Under the pieces are notes generated by a model. That model worked only from the letters and a program-made list of their open reading frames with translations, ran no database searches and was not told the DNA's origin. From Streptomyces sp. SLBN-118 (lineage in GTDB: Bacteria; Actinomycetota; Actinomycetes; Streptomycetales; Streptomycetaceae), in assembly GCF_006715635.1 (NCBI RefSeq), contig NZ_VFNP01000002.1, positions 3,348,001 through 3,412,000 of the forward strand: a stretch of DNA of 64,000 nucleotides, in the 5' to 3' direction. Made by a program: the position numbers and the translations under genes. Numbering within the stretch: position 1 is the stretch's first letter; each line of letters begins with the position of its first letter. This document shows, piece by piece, positions 1 to 64,000 of this stretch.

Positions 1-869
1 TCCGTGAAGGGCTCCAGGGGCAGTTCGGTCACGAGGTCGGCGTAGTCGGCCCAGCAACCGGGGTCGAGGCGGCCCTGCCCCGCCATGGTCACGACGACAT
101 GGGCGGGCAGGGTCCCGTACCGCTCGGTGGTGATCATTTCGCGCAGCCAGACATCGAGGAACGAACCCGTGCGTTCGTAGGTGTCGAAGAACAGCGCGAT
201 CCAGGGGCTGTCGGCACCCACTCGGTCCAGCTCGGCGATGAGGACCGGCGTGAGGAACCTGACCGGGTCCAGCACCAGCTGGACGTCCTCCTGGTTACGG
301 AAACGGGCCCCGAGCACGGCCTTGAGCCGGTCGGCACCCTGCGCCACGTGCGCCGGGTCCATCGCGCCTGCGAGGGCGCCGACACCCGGCAGCAGGCCCA
401 GCCCCACAAGGCCGGCCTGTGCGGCCACCATCGACCCGGCCGACGGCGGCGCGGGCGATGCCGCGTCCGCGGGCTGCTCCGGCTCGGGGACGGCCGCCTC
501 CGCTTCGTGCCGCCGCTGCCGGTACGTGGCCAGCATCCGCTCCAGCGCCTTCAGCGGGCGGTCCTGCCGGGCGAACTGGGCCGCGATCGCGGCCATCGCT
601 TCGGGCACGCTGTGCACCGAGTCGTCGAGCGTGGCGGTCAGGGCCTGCCGCTGCCGCGCTGCGTGCTCCAGCTCGCGCACGAGCGAGGTCTTGCCGACGC
701 CCGCGTTGCCGTGGACGTGGAAGATGAAACGGTGACGCTCGTCTTCGACCGGTACATCGAAGTTCTCCCGGAACAGGGCGAGTTCACCCCGTCTCCCGAC
801 GAATCCGGCGCGCCTGCGGCGCTTGATCAGCTCCTGCATCGACGGTCTCGCCCCGGCCCGCTGCCCCAT
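1..869 (-). CDS. P-loop NTPase (AAA/NACHT-like), C-terminus beyond window
   Basis: The frame is open from an ATG at 869 to the window edge, so only the N-terminal 289 residues are present. Residues 54-61 are a Walker A loop (GNAGVGKT) after a conserved VGRRGEL stretch. A Walker B-like strand (IALFFDTYE) lies around residues 232-240. Between them is a charged, Ala/Pro-rich linker and a hydrophobic Gly/Leu segment. This is the plan of signal-transduction NTPases that carry a sensor or repeat domain at the C-terminus, which is missing here. It starts only 12 nt after the fbiC stop and may be co-transcribed. The specific function is unknown; the NTPase call is firm. Confidence 0.75.
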   Translation of the reverse strand, partial: MGQRAGARPSMQELIKRRRRAGFVGRRGELALFRENFDVPVEDERHRFIFHVHGNAGVGKTSLVRELEHAARQRQALTATLDDSVHSVPEAMAAIAAQFARQDRPLKALERMLATYRQRRHEAEAAVPEPEQPADAASPAPPSAGSMVAAQAGLVGLGLLPGVGALAGAMDPAHVAQGADRLKAVLGARFRNQEDVQLVLDPVRFLTPVLIAELDRVGADSPWIALFFDTYERTGSFLDVWLREMITTERYGTLPAHVVVTMAGQGRLDPGCWADYADLVTELPLEPFT

Positions 870-881
870 GGCGCAAGTATT

Positions 882-3476
882 TCAGCCCTGATCGAGGAGC
901 GGCAGAAGCTCGGGCAGATGTCCGTCGGACGCCGTCGCGGCGCGCGTGCGCTCGTCCGCCACCTCGCCGTACAGCGTCGTACGCGGCTTCGACGGCCTCC
1001 CTGCCGCCTCGGCGATGGCGACGAGATCCTTGATGGAGCGGTACGAGCCGTAACTGGAGCCAGCCATACGGGAGATGGTCTCCTCCATGAGCGTGCCACC
1101 GAGGTCGTTGGCCCCGGAGCGGAGCATCTGGGCCGCGCCGTCCGCCCCCAGCTTCACCCAGCTGGTCTGGATGTTGGTGATGTGGGGGTGGAGCAGGAGC
1201 CGGGCCATGGCGGTGACCGCGCGGTTGTCGCGGACGGTCGGGCCCGGTCGCGCGATCCCTGCGAGATAGACGGGCGCGTTGGTGTGGATGAAGGGCAGCG
1301 TCACGAACTCGGTGAAGCCGCCCGTCTCCTGCTGGATCCGGGCCAGCGTCCGGAAGTGGCCGAGCCAGTGCCGGGGCTGGTCCACATGCCCGTACATCAT
1401 CGTCGAGCTCGACCGGATGCCGAGCTCGTGCGCGGTCTTGACGACCTCGATCCAGGTGGCGGTGGGCAGTTTGCCCTTGGTGAGGATCCAGCGGACTTCG
1501 TCGTCGAGGATCTCGGCGGCCGTGCCGGGGATGGAGTCGAGCCCGGCTTCCTTGGCTTTGGTGAGCCACTCGCGGATCGAAAGCCCTGTGCGGGTCGCTC
1601 CGTTGACGACCTCCATCGGCGAGAAGGCGTGCACATGCATGCCGGGGACGCGCGCCTTCACGGCGCGCGCGATGTCGAAGTACGCGGTGCCGGGCAGGTC
1701 GGGATGGATGCCGCCCTGCATACAGACCTCGACCGCACCGACGTCCCAGGCCTGCGCGGCACGGTCCGCCACCTGGTCGAGCGAGAGGGTGTACGCATCG
1801 GCGTCCGTACGCCGCTGGGCGAAGGCGCAGAAGCGGCAGCCGGTGTAGCAGACGTTGGTGAAGTTGATGTTGCGCGTGACGACGTACGTGACGTCGTCGC
1901 CGACGACGTCACGGCGCAACTCGTCCGCGATACGGGTGAGCGCGTCCAGCGCGGGCCCGTCCGCGTGGAGCAGGGCGAGGGCCTCGTCGTCGGTGAGCTT
2001 CGTCGGATCGTCCGCGGCTTGCTTGAGAGCCCCTCGTACGTCGGTGTCGATCCGGGAGGGCACCATGCCGGGCCGGGCGGCCTCGCGCAGGGCCTCCCAG
2101 TCCCCGTAGACCTCGTCGAAGTCGTCACGCCGGTCGGAGGTCCGGCCCTCGGTGTCGATCGTCCGGTGCAGATCGGTGCGCCCGGTGGAGGAGAAGCCCT
2201 CGTCGGGTTCCTGCCACGCGTGTCCGACGACGGGGGCGTCCGGGTTCGCCAGCCCGGTCCCCGGATCGGCGAGCGCGCGGACGTGCGGCAGCAGCCGCGG
2301 GTCGAGCCAGGGCTCGCCTCGCTGCACGAACTCCGGGTAGACGCAGAGGCGTTCTTCGAGCCGGAAGCCCGCCGCCGCCGAGCGCTCGGCGAGCTCGCCG
2401 ATCTGCGGCCAGGGCCGCTCGGGGTTCACATGGTCGGGCGTCAGGGGCGAGACCCCGCCCCAGTCGTCGATACCCGCCCCGATGAGCCGCGCATACTCGC
2501 CCGCCACCAGGTTGGGCGGCGCCTGGAGGCAGGCGGAGGGGCCCATGATGTGCCGGGCCACGGCGACGGTCGCGACCAGCTCGTCCATCTCGGCGTCCGG
2601 CATGCCGCGCATCGCCGTGTCCGGCTTGGCGCGGAAGTTCTGCATGATCAGTTCCTGGATGCCGTGATACGCACGGGCGATGCGCCGCAGCGCGAACAGC
2701 GAATCGGCGCGCTCCTCGTACGTCTCGCCGATCCCGATCAACAGCCCACTGGTGAAGGGGACCGAGGACCGTCCCGCGTCTTCCAGCACCCGCAGCCGTA
2801 CGGCGGGTTCCTTGTCGGGCGACCCGTAGTGCGGCCCGCCCGGCTCGCTCCACAGCCGCGTCGCCGTGGTCTCCAGCATCATGCCCATGCTCGGCGCCAC
2901 GGGCTTCAGCCGCTGGAAGTCGGTCCAGGTCATCACACCGGGGTTGAGATGCGGCAGCAACCCGGTCTCCTCCAGGATGCGGATCGCGATGGCCCGTACA
3001 TACGCGATGGTGTCGTCGTACCCGTGCGCGTCCAGCCACTCCCGCGCCTCGGGCCAGCGGTCCTCGGGCTTGTCCCCGAGGGTGATCAGCGCTTCCTTGC
3101 AGCCGAGTTCGGCCCCGCGCCGGGCGATGTCCAGGACCTCGTCGGGCGACATGAACATCCCGTGCCCGGCCCGGCGCAGCTTTCCCGGCACGGTCACGAA
3201 GGTGCAGTAGTGGCATTTGTCCCGGCACAGCCGGGTGAGCGGAATGAACACGCTCTTCGAGTACGTGATGACGCCGGGGCGGCCTGCGGCCTCCAGCCCG
3301 GCATCCCGCACGCGCGCGGCGGACGCAGTGAGGTCTTCGAGATCGTCTCCCCGAGCCTGGAGCAGCACGGCGGCCTCGGTAACGTCCAGCGCCACGCCGT
3401 CCCGGGCACGCTTGAGGGCACGGCGCATGGCGTTCTCGGTGGGGCGTCCGGGCCGTCCGTGCTGGTGATCCGTCAT
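882..3476 (-). CDS. fbiC: FO synthase (fused CofG/CofH), coenzyme F420 biosynthesis
   Basis: This 864-residue cytosolic enzyme makes the deazaflavin chromophore FO from the riboflavin precursor 5-amino-6-ribitylaminouracil and tyrosine, the first committed step to F420. Two radical-SAM halves are visible. The CofG-like half has CRDKCHYC (Cys84, 88, 91) and the CofH-like half has CYTGCRFC (Cys543, 547, 550). The fused form of about 860 residues is the actinobacterial norm. The ATG at 3476 was chosen because the family similarity starts there (MTDHQHGRP); a longer upstream frame exists but is low-complexity. It fits the three LLM-type, potentially F420-dependent, oxidoreductases in the window. 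Confidence 0.95.
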
Positions 3477-3594
3477 GGACCGAGCATACGAGCGCGGGCT
3501 GACAGGCCGGCCCCAGGATGGAAGACGGCCTGGCCTGAGTACCTGCGCCCAGGTCTCGTGGGGATCGGCACGCAAGCCCGGCCCGGGCGGGCGC

Positions 3595-3942
3595 TCACGC
3601 CATCGCGAGGATCGCTGACGCAGTGACGATCTGCAGCGCGAGCTGGGTGAGGACGAGCGACTTCCGCGCCCGCCTCGCCCAACCACCCGTCGGGTAAAGG
3701 ATCAGCGCCGCGACTCCCGCCGCTGCGCTCCCCCAGAACGCGTACCACGCCACGCCGGCCAGCGTGTTGTAGCCGGGGGCGCACTCCTCCCCGTAGGTCA
3801 GACAGCGCCCGAAGCTCTCGGACATCAGGACAGGGAGCCACGCGACAACCGCGGTCGGGAGCAGCGTCAGCAGCCCGAGGTAGGCCGGACGGCGCCATTG
3901 CCGGTCGCTGGTCCGGGCGGGGATGGCTGGAGCGTCACTCAT
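3595..3942 (-). CDS. small integral membrane protein
   Basis: A 115-residue protein with three hydrophobic segments: [20 protein letters not shown] (about residues 22-41), a central Ala/Gly-rich helix around [19 protein letters not shown], and a C-terminal helix [21 protein letters not shown] loop carries two Cys (CLTYGEEC) that could form an extracytoplasmic disulfide. The ATG at 3942 gives a short cytosolic N-terminus; an in-frame ATG at 3975 is possible. I do not recognise a family. It lies about 120 nt upstream of fbiC on the same strand. Confidence 0.6.
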
Positions 3943-4040
3943 GCCTTCAGTTCGCCACAGACGACACCCGCCCAAGATCCGTTCCGCTACTCATCCGCGT
4001 ACTCAACTCGCATCACAGGCAGCACAGCACCAGGCGCCCG

Positions 4041-4682
4041 TCAGTCGGCGTAGTCCTTGAGCTTCTGCGTCTCCAGAGTGATCCCGACCGGGTCGGGGAG
4101 ATCGACAACGGCGCCGAAGGGACGTGTGGTGATGCTTCGGTACGAGCCGCCCTCCGGTTCGGCATGGACGGTGACCGAGCAGGTGTCACGGTCGACGAGG
4201 AGATAGACCGGAATGCCTGCGGCCGCGTAGCCGTCGGGCTTCTCGACGCGGTTGCGCTGGTCGGTGTCCGCATCGCGCGAGGTGACCTCGACGGTCATCA
4301 GGACGCCGCCGGGCTCGGCCCACTCGCCCTGGGGGACGAAGTGGTCGATGGGCGCGAGAGCCCCGTCCGAACGAGCCCGCCCTCTGCGGTGCGTCTCGGC
4401 CTTCAGGCCTTGCTCGGGGTAGAGGCGATGATCAGGGAGATGCTGCATGCACTGCTCGAGGAGCCACATCATGATGGCTCCATGGACACCGTCCGGCACG
4501 GATTTGACCTGGACCTTTCCCTGGATGAACTCCAGCCGCACCATCTCTGGCGAACGGCGGGCTAGTTCCTCGAACTCCTCGACCGACATCTGGGGCCGGG
4601 ACGGCCGGGGGGTGATCCTCGGGGTCAAGGCGCCGCCTCCTCCCCTCCTCGGTGTCCTGACCGGCGCATCCTGCATGCTCAT
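4041..4682 (-). CDS. Uma2-family (DUF820) restriction-endonuclease-like protein
   Basis: 213 residues. The Uma2 fold is recognised from the order: MSVEEFEELAR, then RLEFIQGKVQVKSVPDGVHG, then a catalytic-type Asp (RARSDGALAP), then VLMTVEVTSRDADTDQRNRVEKPDGYAAAGIPVYLLVD. That is the PD-(D/E)xK arrangement with the Glu in VEV and the Lys in VEKP. These proteins are very common in Streptomyces and their biological role is mostly unknown. Its ATG overlaps the stop of the upstream winged-helix gene (ATGA, 4 nt), so the pair is translationally coupled. Confidence 0.85.
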   Translation of the reverse strand: MSMQDAPVRTPRRGGGGALTPRITPRPSRPQMSVEEFEELARRSPEMVRLEFIQGKVQVKSVPDGVHGAIMMWLLEQCMQHLPDHRLYPEQGLKAETHRRGRARSDGALAPIDHFVPQGEWAEPGGVLMTVEVTSRDADTDQRNRVEKPDGYAAAGIPVYLLVDRDTCSVTVHAEPEGGSYRSITTRPFGAVVDLPDPVGITLETQKLKDYAD

Positions 4683-5611
4683 CCGCGACTCCTCGGCGGC
4701 AGTCCTGCCGCGATGCGTGCAGCGTCGGCATGGGCTGCTACATCTGCCGGACGGGGCCCCGGGCGGAACGTGGCCGGGATGTCGTCCTCGTCCTCACTGC
4801 GGCAGGCCTCACACATGCCGTTGATCAGCGGCTCGTCCTCCTCGGTCGTGTCGCAGAACATGCAGACCATGACACTGCTCAGCACGGTCTCGCGCTCGCG
4901 GGCAGGCTTGGGCGGCATCTTGTCCTCCAGTCGTCGTTTCGCGATCCCCGCCGGGTGGTGGACCGCATCGGGCAGTCCGTCAGTGAGGGCGTGGGTCAGG
5001 TGCTTCACGCTCGCGCCGTACTCCAGCCAGGTCGCGGCAAGGGGTTCCAGCCGCTGACAGTCGGCGGCGGAGAGGGTCATGCGGGGGTCGGTACGGCCGA
5101 GGGCGGCGAGGGTCCGGTAGGCGGTGGTGCGCTCCGGCCCGGGCTCGGCGGTCGCGGTGGCCGACTCGGCGTTCGTACCGAGGCCCTGGGTGTCGTCGTG
5201 GGCGTCGAGCATCACACCGCGTACGCTCCGGCAGAACTCCTGCCACCACTCGGCACTGCGGGCTGTACGCGACCAGTACGTACGCGTCACCCAGCGGACC
5301 GCGTCGTCGTCGCGGACCACCTTTTCCTTGATCCGGCGCAGATGGCCTGCGTCCGTGAGTGCCTTGAGCGCACTGCGGATTGCCGCCTGGCCGTAGCCGG
5401 CGATGTGTTTGGCGAGGGTCTTGTGGTCCATCGCCGCGCCCTCGGGCAGGCGGTCGATGAAGCCTGCGACGGCCGCTTCACGCTGGGGCAGGTGTACGAA
5501 GTCGCCGCTGCGGTGGGGAGGTTCATCGGAAGCGAGGCGCTTGCCGTACCCCGGGCTGGCCATGGGGTGTGCGGGCGTAGGCAGGGCACAGCTAGAGTTG
5601 ATGTAAGCCAC
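4679..5611 (-). CDS. winged-helix DNA-binding protein with C-terminal CxxC pairs
   Basis: 310 residues. A MarR/replication-initiator-like winged helix spans roughly residues 40-105 (HLPQREAAVAGFIDRL ... LAKHIAGYGQAAIRSALKALTDAGHLRR, then a wing). A helical middle follows, and then two Cys pairs (CMFC and CEAC) that look like a small zinc-binding knuckle near residues 250-275. Multi-copy proteins of this plan are usually annotated in Streptomyces only as helix-turn-helix proteins. It is translationally coupled to the Uma2 gene downstream. The role is inferred only as DNA binding. Confidence 0.7.
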   Translation of the reverse strand: MAYINSSCALPTPAHPMASPGYGKRLASDEPPHRSGDFVHLPQREAAVAGFIDRLPEGAAMDHKTLAKHIAGYGQAAIRSALKALTDAGHLRRIKEKVVRDDDAVRWVTRTYWSRTARSAEWWQEFCRSVRGVMLDAHDDTQGLGTNAESATATAEPGPERTTAYRTLAALGRTDPRMTLSAADCQRLEPLAATWLEYGASVKHLTHALTDGLPDAVHHPAGIAKRRLEDKMPPKPARERETVLSSVMVCMFCDTTEEDEPLINGMCEACRSEDEDDIPATFRPGPRPADVAAHADAARIAAGLPPRSRG

Positions 5612-5965
5612 GAGATCGGTCCTTGTCGATCTTGGAGGTCAGACCCCGATTGGTGCTGCTAACACCGGTCGGGGTTGTTTATTGCTGTGAACGCTAGAGG
5701 CATATGACAGCGCGTGGCAAGTTGAACACCGAAAGTCAACTCTCGTGGGCATTGCGGGTATTGGGGAGGGTGGGTGGGCTCAACCCACCAACCATTCCTC
5801 ACAAAGAGGGCTCGGGACTCGGAGCTCAAAGCTTGGAGCTCAAGGGCCGGCTCCATGGGCGAAGTCCCCCTCTCCCACATCCGGCGGCCGATCGGCGCGC
5901 GTGTGTTCGACATGACACGACGTCCCCTCTTACTTCATTGCTGACGAAAAAATGTTCGTGGCACC
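5612..5965. other. 354-nt intergenic region between divergent units
   Basis: The region separates the minus-strand winged-helix gene from the plus-strand toxin locus and must hold both promoters. It contains a strong imperfect inverted repeat (5643-5675) followed by a T-rich stretch, and an AT-richer segment (5930-5965, with a run of six A) just before the SseB-like start. Short open frames here lack family features and are judged spurious. Confidence 0.6.
5643..5675 (+). repeat. inverted repeat, possible terminator or operator
   Basis: ACCCCGATTGGTG and CACCGGTCGGGGT pair at 11 of 13 positions across a 7-nt loop and are followed by TTGTTTATT. It sits 32 nt upstream of the start of the minus-strand winged-helix gene, so it could be that gene's own operator or leader hairpin rather than a terminator. 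Confidence 0.4.
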
Positions 5966-6457
5966 ATGCCGTGCATGACCAGCAACGGGGACGGCATACC
6001 GAAGCCCGAACAGCCCTTGAGACTCACCGATTTGGCCGATTCCGCAACAGATTCGCCCGCTGTGTGTGCGACACCCACAGCGCCTGTTGGTGATCAACTC
6101 GCAGCGGCCCGCAGAGAGTTTGCCGTGTTGCTGGGGGAATTTCGGCGCACCGCGGTGCTGGTGCCGTTCGACGCGTACGGGAGTCTGTGGACCGCGGACC
6201 AGGGCGGGGTGCGGTGGATCTGCGCGTTCTCCGACGAGGAGGCGCTGGCTCGGTTTGCGCGTGCGCAGGGGGACGCCGAGCGCGAGTGGACGTACCAAAC
6301 GATCCTGGGCGCGCGGCTGCTGGACGTGATGGTGCCGATGCTGCCGGGACCCGCAGGCGTGGCGCTCGACGCGGGCAGTGACGAAGGAATGTTGTTCCCG
6401 CCGGTCCAGGGCATCGTGCCGGACGCGGTGGCGGTTGATCTCGGGGGGACGGAATGA
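5966..6457 (+). CDS. SseB-like domain protein
   Basis: 163 residues from the ATG at 5966, or 160 from the ATG at 5975 (MTSNGDG); neither has a strong ribosome-binding site. The core (about residues 40-160) has the SseB N-terminal pattern: AVLVPFDAYGSLWTADQGGVRWICAFSDEEALARFA, then VMVPMLPGPAGVALDAGSDEGMLFPP. SseB-type proteins often stand beside type VII secretion effectors in actinomycetes. It is the first gene of a tightly overlapping trio (ATGA overlap with the next gene), suggesting a chaperone-like or accessory role for the RHS toxin. Confidence 0.75.
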   Translation: MPCMTSNGDGIPKPEQPLRLTDLADSATDSPAVCATPTAPVGDQLAAARREFAVLLGEFRRTAVLVPFDAYGSLWTADQGGVRWICAFSDEEALARFARAQGDAEREWTYQTILGARLLDVMVPMLPGPAGVALDAGSDEGMLFPPVQGIVPDAVAVDLGGTE

Positions 6458-7101
6458 CCGGAAGCGATCCTGATCTCGCGGCGCCGCCGTCGGCGCTGGC
6501 GGAGATTGCCAAGGGCATCAACCTCGCGCATTCCGAGCTCAAGGATCTCGGGATGATCGGCGAGGCGTCGGTCGGGCGCGGCTTCTCCGATCTGTCCCTG
6601 TCCGGGATGGAGTTGGGGCACAGCGGGCTGACGGCGGAGTTCGAGACGTTCTGCGAGCGCTGGGAGTGGGGGGTGCGGGCGCTGACGTTGCGAGGGAACG
6701 GCTTTGCGCAGGCGGTGGGTCTGTCGGCCGGCTCGTTCGCCGAGCAGGAGCAGTACATCAAGGACTCGATCAAGATCGGCGTGAACTCCGTCAACGGGAA
6801 CCCGCACTTGAGCGAGGACGACGTCAAGGGCATGAGCTGGGACAAGATCAGCACCCAGTCCGCGTTCGACGGTGCTGACTGGAGCCCGGAGTCCTTCTCC
6901 GAGGCCCAGAAAGAGGTCAACCAGACCTGGAAGAACACCGGATACGACGTCATGGACGCGGAGATGGACTCGATGGAGCGCTCGGGTCTGATCGATCCGA
7001 AGGTGCGCGGGAAGCTGGACGAGCAGCTGCGCGAGACGTTCGATCCGGACCAGCAGACGATCGATCAGGCTGAAGAGCCGCGGTGGGGGGAGCACGGCTG
7101 A
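6454..7101 (+). CDS. WXG100-like helical partner of the RHS toxin
   Basis: 215 residues, mostly helical and acidic, with no signal peptide. It contains WEWGVRALTLRGNGFAQAVGLSAGSFAEQEQYI, reminiscent of WXG/ESX helical hairpins, and a C-terminal charged tail. Its start overlaps the SseB-like gene (ATGA) and its stop shares one base with the toxin start (TGATG), so the three are translationally coupled. In Streptomyces a protein of this kind commonly precedes WXG-RHS toxins and probably pairs with the toxin N-terminus for type VII export. The precise family name is uncertain. Confidence 0.6.
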   Translation: MTGSDPDLAAPPSALAEIAKGINLAHSELKDLGMIGEASVGRGFSDLSLSGMELGHSGLTAEFETFCERWEWGVRALTLRGNGFAQAVGLSAGSFAEQEQYIKDSIKIGVNSVNGNPHLSEDDVKGMSWDKISTQSAFDGADWSPESFSEAQKEVNQTWKNTGYDVMDAEMDSMERSGLIDPKVRGKLDEQLRETFDPDQQTIDQAEEPRWGEHG

Positions 7102-10100
7102 TGCCGGACTGGGGAGGATGGGTCGACAAGGGCATCGATCTTGTCGACAAGGGGGTCGACAAGGCCAAGGAGAAGGTCGGCGAGGGCGTCGACTGGGCAA
7201 CGGACAAGGTCGGCGAGGGCCTGGACAAGGTCGGCGCCCACGACTGGGCCGACGCCGTCGAGGACTGGGGGGACGAGACCGCCTCATCGCTGGGCGCGGA
7301 GGTCGGTGAGCAGCAGCTCGGGCAGACCGAGGAAGCGAATGAGCTGATCCACGGCAATCCCGGGAAGATCGCCGAGACGGTGAAGAACCTGCGGGACTTC
7401 AAGACGGCGTTCGACCTGGTCGGCGGCGGGATGAAAAAGCTCGACGCCAGTCACTGGAAGGGCGAGGCTGCCAACGCCTTCCGCGAGAAGTTCCAGACGC
7501 TGCCCACCGACTGGCTGCGTGCGGCGGACGCGTTCGAGGACGCCGCGAAGGCACTGGAGACGTACTCCAAGTCGATCACCAGCGCGCAGGGCAAGGCGAA
7601 GGAAGCGATCGCCCTGTACAAGGAGGGCAACGAGTCCTCCAAGACGGCCGCGGAGGCGTACAACAAGAAGGTCGACGCGTACAACGACGCCCGCAACGGC
7701 GACAACCCGCTGCCCAAGCCCGATCCCTTCTCCGACCCCGGCGAGGCCAAGCGGGAGCGGGCGCAGGAGATCCTCAAGGAGGCGCGCACTCACCGCAACG
7801 AAGCCGCGGAGACTGCCAAGAAGGCCGTCACCGCGGCGTTGGCCCACGCCCCGAAGGAACCCCACGGGCGCGAGAAGCTCAAGCTCGAAGCCATGGACTA
7901 CGCCCTGGGCCAGAGCTTCGAGCTGGCGCATTTCGGCGGTGGCGTCGTCAAGGGCACGGCGGGCCTGCTCAACTTCGTCCGCTCGGTCAACCCGACCGAC
8001 CCGTACAACCTGACCCACCCGGCGGAGTACTACAAGGGCCTCAACATGACGCTGGCCGGGCTGGCGTCCACGGCCGCCAACCCGGACCGCGCGCTGAAGA
8101 ACGCGTGGGACGCGGCGAAGGGGGACCCGTCCGAGTTCCTCGGCCGGCTGGTTCCGGAGCTGGTCGGTTCCAAGGGCGCGGGGCTCGTTCGGGGCGGCAT
8201 CCGCGCCGGCATGCGGAACGGCGTCAAGCACGGACTTGAGGAGGGCGCCGAATCGGCCGCTCGTAAGGGCGTGAACGATCCCGCCAAGCCTTCTCGGCCT
8301 CAGGAGGCGGTGGAGAGCAAGGGAACCGACCCTGTCGATCTCGCCACCGGCACCATGTACCTCCCTCAGACGGACGTCACCCTGCCCGGTGTACTACCCC
8401 TCGTCTTCCGCCGCCGCTTGGCTTCCGACTACCGGGCGGGCCGCTGGTTCGGCCCCTCCTGGTCGTCCACCGCAGACCAGCGCCTTGAGATCGATTCCGA
8501 AGGCATCGTCTTCGTGTGTGAGGACGGCCTGCTGCTTGCCTACCCACATCCGGCACCCGGCGTCCCAGTCATGCCCAGCCACGGGCCGCGCTGGCCCCTG
8601 GACCGTGACAACGATGGGGACTTCACGGTCACCGACCCGGACACCGGCCGGGTTTGGCTCTTCAGCACGCGCAGCGCGGATGTTGCCCTGCTGGTTCAGA
8701 TCGACGACCGCAACGGCAACTGGATCACCTTTGAGTACGACGAGACGGGCACGCCGACCGGGATCGTTCACCACGGTGGCTACCACCTGAAGTTCACTAC
8801 CGACCAGGGCCGGATCACAGCTTTGCACCTAGCCTGCGCGGCACCGGACGGTACGGACCAGGAGATCCTGAGGTACGGGTACGCTGGCGGCCACCTCACC
8901 GAGGTCATCAACTCCTCTGGCCTGCCACTCCGGTTCGCATACGACGAGCGTGCCCGTGTCACCTCCTGGACCGACACCAACGGCAGCCGCTACGAGTACA
9001 ACTACGACGACCGCGACCGATGCATAGCCGAAGGCGGCACCGAGGGCCACATGGCTCTGCGGCTGGACTACGGCGGCATAGACGCCGAAACCGGTCTGCG
9101 CGTCACCACGACAACCACCAGCAGCGGGGGCGTCCACCGCTATCTGATCAACGAAGCCCACCAAGTCGTCGCCGAGATCGACCCGCTGGGCGCGGTAACC
9201 CGCTATGAGCGGGACCGCTACAACCGACTGCTCTCAACTACCGACCCGCTCGACCACCACGCGCAGTTTGACTACGACGAAGCCGGGAACCTCGTTCGCG
9301 TCACCCGCCCCGACGGGCGGGAGTCCCGAACCGAGTACAACGACCTCGGTTTGCCCCTCAAGGTGAACGGCTTTGACGGCACGTCCCGGCGCCATGCCTA
9401 TGACGAGCGCGGCAACTGCATCTCGGTGACCAGCCCAGCGGGCCAGACCACCCGCTTCACGTACGACGAAGGGGGACGACTCACCGCGATCACTGATCCG
9501 CTCGGCCACCGCACCACCGTCGCCTATGACAGTGCCGGACTCCCCATCCGGATCACCGACCCGCTCGGCGCGATGACGAGGTATGAACGCGATGCCTTCG
9601 GTCGGCCGATCACCGTGATCGACCCGCTCGGCGCAATTACTCGAATGGAATGGACCGTGGAGGGCAGGCTCGCAAGCCGCACCGCACCCGACCAGACCAG
9701 AGCAACGTGGACCTATGACGGCGAAGGCAACTGTGTGACCCACACCGACGCCTTGGGCTCCCTTACGCGCTTCGAGTACGGCCACTTCGATCTGCTCACC
9801 GCCCGCACCACGCCCGATGGGACGCGCTACGAGTTCGAGCACGACGCGGAGCTGAGACTGACGCAGGTACTCAACCCGCTCGGACTCCAGTGGATTTACG
9901 CCTATGACCCTGCGGGCAACCTGATCCGCGAGACTGACTTCGACGACCGCGTCCTCACGTACGAGCACGACGCGGCCGGCCGCCTCACGTCGCGCACCAA
10001 CACCCTTGGCCAGTCGATCGTCTTCGAGCGCAACGAACTTGGCCAGGTCATTCGCAAGAATGTGGACGGGCAGGTCACCACCTTCGTATATGACGTCACC

Positions 10101-11798
10101 GACCAACTCGCCCAAGCCGATGGCCCCGACACCACCCTCTCCCTGCTGCGGGACCGATACGGCCGCCTACGCTCGGAGACGGTCAACGGGCGGGCGACGA
10201 CACATGTATATGACGAACTCGGCCGCCGCATCGGACGCACCACGCCCTCCGGTGCAGTCAGCACCTGGACTTACGACGCTGTCGGCCGCCGCGCGGAACT
10301 TACGACCTCCGGCCGCACGCTGGCCTTCACCTACGACGCCGCGGGCCACGAGACCGCACGCCAGGTCGGTGACTCGCTGACCCTCGCGAGCACATTCGAC
10401 GAGGTTGGACGTCTGGTGGACCAGGCGGTAAGCGGTCGGTGTGGCAAAACCTTGAGCCACCGTGCCTATCGCTACCGCGCCGACGGAACTCTCAACGGTG
10501 TCGACGACCAACTGCGCGGTACCCGCACGTTCGACCTGGACATGGTGGGTCGAGTCACCGCGGTCCGGGCCGCAGGATGGACGGAACGCTACGCCTACGA
10601 CGAGGTTGGCAATCAGACCACGGCCTCATGGCCCGTGGGGCACCCCGGTCAGGAGGCGGTCGGAGCACGTGCATACCAAGGCACCCGCATCACCCGCGCC
10701 GGGAACGTGCGCTACGAACACGACGCCCTCGGCCGCGTCACGCTCCGGCAGAAGAGTCGGCTCTCGCGCAAACCAGACACCTGGCGCTACGAATGGGATG
10801 CCGAAGACCGCCTGACCACCGTGACCACTCCCGACGGCACTCAATGGCGCTACACTTATGACCCCCTGGGCCGTCGCACCGTCAAAATGCGGATGGCAGC
10901 CGACGGCCACACGGTCGTCGAGCGTGTCGCCTTCGCCTGGGACGGCACCACCCTGTGCGAAGAAACCACCACATCACCGCAGTTGCCAAACTCCGTCACC
11001 CTCACATGGGACCACGAAGGGCTGCACCCACTCGCCCAAACCGAACGCATCACGGCTGCCGCCGATGCGCCCCAGCCCGAGATTGACTCTCGCTTCTTCG
11101 CCATTGTCACCGACCTCGTCGGTACACCGACGGATTTGGTCGACGAGAACGGAAGCCTCGCCTGGCACGCCCGCTCGACCCTCTGGGGCACAACCACCTG
11201 GGCAGCAGACGGCATCGCGTACACGCCCCTTCGCTTTCCCGGTCAGTACTACGATCCCGAGACGGGCCTGCACCACAACTACTTCCGCACGTACGACCCC
11301 GAAACCGCTCGCTACCTCACGCCGGATCCCCTCGGTCTCACCCCGGCACCCAACCCGGCCACCTACGTCCACAACCCAACGGGGTGGACGGACTTTCTTG
11401 GCCTCGCCCCGGACTACAACGACTCAGTCCCCATCTACCGCACCCCCAAGGCGGCTCACGCACAGTACGAACTCGACCACGGACCAAATCCCGCGAACCA
11501 TCAGCCCGGCGTCGACATCGGGGGCGGCATCCTCTCGGACGGGAAAATCTACTTCGGCGAACGCGGGGTAGCTGCTGAGTACGCAGGGCCCAACGGACTC
11601 AACTTCGCCAAGGGCATGGTTCAGTACGATATGCACCCGTCTTTCCTCTCCGAATTCGCCGAACATGCGAAGGTGCACGACCGTAATGGCCCGGGCGGAG
11701 CTGTCAGGCTTGAGTTTGAAGTCCCTGTGGATAAACTGGACAGGTTCAACGAACTGACCCGTCATAGATCTTGGGTCCGGATATATGGAGATCCCTAA
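7101..11798 (+). CDS. RHS/YD-repeat polymorphic toxin with WXG N-terminus
   Basis: 1565 residues from the ATG at 7101, which overlaps the preceding stop. Residues 1-60 carry amphipathic repeats (VDKG.., VGEG..). Residues 100-165 contain a WXG motif (SHWKGEAANAF) typical of type VII substrates. Around 410-480 is the DUF6531-like start of the RHS shell (DPVDLATGTMYLPQTDV). About 540-1380 is filled with YD repeats (YDxxGxLxxxTDPLG). The RHS core (DPETGLHHNYFRTYDPETARY) and cut-site region DFLGLAP occur at about 1382-1436. The remaining roughly 129 residues form the toxic tip, with YRTP near its start and IYFGERGVAAEYA, resembling ADP-ribosyltransferase-like toxins. It is presumably exported and self-cleaved; the tip's activity is inference. 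Confidence 0.9.
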   Translation: MPDWGGWVDKGIDLVDKGVDKAKEKVGEGVDWATDKVGEGLDKVGAHDWADAVEDWGDETASSLGAEVGEQQLGQTEEANELIHGNPGKIAETVKNLRDFKTAFDLVGGGMKKLDASHWKGEAANAFREKFQTLPTDWLRAADAFEDAAKALETYSKSITSAQGKAKEAIALYKEGNESSKTAAEAYNKKVDAYNDARNGDNPLPKPDPFSDPGEAKRERAQEILKEARTHRNEAAETAKKAVTAALAHAPKEPHGREKLKLEAMDYALGQSFELAHFGGGVVKGTAGLLNFVRSVNPTDPYNLTHPAEYYKGLNMTLAGLASTAANPDRALKNAWDAAKGDPSEFLGRLVPELVGSKGAGLVRGGIRAGMRNGVKHGLEEGAESAARKGVNDPAKPSRPQEAVESKGTDPVDLATGTMYLPQTDVTLPGVLPLVFRRRLASDYRAGRWFGPSWSSTADQRLEIDSEGIVFVCEDGLLLAYPHPAPGVPVMPSHGPRWPLDRDNDGDFTVTDPDTGRVWLFSTRSADVALLVQIDDRNGNWITFEYDETGTPTGIVHHGGYHLKFTTDQGRITALHLACAAPDGTDQEILRYGYAGGHLTEVINSSGLPLRFAYDERARVTSWTDTNGSRYEYNYDDRDRCIAEGGTEGHMALRLDYGGIDAETGLRVTTTTTSSGGVHRYLINEAHQVVAEIDPLGAVTRYERDRYNRLLSTTDPLDHHAQFDYDEAGNLVRVTRPDGRESRTEYNDLGLPLKVNGFDGTSRRHAYDERGNCISVTSPAGQTTRFTYDEGGRLTAITDPLGHRTTVAYDSAGLPIRITDPLGAMTRYERDAFGRPITVIDPLGAITRMEWTVEGRLASRTAPDQTRATWTYDGEGNCVTHTDALGSLTRFEYGHFDLLTARTTPDGTRYEFEHDAELRLTQVLNPLGLQWIYAYDPAGNLIRETDFDDRVLTYEHDAAGRLTSRTNTLGQSIVFERNELGQVIRKNVDGQVTTFVYDVTDQLAQADGPDTTLSLLRDRYGRLRSETVNGRATTHVYDELGRRIGRTTPSGAVSTWTYDAVGRRAELTTSGRTLAFTYDAAGHETARQVGDSLTLASTFDEVGRLVDQAVSGRCGKTLSHRAYRYRADGTLNGVDDQLRGTRTFDLDMVGRVTAVRAAGWTERYAYDEVGNQTTASWPVGHPGQEAVGARAYQGTRITRAGNVRYEHDALGRVTLRQKSRLSRKPDTWRYEWDAEDRLTTVTTPDGTQWRYTYDPLGRRTVKMRMAADGHTVVERVAFAWDGTTLCEETTTSPQLPNSVTLTWDHEGLHPLAQTERITAAADAPQPEIDSRFFAIVTDLVGTPTDLVDENGSLAWHARSTLWGTTTWAADGIAYTPLRFPGQYYDPETGLHHNYFRTYDPETARYLTPDPLGLTPAPNPATYVHNPTGWTDFLGLAPDYNDSVPIYRTPKAAHAQYELDHGPNPANHQPGVDIGGGILSDGKIYFGERGVAAEYAGPNGLNFAKGMVQYDMHPSFLSEFAEHAKVHDRNGPGGAVRLEFEVPVDKLDRFNELTRHRSWVRIYGDP

Positions 11799-12058
11799 TG
11801 CCGCGGTTGGTGAATCACCAGGAAGTCGACGTCACGATCACGGCCGTCGCCCCCGTCGGATCACGAGTCGACGCCGACGGCATCATCGGCTTCATCGACC
11901 AGGTCAAACATCCCTCCTGGTGGTCCGCGGAAGAAGCACCTCCGCAGGTCGGCGATCACCTGCACGCAGTTGTCCTGGACGACTCCAGAACCCCTCCCCG
12001 GCTCAGCGCACTCCAGAAGGACATCGACATCGCGCGGGAGCTGCGCAAGCGCGCGTGA
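11798..12058 (+). CDS. S1/OB-fold-like small protein, candidate immunity protein
   Basis: 86 residues. The start overlaps the toxin stop (TAATG), the position expected of a cognate immunity gene. The sequence VNHQEVDVTITAVAPVGSRV and the following DADGIIGFIDQVKHPSWW segment resemble an S1/OB-fold beta-barrel, then an acidic strand (GDHLHAVVLDDSRTPPRLSA) and a basic C-terminal helix. An S1-like fold is unusual for an immunity protein, so either it neutralises the tip by direct binding or it is a rescue-type RNA-binding factor. A partial, decayed second copy lies at about 12925-13016. The immunity role is inferred from position only. Confidence 0.65.
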   Translation: MPRLVNHQEVDVTITAVAPVGSRVDADGIIGFIDQVKHPSWWSAEEAPPQVGDHLHAVVLDDSRTPPRLSALQKDIDIARELRKRA

Positions 12059-12288
12059 AGCTCTGGCGCATTCCGTCCACCCTCGCCGCTGCTGACCTCT
12101 GGGGTACATACCTCACGGATGCGGATCGGGGTGTGCATGGGCTGGGGATCTGCTCCACCCTCAGAGAGGTTGACCGGGCGTTCGACGACGACTTCGTGGA
12201 TGTGGTCGACGGCGGAGGCTTGTCGCTGCGCCAGGACAACGGTTCCCCGAGTCGTCGTTCAACACAGAGAAGGAACTCGCGTCTCTGA
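12055..12288 (+). pseudogene. truncated immunity-type gene, broken near its 3' end
   Basis: A GTG at 12055 overlaps the previous stop (GTGA) and opens MKLWRIPSTLAAADLWGTY followed by LTDADRGVHGLGICSTLREV, a well-formed globular start. The original frame runs on into basic nonsense after LSLRQDNG (about 12240) and stops at 12288. A one-frame shift at 12241-12243 would continue plausibly as FPESSFNTEKELASLIQL. The gene therefore looks frameshifted and then cut by the recombination that brought in the next toxin tail. No family is recognised; an immunity role is guessed from its place in the cassette array. Confidence 0.5.
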
Positions 12289-12289
12289 T

Positions 12290-12424
12290 CCAGCTTCGAC
12301 TGTGCAGACATTCGAGAAAAGCACGAGCGTCAACGGAATGAGTGCCGGGTACCGTCTCGTTGTCGATTCCACGGACGGAAATTGCATCACGTTCTTCCCC
12401 GCAGGAAAGAGTTACACGCCGTGA
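12290..12424 (+). pseudogene. orphan toxin C-terminal tail
   Basis: In the frame starting at 12242, the end of this stretch reads DPASTVQTFEKSTSVNGMSA, then GYRLVVDSTDGNCITFFPAG and stops at 12424. It has no start codon of its own and is joined to the wreck of the preceding gene. Its stop overlaps the GTG of the next gene (GTGA), exactly as toxin tips overlap their immunity genes. It looks like the last 40-odd residues of an RHS-type toxin tip left as an orphan module. The enzymatic class cannot be told. Confidence 0.5.
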
Positions 12425-12885
12425 TCAAAATTAGATTCTCGGTACGCCCCGACCAGGGTGAAAATAGCGGGTTCGACCTCGGTGACATGGAGTTCTCCGG
12501 CGATCTGGGGCGAGTTGGTTCAACGGGCCGCACGCCCGACCAGGGGATGATGATCTATCTTTCCGTATCCCTACTCCTCGACACGTTTCGCCTTTTCCTG
12601 GAAGGAAGCCAGAGCGTATTCAGCTACACAGGTGCCGACACGTCATTCAATGTCCGTGTCCGCCGGATCAAGAAGGGTAGGCTTTCCGTTTTCCTCAATA
12701 AGGAACCCGTAACCAATGCTAGCCAAGCCGAATTGAGTAACGCGCTACTGGTCGCCGCCGAAGAATTCTTGGCAGAGGTATTGGACCTTCCCGAAACCGA
12801 CGTTGCCAGAATCGACTACCTCGGCGCGCTCGAACGATTTCGACCTCTGGTCGACCCGACGCATCCTAAGACGCGACACGCGTGA
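12421..12885 (+). CDS. candidate immunity protein of the orphan toxin tail
   Basis: 154 residues from a GTG at 12421 that overlaps the orphan toxin stop by 4 nt. It starts IKIRFSVRPDQGENSGFDLG and has a long hydrophobic-alternating middle (MMIYLSVSLLLDTFRLFLEG) and an acidic C-terminal helix (AAEEFLAEVLDLPETDVARI). Composition is clearly less GC-rich than the neighbours (attagattctc, gaattcttgg), a common trait of recently acquired toxin-immunity modules. No known family recognised; the immunity role rests on the coupling with the toxin tail. Confidence 0.6.
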   Translation: MIKIRFSVRPDQGENSGFDLGDMEFSGDLGRVGSTGRTPDQGMMIYLSVSLLLDTFRLFLEGSQSVFSYTGADTSFNVRVRRIKKGRLSVFLNKEPVTNASQAELSNALLVAAEEFLAEVLDLPETDVARIDYLGALERFRPLVDPTHPKTRHA

Positions 12886-12924
12886 GGCAACCTCGCCAGA
12901 GAACCCACCAGGCTCGAGAACGGC

Positions 12925-13016
12925 GCTGGTGAATCACGGGGAAATCGACGTAACGATCACCACCGCCGCCGTCGGATCACGAGTCGACGCGGACGGCGTC
13001 ATCGACGAGGTCACGG
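12925..13016 (+). pseudogene. decayed partial copy of the S1-like immunity gene
   Basis: LVNHGEIDVTITTAAVGSRV followed by DADGVIDEV matches the start of the gene at 11798 (LVNHQEVDVTITAVAPVGSR...) both in protein and in DNA, with small in-frame deletions. No ATG is placed as in the parent, and after about 13016 the similarity ends abruptly. It is a fragment left by duplication or recombination between immunity genes. Confidence 0.65.
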
Positions 13017-13072
13017 ATGTATCCAATTCACTCCGTCACAGATATCGCAATTCGCGGCGGAGGCGTACAAGC

Positions 13073-13384
13073 ATGGCCGAGGCCAGCAGGATTCAGATCC
13101 ATTCCGTCGAAGAGTCGAATGAGGCCGGAGGCATCTGCATCGCAAGGTGTGTCGGCGGGGTTGCACGGGTCGGGCAGGCTTTCGCCGTGGAGGGTGATTC
13201 GCAAACCAACCGCCCCGAACTGCGCGTCACTTTGGATCAAATCGAGCGGTACACCGGAGTATTTGTGGAGTTTTTCGATCCTCCGCATGCAGCCAGAATT
13301 TATCTCTCAGGGGAATCCGTCGGAGCGCTGAGCAGAGGATCTATCGTCGTTTCCTCGGCGTCAGGTACGCACGTTTCGCAGTAG
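13073..13384 (+). CDS. small beta-barrel-like protein, candidate immunity gene
   Basis: 103 residues from the ATG at 13073. RIQIHSVEESNEAGGICIAR followed by CVGGVARVGQAFAVEG resembles the translation-factor (EF-Tu domain 2-like) barrel pattern; a second strand-rich part follows (LRVTLDQIERYTGVFVEFFD, then a Gly/Ser-rich end). Just upstream, and overlapping it in another frame (to 13122), is IQFTPSQISQFAAEAYKHGR, which looks like another orphan toxin tail. It fits the cassette pattern of toxin end plus overlapping immunity gene. Function unproven; the start could also be further upstream. Confidence 0.5.
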   Translation: MAEASRIQIHSVEESNEAGGICIARCVGGVARVGQAFAVEGDSQTNRPELRVTLDQIERYTGVFVEFFDPPHAARIYLSGESVGALSRGSIVVSSASGTHVSQ

Positions 13385-13401
13385 CCGCCAAATCCACCCA
13401 T

Positions 13402-13470
13402 CGCAGCGCCAGTTCGGCCCAGACTGCCGTCTTACCGACGACGCCTTCGGCGGTGCCCCATCCCTGGCGA
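13402..13470 (-). pseudogene. remnant of an ATP-binding (HATPase_c) protein C-terminus
   Basis: Read on the minus strand this stretch gives RQGWGTAEGVVGKTAVWAEL, closely matching the end of the intact HATPase_c gene at 14109-14525 (ATAWGTADRDVGKTVWAELP). Only about 20 residues survive, without a start. It abuts the frameshifted gene at 13480-14025, implying a recombination junction between two regulatory or immunity loci. Confidence 0.6.
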
Positions 13471-13479
13471 CTACGCGGC

Positions 13480-14025
13480 CACAGGAGCTGCGGCGCCTTC
13501 CCACTGAGCGGATCCGCATTCCATATCGCTGGCAGATCGCTGCCGCAAAAGACACGGCGAAATCACCCTCGCGCACAATGTTGTTCTCCTGGCAGCTCTC
13601 ACAGCGCCGGAACACCACCTCATGGGTGAAACCATTGGGGCGAGCAAACCCCGCCCCGTCCAACGCATCGGCGACCGCCGGCCACGAGCTGATGTCAGGG
13701 CAATAACCAGTCGACTGGTTACTGACCCAAGTGACCGCCCAATGACCCGACTCGCGACTGAAGCCCATCTCGCCTCACTCAAAACCCGGCCGCCACCTGC
13801 ACATGCCACGTGCTCACTACGCCGCGACGCCAGCCGCAGCCCGGCGTCCAAGTCGATGACGAACGTGAACGGCTCGTCCAGCTCCGCCTTTGCGCGTTCA
13901 GAAGCCCAGCCCTCGAAGTCGGACACCGAATGGATCATCTGGCTCTCGCTGCCAAGCCTGACCATAGCCCTCAGATCAGCGGGCCAAACATAACGATAAA
14001 TCCGCCCCGTATTCACACAAGCCAA
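13480..14025 (-). pseudogene. frameshifted gene, small Cys-containing protein
   Basis: The N-terminal part from 14025 is intact (IYRYVWPADLRAMVRLGSES, then FTFVIDLDAGLRLA and RRSEHVACAGG). A frameshift near 13772-13784 moves the reading to another frame (GEMGFSRESGHWAVTWVSNQ, then STGYCPDISSWPAVADAL and VVFRRCESCQENNIVRE). A second shift near 13541-13552 leads to CGSDLPAIWNADP. Joined, these give a coherent protein with a CxxC pair and a later Cys, a plan I associate with hypothetical Streptomyces proteins near toxin loci. Two independent frameshifts make it a pseudogene unless the sequence is in error. Confidence 0.6.
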
Positions 14026-14108
14026 CCTAACCCACGTGTAAGCAACTCACCTCGCGGTGGGTGAGCCACCAATGGCCCGGGGTGATGACCGGCGAGGAAT
14101 TAAAGGGT

Positions 14109-14525
14109 TCACCGCCGCGGCAGTTCTGCCCAGACCGTCTTGCCGACGTCGCGGTCCGCCGTGCCCCACGCCGTGGCGAGTGCGTCGACCAGGAGCAGGC
14201 CGCGGCCCGTCTCCGAGTCGGGGGTTGGTGGCCTCGGGGACGGTTCGCGGTCGGCTCGGGCGTCCGAGACCTCGATGCGGAGGGTCATCGGGCTGAGCGT
14301 GAGGCGCAGTTCGAAGTCGCGGCCCTGGACGCGGGCGTGGGTGACCGCGTTCGCGCTCAGCTCGGCGACGATCAGGGCGGCCGAGTCGGAGAGGTCGCTG
14401 CCGTAGGGGATGCCCCAGCCGTTGAGCTGGTGGACAGCGAGGTGGCGGGCCACGCGGGCGCCCCGGCGGGTGGCGCTGAAGCGTTGGGTGAACTCGGACG
14501 TGGGGGTGGTGATTTCAGCTTTCAC
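14109..14525 (-). CDS. ATP-binding (HATPase_c) anti-sigma-type regulatory protein
   Basis: 138 residues from a GTG at 14525 (VKAEITTPTS). The GHKL/Bergerat fold is seen as SDSAALIVAELSANAVTHAR (N box, Glu and Asn), RIEVSDARADREP (G1), TGRGLLLVDALATAWGT (G2), and the terminal strand GKTVWAELPRR. It lies divergently 124 nt from the XRE/DUF5753 gene. The trio ATP-binding protein, XRE/DUF5753 and DUF397 is a repeated Streptomyces regulatory set (WhiJ/AbaA-like). Longer upstream in-frame starts exist but lie outside the domain. Confidence 0.85.
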   Translation of the reverse strand: MKAEITTPTSEFTQRFSATRRGARVARHLAVHQLNGWGIPYGSDLSDSAALIVAELSANAVTHARVQGRDFELRLTLSPMTLRIEVSDARADREPSPRPPTPDSETGRGLLLVDALATAWGTADRDVGKTVWAELPRR

Positions 14526-14649
14526 GTCACTGAGCGTGGCCGGTTCGCCGTACCCTGACCAGGAGTGAAATGGAGACTCTGGGTAACTGTACGGGCACGG
14601 ACGGCAGGCTGTACGGAACGTCGGTCGTGTCCCGAGAAGGCGGTACGGC

Positions 14650-15504
14650 ATGACGGAAGAGCGGCCGGAGCGGCCGGCTGAAGTGGACGGGACAGCGCAC
14701 CTCTTCAGGGCGCTCGGCAAGCAAATCAAGGTGTTGCGGGAGCAGGCGGGGCTGAGCCAGCGGGAGTTGGGGGTTGCCGCGCACTGCGGCGAGGATCTGA
14801 TCTCGTCGATCGAGCGTGGTGTACGGACGCCGCAGCCCGACTTCCTTGAGCGGGTGGATGGGTTACTGGCTGCGGGGGGCGTGCTGGAAGCAGCCGTCGA
14901 GGACGTACGGGAGGCTCAGGCGAAGGCGCGGACGCGGCATCCGGACTGGTTCCGGGATTATGCGCGAGCCGAGGCGGACGCTGTCTCTCTGCACATCTAC
15001 AGCAATCAGGCTGTCCCTGGGCTGCTTCAGACCGAGGAGTATGCGCGCGCCATCTTCACCCAACGGCGGCCGCTGCTCGACGAGGAGACCATCGAGAAGC
15101 GGGTGGCGGACAGGCTGGCCCGGCAGCAGATCTTCGAGCGGTGGCCCGCGCCGACTTTCAGCCATGTGCTGGAGGAGGCGGTGCTGCAACGACCGATCGG
15201 TGGGAATACCGTCCATCAGCACCAGTTGCGGCAGCTGCTGCGCATCGGACGACTGCGGACCGTGGAGTTCCAGGTGATGCCGACCGACCGCGAGGAACAT
15301 CCCAGCATGGACGGTGCGTTCACTCTGCTGACACCCAAGGGGCGGCAGCAGGCGGCGTACACGGAGGTCCAGGGGTACTCGAGGCTGGTCACCGAACCCG
15401 ACGAAGTCCGTGTCTTCGCCGAACGTTATGGGATCATCCGAGCGCAGGCTCTCACGCCCCGTGAGTCATTGGCCCTGATCGAGAAGATGCTGGGAGAACG
15501 ATGA
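14650..15504 (+). CDS. XRE-family regulator with DUF5753 (WhiJ/BldB-associated type)
   Basis: 284 residues. The N-terminal helix-turn-helix (residues 17-75: LGKQIKVLREQAGLSQRELG ... SSIERGVRTPQPDFLERVDG) is followed by the DUF5753 ligand/partner domain (HIYSNQAVPGLLQTEEYARA ... VEFQVMPTDREEHPSMDGAF). Codon 72 is a TTA (14863-14865), so translation should depend on the rare bldA leucyl-tRNA, linking it to development. Its stop overlaps the DUF397 start (ATGA). It probably acts with the DUF397 partner and the divergent ATP-binding protein. Confidence 0.9.
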   Translation: MTEERPERPAEVDGTAHLFRALGKQIKVLREQAGLSQRELGVAAHCGEDLISSIERGVRTPQPDFLERVDGLLAAGGVLEAAVEDVREAQAKARTRHPDWFRDYARAEADAVSLHIYSNQAVPGLLQTEEYARAIFTQRRPLLDEETIEKRVADRLARQQIFERWPAPTFSHVLEEAVLQRPIGGNTVHQHQLRQLLRIGRLRTVEFQVMPTDREEHPSMDGAFTLLTPKGRQQAAYTEVQGYSRLVTEPDEVRVFAERYGIIRAQALTPRESLALIEKMLGER

Positions 15505-15695
15505 ACACCGAGCAGCTCCACTGGTTCAAGAGCAGTTACAGCGGTGGCGAGGGCGGCGAGTGCCTGGAGGTCGCCACCACCCCCACCGCCATCCGCATCC
15601 GGGACTCCAAAGTCACCGACGGCCCCCAGCTCGCCGTCACCCCCGCCACCTGGTCCGCCTTCCTCGCGCACCCCGCGCTGCTCCCTCTGGACTAG
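15501..15695 (+). CDS. DUF397 small protein
   Basis: 64 residues: LHWFKSSYSGGEGGECLEVA, then IRIRDSKVTDGPQLAVTPATW and SAFLAH, which is the full DUF397 signature. It overlaps the XRE/DUF5753 gene by 4 nt and is certainly co-translated. DUF397 proteins are the usual partners of DUF5753 regulators and appear to modulate their DNA binding. Confidence 0.93.
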   Translation: MNTEQLHWFKSSYSGGEGGECLEVATTPTAIRIRDSKVTDGPQLAVTPATWSAFLAHPALLPLD

Positions 15696-15905
15696 CCCGC
15701 ACGCGTGTCTCCCGTGCGCGGCCCTCCCGTGTCGGCAGGCTCGGGGGGCGTGACCACATCACGACTGATCGCTGTCGCCGTACTGACCGCCGCCGCACTG
15801 TTCCCCGCCTACGCAATGTATGGGCCGCGCACCGGGGCGCCCACCGTGCAGGCGCCCGGTGCGGTCGGGGGCCGCGGCGACTGTCCGTACGGCAGGCAGT
15901 CGGCG

Positions 15906-15990
15906 GCTGACACCCACTCGGCGTCCTTCGGGTGCCGGGTCGACGCGTAGACCAGCTGGACGATGCGGCGCGGCTCATCCACGAGGTGGC
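15906..15990 (-). pseudogene. C-terminal remnant of a RelE/Txe-like toxin (copy 1)
   Basis: The minus strand reads HLVDEPRRIVQLVYASTRHP followed by KDAE, the typical end of an actinobacterial toxin partnered with a Phd/YefM-like antitoxin. The expected stop after KDAE has become TGG and the frame runs on. It follows the antitoxin remnant at 16005-16119 in operon order. The same end (VYASTRHPKDTE) occurs in copy 2 at 17147. A plus-strand open frame over 15705-15950 is probably a shadow. Confidence 0.55.
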
Positions 15991-16004
15991 GCGCACGGCA
16001 GCCG

Positions 16005-16119
16005 TCACTTCAAGAGCCGGGCCGCGATGTCGGCGGCCTCCTTGCGCTTGTGGTCGTGCCGGGCCGTCGCGAGGTACAGGTCCTCGCCGTCCCGGCGCGT
16101 GATGTGGGGACGGCGACCG
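16005..16119 (-). pseudogene. C-terminal remnant of a Phd/YefM-like antitoxin (copy 1)
   Basis: HITRRDGEDLYLATARHDHK and RKEAADIAARLLK match residues 28-60 of the antitoxin at 17206-17667 (HITRRDGEDMYLTTARHDRE...ADITARLF). DNA similarity starts abruptly near 16108. Upstream coding is lost: the plus-strand membrane-protein gene begins at 16147 instead. The stop sits in a GTGA context like that of the intact copy. Confidence 0.65.
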
Positions 16120-16146
16120 CTCCCCAAGATCACATATCGTGTAGCC

Positions 16147-16992
16147 ATGGCCATGCCACCTCCCCACCAGTCACCCGGTCCGTACGGACCTCCACAGCCC
16201 AACCCCTACGCCCAGCAGCCCTATCCGCACCCGCCCTACCCGCAGCAGGGATATCCGGGGCAGGGATATCCGGGGCAGCAGGGTTACCCGGGGCAGGCGG
16301 GGCCGGGCGGGTGGGGACAGCCGCCGACGGGGCCGCCGCAGCGCAAGAATCACGCCTGGCTGATCGTCGGTATCACTCTCGGGGCGATGGCCCTGCTTTT
16401 CGCTCTTTCCTACATCGGCAACATGGGCAGCGACTCCGAGCGCCCGGCCACGGCGTTTCCCGAGGCCGAGTACCGGCTCACGGTTCCGAAGACCCTCCTG
16501 GCCAACGAGTACAGGCTGGTCAAGGACGGGTCGGCGGACGCCGACGCCGAGGCTCAGAGGAAGGGTTACGGGGCCGGTCCGGATGCCCGCAATGTGAAAG
16601 CGGTCGTCGGCTCGTACACCGGTACCGCCACCGATGCCGCGCGCGGCGTCGTACTCACCGGCGTGTACGGGCAGTTCAACCATCCGGCTCAGGCACGCGA
16701 CAGTCTGCTCGACGGCATGAGAAAAGCCGAAGGGATGGACGAACCCAAGCCGCCGAAGACCATCACGCCACCCGGCTCGGACGTCGACATGACCTGCACG
16801 GTCATGCTTTCCACGGACAAGGACGGGACCTCCACCGTCCCGGTGTGCGCCTGGGGCGACGGCAATACGGCGGCCTACGTCGCCTTCCTCACCCCCGCGT
16901 CCGCCAAGCAGGACCCGGACACCGTCGACCTCAACACCACCGCTCAGCAGACGCTGAAGATACGGAACGAGATACGCCGACCTATCGGCTGA
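16147..16992 (+). CDS. proline-rich N-terminus, single-TM membrane-anchored protein
   Basis: 281 residues from the ATG at 16147. Residues 1-60 are a Pro/Gly/Tyr/Gln-rich cytosolic tail with PYPQQGYPGQGYPGQ-type repeats. A membrane helix (HAWLIVGITLGAMALLFALS) follows around 66-90. The remaining roughly 190 residues form an extracytoplasmic domain of the kind common in Streptomyces (YRLTVPKTLLANEYRLVKDG ... TAQQTLKIRNEIR). No enzymatic motif. It sits between the two toxin-antitoxin relics and shares no obvious operon. Confidence 0.8.
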   Translation: MAMPPPHQSPGPYGPPQPNPYAQQPYPHPPYPQQGYPGQGYPGQQGYPGQAGPGGWGQPPTGPPQRKNHAWLIVGITLGAMALLFALSYIGNMGSDSERPATAFPEAEYRLTVPKTLLANEYRLVKDGSADADAEAQRKGYGAGPDARNVKAVVGSYTGTATDAARGVVLTGVYGQFNHPAQARDSLLDGMRKAEGMDEPKPPKTITPPGSDVDMTCTVMLSTDKDGTSTVPVCAWGDGNTAAYVAFLTPASAKQDPDTVDLNTTAQQTLKIRNEIRRPIG

Positions 16993-17146
16993 ACGCATTC
17001 GGGGCAGCCGGAGTTGGGCTCCATCCTCTACGCAGCCTCCCGATCGGCCAGGGAGCAGAGACCCGGTCGGCGCAGGGGATTGTGGCCGTCGGGCCTGTGT
17101 TCGCCCGTACCAGATTCCGTACGTACGGGAAGGGGCCGGCCGATGC

Positions 17147-17209
17147 CTACTCGGTGTCCTTGGGGTGCCGGGTCGACGCGTAGACCTCGTCGCCGCGTTT
17201 GGGGGTCAC
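17147..17209 (-). pseudogene. toxin gene collapsed to a 20-codon in-frame deletion (copy 2)
   Basis: A GTG at 17209 overlaps the antitoxin stop (GTGA) as in intact pairs, but the frame holds only VTPKRGDE joined to VYASTRHPKDTE and a TAG. The first eight residues look like the start, and the last twelve the end, of a RelE/Txe-like toxin of normally about 120 residues. The body is missing through a clean in-frame deletion, leaving the antitoxin without a functional toxin. Confidence 0.6.
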
Positions 17210-17667
17210 GGCGCGACCACCTCGCCGTGGTCCTCGTCCGGCAGCCGACGCGTGAGCTGCTTGGTCAGCTCGGGGTCAGCCAGAATCCGGGCTGTCGCGC
17301 GCCATTCGACGATGACCCGGTGGAGGTTGGCGTGGACGTCCAAATGGACGGCATCGTGCGTGGCGTCGACGAGATCCCGCACGAATTTCCGCACTTCGTC
17401 GTCAGACAGGTGGCGCACCCAGGGGAAGACCGACGGCAGCGCGAGCAATATGGCCCGCGCCCCGCCGTCGGAGCCGATCAGCGCCGCGAAGAGCCGCGCC
17501 GTGATGTCGGCGGTCTCCTCGCGCTCACGGTCGTGCCGGGCCGTCGTGAGGTACATGTCCTCACCGTCCCGGCGCGTGATGTGCAGCCGGTGTGCCTTGT
17601 CGAGCTTCTCGGCGACATGCTTCGAATTCTTGGAGAGCTCGGAGAACGTGACCGTAGGCATCAGCAT
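17206..17667 (-). CDS. Phd/YefM-like antitoxin with C-terminal extension
   Basis: 153 residues from the ATG at 17667 (MLMPTVTF; 17661 also possible). The N-terminal part TVTFSELSKNSKHVAEKLDK, then HRLHITRRDGEDMYLTTARH, is the Phd/YefM DNA-binding fold. The C-terminal half (about 70-153) is helical (LSDDEVRKFVRDLVDATHDA, then VHANLHRVIVEWRATARILA). It would repress its own promoter and neutralise a toxin, but the toxin gene directly after it is reduced to 20 codons. It may persist as an orphan regulator or as an anti-addiction protein. Confidence 0.8.
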   Translation of the reverse strand: MLMPTVTFSELSKNSKHVAEKLDKAHRLHITRRDGEDMYLTTARHDREREETADITARLFAALIGSDGGARAILLALPSVFPWVRHLSDDEVRKFVRDLVDATHDAVHLDVHANLHRVIVEWRATARILADPELTKQLTRRLPDEDHGEVVAP

Positions 17668-17707
17668 GTCCCGACCGCACTTCGGAACGTATTCCGAAGT
17701 CAATGAT

Positions 17708-18532
17708 TCACAGGTACTGCCCGAACTCGTCCAGCGCCCGCAGTACCTCCGACTCCCCCGCCGGCGGCAACTGCAGCACCACCTCCTCCACGCCCAGTTC
17801 CTCGTAGTGAGCCAGCTTCCCCGGCGACGGCAGGACCGCGTACGGAACCACCTGAAGCTGCTCCGGGTCCCGGCCCGCCGACTCCCATGCCTCCCGTAGC
17901 ACCGGGAGCGACTGGGTCAGGCCCCGGCCGCCGATCGGGAGCCAGCCGTCCGCGTAATCCGCGATGTGCGCGAAGAGCTTCGGGCCCGCCGCTCCGCCGA
18001 CGAGCGTGCGCGGGCCGCTGACCGGCTTGGGGTAGGCGTACGAGGCCCGTACGGAACCGAACTCGCCCTTGTACGGGGTCGGTTCGGGCGCCCACAGCGC
18101 GCGCATCAGTGCCATCCGGTCCCGGGTCAGTTCGCGGCGCGTCGTCCATTCCACCCCGTGGTCCGCGGCCTCTTCCCGGTTCCAGCCGAAGCCGACGCCC
18201 AGCGTGAAGCGACCGCCCGACAGGTGGTCGAGGGTCGCGATCTGCTTGGCCAGGTCGATCGGGTCGTGCTCGGCGACGAGCGTGATGCCCGTGCCCAGGC
18301 CGAGCTGCGAGGTGACCGCCGCCGCCTGGCCCAGGGCGACGAAGGGGTCGAGGACCCGGCCGTACTCGGGCGGCAGTACGCCGCCCGCGGGGTAAGGGGT
18401 CGTGCGTTCCACCGGGATATGGGTGTGCTCCGGCAGGTAGAGCCCGCCGAATCCGCGCTCCTCAAGCTCGCCCGCCAGCCGCACCGGCGTGATCGTCTCG
18501 TCCGTCAGGAAGATCGTGGTCGAGATCCGCAT
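17708..18532 (-). CDS. LLM-class (probably F420-dependent) oxidoreductase
   Basis: 274 residues, a luciferase-like TIM barrel. Recognised from the N-terminus RISTTIFLTDETITPVRLAG, FGGLYLPEHTHIPVERTTPY, LGTGITLVAEHDPIDLAKQI, TLDHLSGGRFTLGVGFGWNR and the C-terminal WESAGRDPEQLQVV. The TLDHLSGGRF...GxGxGW block is typical of the TIGR03619-type F420 enzymes. The substrate is unknown. It stands alone between the antitoxin and a divergent small membrane protein gene and has no CTGAC...GTCAG operator, so it is probably outside the catabolic regulon. Confidence 0.88.
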   Translation of the reverse strand: MRISTTIFLTDETITPVRLAGELEERGFGGLYLPEHTHIPVERTTPYPAGGVLPPEYGRVLDPFVALGQAAAVTSQLGLGTGITLVAEHDPIDLAKQIATLDHLSGGRFTLGVGFGWNREEAADHGVEWTTRRELTRDRMALMRALWAPEPTPYKGEFGSVRASYAYPKPVSGPRTLVGGAAGPKLFAHIADYADGWLPIGGRGLTQSLPVLREAWESAGRDPEQLQVVPYAVLPSPGKLAHYEELGVEEVVLQLPPAGESEVLRALDEFGQYL

Positions 18533-18628
18533 ACGGAACCTTCCGTCATCGACTCTGGTGACGGCTCAAACGTATGCCGTACGGTGCCCCATGCCGAGAG
18601 CCCGGCATCAACGGGGAGGATCCACATC

Positions 18629-18988
18629 ATGATGCGACTGCGCGTCGCCACCACCGGACTTGTGCTGTCCGGAGCACTGCTGGCCGGGGCGCCCGCCGCC
18701 TCGGCGGCGTACACACCCACCGCGGCCGTCACCCAGCAGAACATCGCAGCCGCCCAGCGGGAAGCCGGTGCCGCCGTCGCGAGGACGTCGACCACCAGCA
18801 CCGTGAGCACCAGCACCGTGAGCACCAGCACGGTGAGCACCGTCAGCAAGGACCGCAAGAAGAGCAAGAAGAAGAAAAAGAAGAAGAGCGGCCTCTCGGC
18901 CGGTCTGGTCATCGGCCTGATCATCGGCATCGCCGTCCTCGTCATCATCGCGATGCTGCTCATGAGGCGGAATCGGAGCAGCGACTAG
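18629..18988 (+). CDS. small secreted/membrane-anchored protein with Thr/Ser and Lys tracts
   Basis: 119 residues. The ATG at 18629 (a second in-frame ATG at 18632) follows a good ribosome-binding site (GGGGAGGA). A signal peptide (LRVATTGLVLSGALLAGAPA, then ASAA) precedes a mature part with three TSTVS repeats, a very basic tract (KDRKKSKKKKKKKSG) and a C-terminal membrane helix (GLVIGLIIGIAVLVIIAMLL) with RR at the end. The arrangement, an exported linker anchored at its C-terminus, resembles small cell-envelope proteins; no family is recognised. Confidence 0.8.
   Translation: MMRLRVATTGLVLSGALLAGAPAASAAYTPTAAVTQQNIAAAQREAGAAVARTSTTSTVSTSTVSTSTVSTVSKDRKKSKKKKKKKSGLSAGLVIGLIIGIAVLVIIAMLLMRRNRSSD
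18791..18845 (+). repeat. 15-nt tandem repeat inside the small membrane protein gene
   Basis: Three near-identical units of ACCAGCACCGTGAGC encode the TSTVS repeats. Such in-frame repeats can change copy number between strains and would alter the length of the exported linker. Confidence 0.75.
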
Positions 18989-19175
18989 GTCAGGGTCCGG
19001 AGACTCGCTCGGCCTGCCCGGACGATCGTCCGGGCAGGCCGCGGTCGCCGCACGGAATCATCACGATTCGGCCTAATCCTCGCCCAGGACTAACCAACCG
19101 CTTAGCATGATGCCTCCTACGGGTGGCGCCGGCGTCCGACGTCGGCGGTTGATCTCCGCGCTGCTGGAGGGCACC

Positions 19176-20483
19176 ATGCACACCAGTCCCGTCTCCGTTC
19201 TCCCCGTCCCCGGTCTCGTAGACGCCTCGCCTCTCGAGCTCTTCGACCACGCCTGCCGGAGCCTGCTCGGGCGTGGTACGGAGTTCAGCGACACCGTCCA
19301 CGGCAAGATCCGCGCCGAGGTGCCGTACTACGCCGACCCCGTACTCGCGCCGCCGGACCTGCGCATGTGCGTGAGGAGAGGCGTCCGCCACGCGCTGGAG
19401 GCCACGCTCGATCCGGACAGGATCGTGGATGTCGAGCGGTTCACCAGAGAGCTCGGCATACGGCGCGCCGAACAGGGCCGCCCCCTCGACGAGGTGCTGC
19501 ACGCCTACCGGGTCGCCGGCCAGGGCGTCTGGAGCGGGATCGTCGGCGTCGTGGAGCGGGACGACTTCGGCGGTGCGCGGCATCTGGTGCACGTGGCCGA
19601 GCTGGTGTGGAAGACCAACGACCGCGACGCCGTGTTGGTGGCCGACGCCTACCGCCAGGTCGCCAAGGGCCTCGCCAGCCGGCAGGGGGAACGGGTCCGC
19701 CTCATCCTCGCCGCGCTGCTGGAGAGCCGCAACGAACCCGAGTTCACACGCGACGCGGCGGCGATCCTCGATCTGCCGCTCGACGGACGATTCGCGGTGG
19801 CGTTGGTGAGAGCCACGCAGTCGTACGGCCGCACCCCGGAAGGCGTCCCCGAGATTCGCGGCATCCGGATCCTGCGCCACACCTGCAGACAGGGCGATGT
19901 GCTCGTCGCCCACCTGGGCGATCGCCCCCTCGACGCGCTCGCGTCCGGACTGGACGCAGGCCCTGGGCTCCGCATCGGGATCAGCCCCGTCGTCCAGGGG
20001 CTGGACAGCCTGCCCCGAGCGCGTGACATGGCCGGACTCGCCCTGGGCACCTGCCGCGCCGACGGCGAGATCGCCCGGCTCGACGCCCGCCTCCCGGACG
20101 GGCTGCTGATCTCGCGGCCCGACCTGTCAGCCGAGCTGGCCCATATGGTGCTGCGGCCCCTGTACGACCTGGACCCCGCCGACCGCGACACGCTGTTCGA
20201 CACGCTTCGCATCTGGATCGAGAACGGCGGTTCCGCCGCGCAGGCCGCCAGGCACATGTACTGCCATCGCAACACCGTCCTCAACCGCCTGCGCCGCTTC
20301 GAGCAGCTCACCGGCCTGGTTCTGTCCCGCCCCCGCGATCTGGTGCAACTCACCCTCGCGCTCGACGCCCACCGCCTGTTCGGGCCGACCGCCGCGCTCG
20401 GCACCGGCGGCACCGGCGGCATTGGCGGCACGGGCGGCACCCTTCCGCCACCGAACACGAGTACATGGGCATCAGCACACTGA
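19176..20483 (+). CDS. PucR/CdaR-family transcriptional regulator
   Basis: 435 residues from the ATG at 19176, chosen because CTGGAGGG lies at the right distance; an upstream ATG at 19107 would add 23 residues. The middle has a GGDEF-like sensor part (RFAVALVRATQSYGRTPEGV ... GLRIGISPVVQGLDSLPRAR). The C-terminus has the PucR helix-turn-helix (FDTLRIWIENGGSAAQAARH, then CHRNTVLNRLRRFEQLTGL). A Gly/Thr-rich tail (GTGGTGGIGGTGG) is unusual. Such regulators often control an adjacent transport or catabolic gene; here the symporter pair starts 118 nt downstream. Confidence 0.88.
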   Translation: MHTSPVSVLPVPGLVDASPLELFDHACRSLLGRGTEFSDTVHGKIRAEVPYYADPVLAPPDLRMCVRRGVRHALEATLDPDRIVDVERFTRELGIRRAEQGRPLDEVLHAYRVAGQGVWSGIVGVVERDDFGGARHLVHVAELVWKTNDRDAVLVADAYRQVAKGLASRQGERVRLILAALLESRNEPEFTRDAAAILDLPLDGRFAVALVRATQSYGRTPEGVPEIRGIRILRHTCRQGDVLVAHLGDRPLDALASGLDAGPGLRIGISPVVQGLDSLPRARDMAGLALGTCRADGEIARLDARLPDGLLISRPDLSAELAHMVLRPLYDLDPADRDTLFDTLRIWIENGGSAAQAARHMYCHRNTVLNRLRRFEQLTGLVLSRPRDLVQLTLALDAHRLFGPTAALGTGGTGGIGGTGGTLPPPNTSTWASAH

Positions 20484-20601
20484 TCTCGCAGCGGCATTGG
20501 GAGTGGTGAACGGCCTGCGCCCAGCCTGTCGACGCGCCGTTTCACGCGTGTTCTGGTGAGGCTCCAGCACAAGGAACCAGCCACGCCGCCAGGAGATCGC
20601 C

Positions 20602-20874
20602 ATGGCCTACGAGCACCCCCACCACCTGCATCAGCGGCCACGGCCGCCACGCCCGGGCACGTCCTTCGCCCTGGTCAACGGCCTGACCCTCGGCGTACAT
20701 CTGGTGCTCGCCTGCTCCGCCCCCGACTTCATGGGCGAACGTCTCTGGGGAGCGAGCACTGTCGGCATGCTGGCACTCCTCCTCCAGGCATCCCTCCTGC
20801 TGTGGACGGCGGCGCGATACGACCGCCGCAAGGGCGGCCCCGCCCCACACCAGCAGGACGTGGAGCAGTACTGA
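20602..20874 (+). CDS. small two-TM protein, DUF485-like symporter partner
   Basis: 90 residues with a strong ribosome-binding site (AGGAG at -10). Two hydrophobic helices (FALVNGLTLGVHLVLACSAP and STVGMLALLLQASLLLWTAA) and a basic end (RYDRRKGG) fit the small DUF485-like proteins that precede acetate permease (ActP)-type symporters. Its stop shares a base with the symporter start (TGATG). Similarity to DUF485 is by topology and position, not by strong motif. Confidence 0.65.
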   Translation: MAYEHPHHLHQRPRPPRPGTSFALVNGLTLGVHLVLACSAPDFMGERLWGASTVGMLALLLQASLLLWTAARYDRRKGGPAPHQQDVEQY

Positions 20875-22478
20875 TGAGCCATGACACTCTGCTGGCCTCG
20901 CCCGACCTCCTGGACACCGACACACGCGCCCTTGTCCTCGCGGGCTTCCTGACGTTCATCGTCCCCATCCTGCTCATCTGCGTTCTCAGCGCACCCGAGA
21001 GAGACCGGGTCAACGACTTCTACACAGCCAGTCGCAGAATGCGCCCGTTCCGCGGGGCTCTCGTGCTGTCCGGCGTGTACCTGTCCGCCGCCACGGTGCT
21101 CGGCACCACGGGAAGCGTCGCGGTCTTCGGCTACGACGGCCTGTTCATCGCCCTGTGCACCCTGCTGTCGCTCGGGGTGCTCCTGCTGCTCGCCACTCCC
21201 CTGCGCGAGCGCGTCGGCTACACCCTCGGGGACACCTTCGCCCTGCGGACCCCGGGGCCCGCCGTGAGGATCGCGGCCGCCGTCGTGACCTTGAGCGCCT
21301 GCGTCCCGTACCTGGTCGTACAGCTCTCCGGTGCGGGAGTGACCACCACGACGCTACTGGGACTGTCCGGTCCCGGCGCCGAACAGACAGCCATCGTCAT
21401 GATCGGCATCCTGGTCGTCTGCGCCACGGTCTTCGGCGGTATGCGCGGCACCGTCGTGATCCAGGTGATCAAAACGGTGGTGCTGCTCGGCGCGGCCTTC
21501 GCCGTGGCCGCCGTACTGCTCCACCGCTTTCACTGGAACACCGACTCCCTGGTCGACGCCGCCGGACGCGGCAGTGGCCGTCCCGCCGGCTATCTGCGTC
21601 CCGGCCTCCGGTTCGCGGGCAGCAGCGGCCCGGAAGCCACCCTCGACTTCATCGGCCTGATGATCACCATCGTGCTGGGGGCGGCGTGCCTGCCCCACGT
21701 CGCCATGCAGCTCAACGCAGCTCCCGACGCGCCCACGGCGCGCCGCACGGTGCGCCACACCATCGTCATCGTCGGCGCCTTCTGCCTCACCCTGGCGCTG
21801 ATGGGCCTGGCGGCCGCCGCGTTGGTCGGAGCCCCGGCGATCATGGCCGCGGATCCGGGAGGCAACAGCGCCCTGCTGCTGCTCACCAGCGAACTGGCGG
21901 GCGGCTCGTCCACCGACGCCGCCGGAGCCTTTCTCGTCGTACTGGTCTCCTCCGCCGTGTTCCTCACCACGCTGGCCGTCGTAGCCAGCGTCACCCTGGC
22001 GGCCGCCGGGGCGATCGCCCACGACCTGTACACACACGTCCTGCGCCGTGGACGCACCACCGAGGGCCGGGAGGTGGCCGCCGCACGCCTGGCATCCGCG
22101 GGCATCGGACTGCTGAGCATCGCTCTGGCGGTCTGGGTCCAGGGATGGAACGTCCTGTTCCTGTCGGCCCTCTCCCTGGCGGTCGCGGCCTCCTGTCTGC
22201 TTCCGGCGCTCGTGTACTCCCTGTTCTGGAGCGGCTACACGCGAGGCGGCCTGCTCTGGACGCTGTACGGGGGCCTGTTCAGCGCGATCGGACTCCAGGT
22301 CTCCAACCCGGTCTTCTCCGGAAACCCCTTGGCGCTCTTCCCCGACTGGCACCTCGACTGGTTCCCGCTCCAGACGGTCGTCCTCGTGTCCATGCCGACG
22401 GCCTTCCTTCTCGGCCTGGTGGGCAGCCTCGCGGGAAGGCGGCGGGTGCGGCCGGTCATGGAGCACGCGGGGGTATGA
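20874..22478 (+). CDS. solute:sodium symporter (ActP/MctC-like)
   Basis: 534 residues with about 13 membrane helices. SSS-family features are the early NDFYTASRRMRPFRGALVLS, then LSGVYLSAATVLGTTGSVAV, FGYDGLFIALCTLLSLGVLL, and the later CLPHVAMQLNAAPDAPTARR. The N-terminal yxxxRRM..(x)GA(L) box and the DUF485-like partner upstream favour a monocarboxylate (acetate, pyruvate or propionate) transporter. Located in the membrane, driven by Na+ or H+. Probably under control of the adjacent PucR regulator (inference). Confidence 0.85.
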   Translation: MSHDTLLASPDLLDTDTRALVLAGFLTFIVPILLICVLSAPERDRVNDFYTASRRMRPFRGALVLSGVYLSAATVLGTTGSVAVFGYDGLFIALCTLLSLGVLLLLATPLRERVGYTLGDTFALRTPGPAVRIAAAVVTLSACVPYLVVQLSGAGVTTTTLLGLSGPGAEQTAIVMIGILVVCATVFGGMRGTVVIQVIKTVVLLGAAFAVAAVLLHRFHWNTDSLVDAAGRGSGRPAGYLRPGLRFAGSSGPEATLDFIGLMITIVLGAACLPHVAMQLNAAPDAPTARRTVRHTIVIVGAFCLTLALMGLAAAALVGAPAIMAADPGGNSALLLLTSELAGGSSTDAAGAFLVVLVSSAVFLTTLAVVASVTLAAAGAIAHDLYTHVLRRGRTTEGREVAAARLASAGIGLLSIALAVWVQGWNVLFLSALSLAVAASCLLPALVYSLFWSGYTRGGLLWTLYGGLFSAIGLQVSNPVFSGNPLALFPDWHLDWFPLQTVVLVSMPTAFLLGLVGSLAGRRRVRPVMEHAGV

Positions 22479-22632
22479 GTTCCACGGCACGCGGCCGCAG
22501 CGGCTGGAAAACCTCCCCGAAAGGCCCGCGCAACCCGCGAACCCCTTTCCCTTGCACGGCAGTTCACGGCTCAATACGAGGGTTTGAGTACATCACTCCT
22601 GTCCCCCTCACCCACCCCGGGGAGCCGACGGC

Positions 22633-24159
22633 ATGTGCAACGACGAACACGCACAACACGCGATGGACAGACGAGGACTACTGGTGACGGGAGCCGCCGC
22701 TGCGCTTACGTTGGGCACCGTGAGCTTCGCGAACGCCGCACCCAACGACGGCGGGCCGAGTGCCGCCGAACCGACCGAGGTCGTGCGGGGCACCCTGCCT
22801 CCCGGCTCCCCCGACTTCGTCTACCTGCCCGTCGAGATCCCGAAGGGCGTACGCGAGATCCACGTCGCGTACACCTACGAGCGGCCTGCCGTCCCGCCCG
22901 GCACCCAGGGCAACGCGCTCGACATCGGCATCTTCGACGAGCGCGGTACCGAGCTGGGCGGCAAGGGCTTCCGGGGCTGGTCGGGCGGGGCGCGTACGGA
23001 GTTCTTCATCCGGGCGGACGAGGCGACTGCCGGCTATATCCCGGGCCCGGTGAAGGCGGGCACCTGGCACATCGCGCTGGGGCCGTACACGGTCGCGCCG
23101 CAGGGTCTGGCGTACGAAGTCTCCGTCACGCTGCGCTTCGGGGAGCCCGGCACGACACCCAAGCCGGTCTATCCGCCCGAGCGGGCCAAGGGCCGCGGCC
23201 GAGCCTGGTACCGGGGCGACTGCCATCTGCACTCCTGGCACTCGGACGGCAGGCGCACCCCCGCCGAGATCGCGGCGCTCGCCCGTCACGCCGGGCTCGA
23301 CTTCATCAACACCTCCGAGCACAACACGCACTCCGCGCACCCCCACTGGGCCGACCAGGCGGGCGACGACCTGCTGATCCTCACCGGCGAGGAGGTCACC
23401 ACGCGCAACGGCCATGTGCTGGCGCTCGGCATCGATCCCGGGACCTTCGTCGACTGGCGCTACCGGGCCAAGGACAACCGTTTTGGCCACTACGCGCGCC
23501 AGATCAGGCGGGCGGGCGGCCTGGTCGTCCCGGCCCACCCGCACGCGACCTGCATCGGCTGCAACTGGAAGTTCGGTTTCGGCGAGGCGGACGCGGTGGA
23601 GGTGTGGAACGGCGCGTACACACCCGATGACGAGGTCTCGCTTCAGGCCTGGGACAACACGCTGGTCGCCGCCGCACGCTCGGGCAGGCGCTGGACCCCG
23701 GCCATGGGCAACAGCGACGCGCACCGTCCGCCGGACCCGGTCGGCACCCCGCAGACGGTGGTCCTCGCCGAGGCCCTGACACGGGAAGCGATCCTGGACG
23801 GCATCCGGGCGGGGCGTTCGTACGTCGCCGAATCGAAGGCGGTCACGCTGTCCTTCTCGGCGGCGGGCGCCCGCGGGGAGCACGCGGACATCGGCGAACG
23901 GCTCCGGGTCGACGAGGACACCCCGGTGACGGTACGGCTGGAGGTGACCGGGGCGCCCGGCTGCTCGGTGCGCTTCGTCACAGACCAGGGTGTGCTGCAC
24001 ACCGTGACGCTGCCGCCGGAGGGGGCGGGCACGGTGGAGTGGCGGACGACAGCCGAGTACGCGACGTATGTGCGGGCGGAGGTCCGGCACGCGGTGGTGG
24101 TTCCGGGTCTGCCGGGGCCGCTGGCGGCGTTCACGAACCCGATCTTCCTCGGCGCCTGA
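22633..24159 (+). CDS. Tat-exported PHP-domain metallohydrolase (CehA/McbA type)
   Basis: 508 residues. The N-terminus has a Tat-like signal (MDRRGLLVTGAAAALTLGTV, with FANAA as cleavage site), preceded by a GGGGAG ribosome-binding site. After a beta-rich domain, the PHP domain begins at RGDCHLHSWHSDG (HxH), then TSEHNTHSAHPHW, GEEVTTRNGHVLALG, VVPAHPHA and GNSDAHRPPD, all metal-ligand motifs. The CehA/McbA group includes phosphoesterases and carbaryl hydrolase; substrate here unknown, location extracytoplasmic. Monocistronic. Confidence 0.88.
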   Translation: MCNDEHAQHAMDRRGLLVTGAAAALTLGTVSFANAAPNDGGPSAAEPTEVVRGTLPPGSPDFVYLPVEIPKGVREIHVAYTYERPAVPPGTQGNALDIGIFDERGTELGGKGFRGWSGGARTEFFIRADEATAGYIPGPVKAGTWHIALGPYTVAPQGLAYEVSVTLRFGEPGTTPKPVYPPERAKGRGRAWYRGDCHLHSWHSDGRRTPAEIAALARHAGLDFINTSEHNTHSAHPHWADQAGDDLLILTGEEVTTRNGHVLALGIDPGTFVDWRYRAKDNRFGHYARQIRRAGGLVVPAHPHATCIGCNWKFGFGEADAVEVWNGAYTPDDEVSLQAWDNTLVAAARSGRRWTPAMGNSDAHRPPDPVGTPQTVVLAEALTREAILDGIRAGRSYVAESKAVTLSFSAAGARGEHADIGERLRVDEDTPVTVRLEVTGAPGCSVRFVTDQGVLHTVTLPPEGAGTVEWRTTAEYATYVRAEVRHAVVVPGLPGPLAAFTNPIFLGA

Positions 24160-24296
24160 ACAACTGCGAACTCGTCGGAACGAACCGCCGGTGCGCGGGT
24201 GGGGTGAACCTCACCCCGGGTGCTCCCCGGCCTCGGAGCCGTCCTGCGCATCAGGAAGAGCTCAAGGATGCCGGGCAGAGACCCGGTCCGGCCCTC

Positions 24297-25748
24297 CTAC
24301 CCCGGCCACACCACCGACTGCAGCTCGCTGTACGCGTGCAGGGCGTAGGAGCCCACGTCCCGCCCCACCCCGCTCTTCTTGAAGCCGCCGAACGGAGCCT
24401 CCATGTTCCGGCCGATGGTGTTCACGCCGACCCCGCCCGCCCGCAGCTCCCCCGCGACCCGGAACGCCCGTGCCACGTCCCCCGACCAGACGTAGTCGAT
24501 CAGGCCGTAGTCGCTGTCGTTCGCCAGCGCGATGCCCTCGTCCTCGTCGTCGAAGGGGACCACGACCACCACCGGGCCGAAGATCTCCTCGCGCACCACC
24601 CGCATGTCGTTCGTGCAGTCCGCGAAGAGCGTCGGGGCCACGTAGAAGCCCTTCTCGTACGAGGGACGTTCGCCGCCCGCGACGAGCCGCGCGCCTTCCT
24701 TCTTCCCCAGTTCGATGTACGACTCGACCCGGTCGCGGTGCGCCGCCGAGATCACCGGTCCGACGACCGTGCCCCGCGCAGCCGGGTCGCCGACCTTCAT
24801 GTACGTGAGATATCCGGTCAGTTTCTCGACCAGGAGGTCGTGGATCCCGCGCTGTGCGATCACCCTCGTCGGCGCCGTACAGATCTGGCCGCTGAAGAAG
24901 GAGAACGTCGTGCCGATGCCCATCACCGCGGCGTCCGCGTCCGCGTCGTCGAACACCAGCGCCGCGCCCTTGCCGCCCAGCTCCATCAACTGGCGTTTCA
25001 TGCCCCGGCCGCACACCTCGGCGATGCGCTGCCCGACGGCCGTCGAGCCGGTGAAGCTGACCATGTCGACGTCCGGGGAGTCGACAGCGGCCTCGCCGAC
25101 GGCCGGTGCGGAGCCGGTCACCACGTTCACGACACCGGGCGGTGCACCCGCCTCCACCAGGGCCTCGGCCATTTTGTAGACGGACAGGGGGTCCTGCGGG
25201 GCTGGCTTCACGACCACCGTGTTTCCCATGGCGAGCGCGGGCGCGACCTTGCCCGCCGGATTGGCCCAGGGGTTGTTGTACGAGGTGATGCACGTGACGA
25301 CGCCGACCGGGCGGCGAACGGCGAGCGCCCCGAAGACGCCCGCCTTCCCCATCGGTCCTGCGGCGTTGATCTGCGGCGGCAGTCCCTGCTCCACGGGCTC
25401 CAGCGCGCCCTTCGCGTACCGCCGAAAGCGCGCCGCACCCACCGCGACCTGCATACCGCGCGCCGTGGCGGTGGTCGCTCCGCTCTCCGCCTGCGCGAGC
25501 GCCGCGTACGGCTCGGCCTCGCGCTGGATGACATCGGCGGCGGCGTCCAGGATCCTGGCGCGCTCCTCCGGTTCAGTGCGCGACCAGGCGGTGAACGCCT
25601 CGCGGGCGGCGGCTGCCGCGGCGTACACCTGCTCGCGGCTCGCTTCCGGGGCCTGCCCGACGACCTCCTCGGTCGCCGGGTTGACGACGTCGTAGTGCCC
25701 GCCGTCGGGCTCGACCCACTCCCCTGCGATGAACAGCCTCTGTGTCAC
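24297..25748 (-). CDS. aldehyde dehydrogenase (NAD(P)+-dependent)
   Basis: 483 residues from a GTG at 25748 that overlaps the upstream stop (GTGA). The ALDH marks are present: GNTVVVKPAPQDPLSVYKMA (cofactor binding), VSFTGSTAVGQRIAEVCGRG, the catalytic Glu in LMELGGKGAALVFDDADADA, and the catalytic Cys in FSGQICTAPTRV. It oxidises an aldehyde to the acid, perhaps one released by the retro-aldol step proposed for the lipid-transfer proteins. Last gene of the LLM - D-aminoacylase-like - ALDH operon behind the operator pair at 28.9 kb. Confidence 0.93.
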   Translation of the reverse strand: MTQRLFIAGEWVEPDGGHYDVVNPATEEVVGQAPEASREQVYAAAAAAREAFTAWSRTEPEERARILDAAADVIQREAEPYAALAQAESGATTATARGMQVAVGAARFRRYAKGALEPVEQGLPPQINAAGPMGKAGVFGALAVRRPVGVVTCITSYNNPWANPAGKVAPALAMGNTVVVKPAPQDPLSVYKMAEALVEAGAPPGVVNVVTGSAPAVGEAAVDSPDVDMVSFTGSTAVGQRIAEVCGRGMKRQLMELGGKGAALVFDDADADAAVMGIGTTFSFFSGQICTAPTRVIAQRGIHDLLVEKLTGYLTYMKVGDPAARGTVVGPVISAAHRDRVESYIELGKKEGARLVAGGERPSYEKGFYVAPTLFADCTNDMRVVREEIFGPVVVVVPFDDEDEGIALANDSDYGLIDYVWSGDVARAFRVAGELRAGGVGVNTIGRNMEAPFGGFKKSGVGRDVGSYALHAYSELQSVVWPG

Positions 25749-27484
25749 TTGGTGCTCACGGTCCTTGTGTCGCGGCCGGACCTGAGCACCGTGCCGGGCA
25801 CCTCGCCGGTCACCTTGTCGTCCCGTATCGTCTCGACGCCGTTGACGCGCACCGAGACGATCCCGATCGCGCGCGAGTCCAACCGGGGGCTGTCGCCGGG
25901 CAGATCGTGCACGAGCGTTGCCGGGCCCGCCTCTATCCGCTCCGGGTCGAACAGCACGAGGTCCGCGTGCCAGCCTTCCTGGATGCGGCCGCGTTCGCGC
26001 AGGCCGAAGAGCTGCGCGGGGTCGTCGGTCAGCAACTTCACCGCTTCCTCCAGACCCAGCAGCCTGCGCCCGCGCAGACAGTCGCCGAGGAAGCGGGTGG
26101 TGTACGGGGCGCCACACATCCGGTCCAGGTGCGCGCCCGCGTCGGAGCCGCCGAGCATGACGTCCTCGTGCTGCCACGTCCGTTGGCGCAGCTCCCAGGA
26201 GGCGGGGTCGTTGTCGGTCGGCATCGGCCAAAGGACCGTACGCAGCTCGTCGTTGGCGCAGATCTCGACAAGGCAGTGGAAGGGGTCCTGGCCGCGCTCG
26301 GCGGCGATGTCCTTCACGACGCGGCCGCTCAGACCCTCGTTCTGCGGGGAGTAGGTGTCGCCGATGACGTAGCGCCCGAAGTTGGCCAGGCGCCGGAAGA
26401 CACCGGCCTCCTTGCTGTCGGCCCGGCGCAGCATCTCCTCCCGTACGGCCCGATCGCGCAGCTTGGCGATCCGCTCGGGGACGGGCAGACCGAGGATCTC
26501 GCCCCAGCCGGGGATGAGGTTGAGCGCACAGAACGTGCCGAGCGACATGTTCATGGGGGTGAGGATCGGCATGGTCAGGGCAACGATGCGGCCACCCGCC
26601 TTGCGGGCGCGCTCACTCGGCATGAGCTGGCGCGGCACCCGCTCGGGCACGGACGCGTCGATGGTCAGGACGTTCCAGTTCAGCGGCCGGCCCGCGGCCG
26701 CGGTCATCTCGACGAAGAGGTCGATCTCCTCGTCGGCGAACTGGTCCAGGCAGCCGGCGACGATCGCTTCGAGCTGGGTGCCCTCGTGTTCGGCGACGGC
26801 CCGGGACAGCGCGAGGAGTTCCTCCGGCTTCGCGTGGCGGGAGGCGACCGGCTTGCCGTCGCCGTCGGAATGGGTGGACGACTGGGTGGTGGAAAGCCCC
26901 CAGGCGCCCGCGTCCATGGCGTCGTGGAAGAGCCGGAGCATCTCGTCCAGTTGGTCAGGTGTGGGCTGCCCGCCGACGGCCTCTGGTCCCATGACATGCC
27001 TGCGCAATGCGCAATGCCCCACCATGAAGCCCGCGTTGACGGCGATCCGGCCCTCCAGGGCGTCCAGATACTCGCCGAAGGTGTGCCAGTTCCAGGGCGC
27101 ACCCTCCTCCAGGGCGACCAGGGACATGCCCTCCACCTTGGACATCATGCGGCGCGTGTAGTCGGCGTCCTCGGGGCGGTCGGGGTTCAGGGGCGCGAGT
27201 GTGAAGCCGCAGTTGCCGCCGGCGACAGTTGTCACGCCGTGGTTCATGGACGGCGTCGCGAACGGATCCCAGAACAGCTGCGCGTCGTAGTGCGTGTGCG
27301 GGTCGACGAACCCGGGGGTGAGGACGAGACCGGACGCGTCCTCGCTCGTCGTGGCCGCCTCGTCGAGGGTCCCGGGGGCGGCGATGACGGCGATGCGCCC
27401 GTCCCGTATCCCGACGTCGGCGACGTACGCGGGGGCGCCCGTCCCGTCCACGACGGTCGCCGAGCGGATGAGGTGGTCGAGCAT
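25745..27484 (-). CDS. amidohydrolase, N-acyl-D-amino-acid deacylase family
   Basis: 579 residues. Metal site and family marks: LVLTPGFVDPHTHYDAQLFW (HxH), the GGNCGFTLAP loop (Cys ligand typical of D-aminoacylases), FMVGHCALRRHVMG, LGGSDAGAHLDRM (catalytic Asp and His) and the C-terminal GWHADLVLFDPE. Relatives hydrolyse N-acyl-D-amino acids or cyclic amides. The gene is coupled to the aldehyde dehydrogenase downstream. Its presence in a CoA-catabolic regulon suggests that an amide or lactam bond in the substrate or an intermediate is opened (inference). Confidence 0.88.
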   Translation of the reverse strand: MLDHLIRSATVVDGTGAPAYVADVGIRDGRIAVIAAPGTLDEAATTSEDASGLVLTPGFVDPHTHYDAQLFWDPFATPSMNHGVTTVAGGNCGFTLAPLNPDRPEDADYTRRMMSKVEGMSLVALEEGAPWNWHTFGEYLDALEGRIAVNAGFMVGHCALRRHVMGPEAVGGQPTPDQLDEMLRLFHDAMDAGAWGLSTTQSSTHSDGDGKPVASRHAKPEELLALSRAVAEHEGTQLEAIVAGCLDQFADEEIDLFVEMTAAAGRPLNWNVLTIDASVPERVPRQLMPSERARKAGGRIVALTMPILTPMNMSLGTFCALNLIPGWGEILGLPVPERIAKLRDRAVREEMLRRADSKEAGVFRRLANFGRYVIGDTYSPQNEGLSGRVVKDIAAERGQDPFHCLVEICANDELRTVLWPMPTDNDPASWELRQRTWQHEDVMLGGSDAGAHLDRMCGAPYTTRFLGDCLRGRRLLGLEEAVKLLTDDPAQLFGLRERGRIQEGWHADLVLFDPERIEAGPATLVHDLPGDSPRLDSRAIGIVSVRVNGVETIRDDKVTGEVPGTVLRSGRDTRTVSTK

Positions 27485-27518
27485 GACGGTCCCTTCAGCG
27501 CGGTGGTGGTCGTCCTGG

Positions 27519-27570
27519 TTGTCCTGGCCGTCTTGCTTGCCTTGGCCGTCTTCTTTGCCTTGGCCGTGTC
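27519..27570. repeat. 18-nt tandem repeat upstream of the amidohydrolase
   Basis: Three copies of TTGYCYTGGCCGT spaced 18 nt apart (27519, 27537, 27555) lie 35-86 nt upstream of the amidohydrolase start, in a 276-nt gap after the LLM gene. On the coding strand they would spell Lys-Thr-Ala-Lys-type repeats, so they may be a degenerate coding linker or a simple expansion. A GC-rich hairpin follows at 27689-27721. Confidence 0.55.
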
Positions 27571-27688
27571 ATGGTTCCGGCCGGGGGCACGTGCGGCAGG
27601 CCGCTGCCGACGGCCACCCGGCCGGGACCGGGACGGCGGTCCGGGAGGCCGCCGCCGTTCTGTGGGAGCGGGGGATCTCCCCTGCCCG

Positions 27689-27721
27689 CCCTCCCCCTAC
27701 GGCCTTGCGGCCGTAGGAGGG
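27689..27721 (-). repeat. GGGGGAGG-type hairpin element, copy 1
   Basis: CCTACGGCC and GGCCGTAGG (27696-27704 and 27709-27717) form a hairpin inside CTCCCCC...GGAGGG. On the minus strand it matches the family seen at 30934, 44761 and 53613. It may also act as an intercistronic terminator between the LLM gene and the amidohydrolase. Confidence 0.65.
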
Positions 27722-27760
27722 CTTGCAGGGAACGGGCCCGCCGCAGGCGCAGCGGAACCC

Positions 27761-28882
27761 TCAGCCCGCCGCCCCGCGGAACCGCGTCGTCCGGTGCACC
27801 GGGTCCGTGTCGATCTTCGGGATCACGTGCTCGCCGATCAGCCGGATCGACTGGAGCGTGTCGTCCCGGGAGATCCCGATCGGCATCCCGAACGACAACT
27901 GGTCAGCCCCCGCCTGCTCCCACCTCTTGCACTGCCGGAAGACCTCGTCCGGATCACCACAGATCAGCAGCTCCTCCGCGATGAGCAGCTCGATGATCTC
28001 CTCGTTGAACTCGGGCAGGGTCTCCGGCCACACGGGGAAGCCCTCGGGCCGCGGGAACGTGTCGTGGTACCGGAAGACCAGCGACTGCAGGTAGTGCAGC
28101 CCGCCGCCCGCCGCGATCCGCACCGCCTCCTCGTGCGTCGGCGCGCAGATAGCGGTCGACGTCACCATCACGTTGTCGTTGACGAAGTCCCCGACCGGCT
28201 CCGCCTCGAGGATCGCGGTCTTGTACTGCTCCAGCACCCACTCCATGTCGGAGACCTTCTGGACGCTGAAGCCGAGCACGCCGAGGCCCTTCTTCGCCGC
28301 CATGGCGTACGACGGCGGCGACCCGGCGGCGTACCACATGGCGGGGTGCGACGTCCCGTACGGCTTCGGCAGCACCTTGCGCGGCGGCAGCGACCAGTGC
28401 TTGCCCTGGAAGCCTGCGTACTCGTCCTGGAGCCACATCTTGGGGAACTCTGCGATGGTCTCTTCCCAGAGTTCCTTGGTGTAGTTCATATCGGTGACGC
28501 CCGGTATGAACCCCAGGATCTCGTGCGAGCCCGCCCCGCGCCCGGAGCCGAACTCGAAGCGGCCCTCGGAGAGATGGTCGAGCATGGCGACCTTCTCGGC
28601 GACCTTCACCGGGTGGTTGACGGGTGCCAACGGGTTGAAGATGCCCGAGCCCAGATGGATCCGGTCCGTGGCGTGCGCGAGGTAGCCGAGGAAGACGTCG
28701 TTGGCGGACAGGTGGGAGTACTCCTCCAGGAAGTGGTGCTCGGAGGCCCAGGCGTATTTGAACCCGGATTTGTCCGCCTGGATGACGTACTCGGTCTCCT
28801 CCATCAGCGCCTTGTGCTCGGCGAGCGGGTCGGTCTCGGCGCGCTTGCCGACGTATCCCTGTACAAAGAGCCCGAATTCCAA
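27761..28882 (-). CDS. LLM-class flavin-dependent oxidoreductase (luciferase-like)
   Basis: 373 residues. Begins MEFGLFVQGYVGKRAETDPL; typical luciferase-family blocks follow: GFKYAWASEHHFLEEYSHLS, RIHLGSGIFNPLAPVNHPVK, VAMLDHLSEGRFEFGSGRGA, MWYAAGSPPSYAMAAKKG, and the C-terminal ICGDPDEV. The EHHF and GSGRG motifs place it near FMN-dependent luciferase-like monooxygenases rather than the short F420 type. First gene of the LLM - amidohydrolase - ALDH group, with two palindromic operators directly upstream (28909 and 28971). Confidence 0.9.
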   Translation of the reverse strand: MEFGLFVQGYVGKRAETDPLAEHKALMEETEYVIQADKSGFKYAWASEHHFLEEYSHLSANDVFLGYLAHATDRIHLGSGIFNPLAPVNHPVKVAEKVAMLDHLSEGRFEFGSGRGAGSHEILGFIPGVTDMNYTKELWEETIAEFPKMWLQDEYAGFQGKHWSLPPRKVLPKPYGTSHPAMWYAAGSPPSYAMAAKKGLGVLGFSVQKVSDMEWVLEQYKTAILEAEPVGDFVNDNVMVTSTAICAPTHEEAVRIAAGGGLHYLQSLVFRYHDTFPRPEGFPVWPETLPEFNEEIIELLIAEELLICGDPDEVFRQCKRWEQAGADQLSFGMPIGISRDDTLQSIRLIGEHVIPKIDTDPVHRTTRFRGAAG

Positions 28883-28908
28883 GGGGGTTCACCACCGTCC
28901 TGATGTTT

Positions 28909-28923
28909 CTGACGAACCGTCAG
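28909..28923. promoter_or_regulatory. palindromic operator, site 1
   Basis: CTGACGAACCGTCAG, a perfect 6-3-6 palindrome 26 nt upstream of the LLM oxidoreductase start (28882). One of eleven related sites in the catabolic regulon. Confidence 0.75.
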
Positions 28924-28970
28924 ATCTGGATGTGCCCGACTGTTCCACCGCGCGGGTGAGCCGTCAATAG

Positions 28971-28985
28971 CTGACGCATCGTCAG
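28971..28985. promoter_or_regulatory. palindromic operator, site 2
   Basis: CTGACGCATCGTCAG, a perfect 6-3-6 palindrome in the same promoter region as site 1, about 88 nt upstream of the LLM start. An everted half-site (CGTCAATAGCTGACG) overlaps it. Confidence 0.72.
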
Positions 28986-28991
28986 GCACGC

Positions 28992-29753
28992 TCAGAAAAG
29001 ACTCACACCTGCCAGCCAGCCTCCGTCGATGACGAAGGGCTGCCCGGTGATGTACGAGGAGTCCTCGCCGCTCAGGAAGAGCGCGAGCCGGGCGATCTCC
29101 TCCGGCCGCCCGACCCGGCCGAGGGGCACGAGCTTCTGGTACAGCTCGCTCACCGCCGCCGGGTCCACGCCGTCCGGATTGCTCATCGGGGTGTCCACCG
29201 CGCCCGGACAGACCGCGTTGACGCGTATCTTCTTCGCGGCCAGCTCCAGAGCGGCGACCCGGGTCAGGCCGAGGATCGCGTGCTTGCTCGCCGCGTACGC
29301 GCCTACACCCGCCATGCCCGTCAGGGCCGTGTACGAGGCGGTGTTGACGATCGTCCCGCCGCCGGCGGCCTCGATCTCGGGGGCGACCGTGCGGATGCCG
29401 AGGAAGCAGCCGACCTGGTTGACCTGGATGATCTGCTGGAACTCCTCCAGCGGCGTGGAGACCAGCTCGTTGAAGCGCAGAATGCCCGCGTTGTTGACCA
29501 GCCCGTCGATCTTGCCGAACGCATCCTTCGCGGCGGCGACGGCGGCGGTCCAGTCGTCTTCCCGGCCGACGTTGAGACGGACATAGGCAGCCGTGCCCTC
29601 ACCCAGCTCCTTGGCGAGGGCCTCGCCCTGGTCGTCGAGCACATCGCCGAGCACCACCCTGGCGCCCTCGGCGGCGAAGAGCCGTGCCTCCTGTTCGCCC
29701 TGGCCGCGCGCCGCGCCGGTGATCAGGACCACGCGTCCGTCGAGCTTTCCCAT
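28992..29753 (-). CDS. short-chain dehydrogenase/reductase (SDR)
   Basis: 253 residues from the ATG at 29753, preceded by AGGAGA at the right spacing; a GTG two codons upstream is the alternative. Classical SDR marks: VVLITGAARGQGEQEARLFA (TGxxxGxG), GLVNNAGILRF (NNAG), NTASYTALTGMAGVGAYAAS then K (catalytic Ser, Tyr, Lys), and the PGAVDTPM end of the active site. The C-terminal YITGQPFVIDGGWLAGVSLF is typical of 3-alpha/20-beta-hydroxysteroid dehydrogenase-like SDRs. Follows the LLM gene at 29799 in one operon (45-nt gap). Likely oxidises a ring or side-chain hydroxyl. Confidence 0.92.
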   Translation of the reverse strand: MGKLDGRVVLITGAARGQGEQEARLFAAEGARVVLGDVLDDQGEALAKELGEGTAAYVRLNVGREDDWTAAVAAAKDAFGKIDGLVNNAGILRFNELVSTPLEEFQQIIQVNQVGCFLGIRTVAPEIEAAGGGTIVNTASYTALTGMAGVGAYAASKHAILGLTRVAALELAAKKIRVNAVCPGAVDTPMSNPDGVDPAAVSELYQKLVPLGRVGRPEEIARLALFLSGEDSSYITGQPFVIDGGWLAGVSLF

Positions 29754-29798
29754 TGCCACTCTCCTCGGTTCAGGTGCGGGGTCAGTTCGGGTGCGGGG

Positions 29799-30746
29799 TC
29801 AGTTCAGATGGGGGGCCACGTCGGCGCCGAACGCCGCGATCTGGTCCGTGAGCTCGCCGCGGCTCCGGCTGCGGAACCGGACCTGGATCTGGTGCACACC
29901 CATCGCGGCGTAGGCACGCAGCGACTCGGCGATGGCCTCGGGCTTGCCGCTGACGGTGCGGCGCCCGATCTCCCAGTCGGCATCGCCCACATACAGCGGT
30001 TCGGTGATCGCCCCGATCTCGATGGGCGCGGTGATGCCCGCGTCCGCGCGCAGGGCCTTGAGCCTGGCGATCTGGTCGGGAAGCCGCGTACGCGGGTCGC
30101 CCTGCGGGAGCCAGCCGTCGCCTCGTACGGCGGCCCTGCGCACGGCGGCGGGCGAGGAACCGCCGACCCAGAGGGGGATGCGGCGCTGGGCCGGCCTGGG
30201 CCGCTGCCCGAGCCCGCTGAAGGAGAACCACTCCCCGGCGAACTCGGGAAACTCCTCCTCGCCGAGCGCCGCTCTGAGCGCGTCGATCGTCTCGTCGAGT
30301 ACGGGCCCGCGCGCGGCGAAGTCGACGCCGAGCGCCTCGAACTCCTCCTGGACATGCCCGGCCCCGACCCCGAGGATCAGCCGCCCGCCGGAGAGATGGT
30401 CGAGGGTGGCGTACTGCTTGGCGCTCACAAGCGGATGCCGCAGACCCACGACGGCCACATGGCTGAGCAGCCGCACGCGCTCGGTGATCCCGGCGAGAAA
30501 GGCGAGGGTGGCGACGGGGTCGTACCAGACGGTGGACATGGCGTCCGCGAGCCGCCGAGGGATGGCGACGTGATCGCAGGTGGCCAGGTAGGCGAACCCC
30601 GCCCGGTCGGCGGCACGGGCGATCTCGGCGAGATCCTCGGCGCCGGCGGCGGCTTCCCAGGACTCCGCGTAGATGGTGCTCTGCGACTGGACCGGGAGCT
30701 GCATTCCGTACGAGAGCTGCCCCTTGGGCAGTACCTGCACGTGCAC
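29799..30746 (-). CDS. LLM-class F420-dependent oxidoreductase
   Basis: 315 residues from a GTG at 30746 with a strong GGAGGAGG site. TIGR03619-like blocks: AGFAYLATCDHVAIPRRLAD, RVRLLSHVAVVGLRHPLVSA, ATLDHLSGGRLILGVGAGHV, and RIPLWVGGSSPAAVRRAAVR followed by GDGWLPQG. These point to F420 as cofactor, matching FbiC in the same window. First gene of the LLM-SDR operon; two operator palindromes (30769 and 30810) lie immediately upstream. Confidence 0.9.
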   Translation of the reverse strand: MHVQVLPKGQLSYGMQLPVQSQSTIYAESWEAAAGAEDLAEIARAADRAGFAYLATCDHVAIPRRLADAMSTVWYDPVATLAFLAGITERVRLLSHVAVVGLRHPLVSAKQYATLDHLSGGRLILGVGAGHVQEEFEALGVDFAARGPVLDETIDALRAALGEEEFPEFAGEWFSFSGLGQRPRPAQRRIPLWVGGSSPAAVRRAAVRGDGWLPQGDPRTRLPDQIARLKALRADAGITAPIEIGAITEPLYVGDADWEIGRRTVSGKPEAIAESLRAYAAMGVHQIQVRFRSRSRGELTDQIAAFGADVAPHLN

Positions 30747-30768
30747 CGTGCGCCTCCTCCGCCTTGAC

Positions 30769-30783
30769 CTGACGAACCGTCAA
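30769..30783. promoter_or_regulatory. palindromic operator, site 3
   Basis: CTGACGAACCGTCAA, one mismatch to the palindrome and otherwise identical to site 1. 22 nt upstream of the F420-type LLM start. Confidence 0.72.
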
Positions 30784-30809
30784 CCGGTCGGACGGGGCCA
30801 TCGTCGTAC

Positions 30810-30824
30810 CTGACGATCCATCAG
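30810..30824. promoter_or_regulatory. palindromic operator, site 4
   Basis: CTGACGATCCATCAG, one mismatch. Centred 41 nt from site 3, i.e. about four helical turns away, in the same promoter. Confidence 0.68.
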
Positions 30825-30853
30825 ACAAGAGGTGCGCGGGCGGCAACCTCCCC

Positions 30854-31138
30854 TCAGCTCACGTCGAACCCCAGCGTGGTGGCGACGCCGACAGCCTGCT
30901 CCAGGTCGATCTTCGCCCCCGCGAGCTCGACGTGGGGGTACCTCCCGTGTCCGAAGGACACGGGGGAGGGTCGAGCGCGGAAAGATCGCTGCCCCGCAGA
31001 TCGGCATCCTTGAGCTTCGCCCCGTGCAGCAGGGCCCCGGACAGATCGACCCCGACGACGCTCGCCCCCTCCAGCCGGACGGCGGTCAGATCCGCCTCCC
31101 GCATCCGCACACCGTCGGAGACGGCCCTTCCCCCGTGA
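30854..31138 (-). pseudogene. pentapeptide-repeat protein, interrupted by a hairpin element
   Basis: The minus strand reads MREADLTAVRLEGASVVGVD followed by LSGALLHGAKLKDADLRGSD, classic A(D/N)LxX pentapeptide repeats. After SALDP a hairpin element (30934-30970) is inserted and the frame is lost. Downstream of it the correct ending resumes in another frame (HVELAGAKIDLEQAVGVATT, then LGFDVS and stop at 30854). Removing about 34 nt of the element restores one frame. The 5' end is also missing, as no start precedes the repeats. A clear pseudogene. Confidence 0.75.
30934..30970 (+). repeat. GTACCTCCC...GGGGGAGG hairpin element, copy 2
   Basis: GGGGGTACCTCCC, then CCCGTGTCC (30944-30952), a GAA loop and GGACACGGG (30956-30964), then GGAGGG. 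It sits within a pentapeptide-repeat coding sequence and breaks the frame, showing that the element is inserted rather than native. Confidence 0.75.
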
Positions 31139-31292
31139 GCCGCTCACCGGCCTTCAGGCAGGCCCAGGCAGGCCCCTCCGCCGATGACGCTGGTGGCGGC
31201 CTGGTTCCCACCGGACGTGGCCGACGCGTGCCCGCGGCTGGCACAGACCGGGCCGATCGCGGAGGGCACGACGCACGCGCAGTCCTACGGCG

Positions 31293-31706
31293 TCACCCCA
31301 GCAGCGCATAGACGGTGGATGCCCGGGCGGCCGCCTCGTCCGATCCTTCGGCGGTCATCGTGATGTCGGCGAACGCCATGCGCTTGCCGAGCTTGGTGAT
31401 CCTGGCGTCGACCAGCACATCGGCGTCGAGGACGGCCCGCTGGAAGCTGGTGGACTGCTGCACGGTGGTCATCGGCCCGTACGCCCCCCGCGCCGAGGCG
31501 ACAGCGATCACCGTGGCCGTGTCGGCCGCGGCCATGAGCGCCTGCCCGGACATGCCCCCGCCGTCGCGGGCCAGCCGGTCGGACCAGGGCAGCCGCAGTA
31601 CGGCGTGGCGCTCGCCGGTCTCGACCACGGTCAGGCCGAGGTCGAGGACCCAGGGGGCGAAGTTGTCGGCGAGGATCTTTTCGGCGTCGGTAAGGCTCAG
31701 CGTCAT
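31293..31706 (-). CDS. hotdog-fold PaaI-type acyl-CoA thioesterase
   Basis: 137 residues from the ATG at 31706 (MTLSLTDAEKILADNFAPWV). The hotdog core is seen in VLRLPWSDRLARDGGGMSGQ, ALMAAADTATVIAVASARGA, TTVQQSTSFQRAVLDADVLV and FADITMTAEG. The GMSGQALMAAADT stretch is the active-site helix of PaaI-like thioesterases (Asp in AAADT). Would release CoA from acyl intermediates. No operator palindrome is visible upstream, so membership in the regulon is uncertain. Confidence 0.82.
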   Translation of the reverse strand: MTLSLTDAEKILADNFAPWVLDLGLTVVETGERHAVLRLPWSDRLARDGGGMSGQALMAAADTATVIAVASARGAYGPMTTVQQSTSFQRAVLDADVLVDARITKLGKRMAFADITMTAEGSDEAAARASTVYALLG

Positions 31707-31854
31707 GTCCTGAATGGTGACGGTGGGGGCGGCGCGCCACAACACCGCGGGCGGAGGCGCCAAGCACCTTCGGCTGCCTTATTGATCAGGAGTTGATCTG
31801 CCAGGTGGGTGGCTGAAGCAGTGCTACGCCTTGCGGCTCTCGATTCGTCGTCGC

Positions 31855-32067
31855 TCAAGCACGTACGCAAGCGCGTTGAGGGCCGGCATCGCTCCTGCGA
31901 GTGGTGTGGCCCCACCTCGGCAAGGCGCTCAGGTGAGGCACAGGCGAGGCGGCCAGGTCCCGGTGGACGACCGGCCCGTCCCAGGAGTCGCGGAAGGACT
32001 GGGCGACCTGGCGCGAGACCGAATCGGCCCCGAGCGAAGAGGAGTCGATGTGGAGCAGGTAGGACAT
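31855..32067 (-). pseudogene. truncated FMN-dependent NADH-azoreductase (AzoR) fragment
   Basis: From the ATG at 32067 the sequence MSYLLHIDSSSLGADSVSRQ and VAQSFRDSWDGPVVHRDLAA, then SPVPHLSA matches the first 48 residues of AzoR-type azoreductases (normally about 200-210 residues). It then degenerates and stops at 31855. The rest is absent nearby. AzoR genes are often regulated by HxlR repressors, one of which lies at 32895. A relic. Confidence 0.7.
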
Positions 32068-32220
32068 GGTGACCTTTTCGTGAGCAGGAAGGAGGACCGG
32101 GAAGACGGGCCGCTGCTGTACAGCCCCGTTGGGGCAGGGAGCGGATTTAGGGTTTCGGTTACGAGGTGCGCCGGCGAGTACTGTCGAAGGGCACGGCACC
32201 GGCGCATCGACGGGTGCGGG

Positions 32221-32700
32221 TCAAGCCGCGGCGGGCGCTGCGTGGCCGGTCGCGTACTCGTACGAGGCGGCGATGACTTTCTTGGCCACCTCCAGGTCAG
32301 CCTGGCTGCGGGGGGCGTACAACATCACGACGTTGATGCCGAGGTTGTAGAGCGGGTGCTTCTCTCCCCAGCCGGAAGACAGGAACGCGACGTGGTCGGA
32401 CGGGTCCAGGGCCAGGTGGAGGCTGCCGTCAGCGTGCAGGTGTGCGAACTCCGCATCACCGCGCGGCGGCAACAGCACGGCGCCCTTTGCGGGGGCGACT
32501 GCGTCGAGGAACAGTGCCCGCGAGCTGGGAGCGGAGATCTCGCTGCGGCCCCAGACGGTGCCGGGCAGCGCAGTGTCCATCCACTGCAGCAGCAATTCCC
32601 TGATCTTGGGTGAGCTGGTCTGGGTGAGCTGCAGGTGCGGGACTTCGGGCCCGGTCTCGGGCCGGTCGCCTTCACGCTCGGGCAGTACCGGGAACGTCAT
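32221..32700 (-). CDS. luciferase-domain (DUF5519) protein
   Basis: 159 residues from the ATG at 32700 (MTFPVLPEREGD). The DUF5519 pattern is clear: SRALFLDAVAPAKGAVLLPP, then RGDAEFAHLHADGSLHLALD, SSGWGEKHPLYNLGINVVML and YAPRSQADLEVAKKVIAAS. These small proteins share the lipid-binding-like domain found in bacterial luciferase-annotated proteins; no activity is firmly known. It is divergent from the HxlR regulator and likely its target. Confidence 0.78.
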   Translation of the reverse strand: MTFPVLPEREGDRPETGPEVPHLQLTQTSSPKIRELLLQWMDTALPGTVWGRSEISAPSSRALFLDAVAPAKGAVLLPPRGDAEFAHLHADGSLHLALDPSDHVAFLSSGWGEKHPLYNLGINVVMLYAPRSQADLEVAKKVIAASYEYATGHAAPAAA

Positions 32701-32807
32701 GGTGATGCCTCGTCTGTAGTCGCGGGACCTCTCACCTACGCGATGAGCGGGCCGCTCTTCCAGCAGCAACTCCGGCGGGACACCGGGGCCGCTCCCCTGA
32801 CACCACC

Positions 32808-32845
32808 AGGTTAGTTTCCTGCGTATAGTGGTTTCCCTCAGGAAA
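32808..32845. promoter_or_regulatory. divergent promoter/operator with GTTTCC direct repeats
   Basis: Between the divergent luciferase-domain and HxlR genes lies TTAGTTTCC TGCGTATAG TGGTTTCC followed by CTCAGGAAA: two direct repeats of (A/G)GTTTCC plus an inverted CCT-GGAAA partner. HxlR proteins usually bind such GTWNNNNNWAC- or repeat-like sites in the shared promoter. Assigned on position. Confidence 0.4.
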
Positions 32846-32894
32846 GTGCCCCTAGGTTCGGTGATTACGGGGCCGCGAAGGAGAGGGAGCAGCC

Positions 32895-33278
32895 GTGACC
32901 GATCCCGTAGAGCAGGCGTGCCCGATCAACCCGGTGATCGACCTGGTGTTCAGCCGCTGGACCACCCCCATCCTGTGGGTCCTGGAGCACCACGGCCGGC
33001 TGCGCTTCAACCAACTGCAGCGACACCTGCCAACCATCACCCCCAAAGTCCTCACCCAGCGCGTGCGCCAGCTCGAACGCGACGGCCTGATCATCCGCAC
33101 CTACCACGCTGAGATCCCCCCGCGGGTCGAGTACGAGATCAGCAACCTGGGCCGCACTCTGGTACCCCTCTTCGGCGCCATCACGGACTGGTCCCAAGCG
33201 CACTTTCCGCAGGTCGGCGACGCCCGCCGCGCCTACGACGCCGCGCGGCAGGAAGAAGAAGCCTGGGCCGAAGGCTGA
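32895..33278 (+). CDS. HxlR-family winged-helix regulator
   Basis: 127 residues from a GTG at 32895 with GGGAG upstream. HxlR signature: CPINPVIDLVFSRWTTPILW, VLEHHGRLRFNQLQRHLPTI, TPKVLTQRVRQLERDGLIIR, and the wing YHAEIPPRVEYEISNLGRTL. The conserved Cys near the N-terminus (QACPI) is the usual redox or electrophile sensor of this family. It probably controls the divergent luciferase-domain gene and, formerly, the azoreductase now truncated at 31855-32067. Confidence 0.92.
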   Translation: MTDPVEQACPINPVIDLVFSRWTTPILWVLEHHGRLRFNQLQRHLPTITPKVLTQRVRQLERDGLIIRTYHAEIPPRVEYEISNLGRTLVPLFGAITDWSQAHFPQVGDARRAYDAARQEEEAWAEG

Positions 33279-33418
33279 GCGGGCAACCAGCCTGACGGCC
33301 GCCGGCGCATCCGTCGCGTCCTGGACGAGTAATTCCGAAGTGATCGCGATGTGGCTTGTCGATGTTCCGGGGGGCTAATCAGTGGCTCCGGGGCGGCCTG
33401 GGCTGCTTGTATGCGGTC

Positions 33419-33850
33419 ATGAGCACTGATCTCCCAGCCGGCTATGACATATCGACTGAGGCAGCCCGTCTCGACCGTGCAGTCATCCACCAGTGGCTTT
33501 CGGAAGACTCGTACTGGGCCCTGGGCCGGTCCAGGGAGAAACAGGACGCAGCCATGGCCAACTCTCTGAACTTCGGGGTCTACGAGAGCGCCACCGGCGT
33601 CCAGCTCGGTTACGCCCGTGTGGTCACCGACAAAGCCACGTTCGCGTGGTTGTGCGACGTCTACATCGCTCCCGACAGCCGGGGGAAGGGCTTGGGGCAC
33701 GCCCTGGTCACTGCCGTCTGCGAGCATCTCGCGCCCTATGGACTGCGCCGCGTGTTGCTGGCCACTGAGGACGCGCACGCGATCTACGCCAAGGTGGGCT
33801 TCGCGTCACTCGAGAAGCCGGAGAAATGGATGACGCTCGGCGCACAGTAA
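33419..33850 (+). CDS. GNAT-family N-acetyltransferase
   Basis: 143 residues from the ATG at 33419 (MSTDLPAGYDISTEAARLDR). GNAT motif A is seen as FAWLCDVYIAPDSRGKGLGH, then ALVTAVCEHLAPYGLRRVLL, ATEDAHAIYAKVGFASLEKP. The R/Q-G-x-G-H pyrophosphate loop is RGKGLGHA. Closest in plan to small single-domain acetyltransferases of unknown substrate that begin with a flat helix-rich N-terminus. Monocistronic. Confidence 0.9.
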   Translation: MSTDLPAGYDISTEAARLDRAVIHQWLSEDSYWALGRSREKQDAAMANSLNFGVYESATGVQLGYARVVTDKATFAWLCDVYIAPDSRGKGLGHALVTAVCEHLAPYGLRRVLLATEDAHAIYAKVGFASLEKPEKWMTLGAQ

Positions 33851-33994
33851 GGGCCGTAGCGAGTTCTGCCTGTCGGGTGCCCCTCGCCGTGCAGGTGGCC
33901 CGGCGATGCAGGCAGGGCGCCCAAGATCGTTCTGTGAAGAATGACCTGGACGCCCTGCTGATGGCGATGCCCTGAGTGGCGGCGCTGCCCCCAG

Positions 33995-35230
33995 TCACAC
34001 CCCCGGGCCCGCCCACAGCCCCTCCGCCGTCAGGCCCAGCAGTTCGATCGCGTTGCCCCGCACGATCCGGTCCACCACCTCCGTCGCCAGGTGGCCCATC
34101 TGGGACTCACCGACCTCCTTCGACTTGGGCCAGGTCGAGTCCGAGTGCGGGTAGTCCGTCTCGTACAGGACGTTTCCGACGCCGATCGCGTCCAGGTTCT
34201 TCAGACCGAACGCGTCGTCGAAGAAGCAGCCGTACACATGCTCCGTGAAGAGTTCCGACGGCGGCCTGTGGACCTTGTCCGCCACTCCGCCCCAGCCGCG
34301 GTTCTCCTCCCACACCACGTCCGCGCGTTCCAGGATGTACGGGATCCAGCCGATCTGGCCCTCCGCGTACATGATCTTCAGGTTCGGGAAGCGCTCGAAC
34401 TTTCCGCTCATCAGCCAGTCGACCATCGAGAAACAGCAGTTGGCGAAGGTGATCGTCGAGCCGACGGCCGGCGGGGCGTCCGCCGAGGTGGAGGGCATCT
34501 TCGAGGACGAGCCGATGTGCATCGCGATGACCGTGCCGGTCTCGTCGCAGGCCTGGAGGAAGGGATCCCACTCGTCCGTGTGAATCGAGGGCAGGCCCAG
34601 GTGCGGCGGGATCTCCGAGAAGGCGACGGCACGGACACCGCGCGCCGCGTTGCGGCGGACCTCGGCGGCGGCCAGGCGGGCGTCCCAGAGCGGGATGAGG
34701 GTCAGCGGGATCAGACGGCCCCTGGCGTCGGGGCCGCACCACTCCTCCACCATCCAGTCGTTGTACGCCCGCACTCCGAGCAGGCCCAGTTCACGGTCCT
34801 TGGCCTCGGTGAAGGTCTGGCCGCAGAAGCGCGGGAAGGTCGGGAAGCACAGGGCCGACTGGACATGGTTGACGTCCATGTCGGCAAGGCGGTCCGGGAC
34901 GCTGAAGGAACCCGTCCGCATCTGCTCGTACGTGATGACCTCGAGCTTGATCTCGTCGCGGTCGTAGCCGACGGCGGTGTCGAGGCGGGTCAGCGGCCGG
35001 TGCAGGTCCTCGTACACCCACCAGTCGCCCATCGGCCCGTCGTCCCCCTGCGCGCCCATCACCGGGGCGAACTTGCCGCCCATGAAGGTCATTTCCTTCA
35101 GTGGCGCGCGGACGATGCGCGGGCCTGTGTCCCGGTACTTCGACGGGAGCCGGTCCCGCCAGACGTTGGGGGGCTCAACCGTGTGGTCGTCCACCGAGAT
35201 GATCTTCGGGAAGGTCTCCATGCCTTCCAC
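33995..35230 (-). CDS. metal-dependent amidohydrolase (Amidohydrolase_2 family)
   Basis: 411 residues from a GTG at 35230 (an ATG at 35221 is possible; AAGG favours the GTG). TIM-barrel marks are ISVDDHTVEPPNVWRDRLP (DxH), a middle VIAMHIGSSSKMPS His, and LYETDYPHSDSTWPKSK (catalytic Asp). Relatives hydrolyse or decarboxylate CoA-free acids (ACMSD-like) in aromatic and steroid breakdown. Its promoter carries a perfect operator palindrome (35243-35257), so it belongs to the regulon. Confidence 0.88.
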   Translation of the reverse strand: MEGMETFPKIISVDDHTVEPPNVWRDRLPSKYRDTGPRIVRAPLKEMTFMGGKFAPVMGAQGDDGPMGDWWVYEDLHRPLTRLDTAVGYDRDEIKLEVITYEQMRTGSFSVPDRLADMDVNHVQSALCFPTFPRFCGQTFTEAKDRELGLLGVRAYNDWMVEEWCGPDARGRLIPLTLIPLWDARLAAAEVRRNAARGVRAVAFSEIPPHLGLPSIHTDEWDPFLQACDETGTVIAMHIGSSSKMPSTSADAPPAVGSTITFANCCFSMVDWLMSGKFERFPNLKIMYAEGQIGWIPYILERADVVWEENRGWGGVADKVHRPPSELFTEHVYGCFFDDAFGLKNLDAIGVGNVLYETDYPHSDSTWPKSKEVGESQMGHLATEVVDRIVRGNAIELLGLTAEGLWAGPGV

Positions 35231-35242
35231 GGTAGCCTTGAT

Positions 35243-35257
35243 CTGACGATCCGTCAG
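35243..35257. promoter_or_regulatory. palindromic operator, site 5
   Basis: CTGACGATCCGTCAG, a perfect 6-3-6 palindrome 12 nt upstream of the amidohydrolase start, overlapping the likely transcription start. Confidence 0.75.
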
Positions 35258-35458
35258 CTATGGAGATGCCCCTCGTCGTTGCCACCGGCCACACGCACGT
35301 CCTTGACGAAGATCACACACGGCCTTCACGAGTCGGGGGTTAGCGGCGTACTCGTCGGGGGCAGAGGCGACCAGGAGGTGCCCCGCTGCTGACGGGGCCG
35401 CCCCGAACAAGGCAGACTGTCGAGGGCGATTCCGGCAGTACAGGGGCAGGGGGCAGCT

Positions 35459-38404
35459 ATGGACCGTGACAGCGGGCCACGCGTACCGGAGCCGCGCGCT
35501 CCGGAGCACAGCGGCGTCGTTGACCTGCGCTTCAGCGTGCTCGGCCCGGTACGCGCATGGCTCGGCGGCGAGAACCTGCCGTCCGGCTCGCCCCAGCAGC
35601 GCGCGCTGCTGGCCGCGCTGTTGCTGCGCGACGGACGCACCGCGACCGCCTCCGAACTGATCGACGCGATCTGGGGCGAGGACCCGCCTTCGCAGGCCCT
35701 CGCTGCCGTGCGGACGTACGCCTCCCGTCTGCGCAAGGTCCTCTCCGCCCACGCACTGGTCAGCGAGTCCGGCGGCTATGCGATCCGGGTCCGCCGCGAC
35801 TGTCTCGACCTTGCGGTGGCACAGGAGTTGGCCACCGAGGCGGAGAAGGCGCGGGCCGCCGGCGACCGGCGGCAGGCCCGGGTTCTGATCAACAAGTCGC
35901 TGGGCCTGTGGGACGGCGAGCCGCTGGCCAATGTGCCGGGGCCGTACGCCGAGAACCAGCGGGCCCGTCTGGAGGAGTGGAGACTTCAGCTTCTGGAGTC
36001 CCGGCTCGACCTCGACCTGGAGGTCGGCTGCCACGCCGAGGCGGTCTCGGAGCTGACCGCGCTCACCGCCGCGCACCCGCTGCGCGAGCGGCTGCGCGAG
36101 CTGCTGATGCTGGCCCTGTACCGCAGCGGACGGCAGGCCGAGGCGCTCGCGGTGTACGCCGACACCCGCCGGATGCTCGCCGACGAACTGGGCGTCGACC
36201 CGCGGCCCGAACTCTCCCGCCTCCAGCAGCGCATCCTGGAGGCCGACGCGGAACTGGCCCGCCCGAGCGAGGAGACCGCCCCGGCTCCGCAGGTCACCCG
36301 CCCGGCGCAACTGCCCGCCACCGTTCCGGACTTCACCGGACGAGCCTCCTTCGTACGCGAACTGGGCGACCAACTCACCACCGCCGAGGGTTCGGTCATG
36401 GCCCTCTCCGCGCTCGCGGGCATCGGCGGCGTCGGCAAGACGACCCTCGCGGTCCATGTGGCGCACGAGGCACGTCCGCACTTCCCGGACGGCCAGCTGT
36501 ACGTCGATCTGCAGGGCACGGGCCACCGCTCGGCCGACCCGGAGACGGTGCTCGGCGCCTTCCTGCGGGCGCTGGGCACCGCGGACTCGGCCATCCCGGA
36601 CTCGCTGGACGAGCGGGCCGCACTCTTCCGCTCCACGCTCGACGGCCGCCGCGTCCTGGTCCTGCTGGACAACGCCCGCGACGCCGCCCAGATCCGCCCG
36701 CTGCTGCCGGGAACGGCGGGCTGCGCGGCCCTGATCACCAGCCGGGTCAGGATGGTCGACCTGGCCGGTGCGCATCTCGTCGACCTGGATGTCATGTCGC
36801 CCGAGGAGGCGCTGCAGCTCTTCACCCGGATCGTGGGCGAGGAGCGGGTCACCTCCGAGCGGGAGGCGGCGCTGGACGTGGTCGCGGCATGCGGGTTCCT
36901 GCCGCTGGCGATCCGTATCGCCGCCTCCAGGCTGGCGGCCCGCCGCACCTGGACCGTCTCGGTCCTGGCGGCGAAGCTCGCCGACGAGCGGCGCCGTTTG
37001 GACGAACTCCAGGCGGGGGACCTCGCGGTGAAGGCCACCTTCGAACTCGGATACGGCCAGCTGGAGCCCGCCCAGGCCCGCGCGTTCCGCCTGCTCGGCC
37101 TCGCCGACGGCCCGGACATCTCGCTGACCGCGGCCTCGGCCACGCTCGACCTGCCTCCCCAGGACACCGAAGACCTGCTGGAGGCACTCGTCGACACCTC
37201 GCTGCTGGAGTCGGCGGCTCCTGGCAGGTACCGCTATCACGACCTCGTGCGCCTCTACGCGCGTGCATGCGCCGAGCGCGACGAACACCCGCCGGTCGAG
37301 CGGGAGCTGGCGCTGTCGCGCCTGCTCGACTTCTATCTGGCGACCGCCGCGAAGGTTTACGCCATCGAGCGGCCGGGCGACCGGCTGGTGGACCACGTGG
37401 GGCCGACGACACACGAAGGGCTGGTCTTCGCCGACCGGCACCAGGCTCAGGACTGGCTCTACGCCGAGGCGAACTGCCTGCTGGCGAGCGCACGCCAGGC
37501 CTCCGGCGGCCTACGGCTGCGGCTCGCCGTCGACCTGCTGTGGGCCGCGCAGGACCTGACGGAGTCCGGCGCCAACTCCAAGCAGTACGAGATCGCCGCG
37601 CACTCCGCGCGCGACGCGGCCCGCGCCGCCGGTGACATCCGAGCGGAAGGGCGCGCCCGGACCTCGCTCACCAGCGTGCACCTGGTGGCCGGCCGCTACG
37701 ACGAAGCCGACGAGGAGGCCAAGCAGGCGGCCACGCTCGCCAGGTCCGTCCAGGACCCCGCCCCCATCTACTGGTCGGACAACGACCGCGGGATCATCGC
37801 CTTCAACCAGGGACGCCTCGCGGAGGCCGAAGGGCATCTGGCCCGGGCGATCGAGGGGTCGCGGGCCGACGGGAACCGGCCGCACGAAGCCAGCGCGCTG
37901 TGCAATCTCTCCCGCATCCACCTGTCCCTCGGCCGCATGGCACAGGCGATCGCCATGGCGGAGCAGGGCGTCGAGATCTACGACCGCATAGGGCACACCC
38001 TGCGACTGGCCAACGCCCGCTACGCACTGGGGGTCGCCCTCACCGACGCGGGCCGCCACACGGAAGCCCTGGAGGCGCTTGTGGAGGCCCTGGAGCGGTT
38101 CGAGACCAACCGGCAGCGTCTGTGGGAGGGCACCACGCACTTCCGTATGGCTCAGACGCATCTCGCGGCCCGCCGCCCGGCGCGTGCCGCCCAGCACGCC
38201 GAGCAGGCACTCGCCATCGGCTGCATCGGCGGCGACCGGACCCGGGCCCATGTGCTCACCACACTCGGCCGGGCGCTGGACAGCCTCGGCCAGGCCGACC
38301 GGGCACGGGCCTGCTGGCGCGAGGCGCTGTCGTTGCACGAGCAGACCGGGGCGGCGGAGGCCGAGGAAGTACGCGGTCTGCTGGCCCCCCTCAGTGCGGC
38401 GTAA
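35459..38404 (+). CDS. afsR: AfsR-type SARP regulator (BTAD, NB-ARC, TPR)
   Basis: 981 residues, near the 993 of S. coelicolor AfsR as remembered. Order: SARP winged helix and BTAD (residues 20-260: LRFSVLGPVRAWLGGENLPS ... ALYRSGRQAEALAVYADTRR), NB-ARC ATPase (about 285-600: P-loop SALAGIGGVGKTTLAVHVAH; Walker B RVLVLLDNARDAAQIRPLLP), then C-terminal TPRs (670-980: IAFNQGRLAEAEGHLARAIE). AfsR is phosphorylated by AfsK and activates afsS to raise antibiotic production. The afsS homologue with a SARP-type box follows directly, so the orthology is well supported. Confidence 0.88.
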   Translation: MDRDSGPRVPEPRAPEHSGVVDLRFSVLGPVRAWLGGENLPSGSPQQRALLAALLLRDGRTATASELIDAIWGEDPPSQALAAVRTYASRLRKVLSAHALVSESGGYAIRVRRDCLDLAVAQELATEAEKARAAGDRRQARVLINKSLGLWDGEPLANVPGPYAENQRARLEEWRLQLLESRLDLDLEVGCHAEAVSELTALTAAHPLRERLRELLMLALYRSGRQAEALAVYADTRRMLADELGVDPRPELSRLQQRILEADAELARPSEETAPAPQVTRPAQLPATVPDFTGRASFVRELGDQLTTAEGSVMALSALAGIGGVGKTTLAVHVAHEARPHFPDGQLYVDLQGTGHRSADPETVLGAFLRALGTADSAIPDSLDERAALFRSTLDGRRVLVLLDNARDAAQIRPLLPGTAGCAALITSRVRMVDLAGAHLVDLDVMSPEEALQLFTRIVGEERVTSEREAALDVVAACGFLPLAIRIAASRLAARRTWTVSVLAAKLADERRRLDELQAGDLAVKATFELGYGQLEPAQARAFRLLGLADGPDISLTAASATLDLPPQDTEDLLEALVDTSLLESAAPGRYRYHDLVRLYARACAERDEHPPVERELALSRLLDFYLATAAKVYAIERPGDRLVDHVGPTTHEGLVFADRHQAQDWLYAEANCLLASARQASGGLRLRLAVDLLWAAQDLTESGANSKQYEIAAHSARDAARAAGDIRAEGRARTSLTSVHLVAGRYDEADEEAKQAATLARSVQDPAPIYWSDNDRGIIAFNQGRLAEAEGHLARAIEGSRADGNRPHEASALCNLSRIHLSLGRMAQAIAMAEQGVEIYDRIGHTLRLANARYALGVALTDAGRHTEALEALVEALERFETNRQRLWEGTTHFRMAQTHLAARRPARAAQHAEQALAIGCIGGDRTRAHVLTTLGRALDSLGQADRARACWREALSLHEQTGAAEAEEVRGLLAPLSAA

Positions 38405-38465
38405 GGGACCGCCCCGGCTGTGTAACAGCGCGCCCCATCTGCTGTGACAGCTCTCTGCCAGGACG

Positions 38466-38483
38466 TTCATTGAATGTTTATGC
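38466..38483 (+). promoter_or_regulatory. SARP-type direct repeats upstream of afsS homologue
   Basis: GTTCATT and GTTTATG are two heptamers whose starts are 11 nt apart (one helical turn), the classic SARP/OmpR-type geometry, in the interval between afsR and afsS about 180 nt upstream of the afsS start. AfsR is known to bind the afsS promoter at such repeats in S. coelicolor. Confidence 0.6.
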
Positions 38484-38664
38484 TCGTCCGACATGCTCCA
38501 TTGCAGTCGATCCGTCGCGTCGGGGGGCAAGCGGATCACCTGGGACCACACCTTGCCGGGGGGGCGAGCGACGGTCCCCCGGCCTTCTGTCCGGCGACCC
38601 TCGGGGGAGTCTCCGGGCAGAAGGCCACCTTCAGTAGTCGGGCAATCCCATGGGGGACGGAAAA

Positions 38665-38964
38665 ATGAGCAACACCGAGAAGAAGCCTGAAGGGTTCGCG
38701 ACGATGGACCACCACACTCCGGCGCCGCCGGTGGACGGTCTCAGCACCATGGACCACCACACCCCGGCCCCGCCGACGGGTGCTCCCATCGCCCAGGACC
38801 ACCACACTCCGCTTCCGCCCACCGATGGCGTGTCCACCATGGACCACCACACCCCGGCCCCTCCGGCCGACGGTATGGCGACCATGGACCACCACACGCC
38901 GCTCCCGCCCTCGGACGGCATCACCACGATGGACCACCACACGCCGGCCCCTCCGCAGGGCTGA
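38665..38964 (+). CDS. afsS: AfsS-like small sigma-like protein with six DHHTPxPP repeats
   Basis: 99 residues from the ATG at 38665. It consists almost entirely of six repeats of (T)MDHHTPAPPxDG (units near residues 14, 27, 40, 55, 70 and 84). AfsS of S. coelicolor, as remembered, is a 63-residue protein with about three DNHMPxxP-type repeats; here the count is doubled and the core is DHHTP. It follows afsR with a SARP box between. AfsS stimulates pathway-specific antibiotic regulators by an unknown mechanism; the repeats are presumably its interaction motif. Confidence 0.8.
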   Translation: MSNTEKKPEGFATMDHHTPAPPVDGLSTMDHHTPAPPTGAPIAQDHHTPLPPTDGVSTMDHHTPAPPADGMATMDHHTPLPPSDGITTMDHHTPAPPQG

Positions 38965-39237
38965 CGACAGACCCTGGGACGGGGTGCGGCCGCGGCGGCG
39001 CGGAGGGGAAGCCGCCGCGGCCGCTGCATGTCCGCCGCCGGATCCTGAAGGATCCATGTCGGCTGATTCCACCGGAGCTTGACCCGCACTCAGACACTTC
39101 GGTCAGAAAGCGTCCACCCCTCGGACAATTCCAAAGGAACCTTGCCCGAAACGGTGCGCGACGGGTCGATGGCAGTGTGTACTGTGCGGGTCCTCCCCCG
39201 TACGGCCCCACCCCCTGCCTTCCCCGAGGTCTATTCG

Positions 39238-40644
39238 ATGATCGAGATACCGGACCTGGCCGTCGGCGGCCTGGCCGCCGGGACCCTGTCGGCATTCGTT
39301 CTCGGGGGCGGGCTGCTGCGTTCCCGTCGTCAACGGGCCCGGCAGCGCGAGGAGATCGCCACCCTGCACGCCCATCTGGACGTCGCACGCCAGGAGGTCG
39401 ACCGCGCAGCGCAGGCGTTCACCGCCGAGGTGGTCCATCTCGCGCAGCGGCGTATTCCGGCCGAGGCCACCCGTGCCGCGCATCCGCATGTCCAGGTGCC
39501 CGGCCCCCTGCACCCGGAACTCGCCGGGAGCGGACTGGGCGCGGGGATGGACAGCGTGGTGGCCGGGCTGCTGGCCGCGATGGCGCAGGAGCGCAAGCGG
39601 GTCGACGCGGCCGCCCGCGCGGGCATGCGAGGTGCCACACGGGAGATCCAGGCCGGGCTCTACCGGCTCCAGGACGTGCTGCGAGGGCTGCAACAGCGGT
39701 ACGACGACCCCGACTTGGCGCAGACACTCTTCGAACTCGACCACGAGAACGAGCAGTCCCTTCGTCGCGCGCAGGTCGCCGCCGTGGTGTGCGGGGCCTG
39801 GGTGGGGCTGGCCCGTGAGGAGTCGCACCTGGTCGATGCGGTGACCGGCGGCCAGTCCCGGCTCGTCGGCTACCACCGGGTCCAGGTCCACAACCACCTC
39901 GAAGAGGGCACCGCACTCGTCTCCCACGCCGTCGAGCCGGTCGCGATCATCGTCGCCGAGCTGCTCGACAACGCACTGCGCCACTCCTCCCCCGACACCA
40001 CCGTCGCGGTGAACCTCGAACGCGCCCACCACGGCGTCTCGGTCACCATCGACGACGCCGGTGTCGGCATGGCCTCGGAAGAACGGGCCTACGCACAGCG
40101 GATGGTGGCCGGAGGCGACCCGATTCTGCTGTCCGAGCTCGGCGATCCGCCACGGATGGGCCTGGCCGCGATCGGCCAGCTGACCCGGCAGTTCGACCTG
40201 TCGGTCGACCTGTCGACACCGTCCCCCTACGGCGGCGTACGCGCCGTGCTGCTGGTCAAGAACCACCTCCTCAGCCGTATCGACCCCACTGAGCGGCCGC
40301 CCGCGGCCAGCGCCGCGCGGTCCACGCGCCAGGCCGCTCCAGCCGCCCCCACCGCACCGCCCGCGCCCGTTGTGGAGCCGCGCCCGGCCCGTGTGCCCAC
40401 GCCCGTCGCACGCGACACCGCCCCCGTCACCCACGAATCCGCCCCCGAGCCCGACGGGGACGTACTGCCACGGCGCCGCCGCCGGGTCCGCGCCGACGAT
40501 CTGCCCGCGCAGGCCGGGTCCGCCGCGCCCGAGCCGCCGCCCGCGCGCACCCCCGAGGAGGCCGCCGCCGCGCTCGGCGCCCTGCAGTCCGGAACCGCCG
40601 CCGCACGATCCGCCACCGACGCCGAAGGGAACGACCCCAGATGA
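39238..40644 (+). CDS. cvnA: conservon sensor histidine-kinase-like protein (CvnA)
   Basis: 468 residues from the ATG at 39238 (MIEIPDLAVGGLAAGTLSAF), with an N-terminal membrane helix, a long coiled region (RARQREEIATLHAHLDVARQ, EVDRAAQAF) and a GHKL ATPase domain: IIVAELLDNALRHSSPDTTV (N box), VTIDDAGVGMASEE (G1), MGLAAIGQLTRQF (G2). The C-terminal 110 residues are Pro/Ala-rich. CvnA sits at the membrane and works with CvnB-D as a GTPase switch. Start of a six-gene operon in which every junction overlaps. Confidence 0.92.
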   Translation: MIEIPDLAVGGLAAGTLSAFVLGGGLLRSRRQRARQREEIATLHAHLDVARQEVDRAAQAFTAEVVHLAQRRIPAEATRAAHPHVQVPGPLHPELAGSGLGAGMDSVVAGLLAAMAQERKRVDAAARAGMRGATREIQAGLYRLQDVLRGLQQRYDDPDLAQTLFELDHENEQSLRRAQVAAVVCGAWVGLAREESHLVDAVTGGQSRLVGYHRVQVHNHLEEGTALVSHAVEPVAIIVAELLDNALRHSSPDTTVAVNLERAHHGVSVTIDDAGVGMASEERAYAQRMVAGGDPILLSELGDPPRMGLAAIGQLTRQFDLSVDLSTPSPYGGVRAVLLVKNHLLSRIDPTERPPAASAARSTRQAAPAAPTAPPAPVVEPRPARVPTPVARDTAPVTHESAPEPDGDVLPRRRRRVRADDLPAQAGSAAPEPPPARTPEEAAAALGALQSGTAAARSATDAEGNDPR

Positions 40645-41063
40645 CCAGCCGCGACCCCGGCGACACGGCGTGGGTGCTCGATCCGATCCTTCAGATCCCG
40701 CACGTACGGGCCGCTGTCCTGCTCACCAGGGACGGTCTCGTCTCCGGATACTCCGACGCGCTCTCCCAGGCCTCGGCCGAACGCGTCGCCGCGATCACCA
40801 GCACCGTCCAGGGCGCCTGCCGTACCGCCGCCGCGGCCTTCGCCGACCAGGACAGCGCCCTGCTGCGCCAGGTCGTCATCGAGTCCGACCACGGCTACAT
40901 CCTGGTCGCGCCCACCGCGCACGGCACCTGTGTGGCCGCCTTCGGCGATCCCGAGGTGCGCCTCGATCTGCTCGGCCACCGGGTCCACTCACAGGTGGCA
41001 CGGCTCGGCGAGAAGGCGATGGCCGCCGCTCCCCGCGGAGCCGATGGCGGCACTGAGGCATGA
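40641..41063 (+). CDS. cvnB: conservon roadblock/LC7 protein (CvnB)
   Basis: 140 residues, ATGA-coupled to cvnA. Roadblock/LC7 pattern: HVRAAVLLTRDGLVSGYSDA, then SQASAERVAAITSTVQGACR, RQVVIESDHGYILVAPTAHG and VAAFGDPEVRLDLLGHRVHS. By analogy to MglB it is expected to act as a GTPase-activating or scaffold partner of CvnD. Confidence 0.93.
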   Translation: MTSRDPGDTAWVLDPILQIPHVRAAVLLTRDGLVSGYSDALSQASAERVAAITSTVQGACRTAAAAFADQDSALLRQVVIESDHGYILVAPTAHGTCVAAFGDPEVRLDLLGHRVHSQVARLGEKAMAAAPRGADGGTEA

Positions 41064-41419
41064 CCGGCCGCCGGAGCGGCCGCCCCCTGGTCCCCGCCTA
41101 TCTGTCCACCGGCGGTGTCGCGCGGCCCAGCCGCAACAGCCTGGAGCGCCTTTCGGTGCTGACCGGCAAGGGGCCTGTTCCCGCCGGACTCCCCGCCGCC
41201 CAGCGGAGTCTGCTGGAAACGCTGGACGGCGGCTCGCTCACGGTGGTGGAGACCGCGGCCCTGCTGGAACTGCCGGTCTCGGCCGTACGCGTGCTTGCCG
41301 CCGCTCTGATCGACCAGGGGCTGGTGAACGCCCGCCCGCCGGTCCCCTACGCCGCCCAGCCCGACCCTGATCTGTTGAAGAGAGTCGCCGATGGCCTCCG
41401 CGCCCTCAAGCTTCAGTGA
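41060..41419 (+). CDS. cvnC: conservon DUF742 protein (CvnC)
   Basis: 119 residues, ATGA-coupled to cvnB. DUF742 blocks: LVPAYLSTGGVARPSRNSLE, LPAAQRSLLETLDGGSLTVV, ETAALLELPVSAVRVLAAAL and DQGLVNARPP, a winged-helix-like fold. The last 29 nt overlap cvnD. Forms part of the CvnA-D complex. Confidence 0.93.
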   Translation: MTGRRSGRPLVPAYLSTGGVARPSRNSLERLSVLTGKGPVPAGLPAAQRSLLETLDGGSLTVVETAALLELPVSAVRVLAAALIDQGLVNARPPVPYAAQPDPDLLKRVADGLRALKLQ

Positions 41420-42023
41420 GCACGCCGGCTCCGGCGGGCTGCATCTGCCGGACAGCGCCCGCGAGTTGGTGAAGATTCTGGTGGCGGGCCCCTTCGGGGT
41501 CGGCAAGACCACACTGATCGACTCGGTCTCCGAGATCCGCCCGCTGCACACCGAGGAGCAGCTGACCGAGGCGTCCGTGCCGTCGGACGACCTCGCCGGC
41601 GTACGCGACAAGACCACCACCACCGTCGCCATCGACTTCGGACGGATCTCCCTGGCGGGCGGCATCGTGCTGTATCTCTTCGGCACCCCCGGCCAGGAAC
41701 GCTTCCGCTCACTGTGGGACGACATCGCCTACGGGGCGCTCGGCGCGCTCGTCCTGGTCGACACCCGCCGTATCGACGACTCCTTCGACGTGCTGGGCCT
41801 GGTGGAGGATTCGGGGCTGCCGTACGCGGTCGCGCTCAACCAGTTCCCCGACTCCAAGCAGTACACCGAGGAGCAGTTGCGCCGCTCCCTGGATCTGGAG
41901 CCGGGCACCCCGATGGTGACCTGCGACGCCCGTGACACCGGCGCCTCCATCGACGCGCTGCTCGCCCTCGTGACGCACCTCATCGCCCGCACCAGCCCGC
42001 ACCCGCCGACGGAGACCCGGTGA
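41391..42023 (+). CDS. cvnD: conservon small GTPase (CvnD)
   Basis: 210 residues from the ATG at 41391, overlapping cvnC by 29 nt. Ras-like motifs: P-loop GPFGVGKTTLIDSVSE, switch 1 TTTTVAIDFGRISL, switch 2 LFGTPGQERFRSLW, NQFP as the base-recognition motif (for NKxD, reduced), and the C-terminal CDARDTGAS. The MglA-like GTPase of the conservon; the reduced NKxD motif is normal for this family. Confidence 0.95.
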   Translation: MASAPSSFSEHAGSGGLHLPDSARELVKILVAGPFGVGKTTLIDSVSEIRPLHTEEQLTEASVPSDDLAGVRDKTTTTVAIDFGRISLAGGIVLYLFGTPGQERFRSLWDDIAYGALGALVLVDTRRIDDSFDVLGLVEDSGLPYAVALNQFPDSKQYTEEQLRRSLDLEPGTPMVTCDARDTGASIDALLALVTHLIARTSPHPPTETR

Positions 42024-43258
42024 ACACCTACCCCGCCCCCGCAGAAGCGTTCAACCTGTCGGCTCCGGTCCGGCTCTGGGAAGAGGGCTTCGCCGCCGAT
42101 CCGCACAGCTACTACGCGATGCTGAAGGCCCAGGGACCGATCGGCTGGGCAGAACTGGCCCCCGGTGTCCCCGCGTATGTCGTCACCGACCGCCGTGCCG
42201 CCCTCGATCTGCTGCACGACGACGAGACCTGGTCGCACGACCCGAGGCCCTGGGAGGCCACGGTCGCCGAGGACTCCCCGATCCTCGGCATGATGCGCTG
42301 GCGGCCCAACGCCCTTTTCTCCGACGGCGATGCGCACATCCGCTACCGCCGCACGCTCCTCGACGCCTTCGACCTGGTGGAGCCGCACGATCTGCGCGAG
42401 CGGGTGCACCGCGCGGTGGACATCCTGGTCTCCAGGTTCGGTCCCGGCGGCCGCGCCGACCTCGTCGCCGACTTCGCCCGCCCGCTGATGGCGCTGATCT
42501 TCAACAACCTCTTCGGCCTCCCCGACAGCGAGAGCGGACGCCTCAACGACGCGCTGGGCCGGATGATGGAGGGCGGCGAGCAGTCCGCGCAGGGCGAGGC
42601 CGAGTACGGACGTTACGTACTCGAACTCATCGCCGCCAAGAGTGCCGAGCGCGGCGACGACCTCACCAGCCGGCTGCTCGACCACCCCCTGGCTCTCACC
42701 CCGGAGGAGGTCACCTGGCAGGTCTTCCTCACCCTGGGCGCGGGCCACGAGCCCACCGCCAACCTCGTCTCCAACGCCCTGTCCCGCATCCTCGGCAACC
42801 CCGCCTACTACTCCACCCTCACCAGCGGCTCCCGGCCGGTCATGGACGCCGTCGTCGAGGTGCTGCGCTACGAGACCCCGCTGTCGAACTACGGCATCCA
42901 CTTCGCCCGCAGGTCCCTGAGCTTCCACGGCGTCTGGGTGCAGGCGGCGATCCCCGTCGTCGTCTCCTACGGCGCGCTCGGCCACTTCGCGGACAAGGAG
43001 TTCGACGGCGCCCACCACCCTCACGACGCCTCGCACCTGTCGTGGTCGGCGGGCGAGCACTCCTGCCCCGTCAAACAGCACACCCTGCTGATCGCCACCG
43101 AAGCCATCGAGCGGCTCACCCAGTGGCTCCCAGACCTGGAGCCGGTGACCCCGCGCGAACGCCTCACCTGGCGCCCCGGCCCCTTCCACCGGTCGCTGAC
43201 GGCCCTGCCCGTCCGCTTCACGCCCCGTGTCCCCGACCAGCCAGGAGAACGAGCATGA
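42020..43258 (+). CDS. cytochrome P450, conservon type, degenerate haem loop (CYP157-like)
   Basis: 412 residues, ATGA-coupled to cvnD. P450 parts: I-helix LGAGHEPTANLVSNALSRIL, K-helix EVLRYETPLSN (ExxR kept), haem loop SWSAGEHSCPVKQ. Compared with the canonical FGxGxHxCxG the loop has W for F, S for the first G and V for the last G, although the Cys ligand is retained. Conservons often carry a CYP157-type and a CYP154-type pair; CYP157 members are known for altered signature motifs. May be a partner or regulatory P450 rather than an efficient monooxygenase. Confidence 0.85.
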   Translation: MNTYPAPAEAFNLSAPVRLWEEGFAADPHSYYAMLKAQGPIGWAELAPGVPAYVVTDRRAALDLLHDDETWSHDPRPWEATVAEDSPILGMMRWRPNALFSDGDAHIRYRRTLLDAFDLVEPHDLRERVHRAVDILVSRFGPGGRADLVADFARPLMALIFNNLFGLPDSESGRLNDALGRMMEGGEQSAQGEAEYGRYVLELIAAKSAERGDDLTSRLLDHPLALTPEEVTWQVFLTLGAGHEPTANLVSNALSRILGNPAYYSTLTSGSRPVMDAVVEVLRYETPLSNYGIHFARRSLSFHGVWVQAAIPVVVSYGALGHFADKEFDGAHHPHDASHLSWSAGEHSCPVKQHTLLIATEAIERLTQWLPDLEPVTPRERLTWRPGPFHRSLTALPVRFTPRVPDQPGERA

Positions 43259-44487
43259 CCGCGTCCACCCCCGTGGCCCTCGACCCGTTCGGCGCCGACA
43301 TCCCCGCGGAGAGCGCCCGGCTGCGTGCACTTGGCCCCGTGGTACCCGTCGAACTGCCCGGCGGCATTCCCGCCTGGGCTCCCACCGGATACGACACCCT
43401 CAAGACCCTGATCCTGGACTCCCGGGTCAGCAAGGATCCGCGCAAGCACTGGTCGCTCTTCCCCGAGATCGGCGAACACCCCTCGTGGGGCTGGATCCTG
43501 GGCTGGGTGGGCGTGGTCAACATGCTCTCCACCTATGGCCCCGACCACGCCCGGCTGCGCAAACTCGTCGCACCCAGCTTCACCGCCCGCCGTACGGAGA
43601 CGATGCGCGCCCGCGTCGAGCAGATCACCAGCGAGCTCCTGGAGGGCCTGGAGAGCGAGGGCGCCTCCGGCGAGCCGGTCGATGTGCGCGCCGGATTCGC
43701 CCATCCCCTGCCCATGCGGATGATCTGCGAACTCTTCGGTGTCCCTGACGACTTGGTCGCGGACACCGGCCGGCTGATCGCCGCCATCATGGACACCTCC
43801 GACCCGAGCCCGGAGCACGGGGCGTTCGTCCAGGAGCAGATCGGCAGCGTGCTGGGCCGGCTCATCGCGTACAAGAGCGAGCACCCGGGCGACGACATGA
43901 CCACCGAGCTCATCAAAGTTCGCGACGAGGACGGCGACCGGCTCAGCGACGAGGAACTGCTCCACACGCTGCTGCTGGTCATCGGCGCGGGCTTCGAGAC
44001 GACGGTCAACCTCATCGGCAATGCGGTCGTCGCACTGCTGACGCATCCCGACCAGCTCGCCGCCGTACGCGCGGACGAGACCGGCTGGGACGCGGTGATC
44101 GACGAGGTGCTGCGCGTCCACCCCTCCATCGCCAGCCTGCCGCTGCGATTCGCCATCACCGACATCACGATCGAGGGCGTGACGATCCCGGCGGGGGACG
44201 CGATCGTCACGACGTACGCGGCGGCGGGGTACGACCCGGCGCACTACGGCGACGACTCCACGGAGTTCGACGCCGCCCGCGGCGCGGACGACCACCTGGC
44301 CTTCGGCATCGGGGTGCACCGCTGCATCGGCGCGCCGCTGGCCCGGATGGAGGCGGCTACGGCGCTGTCGGCGCTGTTCGAGCGCTTTCCTGGGCTCGAA
44401 CTGGGGGTGAAGCCGGAGGAACTGCGGCAGGTGCCGTCGTTCATTGCGATGGGGTGGCGGGAGATTCCGGTGCGGTTGCGGGGGTAG
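43255..44487 (+). CDS. cytochrome P450, canonical (CYP154-like)
   Basis: 410 residues, ATGA-coupled to the previous P450. Canonical motifs: I-helix VIGAGFETTVNLIGNAVVAL, K-helix IDEVLRVHPSIASLPLRFAI (ExxR), haem loop LAFGIGVHRCIGAPLARMEA (Cys ligand). CYP154 enzymes hydroxylate macrolides and steroids. Placed last in the conservon operon, where electron partners are absent, so it must use ferredoxins from elsewhere. Its products may link the conservon switch to secondary metabolism (inference). Confidence 0.93.
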   Translation: MTASTPVALDPFGADIPAESARLRALGPVVPVELPGGIPAWAPTGYDTLKTLILDSRVSKDPRKHWSLFPEIGEHPSWGWILGWVGVVNMLSTYGPDHARLRKLVAPSFTARRTETMRARVEQITSELLEGLESEGASGEPVDVRAGFAHPLPMRMICELFGVPDDLVADTGRLIAAIMDTSDPSPEHGAFVQEQIGSVLGRLIAYKSEHPGDDMTTELIKVRDEDGDRLSDEELLHTLLLVIGAGFETTVNLIGNAVVALLTHPDQLAAVRADETGWDAVIDEVLRVHPSIASLPLRFAITDITIEGVTIPAGDAIVTTYAAAGYDPAHYGDDSTEFDAARGADDHLAFGIGVHRCIGAPLARMEAATALSALFERFPGLELGVKPEELRQVPSFIAMGWREIPVRLRG

Positions 44488-44503
44488 TTCCCCCACCCCG
44501 CCA

Positions 44504-44764
44504 TTACCCGAACTGGGGCACGCCCCAGCCCCAGCCCCAGCCGCTTCGCGGGCGCGAACCCGGGGCTCTGCCCCGGACCCCGTATGCGACCTCCGGCCGC
44601 ATGTCCTCAATCGCCGGACGGGCTGGATCGCGGCCCTGCCGCACATGTCTGCCCGTCCGGGCTGGACATGCCCGAACGGCGTACGGGGGCTTGGGGGCGG
44701 AGCTCCCGGTTCGCGCCGCGAAGCGGTCGCAGGGGTCTGGGGCGTTCCCCAGTTCGGGTTGGGG
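44504..44764. repeat. large imperfect inverted repeat, 70-nt arms
   Basis: The left arm (44504-44576: CCCGAACTGGGGCACGCCCC, then CCGCTTCGCGGGCGCGAACC) is the reverse complement of the right arm (44690-44764: GGTTCGCGCCGCGAAGCGG ... GGGGCGTTCCCCAGTTCGGG), with few mismatches. The loop (about 44577-44689) contains the CCTCAATCGCCGGACGGGCT motif, also seen inverted at 60671-60695. It lies between the convergent cvn operon and fadD gene, so it may be a bidirectional terminator or a decayed MITE. The interval 44488-44851 has no gene. Confidence 0.7.
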
Positions 44765-44799
44765 GTACCTCCCACGGCCGCCAGGCCGTAGGGGGAGGC
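44761..44799 (+). repeat. GTACCTCCC...GGGGGAGG hairpin element, copy 3
   Basis: GGGGGTACCTCCC, ACGGCC (44774-44779), GCCA loop, GGCCGT (44784-44789), GGGGGAGGC. Matches copies 2 and 4 in frame and ends; it abuts the large inverted repeat. Confidence 0.7.
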
Positions 44800-44851
44800 G
44801 GGGTGGGGCTGTATCGATGTGCGGCTCCGTCGCGTGGGCCCGCCGCAGGCG

Positions 44852-46417
44852 TCACGCCACCCCCGCCCGCGCCCGGAGCTCGCCCTTCAAGACCTTCCCG
44901 CTCGCATTCCGCGGCAGATCCCCCACGAACTCCACCTCCCTCGGCACCTTGTAATTCGCCATCTCCCGCCGCGACCACGCGATCAGATCGTCCGCCGTCA
45001 GCGTCGACCCCGCGCGCCGTACCGCGTACGCCTTGCCCACCTCGCCCAGCCGGGCGTCCGGTATGCCGATCACCGCGATGTCCGCGATGTCCGGGTGCAG
45101 GCCGAGCAGTTGCTCGATCTCCGCCGGGTAAGCGTTGAAGCCGCCGACGATGAACATGTCCTTGATCCGGTCGGTGATCCGGAGGTTGCCGCCCTCGTCC
45201 AGCACCCCCACGTCCCCCGTCCTGAGCCAGCCGTCCTCCGTGATCGCCCTCGCGGTCTCTTCCGGGTCCTCGAAGTAGCCCTGCATCACGTTGTGCCCGC
45301 GCACCAGCACCTCACCGGGCTCGCCGCCCGCCGCCGCCACGCGAACCTCCGTGCCGGGGATCGCGCGGCCCGAGGTGATCGCGATCGTCTCTGGGGCGTC
45401 GCCGCGGCGGCACATGGTGACGATGCCGCTCGCCTCGGAGAGCCCGTACGCCGTCAGGACGGTGTCGATGTGGAGTTCGGTGCGCAGTCGCTCGACCAGC
45501 TGGAGCGGCACCACCGCCGCGCCGGTGACGACGAGCCGGAGCGCGGTCAGATCGTGCTGGTCGCGCGCCGGATGGTCGAGCAGGGACTGGTGCAGCGTCG
45601 GCGGGCCCGGCAGGACCGAGATGCGCTCGGATGCGATGTTGGCCAGCACGGTGTCGACGTTGAAGACGGGCTGCGGCACCATCGTCGCGCCGCGCGTGAG
45701 GCAGGCGATGATGCCCGCCTTGTAGCCGAAGGTGTGGAAGAAGGGGTTCACGATCAGATAGCGGTCGCCTTCCCGCAACCCGGCGAGCTCGCTCCACACG
45801 TCATAGCAGCGCAGGGTCTGCGCGTGGGTGATGACGGCCCCTTTGGGGCGGCCGGTGGTGCCCGAGGTGTAGATGATGTCGGAGGGGGCCGAGGACCGGA
45901 TCGAGTCGGCCCGGGTGCGTACGTCCGCCGCCGTGACGCCGTCGCCGCCCGCCAGGAAGTCCTTCCAGGTGCGGTAGTCCTCGGGGGCGCTGTCGGCGAG
46001 GACCACCACCTGCTCCAGATCGGGCAGGTCCACCTCCGCGCGCCGCAGGGACGCGACGTACGAGGTGCCGAGGAAGGTGCCGGTGACGAAGAGCAGTCTG
46101 GCGCGGCAGCGTTGGAGGACGTACGCGGCTTCCGTGCCCTTGAAGCGGGTGTTCAGCGGTACCAGTACCGCCCCGGCCGTCACCGCGCCGAGTGCCGAGA
46201 CGATCCAGTCGAGGGTGTTGGGAGCCCAGATGGCGATCCGGTCGCCGGGCCGCACACCTGCCGCCATACACGCGGCGGCGGCGCGTTCGACGCGCTCGCC
46301 CAGTTCGGCGTACGAGACGCGGGTGCGGCCCTCGACGACGGCCTCCCGGTCCGCGTACCGTCCGGCAGCGCTCCGTACCAGCCTCGGGATGGTGCCCCAC
46401 TCCAGGTCGCCGCGCAT
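44852..46417 (-). CDS. fadD3: acyl-CoA synthetase, FadD3-like (HIP-CoA ligase type)
   Basis: 521 residues. ANL-enzyme motifs: IIYTSGTTGRPKGAVITHAQ (P-loop), VLTAYGLSEASGIVTMCRRG, WLRTGDVGVLDEGGNLRITD, DMFIVGGFNAYPAEIEQLLG and the terminal catalytic Lys (NASGKVLKGEL). NPFFHTFGYKAGIIACLTRG and SVLPGPPTLHQSLLDHPARD closely match mycobacterial FadD3 as remembered, which activates the steroid C/D-ring acid HIP. It is divergent from the lipid-transfer gene, sharing operator site 6. The substrate may be HIP-like or another alicyclic acid. Confidence 0.85.
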   Translation of the reverse strand: MRGDLEWGTIPRLVRSAAGRYADREAVVEGRTRVSYAELGERVERAAAACMAAGVRPGDRIAIWAPNTLDWIVSALGAVTAGAVLVPLNTRFKGTEAAYVLQRCRARLLFVTGTFLGTSYVASLRRAEVDLPDLEQVVVLADSAPEDYRTWKDFLAGGDGVTAADVRTRADSIRSSAPSDIIYTSGTTGRPKGAVITHAQTLRCYDVWSELAGLREGDRYLIVNPFFHTFGYKAGIIACLTRGATMVPQPVFNVDTVLANIASERISVLPGPPTLHQSLLDHPARDQHDLTALRLVVTGAAVVPLQLVERLRTELHIDTVLTAYGLSEASGIVTMCRRGDAPETIAITSGRAIPGTEVRVAAAGGEPGEVLVRGHNVMQGYFEDPEETARAITEDGWLRTGDVGVLDEGGNLRITDRIKDMFIVGGFNAYPAEIEQLLGLHPDIADIAVIGIPDARLGEVGKAYAVRRAGSTLTADDLIAWSRREMANYKVPREVEFVGDLPRNASGKVLKGELRARAGVA

Positions 46418-46461
46418 CGCAAGCCCTTCCGCCGCAGTCCCGCTCGGTAGCCGACTAATAG

Positions 46462-46476
46462 CTGACTACCCGTCAG
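46462..46476. promoter_or_regulatory. palindromic operator, site 6
   Basis: CTGACTACCCGTCAG, one mismatch (T for G). It lies between the divergent fadD3-like and lipid-transfer genes, 45 and 22 nt from their starts, so one site can serve both. Confidence 0.75.
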
Positions 46477-46497
46477 ATTAGCTGTACCCTCCCCCTC

Positions 46498-47646
46498 ATG
46501 GCGAGCCTCAAGGACGCAGCCGCGATAGCCGGAATCGGACAGACGGCCTTCGCGAAACAACTCCCCGAATCCGAGAAGACCCTGGCCTGCCGGGCCATCC
46601 TGGCCGCGCTCGACGACGCGGGGATCGCCCCGTCGGAGGTCGACGGCTTTGCCTCGTACACCATGGAGGAGACGGACGAGGTCGAGATCGCGAAGTCCGT
46701 CGGCGCGGGTGACGTGACCTTCTTCTCCAAGGCCGGCTACGGCGGCGGCGGTTCGTGCGCCACCGTCGCCCATCTCGCCGGGGCCGTCGCGACCGGACAG
46801 GCGAGCGTGGGGGTCGCCTGGCGGTCCCGGAAGAGGGGCTCGGGACCCCGACCCTGGAAGAACACCGCAGTCCAGCTACCCACCCCCGCGCAGTGGACCC
46901 GGCCCTTCGGGCTGCTGCGCCCCGCGGACGAGATCGGCATGCTCGCGCGGCGCTATATGCACGAGTACGGCGCCACCCGCGACCACCTCTTCAATGTCGC
47001 CCTCGCCTGCCGCAACCGGGCCAACCAGAACCCCGCCGCCGTGATGTACGAACGGCCCCTGACGCGCGACATGTATATGACCTCGCGCTGGATCAGCGAG
47101 CCGCTCTGCCTCTTCGACAACTGCCTGGAGACCGACGGCGCGCTGGCCTGCGTCGTCGTCAGCGCCGAGCGCGCCCGCGACTGCCGGCACCGGCCGGTCT
47201 ACGTCCACTCCGCCGCCCAGGGCCTGCCCTCCCAGCACCACGGAATGGTCAACTACTGGAACGACGACCCGCTCACGGGACCCGCCTGGACGGCCGCCCG
47301 CCGGCTGTGGAAGACCGCCGACTTCGGCCCGCAGGACGTGGACGTCGCCCAGATATACGACGCGTTCACCCCGCTCATACCGCTCTCCCTGGAGGGCTAC
47401 GGCTTCTGCGGCAGGGGTGAGGGCGCGGCGTTCACCGAGGGCGGCGCCCTGGAGATCGGGGGCCGCCTCCCGCTCAACACCGGCGGCGGCGGACTCTCCG
47501 AGGCGTATGTCCACGGCTTCAACCTCATCAACGAGGGTGTGAAGCAACTGCGCGGCACGTCCACCGCACAGGTCCCCGACGCCGCTACCTGCCTGGTCAC
47601 AGCGGGCGAGGGAGTTCCCACGTCGGCCGTTCTGCTGAGGAGTTGA
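46498..47646 (+). CDS. thiolase-fold lipid-transfer protein / putative aldolase (Ltp2-like)
   Basis: 382 residues. SCP2/thiolase-like: AAIAGIGQTAFAKQLPESEK, VTFFSKAGYGGGGSCATVAH, MHEYGATRDHLFNVALACRN, NCLETDGALACVVVSAERAR, VAQIYDAFTPLIPLSLEGYG and LPLNTGGGGLSEAYVHG. The thiolase nucleophilic Cys is not in a canonical context; GGSC and YDAF suit the Ltp2 group, which catalyses retro-aldol cleavage of steroid side-chain CoA esters together with a DUF35 protein. The DUF35 gene follows by 1 nt. Functional class is inferred from that pairing. Confidence 0.8.
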   Translation: MASLKDAAAIAGIGQTAFAKQLPESEKTLACRAILAALDDAGIAPSEVDGFASYTMEETDEVEIAKSVGAGDVTFFSKAGYGGGGSCATVAHLAGAVATGQASVGVAWRSRKRGSGPRPWKNTAVQLPTPAQWTRPFGLLRPADEIGMLARRYMHEYGATRDHLFNVALACRNRANQNPAAVMYERPLTRDMYMTSRWISEPLCLFDNCLETDGALACVVVSAERARDCRHRPVYVHSAAQGLPSQHHGMVNYWNDDPLTGPAWTAARRLWKTADFGPQDVDVAQIYDAFTPLIPLSLEGYGFCGRGEGAAFTEGGALEIGGRLPLNTGGGGLSEAYVHGFNLINEGVKQLRGTSTAQVPDAATCLVTAGEGVPTSAVLLRS

Positions 47647-47647
47647 G

Positions 47648-48073
47648 ATGCTCACACCGGTCCTCGACGAGGACGGCGCGCCGTTCTGGGAGTACGCCGC
47701 GCAGGGCGAGCTGCGCATCCAGAACTGCGCTGCCTGCGGTGAGCTGCGCTTCCCGCCGCGGCCCTGCTGTCCGCACTGCGGGTCCTTCGACAGCCAGTGG
47801 CGCAGGATGAGCGGGCGCGGCCGGATCTGGTCCTATGTCGTCCCCCACCCGCCGCTGCTGCCCGCGTACGCGGCCGTGGCTCCGTACAACGCGGTCGTCG
47901 TCGAACTCCTGGACGCGCCCCGGATCCGGCTGGTGGGCAATGTGGTCGCGGCGCCGGATGCCCCGCTCGACTCCGTCGACCCGGCGGGGCTGCGGATCGG
48001 CGCCGGGGTGAAGGTGGCGTTCACGCGACTCGACGGCATCACCGTGCCGCGCTGGCTCCTGGAGCGGGCATGA
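47648..48073 (+). CDS. DUF35 zinc-ribbon/OB-fold protein, partner of the Ltp-like protein
   Basis: 141 residues. N-terminal rubredoxin-like zinc ribbon: CAACGELRFPPRPCCPHCGS (CxxC...CxxC), then an OB-fold (MSGRGRIWSYVVPHPPLLPA, VAPYNAVVVELLDAPRIRLV). In steroid catabolism DUF35 proteins (ChsH2 C-terminal half) form the active complex with Ltp2. Coupled to the Ltp gene (1-nt gap) and to the hydratase (ATGA overlap). Confidence 0.9.
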   Translation: MLTPVLDEDGAPFWEYAAQGELRIQNCAACGELRFPPRPCCPHCGSFDSQWRRMSGRGRIWSYVVPHPPLLPAYAAVAPYNAVVVELLDAPRIRLVGNVVAAPDAPLDSVDPAGLRIGAGVKVAFTRLDGITVPRWLLERA

Positions 48074-48843
48074 GCGTCCGTGTCGAGACCGAGAAGGAGA
48101 CGGGCGTCGCCTGCGTCACGCTGGACCGGCCCGAGAAGCACAACGCGATCGATCTGGGAATGGCTGGGGAACTGGCCTCTGTGTGGCGGGAGTTCCGCTT
48201 CGACGACACCGTGCGGGCGGTGGTGGTGACGGGCGCGGGCGACAAGGCCTTCTGCACCGGCATCGACCGCTCGGTGGACGTGCGGCAGCCCTCGTCCCCG
48301 TACTCGATCGACGATCCGCTGATCGCGATCGGCCCGAAGGCGAACGACCTGTGGAAGCCGGTGATCGCGGCGGTGGAGGGGATGGCGTGCGGCGGGGCTT
48401 TCTATCTGCTCGGCGAGAGCGAGTTCGTGGTGGCCTCGCGGGAAGCCACATTCTTCGATCCGCATACGACATACGGCATGGTCAGCGCGTACGAAACGAT
48501 CTATCTGGCACAGCGCATGCCGTACGGCGAAGTGGCGCGGACAGCGCTGATGGGGACGGCGGAACGGACGTCGGCGCGGCGGGCGTACGAGACGGGGCTG
48601 GTGTCCGAACTCACGGAGCCGGGTGGGGCGTTGGACGCGGCGCTGGGATGCGCCCGGATCATCGCGTCGTACCCCACGGGGGCGGTGCAGGGGACGGTAC
48701 GGGCTGTGTGGGCGGCCCGGGAGGGGGCGCGGGGACAGGCGGTGGCCCATGCGCCGCACCTGATCGCTCTGGGGAATCTGGCGGCAGAGGGGCAGGCGGA
48801 GCTGTTCCAGGGGCGGGGGCGGGGCGGGTACCGGTTGCGGTAG
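48070..48843 (+). CDS. enoyl-CoA hydratase/isomerase family protein
   Basis: 257 residues, ATGA-coupled to the DUF35 gene. Crotonase fold: VACVTLDRPEKHNAIDLGMA, VVVTGAGDKAFCTGIDRSVD, VIAAVEGMACGGAFYLLGES (oxyanion hole). At the second catalytic Glu position the sequence is FFDPHTTYGMVSAYET rather than the usual P-E-V and G-L-x-P-D/E, so a true hydratase activity is uncertain; it may be an isomerase or hydrolase. Third gene of the Ltp - DUF35 - Ech operon. Confidence 0.88.
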   Translation: MSVRVETEKETGVACVTLDRPEKHNAIDLGMAGELASVWREFRFDDTVRAVVVTGAGDKAFCTGIDRSVDVRQPSSPYSIDDPLIAIGPKANDLWKPVIAAVEGMACGGAFYLLGESEFVVASREATFFDPHTTYGMVSAYETIYLAQRMPYGEVARTALMGTAERTSARRAYETGLVSELTEPGGALDAALGCARIIASYPTGAVQGTVRAVWAAREGARGQAVAHAPHLIALGNLAAEGQAELFQGRGRGGYRLR

Positions 48844-48978
48844 CCCGGGCGGGGGGGCGCCTGCCGCGGGCCCACGCGAGCCCGGCAAGATCGACCGGAC
48901 AGGGCCCAGCCCAGCCGCACATCGATACAGCCCCCGCCCTCCGGGCTGAAGGCGTGGCCCTGACGCGCCTTCAAGCCC

Positions 48979-49542
48979 TCAGTCGTCGCTCCGCGCCTGC
49001 GCCTCGCACTTGCTCACCCGCGCCACCGACGTGGGGCTCTGCATCCTGACCTGCACCGTCCGGGTCTCCCCGCCGTCCAGCGTGACGTCGGTGTATCCGC
49101 GGTCGACGACATCGCCCCCGGCGTTCAGGAACACCACGTCCACCTCGTACCGGTGTGAAGCGCCTGCCTCCGCGACGACCTTCACCGTGGCGGACGTGTC
49201 GGCCTTGCGCTTGCCGCGGGCCTTGTTCACACAGTCGACGACATAGGCGCGCGCCGCGGCGGTGGCCGAGTCCGTCGGCGTGGGTGCGCCGGTGTACGAG
49301 TCCGAGCCGGAGGAGACCGACGATCCGGACGAGCCGTAGTCGTCATCGTCGTAGTCGTGGTAACCGCCGTTCGACTTCTTCGAGTTCGAGCAGCCGCCCC
49401 CGCCACCCCCGCCGCTCTTCGACCTGCTCTTGCCGCCCTTACCGCCCTTGCCGGTCGTGTGCGAGTTCGAGAAGCCCGTCAGGGCAAGCATCACGACGAC
49501 GAGTACGGCCGCGAGCTTTGCATGCCGGCGCACAATGGCCAC
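48979..49542 (-). CDS. secreted or lipid-anchored small protein, Gly/Asp-rich
   Basis: 187 residues from a GTG at 49542. Signal-like helix (LAAVLVVVMLALTGFSNSHT), then a Gly/Lys/Ser-rich tract (KGGKGGKSRSKSGGGGGGGC), an acidic run (YHDYDDDDYGSS) and a beta-rich C-terminal domain (VKVVAEAGASHRYEVDVVFL, then VQVRMQSPTSVARVSKCEA). The Cys at the end of the signal region is not in a lipobox. The family is not recognised; the plan is that of exported Streptomyces proteins with a linker. Confidence 0.7.
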   Translation of the reverse strand: MAIVRRHAKLAAVLVVVMLALTGFSNSHTTGKGGKGGKSRSKSGGGGGGGCSNSKKSNGGYHDYDDDDYGSSGSSVSSGSDSYTGAPTPTDSATAAARAYVVDCVNKARGKRKADTSATVKVVAEAGASHRYEVDVVFLNAGGDVVDRGYTDVTLDGGETRTVQVRMQSPTSVARVSKCEAQARSDD

Positions 49543-49607
49543 CTTCCCCCGGTGCTGCGGCACTTGACGTACCTGACGACAGCGCGCGACACCGTAGCAG
49601 TCGCGAA

Positions 49608-50057
49608 TCACCGGAGGGTCGGCGGCTCGGTGTCCCGCTCCGGGTCCGTGCGGCCGCTCATCACCACCGCGGCCACCAGCAGCAGTACGCCGCCGCCCAC
49701 CGCGCATGCGACCCCGTCACCGAGACCGCCTCCCTCGCCTCCGAGAGTCAGGCTGCCCGCCGCCTGTCCCTGGCGGACCATCCACAGGACCGTGAAGCCG
49801 AGCACGATCACCCCCGAGAGCGCGACCAGCAGCCGCGAGCGCAGGACGAGGCCGATCAGGGTCACCAGGGCCGCGAAGGCGAAGGGCAGCAGGATCGAGA
49901 CCTGCAGATCGGCCTTGACGTCCGTGATGCCGTTGAACAGGTCCTGGATGCGGTAGTAGCGGCCGTGACGGCCGTCGTACCAGTCACGGAAGGGGCTCCA
50001 TACGGCGGCCGTCGCTCCAATGAGGGCGAGGACCGAGCCGATGACGTTGCGCATCAT
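49608..50057 (-). CDS. small membrane protein, four helices
   Basis: 149 residues from the ATG at 50057 (AGGGAGG at good spacing; a GTG at 50087 is an alternative). Helices: MRNVIGSVLALIGATAAVWS, VSILLPFAFAALVTLIGLVL, LLVALSGVIVLGFTVLWMVR and VACAVGGGVLLLVAAVVMSG. Between the first two is a Tyr/Arg-rich loop (WYDGRHGRYYRIQDLFNGIT). The family is unknown. Downstream of afsK on the same strand (75-nt gap). Confidence 0.75.
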   Translation of the reverse strand: MMRNVIGSVLALIGATAAVWSPFRDWYDGRHGRYYRIQDLFNGITDVKADLQVSILLPFAFAALVTLIGLVLRSRLLVALSGVIVLGFTVLWMVRQGQAAGSLTLGGEGGGLGDGVACAVGGGVLLLVAAVVMSGRTDPERDTEPPTLR

Positions 50058-50132
50058 CACCGGCCTCCCTGCGCCGCTCTCGGTCACGACGCTACGCCCG
50101 GACCGTGCCCGTCGCCATCGGGGCCCTCCCCG

Positions 50133-52544
50133 TCATCCCGGCGCCCCCCGGCCGGTCGCCGTGCCCTTGACCGCGTCCAGCGCGTACACACAGCGGTCCT
50201 TGCTGCACGCGTACACGACACCGCTCTGCGCCACCGGGGAGCCGGTGATCTCGCCGCCCGTCGCCAGCTTCCATCGCAGCTGGCCGCCGCTCGCGTCGAG
50301 GGTGTAGAGCACATGGTCCGCGGAGCCGAAGTGGACGCGGCCGTCCGCGACGACCGGTGCGCCGATGACCTCGCCGCCCGCGGCGAAGCGCCACATGGGG
50401 GTGCCCGTGACGGCGTCCAGGGTGTAGAGCGCACTGCCGCTGCCGACATGGATATTGCCGCCCGCGACCAGGACCGGCTCGCTGGACTGGCGCGATTCGG
50501 TGGCGATGCGCCAGCGGTCCTTGCCGGTGGTGGCGTCCAGGGCGTACACCGTGCCGAGGTAGTCGGCGAGATACACGCCGCCGCCCGTCACCGCCGGGCC
50601 GGGTGCGAAGACCGGCGGCGAGAGGAAGACCGCGGGAGCCTCGAAGTGCCAGCGCACAAGCCCGCCTGTGATGTCGATGGCGAGGACTCGGGTGCCGGCG
50701 GCCACATAGACATAGCCGTCGGAGGCGGAATGCACGCGGACCGGCACACTGCCGCAGGACGCCGCGTCGCCGATGGGGTAGGACCAGCGCTCGACGCCCG
50801 TACGGGCCTCCAGCGCGCGCAGCCTCGCGTCCTGCCACACGTACACCGTGTCGCCGACGATCGCGGGCCCGGCCTCAGGGGTCTCGAAGTCGGTCTGCGC
50901 TCCGGTGATCTCCCACAACTTCTCACCGTTGGATGCCTCCCATGCCTGTACGCCGCCGCCGCGCGTCCCGGTGAGGACCGTGCCGCGGTCGACCTTGAGG
51001 GAGTACACCCACGCATCCGTCTGGAGCCGCCAGCGTTCCTGGCCGCTCGCGGCGTCGAGTGCGTACAACGAGGGGCCGTCGGAGGCGTGGATACGCCCCC
51101 CGGCGACGGCCATCGCCCAGGCCACGTCCTTGGTCTTGAACTGGCGGCGGCCGCTGCCCACATCCAGCGCGTGCACCTCGAAGGAGGTGACGTACAGCAG
51201 ACCTCCGGACACCACGGGCGTGCCCCAGACGTCGTTCGACATCCTGAAACGCCAGGGCCGCCAGTGTCCGGCGCCACCGTCCGGGGATGCGGAGGGGCGC
51301 CCGGCCGGGGCCCGGTCGGGCGCCGGTGCGGGTGCGGGGACGGCGCTGGTGGCGGCCTCGGCGCCGTTCAGCGCCGTGGGCGGGCGGACCCAGCCCGTCG
51401 CGGGACCGGCCTCGGCGACCGCACCGCGGCCCGCGTCGGCGACCCGGGGGCCGGGGCCGATCGGGACCTTGGAGCCGGGCAGCCGCACCGGTCCGGCGGC
51501 CGCGGCCACCGCGGCGGGCGGCGCCTGTCCGGTACGCGGGTCGCTGCCGCGCCAGGCGGAGTCCCAGTCGGCGCCCTGACGGGGCGGCGGCGCCTGGGGG
51601 GCCGGCGGGGCGGGCTCGGCAGGGCGCTGGGCGGGGGCCGGGGGTGTGGGCCGTCCGCCGCGGCGGCGCTCGATCATCGTGGTGGCCCGCAGGGGCAGCC
51701 ACGCGGACGCGGTCCCGCTGTCGTCGCTGCCGGAGGAGAAGAGATGGGGGGCGAGCTGGGCCTGAAGATCCTCGGGCGTGGGCCGCAGTCCGGCATCCAT
51801 CTGCATACAGGACTCGATCAACGGCCGGAGTTCGCCGGGCAGGCCTTCCAGGTCCGGGCCCTCGCGCAGCAGCATGAAGACGGTCTCTACGGGGTTCGCG
51901 CCGTGGAAGGGTGCATGCCCGGTCGCCGCGAAGACGAGCGTGGAGCCGAGCGAGAACACATCGCTCGCGCCGGTCACGCTGCGGGAGTCGCGCGCCTGCT
52001 CGGGTGACATGTACGCAGGTGTGCCCACGGCGACATTGGTCATGGTCAGCCGGGTGTTGGAGACACCGGACGCGATACCGAAGTCGATGACGCGCGGCCC
52101 GTCCTCCACGACGAGGACGTTCGAGGGCTTGAGGTCGCGGTGGACGAGGCCCGCGCCGTGGATGGACTGCAGCGCCTCGGCGATCCCGGCCGCGAGCCAG
52201 CGGACCGCCTGGGCCGGCATCGGCCCGCACTCATTCACTATTTCTTCGAGGGAGGGGGCAGGCACATACGCGGTGGCCAGCCAGGGCACGGCTGCCCGTG
52301 GATCGGCGTCCACGACGGCTGCCGTGTAGAAACCGCTGACGGCCCGCGCCGCCTCCACCTCCCGGGTGAAGCGGACGCGGAACAGCTGGTCCTCGGCGAG
52401 TTCGGTACGCACCGTCTTGATCGCCACCCGGCGACCGGACGCGGAACGGGCGAGATACACCAGTCCCATGCCGCCGGCACCGAGCCGGCCCAGCACCTCG
52501 AACGGACCGATCCGTCTCGGGTCATGCTGCGTCAGCTGCTCCAT
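50133..52544 (-). CDS. afsK: AfsK-type Ser/Thr protein kinase with PQQ beta-propeller
   Basis: 803 residues from the ATG at 52544; the remembered S. coelicolor protein is about 799. Kinase domain (residues 10-270): GRLGAGGMGLVYLARSASGR, VAIKTVRTEL (Lys), HRDLKPSNVLVVEDGP (HRD), VIDFGIASGVS (DFG), TPAYMSPEQARDS (APE). Pro/Ala-rich linker 280-460 and then PQQ-like repeats to the end (YALDAASGQERWRLQTD, LYTLDAVTGTPMWRFAAGG, VYALDATTGKDRWRIATES). AfsK phosphorylates AfsR; its order and motif match are strong. It lies about 11.7 kb from afsR here. Confidence 0.92.
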   Translation of the reverse strand: MEQLTQHDPRRIGPFEVLGRLGAGGMGLVYLARSASGRRVAIKTVRTELAEDQLFRVRFTREVEAARAVSGFYTAAVVDADPRAAVPWLATAYVPAPSLEEIVNECGPMPAQAVRWLAAGIAEALQSIHGAGLVHRDLKPSNVLVVEDGPRVIDFGIASGVSNTRLTMTNVAVGTPAYMSPEQARDSRSVTGASDVFSLGSTLVFAATGHAPFHGANPVETVFMLLREGPDLEGLPGELRPLIESCMQMDAGLRPTPEDLQAQLAPHLFSSGSDDSGTASAWLPLRATTMIERRRGGRPTPPAPAQRPAEPAPPAPQAPPPRQGADWDSAWRGSDPRTGQAPPAAVAAAAGPVRLPGSKVPIGPGPRVADAGRGAVAEAGPATGWVRPPTALNGAEAATSAVPAPAPAPDRAPAGRPSASPDGGAGHWRPWRFRMSNDVWGTPVVSGGLLYVTSFEVHALDVGSGRRQFKTKDVAWAMAVAGGRIHASDGPSLYALDAASGQERWRLQTDAWVYSLKVDRGTVLTGTRGGGVQAWEASNGEKLWEITGAQTDFETPEAGPAIVGDTVYVWQDARLRALEARTGVERWSYPIGDAASCGSVPVRVHSASDGYVYVAAGTRVLAIDITGGLVRWHFEAPAVFLSPPVFAPGPAVTGGGVYLADYLGTVYALDATTGKDRWRIATESRQSSEPVLVAGGNIHVGSGSALYTLDAVTGTPMWRFAAGGEVIGAPVVADGRVHFGSADHVLYTLDASGGQLRWKLATGGEITGSPVAQSGVVYACSKDRCVYALDAVKGTATGRGAPG

Positions 52545-52811
52545 CACTTGCCTGCCACCTCCCCGTACGGGCCCCATAAGAATGGAGCCCGTCACCTACA
52601 GCCCCGTGCAGCGTCTCACCACCGAGCCCTCAGCGGTGCGCACCCTGATTCTTCCTGTCGAAGGCGGCGGTTGCGAACCCGGGGGCGGATCGGGGTGTCT
52701 CACCCGGATTCGGGCACGGCTCGTCCCTGCATGCAGCCGACATCCGCCCTGCATCGGGCCTGCATCGGGCCTGCGACGGTTCAGCCGCGCGGGCGGGACG
52801 CGAGGCTGCCT

Positions 52812-53585
52812 TCAGGCGGCCTTCGGTTCGGCGAGTACGGCGAATGTCGCGCCCTGGTCGTCGGAGAACACGGCGATGCGCCCGTAGGGAATGTCGAAGG
52901 GCGGGGCCTGCACGCGCCCGCCGAGGCGGGTGACGGCCGCGGCGGAGTCGTCGCAGTCCTCGACGCAGAAGTAGACGAGGAAGTGGCCGGGCATCTCGGC
53001 CGGGAAGGCGTCGGTGATCACGCTGCGGCCGCCGATCGCGGTGTCCTCGCCGGGCTCGGCACCGGCGGGCGACCACATACGGAAGTCGACGGAGGAGTCG
53101 GGCAGGTCCGTCCCCTGGAAGCCGAAGACCGACTCGTAGAACGGATCGACGTGCTCCGGGTCCCGGGTGTACACCTCGGCCCAGCAGAAGGAGCCGGGCT
53201 CACCCTGCTTCTCGAAGCCGTCCCTGTCACCCGCCTGCCAGAGCCCGAAGACCGCCCCGCCGGGGTCCGCGGCGATGCTGGCCGTACCGGATGTCCCGAC
53301 CGGCTGACGGTCGCTGATCACCTGGCCGCCGGCGTCGCTGATCTTCCGGCCCAGTGTGCCCGCGTCCACGGTGGCGAAGTAGACCCCCCAGACGGTGGGC
53401 ATCCGGCCGTCGGTCTTGGGCACGAGGGCCGCGACGAGCTTCCCGTCACTGAAGGCGTCGGCCTGCGGGCCTTCGCCTTCGCCGAATGTCCAGCCGAACA
53501 GCTCACCGTAGAAGCGCTTGCCCGCCTCGACATCGGGGAGCGCTGCGTCCACCCAGCACGGCGTGCCCTCTGGGAATGCGGCCAT
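52812..53585 (-). CDS. VOC-family (glyoxalase-like) two-domain protein
   Basis: 257 residues with two VOC units. The first is CWVDAALPDVEAGKRFYGEL, then FGWTFGEGEGPQADAFSD; the second is FCWAEVYTRDPEHVDPFYES, VFGFQGTD and GHFLVYFCVEDCDDSAAAVT, RLGGRVQAPPFDIPYGRIAV. The pattern matches the CFP32/hydroxylase-like VOC proteins common in Streptomyces, of unknown substrate. Monocistronic, with a hairpin element upstream at 53613. Confidence 0.88.
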   Translation of the reverse strand: MAAFPEGTPCWVDAALPDVEAGKRFYGELFGWTFGEGEGPQADAFSDGKLVAALVPKTDGRMPTVWGVYFATVDAGTLGRKISDAGGQVISDRQPVGTSGTASIAADPGGAVFGLWQAGDRDGFEKQGEPGSFCWAEVYTRDPEHVDPFYESVFGFQGTDLPDSSVDFRMWSPAGAEPGEDTAIGGRSVITDAFPAEMPGHFLVYFCVEDCDDSAAAVTRLGGRVQAPPFDIPYGRIAVFSDDQGATFAVLAEPKAA

Positions 53586-53612
53586 GGACCTGGTTCCTTC
53601 CCTGTGCGGGAT

Positions 53613-53650
53613 GGGGTACCTCCCACGGCCGCCGGGCCGCAGGGGGAGGC
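53613..53650 (+). repeat. GTACCTCCC...GGGGGAGG hairpin element, copy 4
   Basis: GGGGTACCTCCCACGGCC, then GCCG, then GGCCGCAGGGGGAGGC. Nearly identical to copy 3, including the flanks GTACCTCCC and GGGGGAGGCGGG. Lies between the VOC gene start and the TetR promoter region. Confidence 0.7.
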
Positions 53651-53881
53651 GGGTGTGGCACCCGTCACACTCAAGTTAACGGCGCCCGCCGCGGGCCGCA
53701 GGGAATCAAATCGAACATTTGCCTCATTACGCGACTGCGTGCCGACAATGCGGCATGAACGGGGCCCGGAATTGTTGAGTTGTCCACCGAAGTTGTCCAC
53801 AGGCTGTTGATAAGACTATTGGTGCACCCCATTTGCAGTCGGCCGAATCGCGCGCCGATCACCCCTCGGTAAGCTGACGGC

Positions 53882-54529
53882 ATGACAGGACAAGTACGCA
53901 CCGTCGACGGCCGCGTGGCCGGACGACGCGGACAGGCGACGCGGCAGAAGCTGCTCGACTGCCTCAGCGAGATGCTCAGCTCCTCGCCGTACCGGGACGT
54001 CAAAGTCATCGACGTGGCCCGGAAGGCGGGCACGTCCCCCGCGACCTTCTACCAGTACTTCCCCGACGTCGAGGGCGCGGTCCTCGAGATCGCCGAGGAA
54101 ATGGCCAAGGAGGGCGCCGGGTTGACCGAACTCGTCTCCGGCCGCTCCTGGGTCGGCAAGGCGGGCTGGCAGACGTCGGAGGAACTGGTCGAGGGCTTCC
54201 TCGACTTCTGGCGACGCCACGACGCGATTCTGCGGGTGGTGGACCTGGGGGCCGCGGAGGGGGACAAGCGGTTCTACAAGATCCGCATGAAGATCCTCAA
54301 CTCCGTCACCAACTCTCTCACGGACGCCGTGAAGGACCTGCAGTCCAGGGGCAAGGTCGACAAGGACGTCAGCCCGGCGGCGATGGCAGGATCGCTGGTG
54401 GCGATGCTGGCGGCGGTGGCGTCGCATCAGAAGGGGTTCACGACCTGGGGTGTGAAACAGGCGGAACTGAAGCCGAATCTGGCGCTGTTGGTGCATTTGG
54501 GCATCACGGGCAAGAAGCCGACGAAGTAG
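53882..54529 (+). CDS. TetR-family regulator, candidate repressor of the catabolic regulon
   Basis: 215 residues. N-terminal TetR helix-turn-helix (residues 18-65: GQATRQKLLDCLSEMLSSSP, VKVIDVARKAGTSPATFYQY, FPDVEGAVLEI), then an all-helical ligand domain (EELVEGFLDFWRRHDAILRV ... PAAMAGSLVAMLAAVASHQK). The only TetR in the window; it lies amid the operator-carrying transcription units. No copy of the palindrome itself is seen at its own promoter (CTGACGGCATGACAG at 53874 is only half matching). A role as regulon repressor is inference. Confidence 0.9.
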   Translation: MTGQVRTVDGRVAGRRGQATRQKLLDCLSEMLSSSPYRDVKVIDVARKAGTSPATFYQYFPDVEGAVLEIAEEMAKEGAGLTELVSGRSWVGKAGWQTSEELVEGFLDFWRRHDAILRVVDLGAAEGDKRFYKIRMKILNSVTNSLTDAVKDLQSRGKVDKDVSPAAMAGSLVAMLAAVASHQKGFTTWGVKQAELKPNLALLVHLGITGKKPTK

Positions 54530-54559
54530 CTTCCGCTACCTGCACCGAGTCCTGTCACA

Positions 54560-54600
54560 CCGACGGCGGTCCCTGCCATGGGGGCCGCCGTCGGCTTTTT
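54560..54600 (+). terminator. Rho-independent terminator after the TetR gene
   Basis: CCGACGGCGG (54560-54569) pairs perfectly with CCGCCGTCGG (54585-54594) over a 15-nt loop and is followed by CTTTTT. It lies 31 nt after the TetR stop and 31 nt before the acyl-CoA dehydrogenase stop on the other strand, so it can serve both directions. Confidence 0.85.
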
Positions 54601-54630
54601 CCCCGCCGAATGTGCGGTCGGCCCACCCCG

Positions 54631-55800
54631 TCACCGCGTCGCGAACAGTCCCGCCCGTTCGGCCGCATGGGCGCGCAGCCGGTGGACCGGGCCGAACAGG
54701 AGCTCGTCCGCGGCCGCCCGTTTGAAGTAGAGATGCGCCTCGTGTTCCCAGGTGAAGCCGATGCCTCCGTGCAGCTGGATCGCCTCGCCCGTCACCGTCC
54801 GCAGCGCCTGAAGGCACTGGGCCAGCGCCAGCCCGCCCTCCGCCGGGTCCCAGGCCGCGTAGTACGCCGCCGAGCGTGCCGCCTGGACGCATACGTACAG
54901 GTCGGCGAGCCGGTGCTTGACCGCCTGGAAGGAGCCGATCGCCCGGCCGAACTGTTCGCGGGCGCGGACATGCTCGACCGTCCGGTCCAGCGCGCTCGCC
55001 GCCGCGCCGACCGCCTCCGCCGCGAGCAGGGCCGCCGCTCCGGCCCCCACGGCCGCCAGCGCCTCCGGCACATCCGCCGCATCGTCCTCGCCCAGCAGCC
55101 GGGCCGGGCAGTCCCGCAGTTCGATCCGTGCCTGCGGCCGTGTCTCGTCCAGTGAGGTCTGCCGGGTGCGCGCCAGACCCGCCGCATCCGCCCGGACCAG
55201 GAAGAGGAGGGTACGGCTGCGGGCGTAGCCACCCGTGTGCGCGGCGACGAGCAGCAATCCGGCGCTGTGCCCGTCGAGGACCTGGCCGGCCTCCCCGTAC
55301 AGCATCCATGTCGCGCCGTCCCCGGGCCGCGCCTGTACGCCACCGGCCCGGCCGCCGCCCGCCCACTGTCCCGAGGTGTTGTCGCCGCTCAGGGCCAGCG
55401 CGAGCGCCAGGCCCCCGCCCGGCACGGCGAATGCGCAGGTCAGCGAGCCGTCCGCGATACGGGGCAGCAGTTCGCCCCGCTGCTCGGGCGTCCCCAGTGC
55501 GGCGATCAGCGGCGCACAGAGCCCGGCCGTGGCCAGCAGCGGCGAGGGCAGCAGAGCCCGCCCGGTCTCCTCGCATGCGAGCGCGAGGTCGGTCAGGCCG
55601 CAGCCCACGCCTCCGTACGACGCGGGCAGTGCGAGGCCCGGCAGGCCGAGCTGCCCGGACAGCTGCGCCCACAGCTGCGGGTCGTACCCGGCGGGGGTGC
55701 GGACAGCGGCCTTGACCTCGTCCGGGCCCGACCGTTTGGCCAGCAGCTCGCGCAGGGTGCGACGGATCTCGTCCTGCTCCGCGGTGAAGGCGGTGTCCAT
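54631..55800 (-). CDS. acyl-CoA dehydrogenase family protein
   Basis: 389 residues. FAD/CoA fold: MDTAFTAEQDEIRRTLRELL, then LALPASYGGVGCGLTDLALA, CAFAVPGGGLALALALSGDN, REQFGRAIGSFQAVKHRLAD and VTGEAIQLHGGIGFTWEHEA. The usual catalytic Glu near 240-260 is not obvious, as in the heterodimer alpha-type FadEs of steroid catabolism, which need a partner subunit. No second subunit is next to it. Operator site 7 is 17 nt upstream of its start. Confidence 0.88.
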   Translation of the reverse strand: MDTAFTAEQDEIRRTLRELLAKRSGPDEVKAAVRTPAGYDPQLWAQLSGQLGLPGLALPASYGGVGCGLTDLALACEETGRALLPSPLLATAGLCAPLIAALGTPEQRGELLPRIADGSLTCAFAVPGGGLALALALSGDNTSGQWAGGGRAGGVQARPGDGATWMLYGEAGQVLDGHSAGLLLVAAHTGGYARSRTLLFLVRADAAGLARTRQTSLDETRPQARIELRDCPARLLGEDDAADVPEALAAVGAGAAALLAAEAVGAAASALDRTVEHVRAREQFGRAIGSFQAVKHRLADLYVCVQAARSAAYYAAWDPAEGGLALAQCLQALRTVTGEAIQLHGGIGFTWEHEAHLYFKRAAADELLFGPVHRLRAHAAERAGLFATR

Positions 55801-55816
55801 GGGATCCCCTCCGTAT

Positions 55817-55831
55817 CTGACGGCCCGTCAT
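55817..55831. promoter_or_regulatory. palindromic operator, site 7
   Basis: CTGACGGCCCGTCAT, one mismatch in the last base. 17 nt upstream of the acyl-CoA dehydrogenase start. Confidence 0.72.
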
Positions 55832-55924
55832 GTTAGAGCGGGAGGGTCCAGATGCACAGAGGCGTGTTCAGCAAACCTCGCCCGGCGCCGTGGCGGTCGC
55901 CCGCATTCACGCAACCCGAGTTAA

Positions 55925-55939
55925 CTGATGTACCGTCAG
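55925..55939. promoter_or_regulatory. palindromic operator, site 8
   Basis: CTGATGTACCGTCAG, one mismatch. It lies 5 nt upstream of the lipid-transfer gene ATG at 55944, so it probably overlaps the transcription or translation start. Confidence 0.72.
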
Positions 55940-55943
55940 ATTC

Positions 55944-57122
55944 ATGCCATCCACCCCGCGAACTCCGCGCAAGGTCGCCATCGTCGGCATATCCCTCTCG
56001 GACTGCGGGCGTATCGATGGCCCCACGCCCTACGCCCTGCACGCCCAGGCCGCGCGCCGGGCACTGTCCGACTCAGGACTCGAACGCTCCGTCATCGACG
56101 GCTTCGGCTCGGCGGGCCTCGGCATCCTCGCCCCGGTCGAGGTCGCCGAATACCTGGGCCTGAAACCGCGCTGGGTGGACTCGACCGCTGTGGGCGGCGC
56201 CACCTGGGAGGTCATGGCGGCACACGCGGCCGACGCGATCGCGGCCGGTCACGCCAATGCCGTGCTCCTCGTCTACGGATCGACGGCACGGGCCGACATC
56301 ACGGCGCGGCGGCGCACCGCCAACCTCTCCTACGGCGCGCGCGGACCGCTCCAGTTCGAGGTTCCGTACGGGCACACGCTGATCGCCAAGTACGCGATGG
56401 CCGCCCGCCGCCATATGCACCAGTACGGCACGACGCTGGAACAGCTCGCCTCGGTGGCCGTCCAGGCACGGGCGAACGCCGCGGCCAATCCGGACGCGAT
56501 GTTCCGCGAGCCGGTCACCGTCGACGAGGTGCTGGACGGGCCGATGATCGCGGACCCCTTCACCAAACTGCACTGCTGCATCCGCAGCGACGGCGGCTGC
56601 GCGGTGCTGCTGGCGGCCGAGGAGTACGTGCGGGACACGGCGAAGGCTCCGGTGTGGATCCTCGGCACCGGTGAGTACGTCTCGCACACCACGATGTCGG
56701 AGTGGGAGGACTTCACCGTCTCCCCGGCGGCGGTGAGCGGACGCCTCGCCTTCGAGCGCGCGGGTGTCACACCCGCCGACATCGACATCGCCGAGCTCTA
56801 TGACGCCTTCACCTATATGACTCTCGTGACGCTGGAGGACCTGGGCTTCTGCGCCAAGGGAGAGGGCGGCCCATTTGTCGAAAAGGGCCGGATCGGGCCC
56901 GGCGGTGAGCTGCCGGTGAACACCGACGGCGGCGGCCTCTCCGCCTGCCATCCGGGGATGCGCGGGCTGTTTCTGCTGGTCGAGGCGGTACGGCAGTTGC
57001 GGGGCGAGGCAGGCGGCCACCAGGTGCGGCGACGGGACGGAGCCCCGCCGCGGCTTGCGGTGGCGTCCGGCACGGGGGGCTGGTTCTGCTCGTCCGCAAC
57101 GGTGGTGCTGGGCCGGGACTGA
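55944..57122 (+). CDS. thiolase-fold lipid-transfer protein, second copy
   Basis: 392 residues. KVAIVGISLSDCGRIDGPTP, VDSTAVGGATWEVMAAHAAD, YGHTLIAKYAMAARRHMHQY, FTKLHCCIRSDGGCAVLLAA, AELYDAFTYMTLVTLEDLGF and LPVNTDGGGLSACHPGMRG are the same blocks as the gene at 46498 but at low identity. The Cys of thiolases is replaced in VGGATWE; the AELYDAF and NTDGGG blocks place it with Ltp-type aldolases/hydrolases. The nearest DUF35 gene is at 58385 (minus strand), so the complex might form between separate operons. Confidence 0.82.
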   Translation: MPSTPRTPRKVAIVGISLSDCGRIDGPTPYALHAQAARRALSDSGLERSVIDGFGSAGLGILAPVEVAEYLGLKPRWVDSTAVGGATWEVMAAHAADAIAAGHANAVLLVYGSTARADITARRRTANLSYGARGPLQFEVPYGHTLIAKYAMAARRHMHQYGTTLEQLASVAVQARANAAANPDAMFREPVTVDEVLDGPMIADPFTKLHCCIRSDGGCAVLLAAEEYVRDTAKAPVWILGTGEYVSHTTMSEWEDFTVSPAAVSGRLAFERAGVTPADIDIAELYDAFTYMTLVTLEDLGFCAKGEGGPFVEKGRIGPGGELPVNTDGGGLSACHPGMRGLFLLVEAVRQLRGEAGGHQVRRRDGAPPRLAVASGTGGWFCSSATVVLGRD

Positions 57123-57200
57123 CGCCGGGCCACGGCCGGACACAGCCTCACCGGGGGCCGGGCGAACTGACTCCCCGTTCCCGCCGTCTTCTCTTGGCGA

Positions 57201-57614
57201 GTGGGGCGCTGTGCGCGTACGCGAACGGCGCCCGGCAGAACGGAAGAGGGGCGGACGCCGGCGCCCAGTCAGGTTCATCTGGCCTCCGCCGACACCACGG
57301 ACAAGCTGTGCGCCGCGTTCGGCCTGGACACCGGCGGCGAAGTCAACTGCAGCGGCGGTAACGACGTCGTGGTCAACCTCAAGCGATGGCTGCTGCTCAG
57401 CCCGTACTACCGGGGACGGCCCGACATGTACCACGCGCTGATCGTCAACCACGAGGTCGGTCACCGGCTCGGCCGGGGCCACCAGGGCTGCGGGGGCCGC
57501 GGCAAGCCCGCCCCCGTGATGATGCAGCAGATCAAGGGGCTCAACGGCTGCACGCGCAACGCCTGGCCCTACGACTCCGACGGGCGCGTCGTCGAGGGCC
57601 CGAGCGTCCCGTAA
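57201..57614 (+). pseudogene. truncated DUF3152 metalloprotease-like gene
   Basis: From about 57270 the frame gives VHLASADTTDKLCAAFGLDT, then VVVNLKRWLLLSPYYRGRPD, LIVNHEVGHRLGRGHQGCGG (HExxH-like HEVGHxLGxxH zinc site) and APVMMQQIKGLNGCTRNAWP, the complete DUF3152 C-terminal half. The N-terminal half, with signal peptide and linker, is absent; the first 23 codons are unrelated Arg-rich sequence. DUF3152 proteins are normally about 250-300 residues and exported. Probably a pseudogene. Confidence 0.7.
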
Positions 57615-57749
57615 ACCCACCCGGCCCGAACCTCGGACCGGGCAAGCTCTTCGGGCTCGCCCTCGGACTGGTCACGGGCGGGTCCTCCTCCTGGCGGTCC
57701 GCGCGGTTGTCGCGTCGTCCGGGCGCATCCGCTGGTGTTGACTGGCCGT

Positions 57750-58433
57750 ATGGACCGTATGGATCACAGGGGCAACGATCAGAAGGCGTTCCGTACGCTG
57801 CTGCACGCGCAGCGGGTGTGGGACACCGAGCTTCCCGCGTTCGACCCGGCCACCGCGCCCGGAACACCGCTGCCGCTGTTCCACCGGTGGTTCGCGGAGG
57901 CCGTGGCCGCAGCTCAGGCCGAGCCGCACACCATGACGCTGGCGACCGTGGACGAGCTAGGGCTTCCCGACGTACGGACGCTGATTCTGCACGACGCGGA
58001 CGAGCGCGGCTGGCACTTCGCCTCCCACTCCACCAGCGCGAAGGGCCGGCAGCTGGCCGCGAACCCCGAGGCCGCCCTGGGCTTCTACTGGGCGGCGCAG
58101 GGCCGCCAGATCCGGATCCGCGGACGGGTGACGTCGGGCAGCCCGCCGGAGAGCCAGGCCGATCTGCATGCCCGCTCGACCGGCGCTCTGGCCGCCGCGC
58201 TCACCGGCCGCCAGAGTGAAGTCCTGGATTCCCAGGACGAGTTGATGTACGCCTCGCAGGCCGCGTGGGACCGGGCCCGGAGGGAGCCGGACCTGCCGGT
58301 GCCGACCTGGACGCTCTATGTGCTGGGGCCGTACGAGGTGGAGTTCTTCCAGGGGGACGGGCAGCGGCGCCACATCCGGCTGCGCTACCGGCGCGAAGAG
58401 GACTCCTGGGTGAGGGAGTTGCTCTGGCCCTGA
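57750..58433 (+). CDS. pyridoxamine 5'-phosphate oxidase-like flavoprotein
   Basis: 227 residues from the ATG at 57750 (MDRMDHRGNDQ). PdxH/PhzG-type blocks: FHRWFAEAVAAAQAEPHTMT, LATVDELGLPDVRTLILHDA, GWHFASHSTSAKGRQLAANP, ALGFYWAAQGRQIRIRGRVT (FMN binding) and the C-terminal RHIRLRYRREEDSWVRELLW. Pyridoxamine phosphate oxidases end with R-L-x-P; here LLWP. It may oxidise pyridoxamine phosphate or act on a specialised substrate. The last 49 nt overlap the end of the DUF35 gene on the other strand. Confidence 0.87.
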   Translation: MDRMDHRGNDQKAFRTLLHAQRVWDTELPAFDPATAPGTPLPLFHRWFAEAVAAAQAEPHTMTLATVDELGLPDVRTLILHDADERGWHFASHSTSAKGRQLAANPEAALGFYWAAQGRQIRIRGRVTSGSPPESQADLHARSTGALAAALTGRQSEVLDSQDELMYASQAAWDRARREPDLPVPTWTLYVLGPYEVEFFQGDGQRRHIRLRYRREEDSWVRELLWP

Positions 58434-58870
58434 TCCGCCGGCCGGAACACCGGGACGGCCACGCCGTCCCCCTCGGCAGCATCCGCAGCGCCCGTGGCGT
58501 CCGCACGAAAGGTGACCTCCAGCTCCATGCCGATCCGCAGCTCCGCCTGCGGGCACTCGACGATTTCCGTCATCATCCGCGGACCTTCGGCAAGATCGAC
58601 GACCGCGGCGGTGTACGGAACGCGCTCACCGAACGGCGGGAGGTCATTGCGGTGCACGACCGACCATGTGTAGAGCGTGGCCCGGCCGCTCGCCCGCTCC
58701 CATTCGACGTCCTCGCCCCAGCAGTACGGGCAGAACTCCCGCGGGTAGTGGTGCGCCTTCGCGCAGGCACGGCAGCGGCGGATCAGCAGCCGGCCTTCGG
58801 CAGCCGCGTCCCAGAACGGCCGGGTGAAGTCGTCGGCCTCGGGCAGGTCGAAGCGGGGTGCCGCGGGCAT
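58385..58870 (-). CDS. DUF35 zinc-ribbon/OB-fold protein, second copy
   Basis: 161 residues from the ATG at 58870, sharing one base with the DoxX stop (TGATG). Zinc ribbon: CRACAKAHHYPREFCPYCWG; OB part: RATLYTWSVVHRNDLPPFGE, TAAVVDLAEGPRMMTEIVEC. The final 40 residues are Ala/Asp-rich. A partner for a thiolase-fold lipid-transfer protein; candidate pairing with the gene at 55944. Downstream of DoxX in one operon with operator site 9. Confidence 0.88.
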   Translation of the reverse strand: MPAAPRFDLPEADDFTRPFWDAAAEGRLLIRRCRACAKAHHYPREFCPYCWGEDVEWERASGRATLYTWSVVHRNDLPPFGERVPYTAAVVDLAEGPRMMTEIVECPQAELRIGMELEVTFRADATGAADAAEGDGVAVPVFRPADQGQSNSLTQESSSRR

Positions 58871-59319
58871 CAGAACAGTCCGAGCGCGCTGTCGAGGGAC
58901 CAGGTCTGCCAGGACATGGCGAAGAGGGCGACGAACGATATGAGTGCCATCATGGCGTTCTGCCCCTGTTCGGCCCAGTCGTGGATCATCAGGACCAGAT
59001 AGATCAGGTTGAGGAGCAGTCCGCCGAGGAGGGCGATCGGGGTGAGGAAGCCGACGATCAGTCCGAGACCGAGGGCGAGTTCGGCGTAGACGACGATGTA
59101 CGCCATGGCCCTGGGGCGCGGCTGGACCACCTTCTCGAAGCCGTTCTTCACCACGGGCCATCTGTGCCTGCCCGCGACGTCGGCGGCCCAGGAAATGCCG
59201 GTGCCGCGCTCGAACCAGCCCTTCTTGTCCTTGTGGCGCCAGCTCTCCAGCCACCACAGGCCGAGACCGATGCGGAGTACGGCCAGCCATTCGGCGCCGG
59301 CGAGCCAGACGGTCTCCAT
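58870..59319 (-). CDS. DoxX-family membrane protein
   Basis: 149 residues with four helices: EWLAVLRIGLGLWWLESWRH, AYIVVYAELALGLGLIVGFL, TPIALLGGLLLNLIYLVLMI and MALISFVALFAMSWQTWSLD. The first helix and the GLGLxxG..LTPIALLGG loop are typical of DoxX/TQO-like quinone-associated proteins. Promoter carries operator site 9; coupled to the DUF35 gene. Might feed electrons from an oxidation step to the membrane (inference). Confidence 0.85.
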   Translation of the reverse strand: METVWLAGAEWLAVLRIGLGLWWLESWRHKDKKGWFERGTGISWAADVAGRHRWPVVKNGFEKVVQPRPRAMAYIVVYAELALGLGLIVGFLTPIALLGGLLLNLIYLVLMIHDWAEQGQNAMMALISFVALFAMSWQTWSLDSALGLF

Positions 59320-59342
59320 CCCGGACTCCCTCTCTCTTAATT

Positions 59343-59357
59343 CTGACGGTACGTCAG
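59343..59357. promoter_or_regulatory. palindromic operator, site 9
   Basis: CTGACGGTACGTCAG, a perfect palindrome 24 nt upstream of the doxX start and about 114 nt upstream of the divergent monooxygenase start. Confidence 0.75.
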
Positions 59358-59470
59358 TTCAGCGGATGCGAAGGCATGTGCGCAAGAGGTGTGCGGGCGT
59401 GATCAATTCGCAACCAATTCCCGTCTTGACTGAGACCCATCGAGTAATCACGCGATTACGCTCACGGTTC

Positions 59471-60622
59471 ATGGCCGACGAAAAGGACATCACGCTCACC
59501 AATGACCGGCCCGTGTACGTGATCGGCGCCGGCCCGGGTGGTCTCGCGGCAGCCGCGGCACTTCGGGAGCGGGGCGTACGAGCGGTGGTGCTGGAGAAGT
59601 CCGAGTCCGTGGGCGCGTCCTGGCGCAGGCATTACGACCGGCTGCACCTGCACACCACCCGGCGGCTCTCCGGGCTGCCCGGGCTCGCGATGCCGCGGCA
59701 GTTCGGCCGCTGGGTCTCCCGCGACAACGTGATCCGCTACCTGGAGAAGTACGCGGAGTTCCACGAGCTGGAGATCGTCACGGGCGTCGAGGTCTCCCGT
59801 ATCGAGCAGCCCGGCGCCGACTGGCTGCTCCACGCCACCGGCGGCCGGCAGCTGACCGGCCGGGCCGTCGTGGTCGCCACGGGCTTCAACCACACCCCGA
59901 GGCTGCCGGACTGGCCGGGCCACGAGGCGTACACCGGTGAACTGCTGCACGCGGGCGAGTACCGCAACGCAGCGCCCTACGCGGGCAAGGACGTGCTGGT
60001 CGTCGGCATCGGCAACACGGGCGCGGAGATAGCCGTCGACCTGGTGGAGGGCGGGGCCGCCAAGGTCCGCATCGCCGTACGGACGATCCCGCACATCGTC
60101 CGCCGCTCGACCGCGGGCTGGCCCGCCCAGCGCACCGGCATCCTGGTCCGCCGGCTGCCGGTCCGCCTCGTGGACCGGGCGGGCGACATCATGCGCCGCA
60201 TCGCTGTTCCCGACCTCGCCGAACAGGGCCTGCCACGCCCGGACACGGGCCTGTACTCCCGCGTCAAGGAAGGCGCGATCCCGGTCCAGGACGTGGGCCT
60301 GATCGACGCGGTACTCACCGGCAAGGTCGAACCGGTCGCGGCGCTGGACTCCTTCGACGCCGGCAAGGCGGTCCTCGCGGACGGCACCCGGATCTCCCCG
60401 GACACGGTGATCGCGGCGACGGGCTACCGCCGGGCCCTGGAGGGCATGGTCGGCCACCTCGGTGTACTGGACGAACGGGGACGGCCGGTGGTGCACGGGG
60501 GAAGGTCGCCCGAGACGGCACCGGGGCTGTACTTCACGGGGTTCACGAACCCGATCAGCGGGATGTTCCGGGAGCTGGCGATCGACGCGCGGCGGATCGC
60601 GCGGGCGGTGGCGGCGGGCTGA
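59471..60622 (+). CDS. FAD-dependent NAD(P)/FMO-type monooxygenase
   Basis: 383 residues from the ATG at 59471. GxGxxG for FAD (VYVIGAGPGGLAAAAALRER), FMO-like SVGASWRRHYDRLHLHTTRR, second Rossmann motif (VLVVGIGNTGAEIAVDLVEG) for NADPH, and ATG-type ends (VVVATGFNHTPRLPDWPGHE, VIAATGYRRAL). Similar in plan to YUC-like and Baeyer-Villiger monooxygenases; the BVMO fingerprint FxGxxxHxxxW is not clear. Divergent from doxX; probably oxygenates an early substrate of the regulon. Confidence 0.88.
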   Translation: MADEKDITLTNDRPVYVIGAGPGGLAAAAALRERGVRAVVLEKSESVGASWRRHYDRLHLHTTRRLSGLPGLAMPRQFGRWVSRDNVIRYLEKYAEFHELEIVTGVEVSRIEQPGADWLLHATGGRQLTGRAVVVATGFNHTPRLPDWPGHEAYTGELLHAGEYRNAAPYAGKDVLVVGIGNTGAEIAVDLVEGGAAKVRIAVRTIPHIVRRSTAGWPAQRTGILVRRLPVRLVDRAGDIMRRIAVPDLAEQGLPRPDTGLYSRVKEGAIPVQDVGLIDAVLTGKVEPVAALDSFDAGKAVLADGTRISPDTVIAATGYRRALEGMVGHLGVLDERGRPVVHGGRSPETAPGLYFTGFTNPISGMFRELAIDARRIARAVAAG

Positions 60623-60753
60623 CCCCGTACCGGCGCGCACACTCAAATCCGCCCGCCTGAGGGCTCATTTTCAGCCCCTCCGGCGATTGAGGAGGCGCCC
60701 GCAGTTCGGGGCGAGGCTGGGTGGGAACAAAGCACGTACACGCAGGAGTGTTC

Positions 60754-60768
60754 CTGACTGGTCGTCAG
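60754..60768. promoter_or_regulatory. palindromic operator, site 10
   Basis: CTGACTGGTCGTCAG, one mismatch, extended on both sides to CCTGAC...GTCAGG. 29 nt upstream of the CoA ligase start (ATG at 60797). Confidence 0.75.
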
Positions 60769-60777
60769 GTCTGTAAT

Positions 60778-60792
60778 CTGACTATACGTCAG
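60778..60792. promoter_or_regulatory. palindromic operator, site 11
   Basis: CTGACTATACGTCAG, one mismatch; centred 24 nt from site 10 and ending 4 nt before the ATG at 60797. It therefore covers the start region, which favours leaderless initiation or the downstream ATG at 60827. Confidence 0.75.
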
Positions 60793-60796
60793 TTAA

Positions 60797-63058
60797 ATGG
60801 CCAACGAGCAGGAGCGGGGCACAGCGATGCTTGGATCAACTCACGGCACCCTCACCTCCGACCTCCGCGCACGTGTGGTGGCCTGCGGGGAACAGCCCCG
60901 CAACGCCGTCCATGACACGGCCGCGGTCACCGCCGTCGACGGTGATCTGGATGTCAGCGGTCGGCCCTTGTACTCGGCCGTGCCCGATCTGGACCGTTTC
61001 TTCCGGCCTGCTTCCGTCGCCGTCGTCGGGGCGTCCGACGACGGCGGGCGGCCCAACACCGGTATCACCCGGCAGCTCGTCGACTGGGCCGAGCGCGTCG
61101 GGGCACGGCTGTATCCCGTGCATCGCTCCCGGGAGAGCGTCTTCGGACTGCGCTGTGTCCCCTCCGTCGCCGAGTTGCCCGAGCAGGTCGATCTCGCCGT
61201 GCTGCTGGTCGGCGATCCGCTGCCGGTCATCGAGGAACTGGCCGAGGCCAAGGTCAAGTTCGCCGTCGCCTTCGCATCCGGCTATGCCGAGACCGGCCAG
61301 GAGGGTGCGACGGCGCAGGCCCGGCTGGCGGCAGCGGTGGAGCGGTCGGGGCTGCGGCTGCTCGGGCCCAACACCAATCTCAACGCATTCGAGAAGTTCC
61401 GGGAGGACCTTCAGGGGCCGGCCATCGCGCTGATCACGCAGTCGGGGCACCAGGGGCGGCCCGTCTTCGCCCTGCAGGAGCTCGGCGTACGGCTCTCCCA
61501 CTGGGCGCCCACCGGCAACGAGGCCGATCTGGAAACCTCCGACTTCATCTCGTACTTCGCCGAGCGGCCCGAGGTCGGGGCCATCGCCTGCTACGTGGAG
61601 GGCCTCAAGGACGGCCGCTCGTTCCTGCTCGCCGCCGACCGGGCCGCGCGGCGCGGCGTGCCGGTCGTCGCTGTGAAGGTCGGGCGGACCAAGACCGGGG
61701 CGCGGACGGCCGCCTCGCACACCGGCAAGCTGACCGGTGCCGACCAGGTGGTGGACGCGGCCATGCGGCAGTTCGGGGTGATCCGCGTGGACGGGCTCGA
61801 CGAACTCCAGGACACCGCCGCGCTGTTGGCGCGGGCGCGCAGGCCGGTGGCCGACGGTGTCGTCGTCTATTCGATCTCCGGCGGCACAGGCGCGCACTTC
61901 TCGGACCTGGCGACGGCGGCCGGGCTGAAGCTCCCGCAGCTCTCCGCCGGCAAGCAGGCCGAGCTCCACACCTGGATACCGGAGTATCTGAACGTCGCGA
62001 ACCCCGTGGACAACGGCGGGCACCCGGTGGGCGACTGGCGCGGCCGCAAGATCATCGACGCGATACTCGACGACCCGTCGGTCGGGGTGCTGATCTGTCC
62101 CATCACCGGCCCGTTCCCGCCGATGAGCGACAAGCTCGCCCAGGACCTGGCGGACGCGGCGGAGGCCACGGACAAGCTGGTGTGCGTGGTGTGGGGATCG
62201 CCGGTGGGTACGGAGGCGGCGTACCGCGAGACGCTGCTCGGGTCATCGCGCCTCGCCACGTTCCGTACCTTCGGCAACTGCATCACGGCCGTCCGCGCGT
62301 ATCTGGACCACCACCGCTTCACCACCGGCTATCTCTCGCCCTTCGACGAGGCGCCGCGCACCCCCTCCCCCTCCTTCCGCAAGGCGCAGGCGCTGATGCG
62401 CCCGGGCAAGCAGCTGAGCGAGCACGCGGCGAAGTCGCTGCTGCGGGCGTACGGAATCCGCGTGCCGCGCGAACAGCTGGTGACCAGCGCCGCCGCGGCG
62501 GTCCGGGCCGCGGGCCTGGTCGGCTACCCCGTCGTCATGAAGGCGTCCGGGACACAGCTCGCCCACAAGACCGAACTGGGCCTGGTCAAGGTCGGGCTGA
62601 CCTCGGCCAGCCAGGTACGTGACGCCTATCGCGAGCTGACCGACATCGCACGCTACGAGGGCGTGGACCTGGACGGGATCCTGGTCTGCCAGATGGTCGA
62701 GCGGGGCGTCGAGATGGTCGTCGGCGTGACTCAGGACGCACTGTTCGGGCCGACGGTGGCGGTCGGCCTGGGCGGAGTGCTGGTCGAGGTGCTGCACGAC
62801 ACGGCCGTACGCGTCCCGCCCTTCGGCGAGGACCAGGCGCGCGCGATGCTCGGCGAACTGCGCGGGTGCGCGCTGCTGGACGGGGTCAGGGGCGGCCCGC
62901 CGGTGGATGTGGACGCGCTGGTGGAGGTCGTGCTGCGTATCCAGCGGATGGCCCTCGAACTGGGCGACGAGCTCTGCGAGCTGGACATCAATCCCCTGAT
63001 GGTACTGCCGCGCGGTCAGGGCGCCGTGGCACTGGACGCGCTGGCGGTGTGCCGGTGA
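60797..63058 (+). CDS. acetyl-CoA synthetase (ADP-forming)-type CoA ligase
   Basis: 753 residues from 60797; an alternative ATG at 60827 (MLGSTHG) has AGGAG upstream and would give 743. Domains: CoA-binding Rossmann (about 55-145: SVAVVGASDDGGRPNTGITR), succinyl-CoA ligase-like flavodoxin domains (to about 490) with the phospho-His motif (ARTAASHTGKLTGADQVVDA), and C-terminal ATP-grasp (540-745: VGYPVVMKASGTQLAHKTEL). It would make or consume acyl-CoA with ATP/ADP. Coupled to an enoyl-CoA hydratase by a GTGA overlap. Confidence 0.88.
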   Translation: MANEQERGTAMLGSTHGTLTSDLRARVVACGEQPRNAVHDTAAVTAVDGDLDVSGRPLYSAVPDLDRFFRPASVAVVGASDDGGRPNTGITRQLVDWAERVGARLYPVHRSRESVFGLRCVPSVAELPEQVDLAVLLVGDPLPVIEELAEAKVKFAVAFASGYAETGQEGATAQARLAAAVERSGLRLLGPNTNLNAFEKFREDLQGPAIALITQSGHQGRPVFALQELGVRLSHWAPTGNEADLETSDFISYFAERPEVGAIACYVEGLKDGRSFLLAADRAARRGVPVVAVKVGRTKTGARTAASHTGKLTGADQVVDAAMRQFGVIRVDGLDELQDTAALLARARRPVADGVVVYSISGGTGAHFSDLATAAGLKLPQLSAGKQAELHTWIPEYLNVANPVDNGGHPVGDWRGRKIIDAILDDPSVGVLICPITGPFPPMSDKLAQDLADAAEATDKLVCVVWGSPVGTEAAYRETLLGSSRLATFRTFGNCITAVRAYLDHHRFTTGYLSPFDEAPRTPSPSFRKAQALMRPGKQLSEHAAKSLLRAYGIRVPREQLVTSAAAAVRAAGLVGYPVVMKASGTQLAHKTELGLVKVGLTSASQVRDAYRELTDIARYEGVDLDGILVCQMVERGVEMVVGVTQDALFGPTVAVGLGGVLVEVLHDTAVRVPPFGEDQARAMLGELRGCALLDGVRGGPPVDVDALVEVVLRIQRMALELGDELCELDINPLMVLPRGQGAVALDALAVCR

Positions 63059-63846
63059 GCGCCGACGTACTCCACCGCACGGAGGGCGGCGTCTCGTGGA
63101 TCACCCTCAACCGCCCCGAGGCGAAGAACGCCGTCACCTGGGACCAGCGGGAGAGGATCACCGAGCTGCTCGCCGCCGCCTCCGCCGACCCGGAGGTGCG
63201 GGCCGTCGTCATCACCGCGACCGGCACGGGCTTCTGTGCGGGCGCGGATCTGCGCGGCACCCCGCAGACCGCCCGGGAACGGGTCGCCGGGGACGTCGCG
63301 CGGACGATACGCCTGGGGGCGCAGCGACTGATCGGCGCGGTACTGGACTGCGAGAAACCCGTGATCGCCGCGGTGAACGGCACCGCCGCGGGCATCGGCG
63401 CGCATCTGGCCTTCGCCTGCGATCTGGTCCTGGCGGCCGAAACCGCCACGTTCATCGAGGTGTTCGTGCGCCGCGGTCTCGTCCCCGACGGGGGCGGGGC
63501 GTATCTGCTGCCCCGGCTGATCGGACCGCAGCGCGCAAAGGAGCTGATGTTCTTCGGCGACGCGCTCCCGGCGGCCGACGCCGAGCGGCTCGGCCTCGTC
63601 AACCGGGTCGTTGCGGTGGAGGAGTTGAACAAGACCGCGCACGAGTGGGCTCAGCGCCTGGCGGCAGGACCGACGCGCGCGATCGGGCTCGCCAAGCAGC
63701 TGGTGAATTCCTCGCTCGACGTCGACCGGACCGCAGCCTTCGCCGCGGAGGCCGCCGCGCAGGAGATCAACATGACGACGCGGGATGCGAACGAGGGCGT
63801 GGCGAGCTTCGTGGAGCGGCGCACGCCTGAGTACCGGGGGTTCTAG
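63055..63846 (+). CDS. enoyl-CoA hydratase/isomerase family protein, second copy
   Basis: 263 residues from a GTG at 63055 that overlaps the ligase stop. VSWITLNRPEAKNAVTWDQR, VVITATGTGFCAGADLRGTP, VIAAVNGTAAGIGAHLAFAC (oxyanion hole), ATFIEVFVRRGLVPDGGGAY (Asp rather than Glu at the second acid position) and LLPRLIGPQRAKELMFFGDA. A more canonical hydratase than the one at 48070. Last gene of the operon behind operator sites 10 and 11. Confidence 0.92.
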   Translation: MSADVLHRTEGGVSWITLNRPEAKNAVTWDQRERITELLAAASADPEVRAVVITATGTGFCAGADLRGTPQTARERVAGDVARTIRLGAQRLIGAVLDCEKPVIAAVNGTAAGIGAHLAFACDLVLAAETATFIEVFVRRGLVPDGGGAYLLPRLIGPQRAKELMFFGDALPAADAERLGLVNRVVAVEELNKTAHEWAQRLAAGPTRAIGLAKQLVNSSLDVDRTAAFAAEAAAQEINMTTRDANEGVASFVERRTPEYRGF

Positions 63847-64000
63847 GTCGACACTCCCTGGAGCACCGGGGTCGCTGGAGCGTCCTCCCATTCATGGGCA
63901 ACTCACCCCAGCAGGGCCTGAGTTGGGTACTGACCGGTTGCTTTTCTGACATGCCACCGTCATTCTGTACCCGCGAGTAGATCTACTCGTGTAGATCGCT
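63847..64000. other. non-coding right end of the window
   Basis: 154 nt after the last stop. It holds a short repeat near the edge (GAGTAGATCTACTCGTGTAGATC, with GAGTAGATCTACTC a perfect 14-bp palindrome at about 63974-63987). No gene is seen. Confidence 0.5.

Follow-up and report, generated by a model that had tools for sequence, protein, structure and literature searches.

In this work we have examined a 15-bp palindrome in a stretch of 64,000 nucleotides from Streptomyces sp. SLBN-118 (the window), and we consider it very likely that this palindrome is the operator of a TetR_C_38 repressor which controls a dispersed regulon for side-chain catabolism. The sites, their conservation, the gene set and the association with the TetR gene were established by computation. 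A preliminary description had listed eleven copies, and CTGACKNNNCGTCAG, with at most one mismatch, is indeed present at all 11 of these positions and nowhere else in the window. Counted on both strands, the 11 sites give 22 matches, a number reached in none of 100 dinucleotide shuffles of the window (mean 1.30, largest 7). The full operator is longer than 15 bp and reads approximately AT-CTGACG-N3-CGTCAG-AT. The operators, to which no strand is assigned, are:

28909..28923, operator, 27 bp before the LLM1 start, 28.4 bits
28971..28985, operator, 89 bp before the LLM1 start, 20.9 bits
30769..30783, operator, 23 bp before the LLM2 start, 11.5 bits, the weakest of the eleven
30810..30824, operator, 64 bp before the LLM2 start, 23.5 bits
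35243..35257, operator, 13 bp before the AH2 start, 28.3 bits
46462..46476, operator between the divergent FadD3 and Thl1, 26.5 bits
53874..53888, weak operator across the start codon of TetR, with two mismatches, 11.5 bits
55817..55831, operator, 17 bp before the ACAD start, 28.5 bits
55925..55939, operator, 5 bp before the Thl2 start, 29.7 bits
59343..59357, operator, 24 bp before the DoxX start, 27.8 bits
60754..60768, operator, 29 bp upstream of the ligase frame that begins at 60797, 18.9 bits
60778..60792, operator, 5 bp before the same ligase frame, 29.0 bits

The genes, with enzyme names based on homology and several NCBIfam matches under the cut-off, are:

27761..28882, minus strand, LLM1, luciferase-like monooxygenase (PF00296), two operators upstream
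28992..29753, minus strand, SDR1, short-chain dehydrogenase (PF13561), scanned as 28992-29759
29799..30746, minus strand, LLM2, TIGR03619 (Rv2161c-type) LLM oxidoreductase, above the curated cut-off
32895-33278, HxlR-type regulator
33995..35230, minus strand, AH2, PF04909 'amidohydrolase' with DitZ and PtmU3 as nearest matches and all six dinuclear-oxygenase ligands
44852..46417, minus strand, FadD3-family acyl-CoA ligase, 819 bits against a cut-off of 657
46498..47646, plus strand, Thl1, lipid-transfer-protein/thiolase, closest solved structure 6ok1
47648..48073, plus strand, OBzf, ChsH2-type zinc ribbon/OB-fold protein
48070..48843, plus strand, ECH1, enoyl-CoA hydratase resembling EchA19 but under the cut-off, the frame scanned being the longer 47797-48843
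53882..54529, plus strand, TetR regulator of the SCO4421 type, TetR_C_38 (PF19352), probable repressor of the regulon
54631..55800, minus strand, ACAD, IpdE2-like acyl-CoA dehydrogenase, below cut-off
55944..57122, plus strand, Thl2, thiolase-like protein, PRK06158, 425.9 bits against a cut-off of 421
58385..58870, minus strand, second ChsH2-type zinc ribbon/OB-fold protein, predicted operon with DoxX
58870..59319, minus strand, DoxX-like membrane protein, weak Pfam match
60797..63058, plus strand, ADP-forming acyl-CoA ligase, start set at 60827 by the gene caller
63049..63846, plus strand, ECH2, enoyl-CoA hydratase, scanned as 62866-63846, predicted operon with the ligase

Sites 28971 and 28909 both precede LLM1, because SDR1 ends there; SDR1 itself lies on the same strand as LLM2, 46 bp apart, and is probably co-transcribed with it. 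When the scan was widened to a 100-kb region, 16 sites had at most one mismatch to CTGACGNNNCGTCAG, five of them beyond the window (window-relative positions -6813, 65419, 73619, 78750 and 78828). According to genes predicted with a home-made gene caller, all 16 are intergenic with a start codon nearby, the spacing being 5-90 bp for the window sites. A matrix trained on 73 sites from other Streptomyces and scanned over the 100 kb at a threshold of 8 bits gave 17 matches, of which 16 are intergenic and the seventeenth is the weaker copy at 53874 across the TetR start codon, yet about 83% of the region is coding. Equally good matches inside genes, which the preliminary description would have taken as a refutation, were not found in this region. 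Its view of a regulon interleaved with unrelated regulators over 32 kb stands as to the interleaving, but the cluster extends over ~86 kb and the regulon takes in unlinked operons. In the whole genome there are 95 matches with at most one mismatch, compared with 41 for a reversed control; 79 of them fall beyond the cluster, most without assignment relative to genes, and many of these must be background.

The sites are well conserved in related Streptomyces, where only loci whose sequence covered the gene start were counted. A site lies upstream of ACAD (64/64), Thl2 (65/65), FadD3 (46/46), Thl1 (46/47), the ADP-forming ligase (29/30) and DoxX (25/25). Since the flavin monooxygenase (FMO) has one in only 7 of 39 relatives, site 59343 belongs mainly to the minus-strand DoxX/OB-fold operon; the longest FMO frame (start 59096) would contain this site, but the FMO domain match begins only near residue 139. 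The HsaB-type reductase has no site in 6 of 9. In 15 further stretches from relatives, sites precede AH2 (15/15), LLM1 (13/13) and LLM2 (9/13, four being without one). No site was found before afsK (0/80), kbpA (0/70), pdxH (0/72) or afsR (0/13, then 0/15 in the further stretches). The sites track the catabolic genes and pass over the afsK and afsR genes lying among them. The earlier observation that these two genes are without one is confirmed both for the window and for relatives; for afsS and the conservon it is confirmed for the window. Among 85 loci reaching at least 4 kb beyond TetR, a non-random sample, 63 hold part of the steroid-like gene set. These contain 274 sites in 1.17 Mb, with at least one in every locus (63/63), compared with 9 sites in 0.42 Mb, and a site in 5/22, for the 22 loci without regulon genes. 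An unlinked igr-like operon (L032:5729-10505), which consists of five genes on one strand assigned by family only (ACAD/ChsH2/ACAD/MaoC/Ltp2) and presumably co-transcribed, has a site before 19/19 orthologues vs 1/11 paralogues, and an unlinked OB/thiolase operon has it in 29/30.

How could this regulon work? A TetR dimer would occupy AT-CTGACG-N3-CGTCAG-AT immediately upstream of start codons and keep the operons of the window and its surroundings, together with the two unlinked operons, from being transcribed. The substrate would be a bulky carboxylic acid, probably a polycyclic isoprenoid, which FadD3-type and ADP-forming ligases would activate to a CoA ester and which dehydrogenases, LLM enzymes, PtmU3-like dinuclear oxygenases and SDRs would oxidize. 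Hydration would follow, and retro-aldol or thiolytic cleavage would take off side-chain units. The signal that frees the DNA of the repressor is probably a CoA intermediate. TetR binding, repression, the inducer, autoregulation, the operon limits and the substrate class are what we infer from the sites and genes, and repression of steroid- or terpenoid-type side-chain catabolism appears to be their best reading.

Regulons of this kind are already known. KstR and KstR2 are TetR repressors with many dispersed palindromic operators over genes for CoA-ligase, dehydrogenase, hydratase and Ltp/ChsH2 proteins and over an igr-type operon; the KstR operator is of the AAC..GTT type and that of KstR2 of the CAAG..CTTG type. 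The operator described here, CTGACG-N3-CGTCAG, differs from both in a by-eye comparison of the motifs. Papers on these regulons, which belong to mycobacteria and rhodococci, include PMC1995591 and PMC12502768. The likeness lies in palindromic operators that are scattered over the genome in front of operons for side-chain catabolism, and in the igr-type operon (two ACADs, a MaoC/ChsH2 hydratase and an Ltp2 aldolase), a kind of operon whose known task is to remove the propionyl side chain. The pathway resembles steroid side-chain degradation. Our TetR falls into its own Pfam family, PF19352, with no KstR-named entry among the 25 PDB sequence matches listed; PtmU3-like oxygenases are added to the set, and HsaA, the sole ring-degradation gene searched, is not over the cut-off in the genome (best 27 bits, cut-off 450). 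No published description of a TetR_C_38/palindrome regulon was found in the literature searched.

The two best PDB matches of both AH2 and AH2' (PF04909) are DitZ (8uyr) and the dinuclear hydroxylase PtmU3 (6omp). The six dinuclear ligands are kept in both proteins as DDH..E, H, E and DYPH.D, for AH2' by motif only, and the metal ligands given for AibH2 in an excerpt of PMC7782822 are Asp, His, His, Glu, Asp and His. AH2 is probably a dinuclear oxygenase rather than a hydrolase. The earlier statement that the sites lie near the starts of CoA-, LLM- and hydrolase-type genes is right as to the start codons and probably wrong as to the hydrolase. AH2 and AH2' share membership of PF04909 and the conserved ligands with the amidohydrolase-related dinuclear oxygenases PtmU3, AibH2 and SfbO, a group marked by O2-dependent hydroxylation at a dinuclear metal site, but, unlike these, they sit inside a catabolic regulon. 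As members of it they would provide this scarcely studied class of enzymes with a further function in nature. For DitZ, no function was found in the papers searched.

Could the same regulon and repressor serve ordinary branched or long fatty acids instead? The acyl-CoA dehydrogenase, hydratase, thiolase and ligase families belong to beta-oxidation in general and many of the NCBIfam matches are under cut-off, and we see this as a real if lesser chance, which overlaps in probability with the main reading. However, the igr-like architecture, Ltp/ChsH2-type pairs, a Tcur3483-like dehydrogenase, PtmU3-like oxygenases and LLM enzymes are present together, a combination that, to our knowledge, is not typical of fatty acid oxidation. 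Returning to side-chain catabolism of a polycyclic substrate, PMC4810484 reports that no steroid pathway was found in 55/57 Streptomyces genomes, yet part of the gene set described here occurs in 63/85 loci, which makes the natural substrate an addressable question. Perhaps, though we lean slightly towards doubt, this is a widespread unrecognised Streptomyces pathway in which PtmU3-like and steroid-type enzymes degrade the side chain, and possibly ring positions, of a non-sterol polycyclic isoprenoid, either the bacterium's own or a plant terpenoid, under a sporulation-expressed, acyl-CoA-responsive TetR_C_38 repressor, with the same pair of regulator and operator in charge of related pathways in Frankiales, Actinomadura and Acidimicrobiia. 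The operator gathers scattered 'CoA' genes into one testable pathway.

The TetR protein scores 245.2 bits against PF19352 (cut-off 23.9), and its AlphaFold model is an all-helical TetR fold with an HTH (mean pLDDT 92.1). Its 25 best Foldseek matches are all entries of EthR, the M. tuberculosis TetR repressor, with TM-scores of 0.75-0.79 by query length, a best E of 1.7e-07 and 17-19% identity. EthR, the closest solved fold, controls ethA and thus has a different gene set. A SlmA-type nucleoid occlusion factor was considered and rejected (25.2 bits, cut-off 120). By synteny, it is the probable counterpart of SCO4421 of S. coelicolor, a TetR-family gene near afsK; here the gene lies beside kbpA and afsK. 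Excerpts of PMC3878966 report that expression of SCO4421 rises during sporulation and is reduced when whiA is mutated, and that its deletion gave no detected phenotype, which counts against our reading; they contain no regulon or operator for it. With the operator, this highly conserved and so far unassigned gene becomes the likely main regulator of a definite set of genes in many Streptomyces.

The preliminary description had guessed that this TetR (53882-54529) binds the palindrome, and very probably it does. Its recognition region is nearly invariant, and CTGACGNCATGACAG overlaps its start codon in 87/91 distinct Streptomyces loci, although conservation of this two-mismatch copy may come partly from promoter and coding constraint. 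It is unlikely that the operators define the regulon but are bound by another transcription factor, TetR being only a neighbour. Such a view would fit the finding that a site of at most one mismatch lies upstream of the TetR gene in 0/91 Streptomyces loci, the HxlR-type regulator in the window, and the 22 loci that retain TetR without local regulon genes, where TetR must therefore have other targets or another role. However, homologues of TetR in Frankiales and Actinomadura are accompanied by the palindrome too, at loci that gave no match to afsK or kbpA. Compared with the mean of 10 shuffles, there are 24 vs 1.0 sites near the homologues in Frankiaceae, 17 vs 1.8 in f14/f12 and 19 vs 0.5 in Actinomadura, all with one common logo. 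In an unguided palindrome scan the motif, or an extended form of it, came among the first three for our own loci, for those of f14/f12 and for those of Actinomadura, and in fourth place for Frankiaceae; the scan did not find the motif in three MAG loci, which have 3 sites vs 0.3 in shuffles. The homologues adjoin the ligase and AH2 in 4/4 Actinomadura loci, and two Acidimicrobiia MAGs have them next to LLM2, SDR and AH2. Abundance of the palindrome also tracks TetR across genomes: at least six perfect sites occur in 31/47 TetR-bearing genomes vs 1/244 others when five f13 genomes are left out, and in 36/52 TetR-bearing genomes when they are included. Fewer than six, again leaving out f13, were found in 7/28 Streptomyces and 9/19 other TetR-bearing genomes; among the poor genomes, those with homologues of 35-37% identity have 1-2 sites, those of 43-45% have 0 and one at 49% has 1. 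The frames scanned, a subset of those in the region, showed no second gene of the TetR type.

Does TetR activate, or both activate and repress? Some TetR proteins are activators, and a regulator and its site alone do not fix the sign of control, but the window sites lie so close to the start codons, over the expected promoter and transcript start, that we regard anything other than plain repression as improbable. In the five f13 genomes the palindrome core is over-abundant, and in Sporichthya polymorpha, the sole one examined, it is not promoter-like. That the palindromes are structural repeats or terminators, intergenic by chance, is hardly credible: Sporichthya polymorpha has the core 135 times (of 36 copies placed, 17 are inside genes and 14 overlap a gene boundary), and in our own genome 2/6 perfect sites elsewhere lie between convergent genes, one overlapping a gene end, but the Streptomyces sites precede gene starts in nearly every relative, vary in spacer and have AT flanks hardly seen in 51 Sporichthya copies.

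All eleven sites that the preliminary description had listed for the 15-bp palindrome CTGACGNNNCGTCAG (core CTGACG-N3-CGTCAG) were recovered at their places, and the 22 matches counted on both strands compare with a mean of 1.30 and a maximum of 7 in 100 shuffles. The window corresponds to C2:3348001-3412000; when 16 kb to its left and 20 kb to its right were included, the number of sites with no more than one mismatch rose to 16, from -6813 to 78828 in window-relative positions. None of these 16 cluster sites overlaps a predicted gene in the 100 kb, of which about 83% is coding according to gene calls from a home-made codon model; for cluster sites, perfect copies elsewhere and matrix hits alike, we call a site intergenic if it is not wholly inside a gene. 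A matrix trained on 73 sites from 17 other Streptomyces loci, which are partly orthologous to the sites scored, gave 17 matches of at least 8 bits in the same 100 kb, namely the same 16 sites and a further one, at 53874, lying across the TetR start codon. In the whole 7.79-Mb genome the perfect palindrome occurs 12 times and its reversed control twice; at the one-mismatch level there are 95 matches against 41 for the control. Six of the perfect copies lie inside the cluster, and of the six elsewhere none is wholly inside a gene and two are between convergent genes, one of these overlapping a gene end. Judging from these counts and from the placement of the perfect copies, the perfect sites in this genome are mostly meaningful, and many of the copies with one mismatch that lie outside the cluster have to be counted as background. 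The preliminary observation is correct, and the earlier interpretation also stands up well.

Conservation was followed through 94 TetR loci, from which three duplicates were dropped to leave 91 distinct ones; our own window was excluded and one record is named Streptosporangium. A gene was counted only if it had at least 45% identity (no identity limit was set for KbpA), matched from the first 25 residues and had 200 bp upstream present, otherwise the locus was dropped for that gene; a site was scored as present if it fell within -200 to +30 of the gene start. With kinship of the strains ignored, here as in the genome counts below, a site precedes the catabolic genes ACAD in 64/64, Thl2 in 65/65, FadD3 in 46/46, DoxX in 25/25, Thl1 in 46/47 and the ADP-forming ligase in 29/30 cases. 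It was found before HsaB in 3/9 cases and before ECH1, ECH2 and OBzf in 0/52, 0/18 and 0/51, all three being inner genes of presumed operons. FMO could be ruled out as the conserved target of site 59343, as a site precedes it in only 7/39 loci. Fifteen further stretches, taken from Streptomyces with regulon genes at the TetR locus and counted by the same rules, gave 15/15 for AH2, 13/13 for LLM1, 9/13 for LLM2 and 2/13 for SDR1. The absence of the palindrome from afsR and afsK, first remarked in the window, extends to relatives (afsK 0/80 and afsR 0/13 in the 91 loci, afsR 0/15 in the further stretches), and no site with up to one mismatch precedes kbpA (0/70), pdxH (0/72) or the TetR gene (0/91) in the 91 Streptomyces loci. 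For loci that extend 4 kb or more past TetR, the 63 with catabolic genes contain 274 sites in 1.17 Mb, whereas the 22 without them contain 9 in 0.42 Mb; an earlier set of 24 loci without the genes had included two uninformative contigs of about 3 kb, which are excluded from the 22. Because of this contrast in site density, we conclude that the catabolic genes and the sites are gained or lost jointly, while TetR is retained.

The TetR gene (53882-54529) encodes a 215-residue member of PF19352. A homologue at E<=1e-25 occurs once in each of 28/28 Streptomyces and in 24/268 other genomes sampled from the class, and the recognition region TSPATFYQYF is almost invariant in the Frankiaceae and Frankiales homologues, which have about 50% identity. 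An unguided scan for six-base inverted repeats near TetR homologues placed CTGACG-N3-CGTCAG or its extension ATCTGA-N7-TCAGAT among the top three in our own region, in the f14/f12 family loci and in the Actinomadura loci. The motif came fourth, after other repeats, in the Frankiaceae loci and was absent from the twelve best-ranked repeats in three MAG loci; its first place in a mixed set that included Sporichthyaceae was discounted. Compared with the mean of 10 shuffles, there were 73 sites against 2.0 in 17 Streptomyces loci with the genes, 24 against 1.0 in 8 Frankiaceae loci, 17 against 1.8 in 7 f14/f12 loci, 19 against 0.5 in 4 Actinomadura loci, 3 against 0.3 in the three MAG loci and 6 against 1.1 in 10 Streptomyces loci without the genes. 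The A/T flanks of the palindrome are seen again in the Streptomyces loci with the genes and in the Frankiaceae, f14/f12 and Actinomadura loci, and are weakest in Frankiaceae. In four Actinomadura loci TetR homologues adjoin the ADP-forming ligase and AH2; in two Acidimicrobiia MAGs their neighbours are LLM2, SDR and AH2. At another locus (L076 in genome G031) a TetR homologue of 45% identity with one in-frame stop adjoins homologues of the ADP-forming ligase, Thl1, the OB-fold protein and AH2, and the palindrome is absent; the operator there may differ.

A tally over the sampled genomes gave 152 genomes with a match, a total that the hand-compiled counts used below reproduce. Could the very numerous copies in Sporichthyaceae be further operators of the regulon? 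Five genomes of this family, all bearing TetR, have 109-218 perfect copies of CTGACGNNNCGTCAG each, against 0-1 for the reversed control. In the one genome that was read, Sporichthya polymorpha (G012, loci L195-L229), the copies are scattered over the chromosome: among 36 copies in 20 stretches, 17 are inside genes, 14 extend over a gene boundary and 5 are intergenic. The palindromes there often contain stop codons, and 51 copies showed almost no flank preference and lacked the AT flank. On their genic placement and the near lack of flank preference they were rejected as operators of the regulon; perhaps they are a chromosome-organising, uptake or terminator motif. The family was therefore dropped from the TetR statistics, a decision made after the counts were seen. 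Without it, and with kinship ignored, at least six perfect copies occur in 31/47 TetR-bearing genomes versus 1/244 without a TetR hit; with it, the former figure is 36/52. The sole genome with so many copies and no TetR hit is an f14 assembly that is 68% complete, and seven other sampled f14 genomes bear TetR.

The sites lie 5-90 bp before start codons, a spacing that would suit a repressor, as proposed in the preliminary description; a protein seated there would block the promoter. Several TetR regulators that control lipid metabolism are known to bind acyl-CoA ligands, so a CoA intermediate would be the likely inducer. The fold matches of TetR include DesT and FadR in complex with acyl-CoA, the closest fold being EthR. 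A SlmA-like role was ruled out by score. By synteny, SCO4421 is likely the orthologue of TetR; in the text covered, it is described as raised in sporulation and as reduced in a whiA mutant, and its deletion had no detected phenotype (PMC3878966), a picture consistent with repression of a catabolic pathway that the cell can do without. At the start of the TetR gene, 87/91 Streptomyces loci have CTGACGNCATGACAG, TAAGCT directly precedes it in 90/91 and the region 53862-53905 is nearly invariant; these counts come from the unselected 91 loci, in place of 94 sequences picked by coding pattern. Such near invariance suggests a leaderless and self-repressed gene, though some of it may be due to coding and promoter constraint. 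This kind of system is already known from the KstR regulon. No description of the regulator, the operator or the probable pathway was found among the matches listed from open-licence PMC literature, and the operator is absent from the covered text of a BCG TetR study (PMC9301340).

What might the regulon degrade? The FadD3-family ligase scored 819 bits (NCBIfam cut-off 657), an LLM oxidoreductase 242.7 for TIGR03619 (166.9), and thiolases 583.6 for PRK07855 (469) and 425.9 for PRK06158 (421); matches to IpdE2, EchA19 and HsaB were all below their NCBIfam cut-offs. The closest solved protein to Thl1 is 6ok1, named a lipid-transfer protein, which we take to be Thermomonospora curvata Ltp2, and a dehydrogenase downstream of the window is closest to Tcur3483. 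AH2 and a second such protein, AH2' (L023:13526-14719), are closest to DitZ, a name that presumably points to diterpenoids, and to PtmU3. Both keep all six metal ligands named for AibH2. As far as the covered text of three papers goes, PtmU3 is a beta-hydroxylase of diterpenoid biosynthesis that takes CoA-ligated substrates, and AibH2, from the same superfamily, is a dinuclear hydroxylase (PMC7782822; PMC10811679; PMC10401708). Among the matches listed, the literature on DitZ was unrelated by title, and DitZ is absent from the covered text of a spruce-bark study of dit clusters (PMC10710418). A profile search found no HsaA over cut-off in our genome, in agreement with the absence of the steroid pathway from 55/57 Streptomyces genomes, as given in the covered part of PMC4810484. 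Steroid degradation proper is thus unlikely. From the enzyme matches and the absent HsaA, we read the regulon as one that probably catabolises a steroid- or terpenoid-like acid by side-chain and oxidative degradation.

Two high-scoring sites outside the cluster were traced through 41 Streptomyces genomes. The one at C1:3964671 precedes five same-strand genes, identified by family matches:

L032:5729-10505 (C1:3964728 onward), one strand: ACAD, MaoC/ChsH2, ACAD, MaoC and Ltp2-like thiolase, an igr-like row

The igr operon of mycobacteria has this same layout; the row stands under the same candidate operator, far from the window, in a Streptomyces without HsaA over cut-off. At least 49 matches were found for it, of which 30 became loci, comprising all 19 of high identity and 11 of 30 paralogues; the other 19 paralogues were left out. 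The orthologues (72-100% identity, our own included) have the site in 19/19, with 47-67 bp between its left edge and the start, and the paralogues (52-55% identity) in 1/11. The second site, C2:1069443, precedes an OB-fold/thiolase pair and is kept in 29/30 loci, every one of the 30 matching genomes contributing a single locus.

A few further genes may belong here. A ferredoxin-NAD reductase gene of our genome (L026:8662-9903) has a 27.2-bit candidate operator 18 bp before its start, and its product might supply electrons to the regulon's oxygenases. Two more same-strand genes, one for an Amidohydro_3 protein, lie downstream of LLM1 at 24297-27484 of the window and possibly share its operon. 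Lastly, behind the outermost operator, the SDR is followed by a sodium/solute symporter gene (L022:10168-11853), whose product may be the importer of the pathway.
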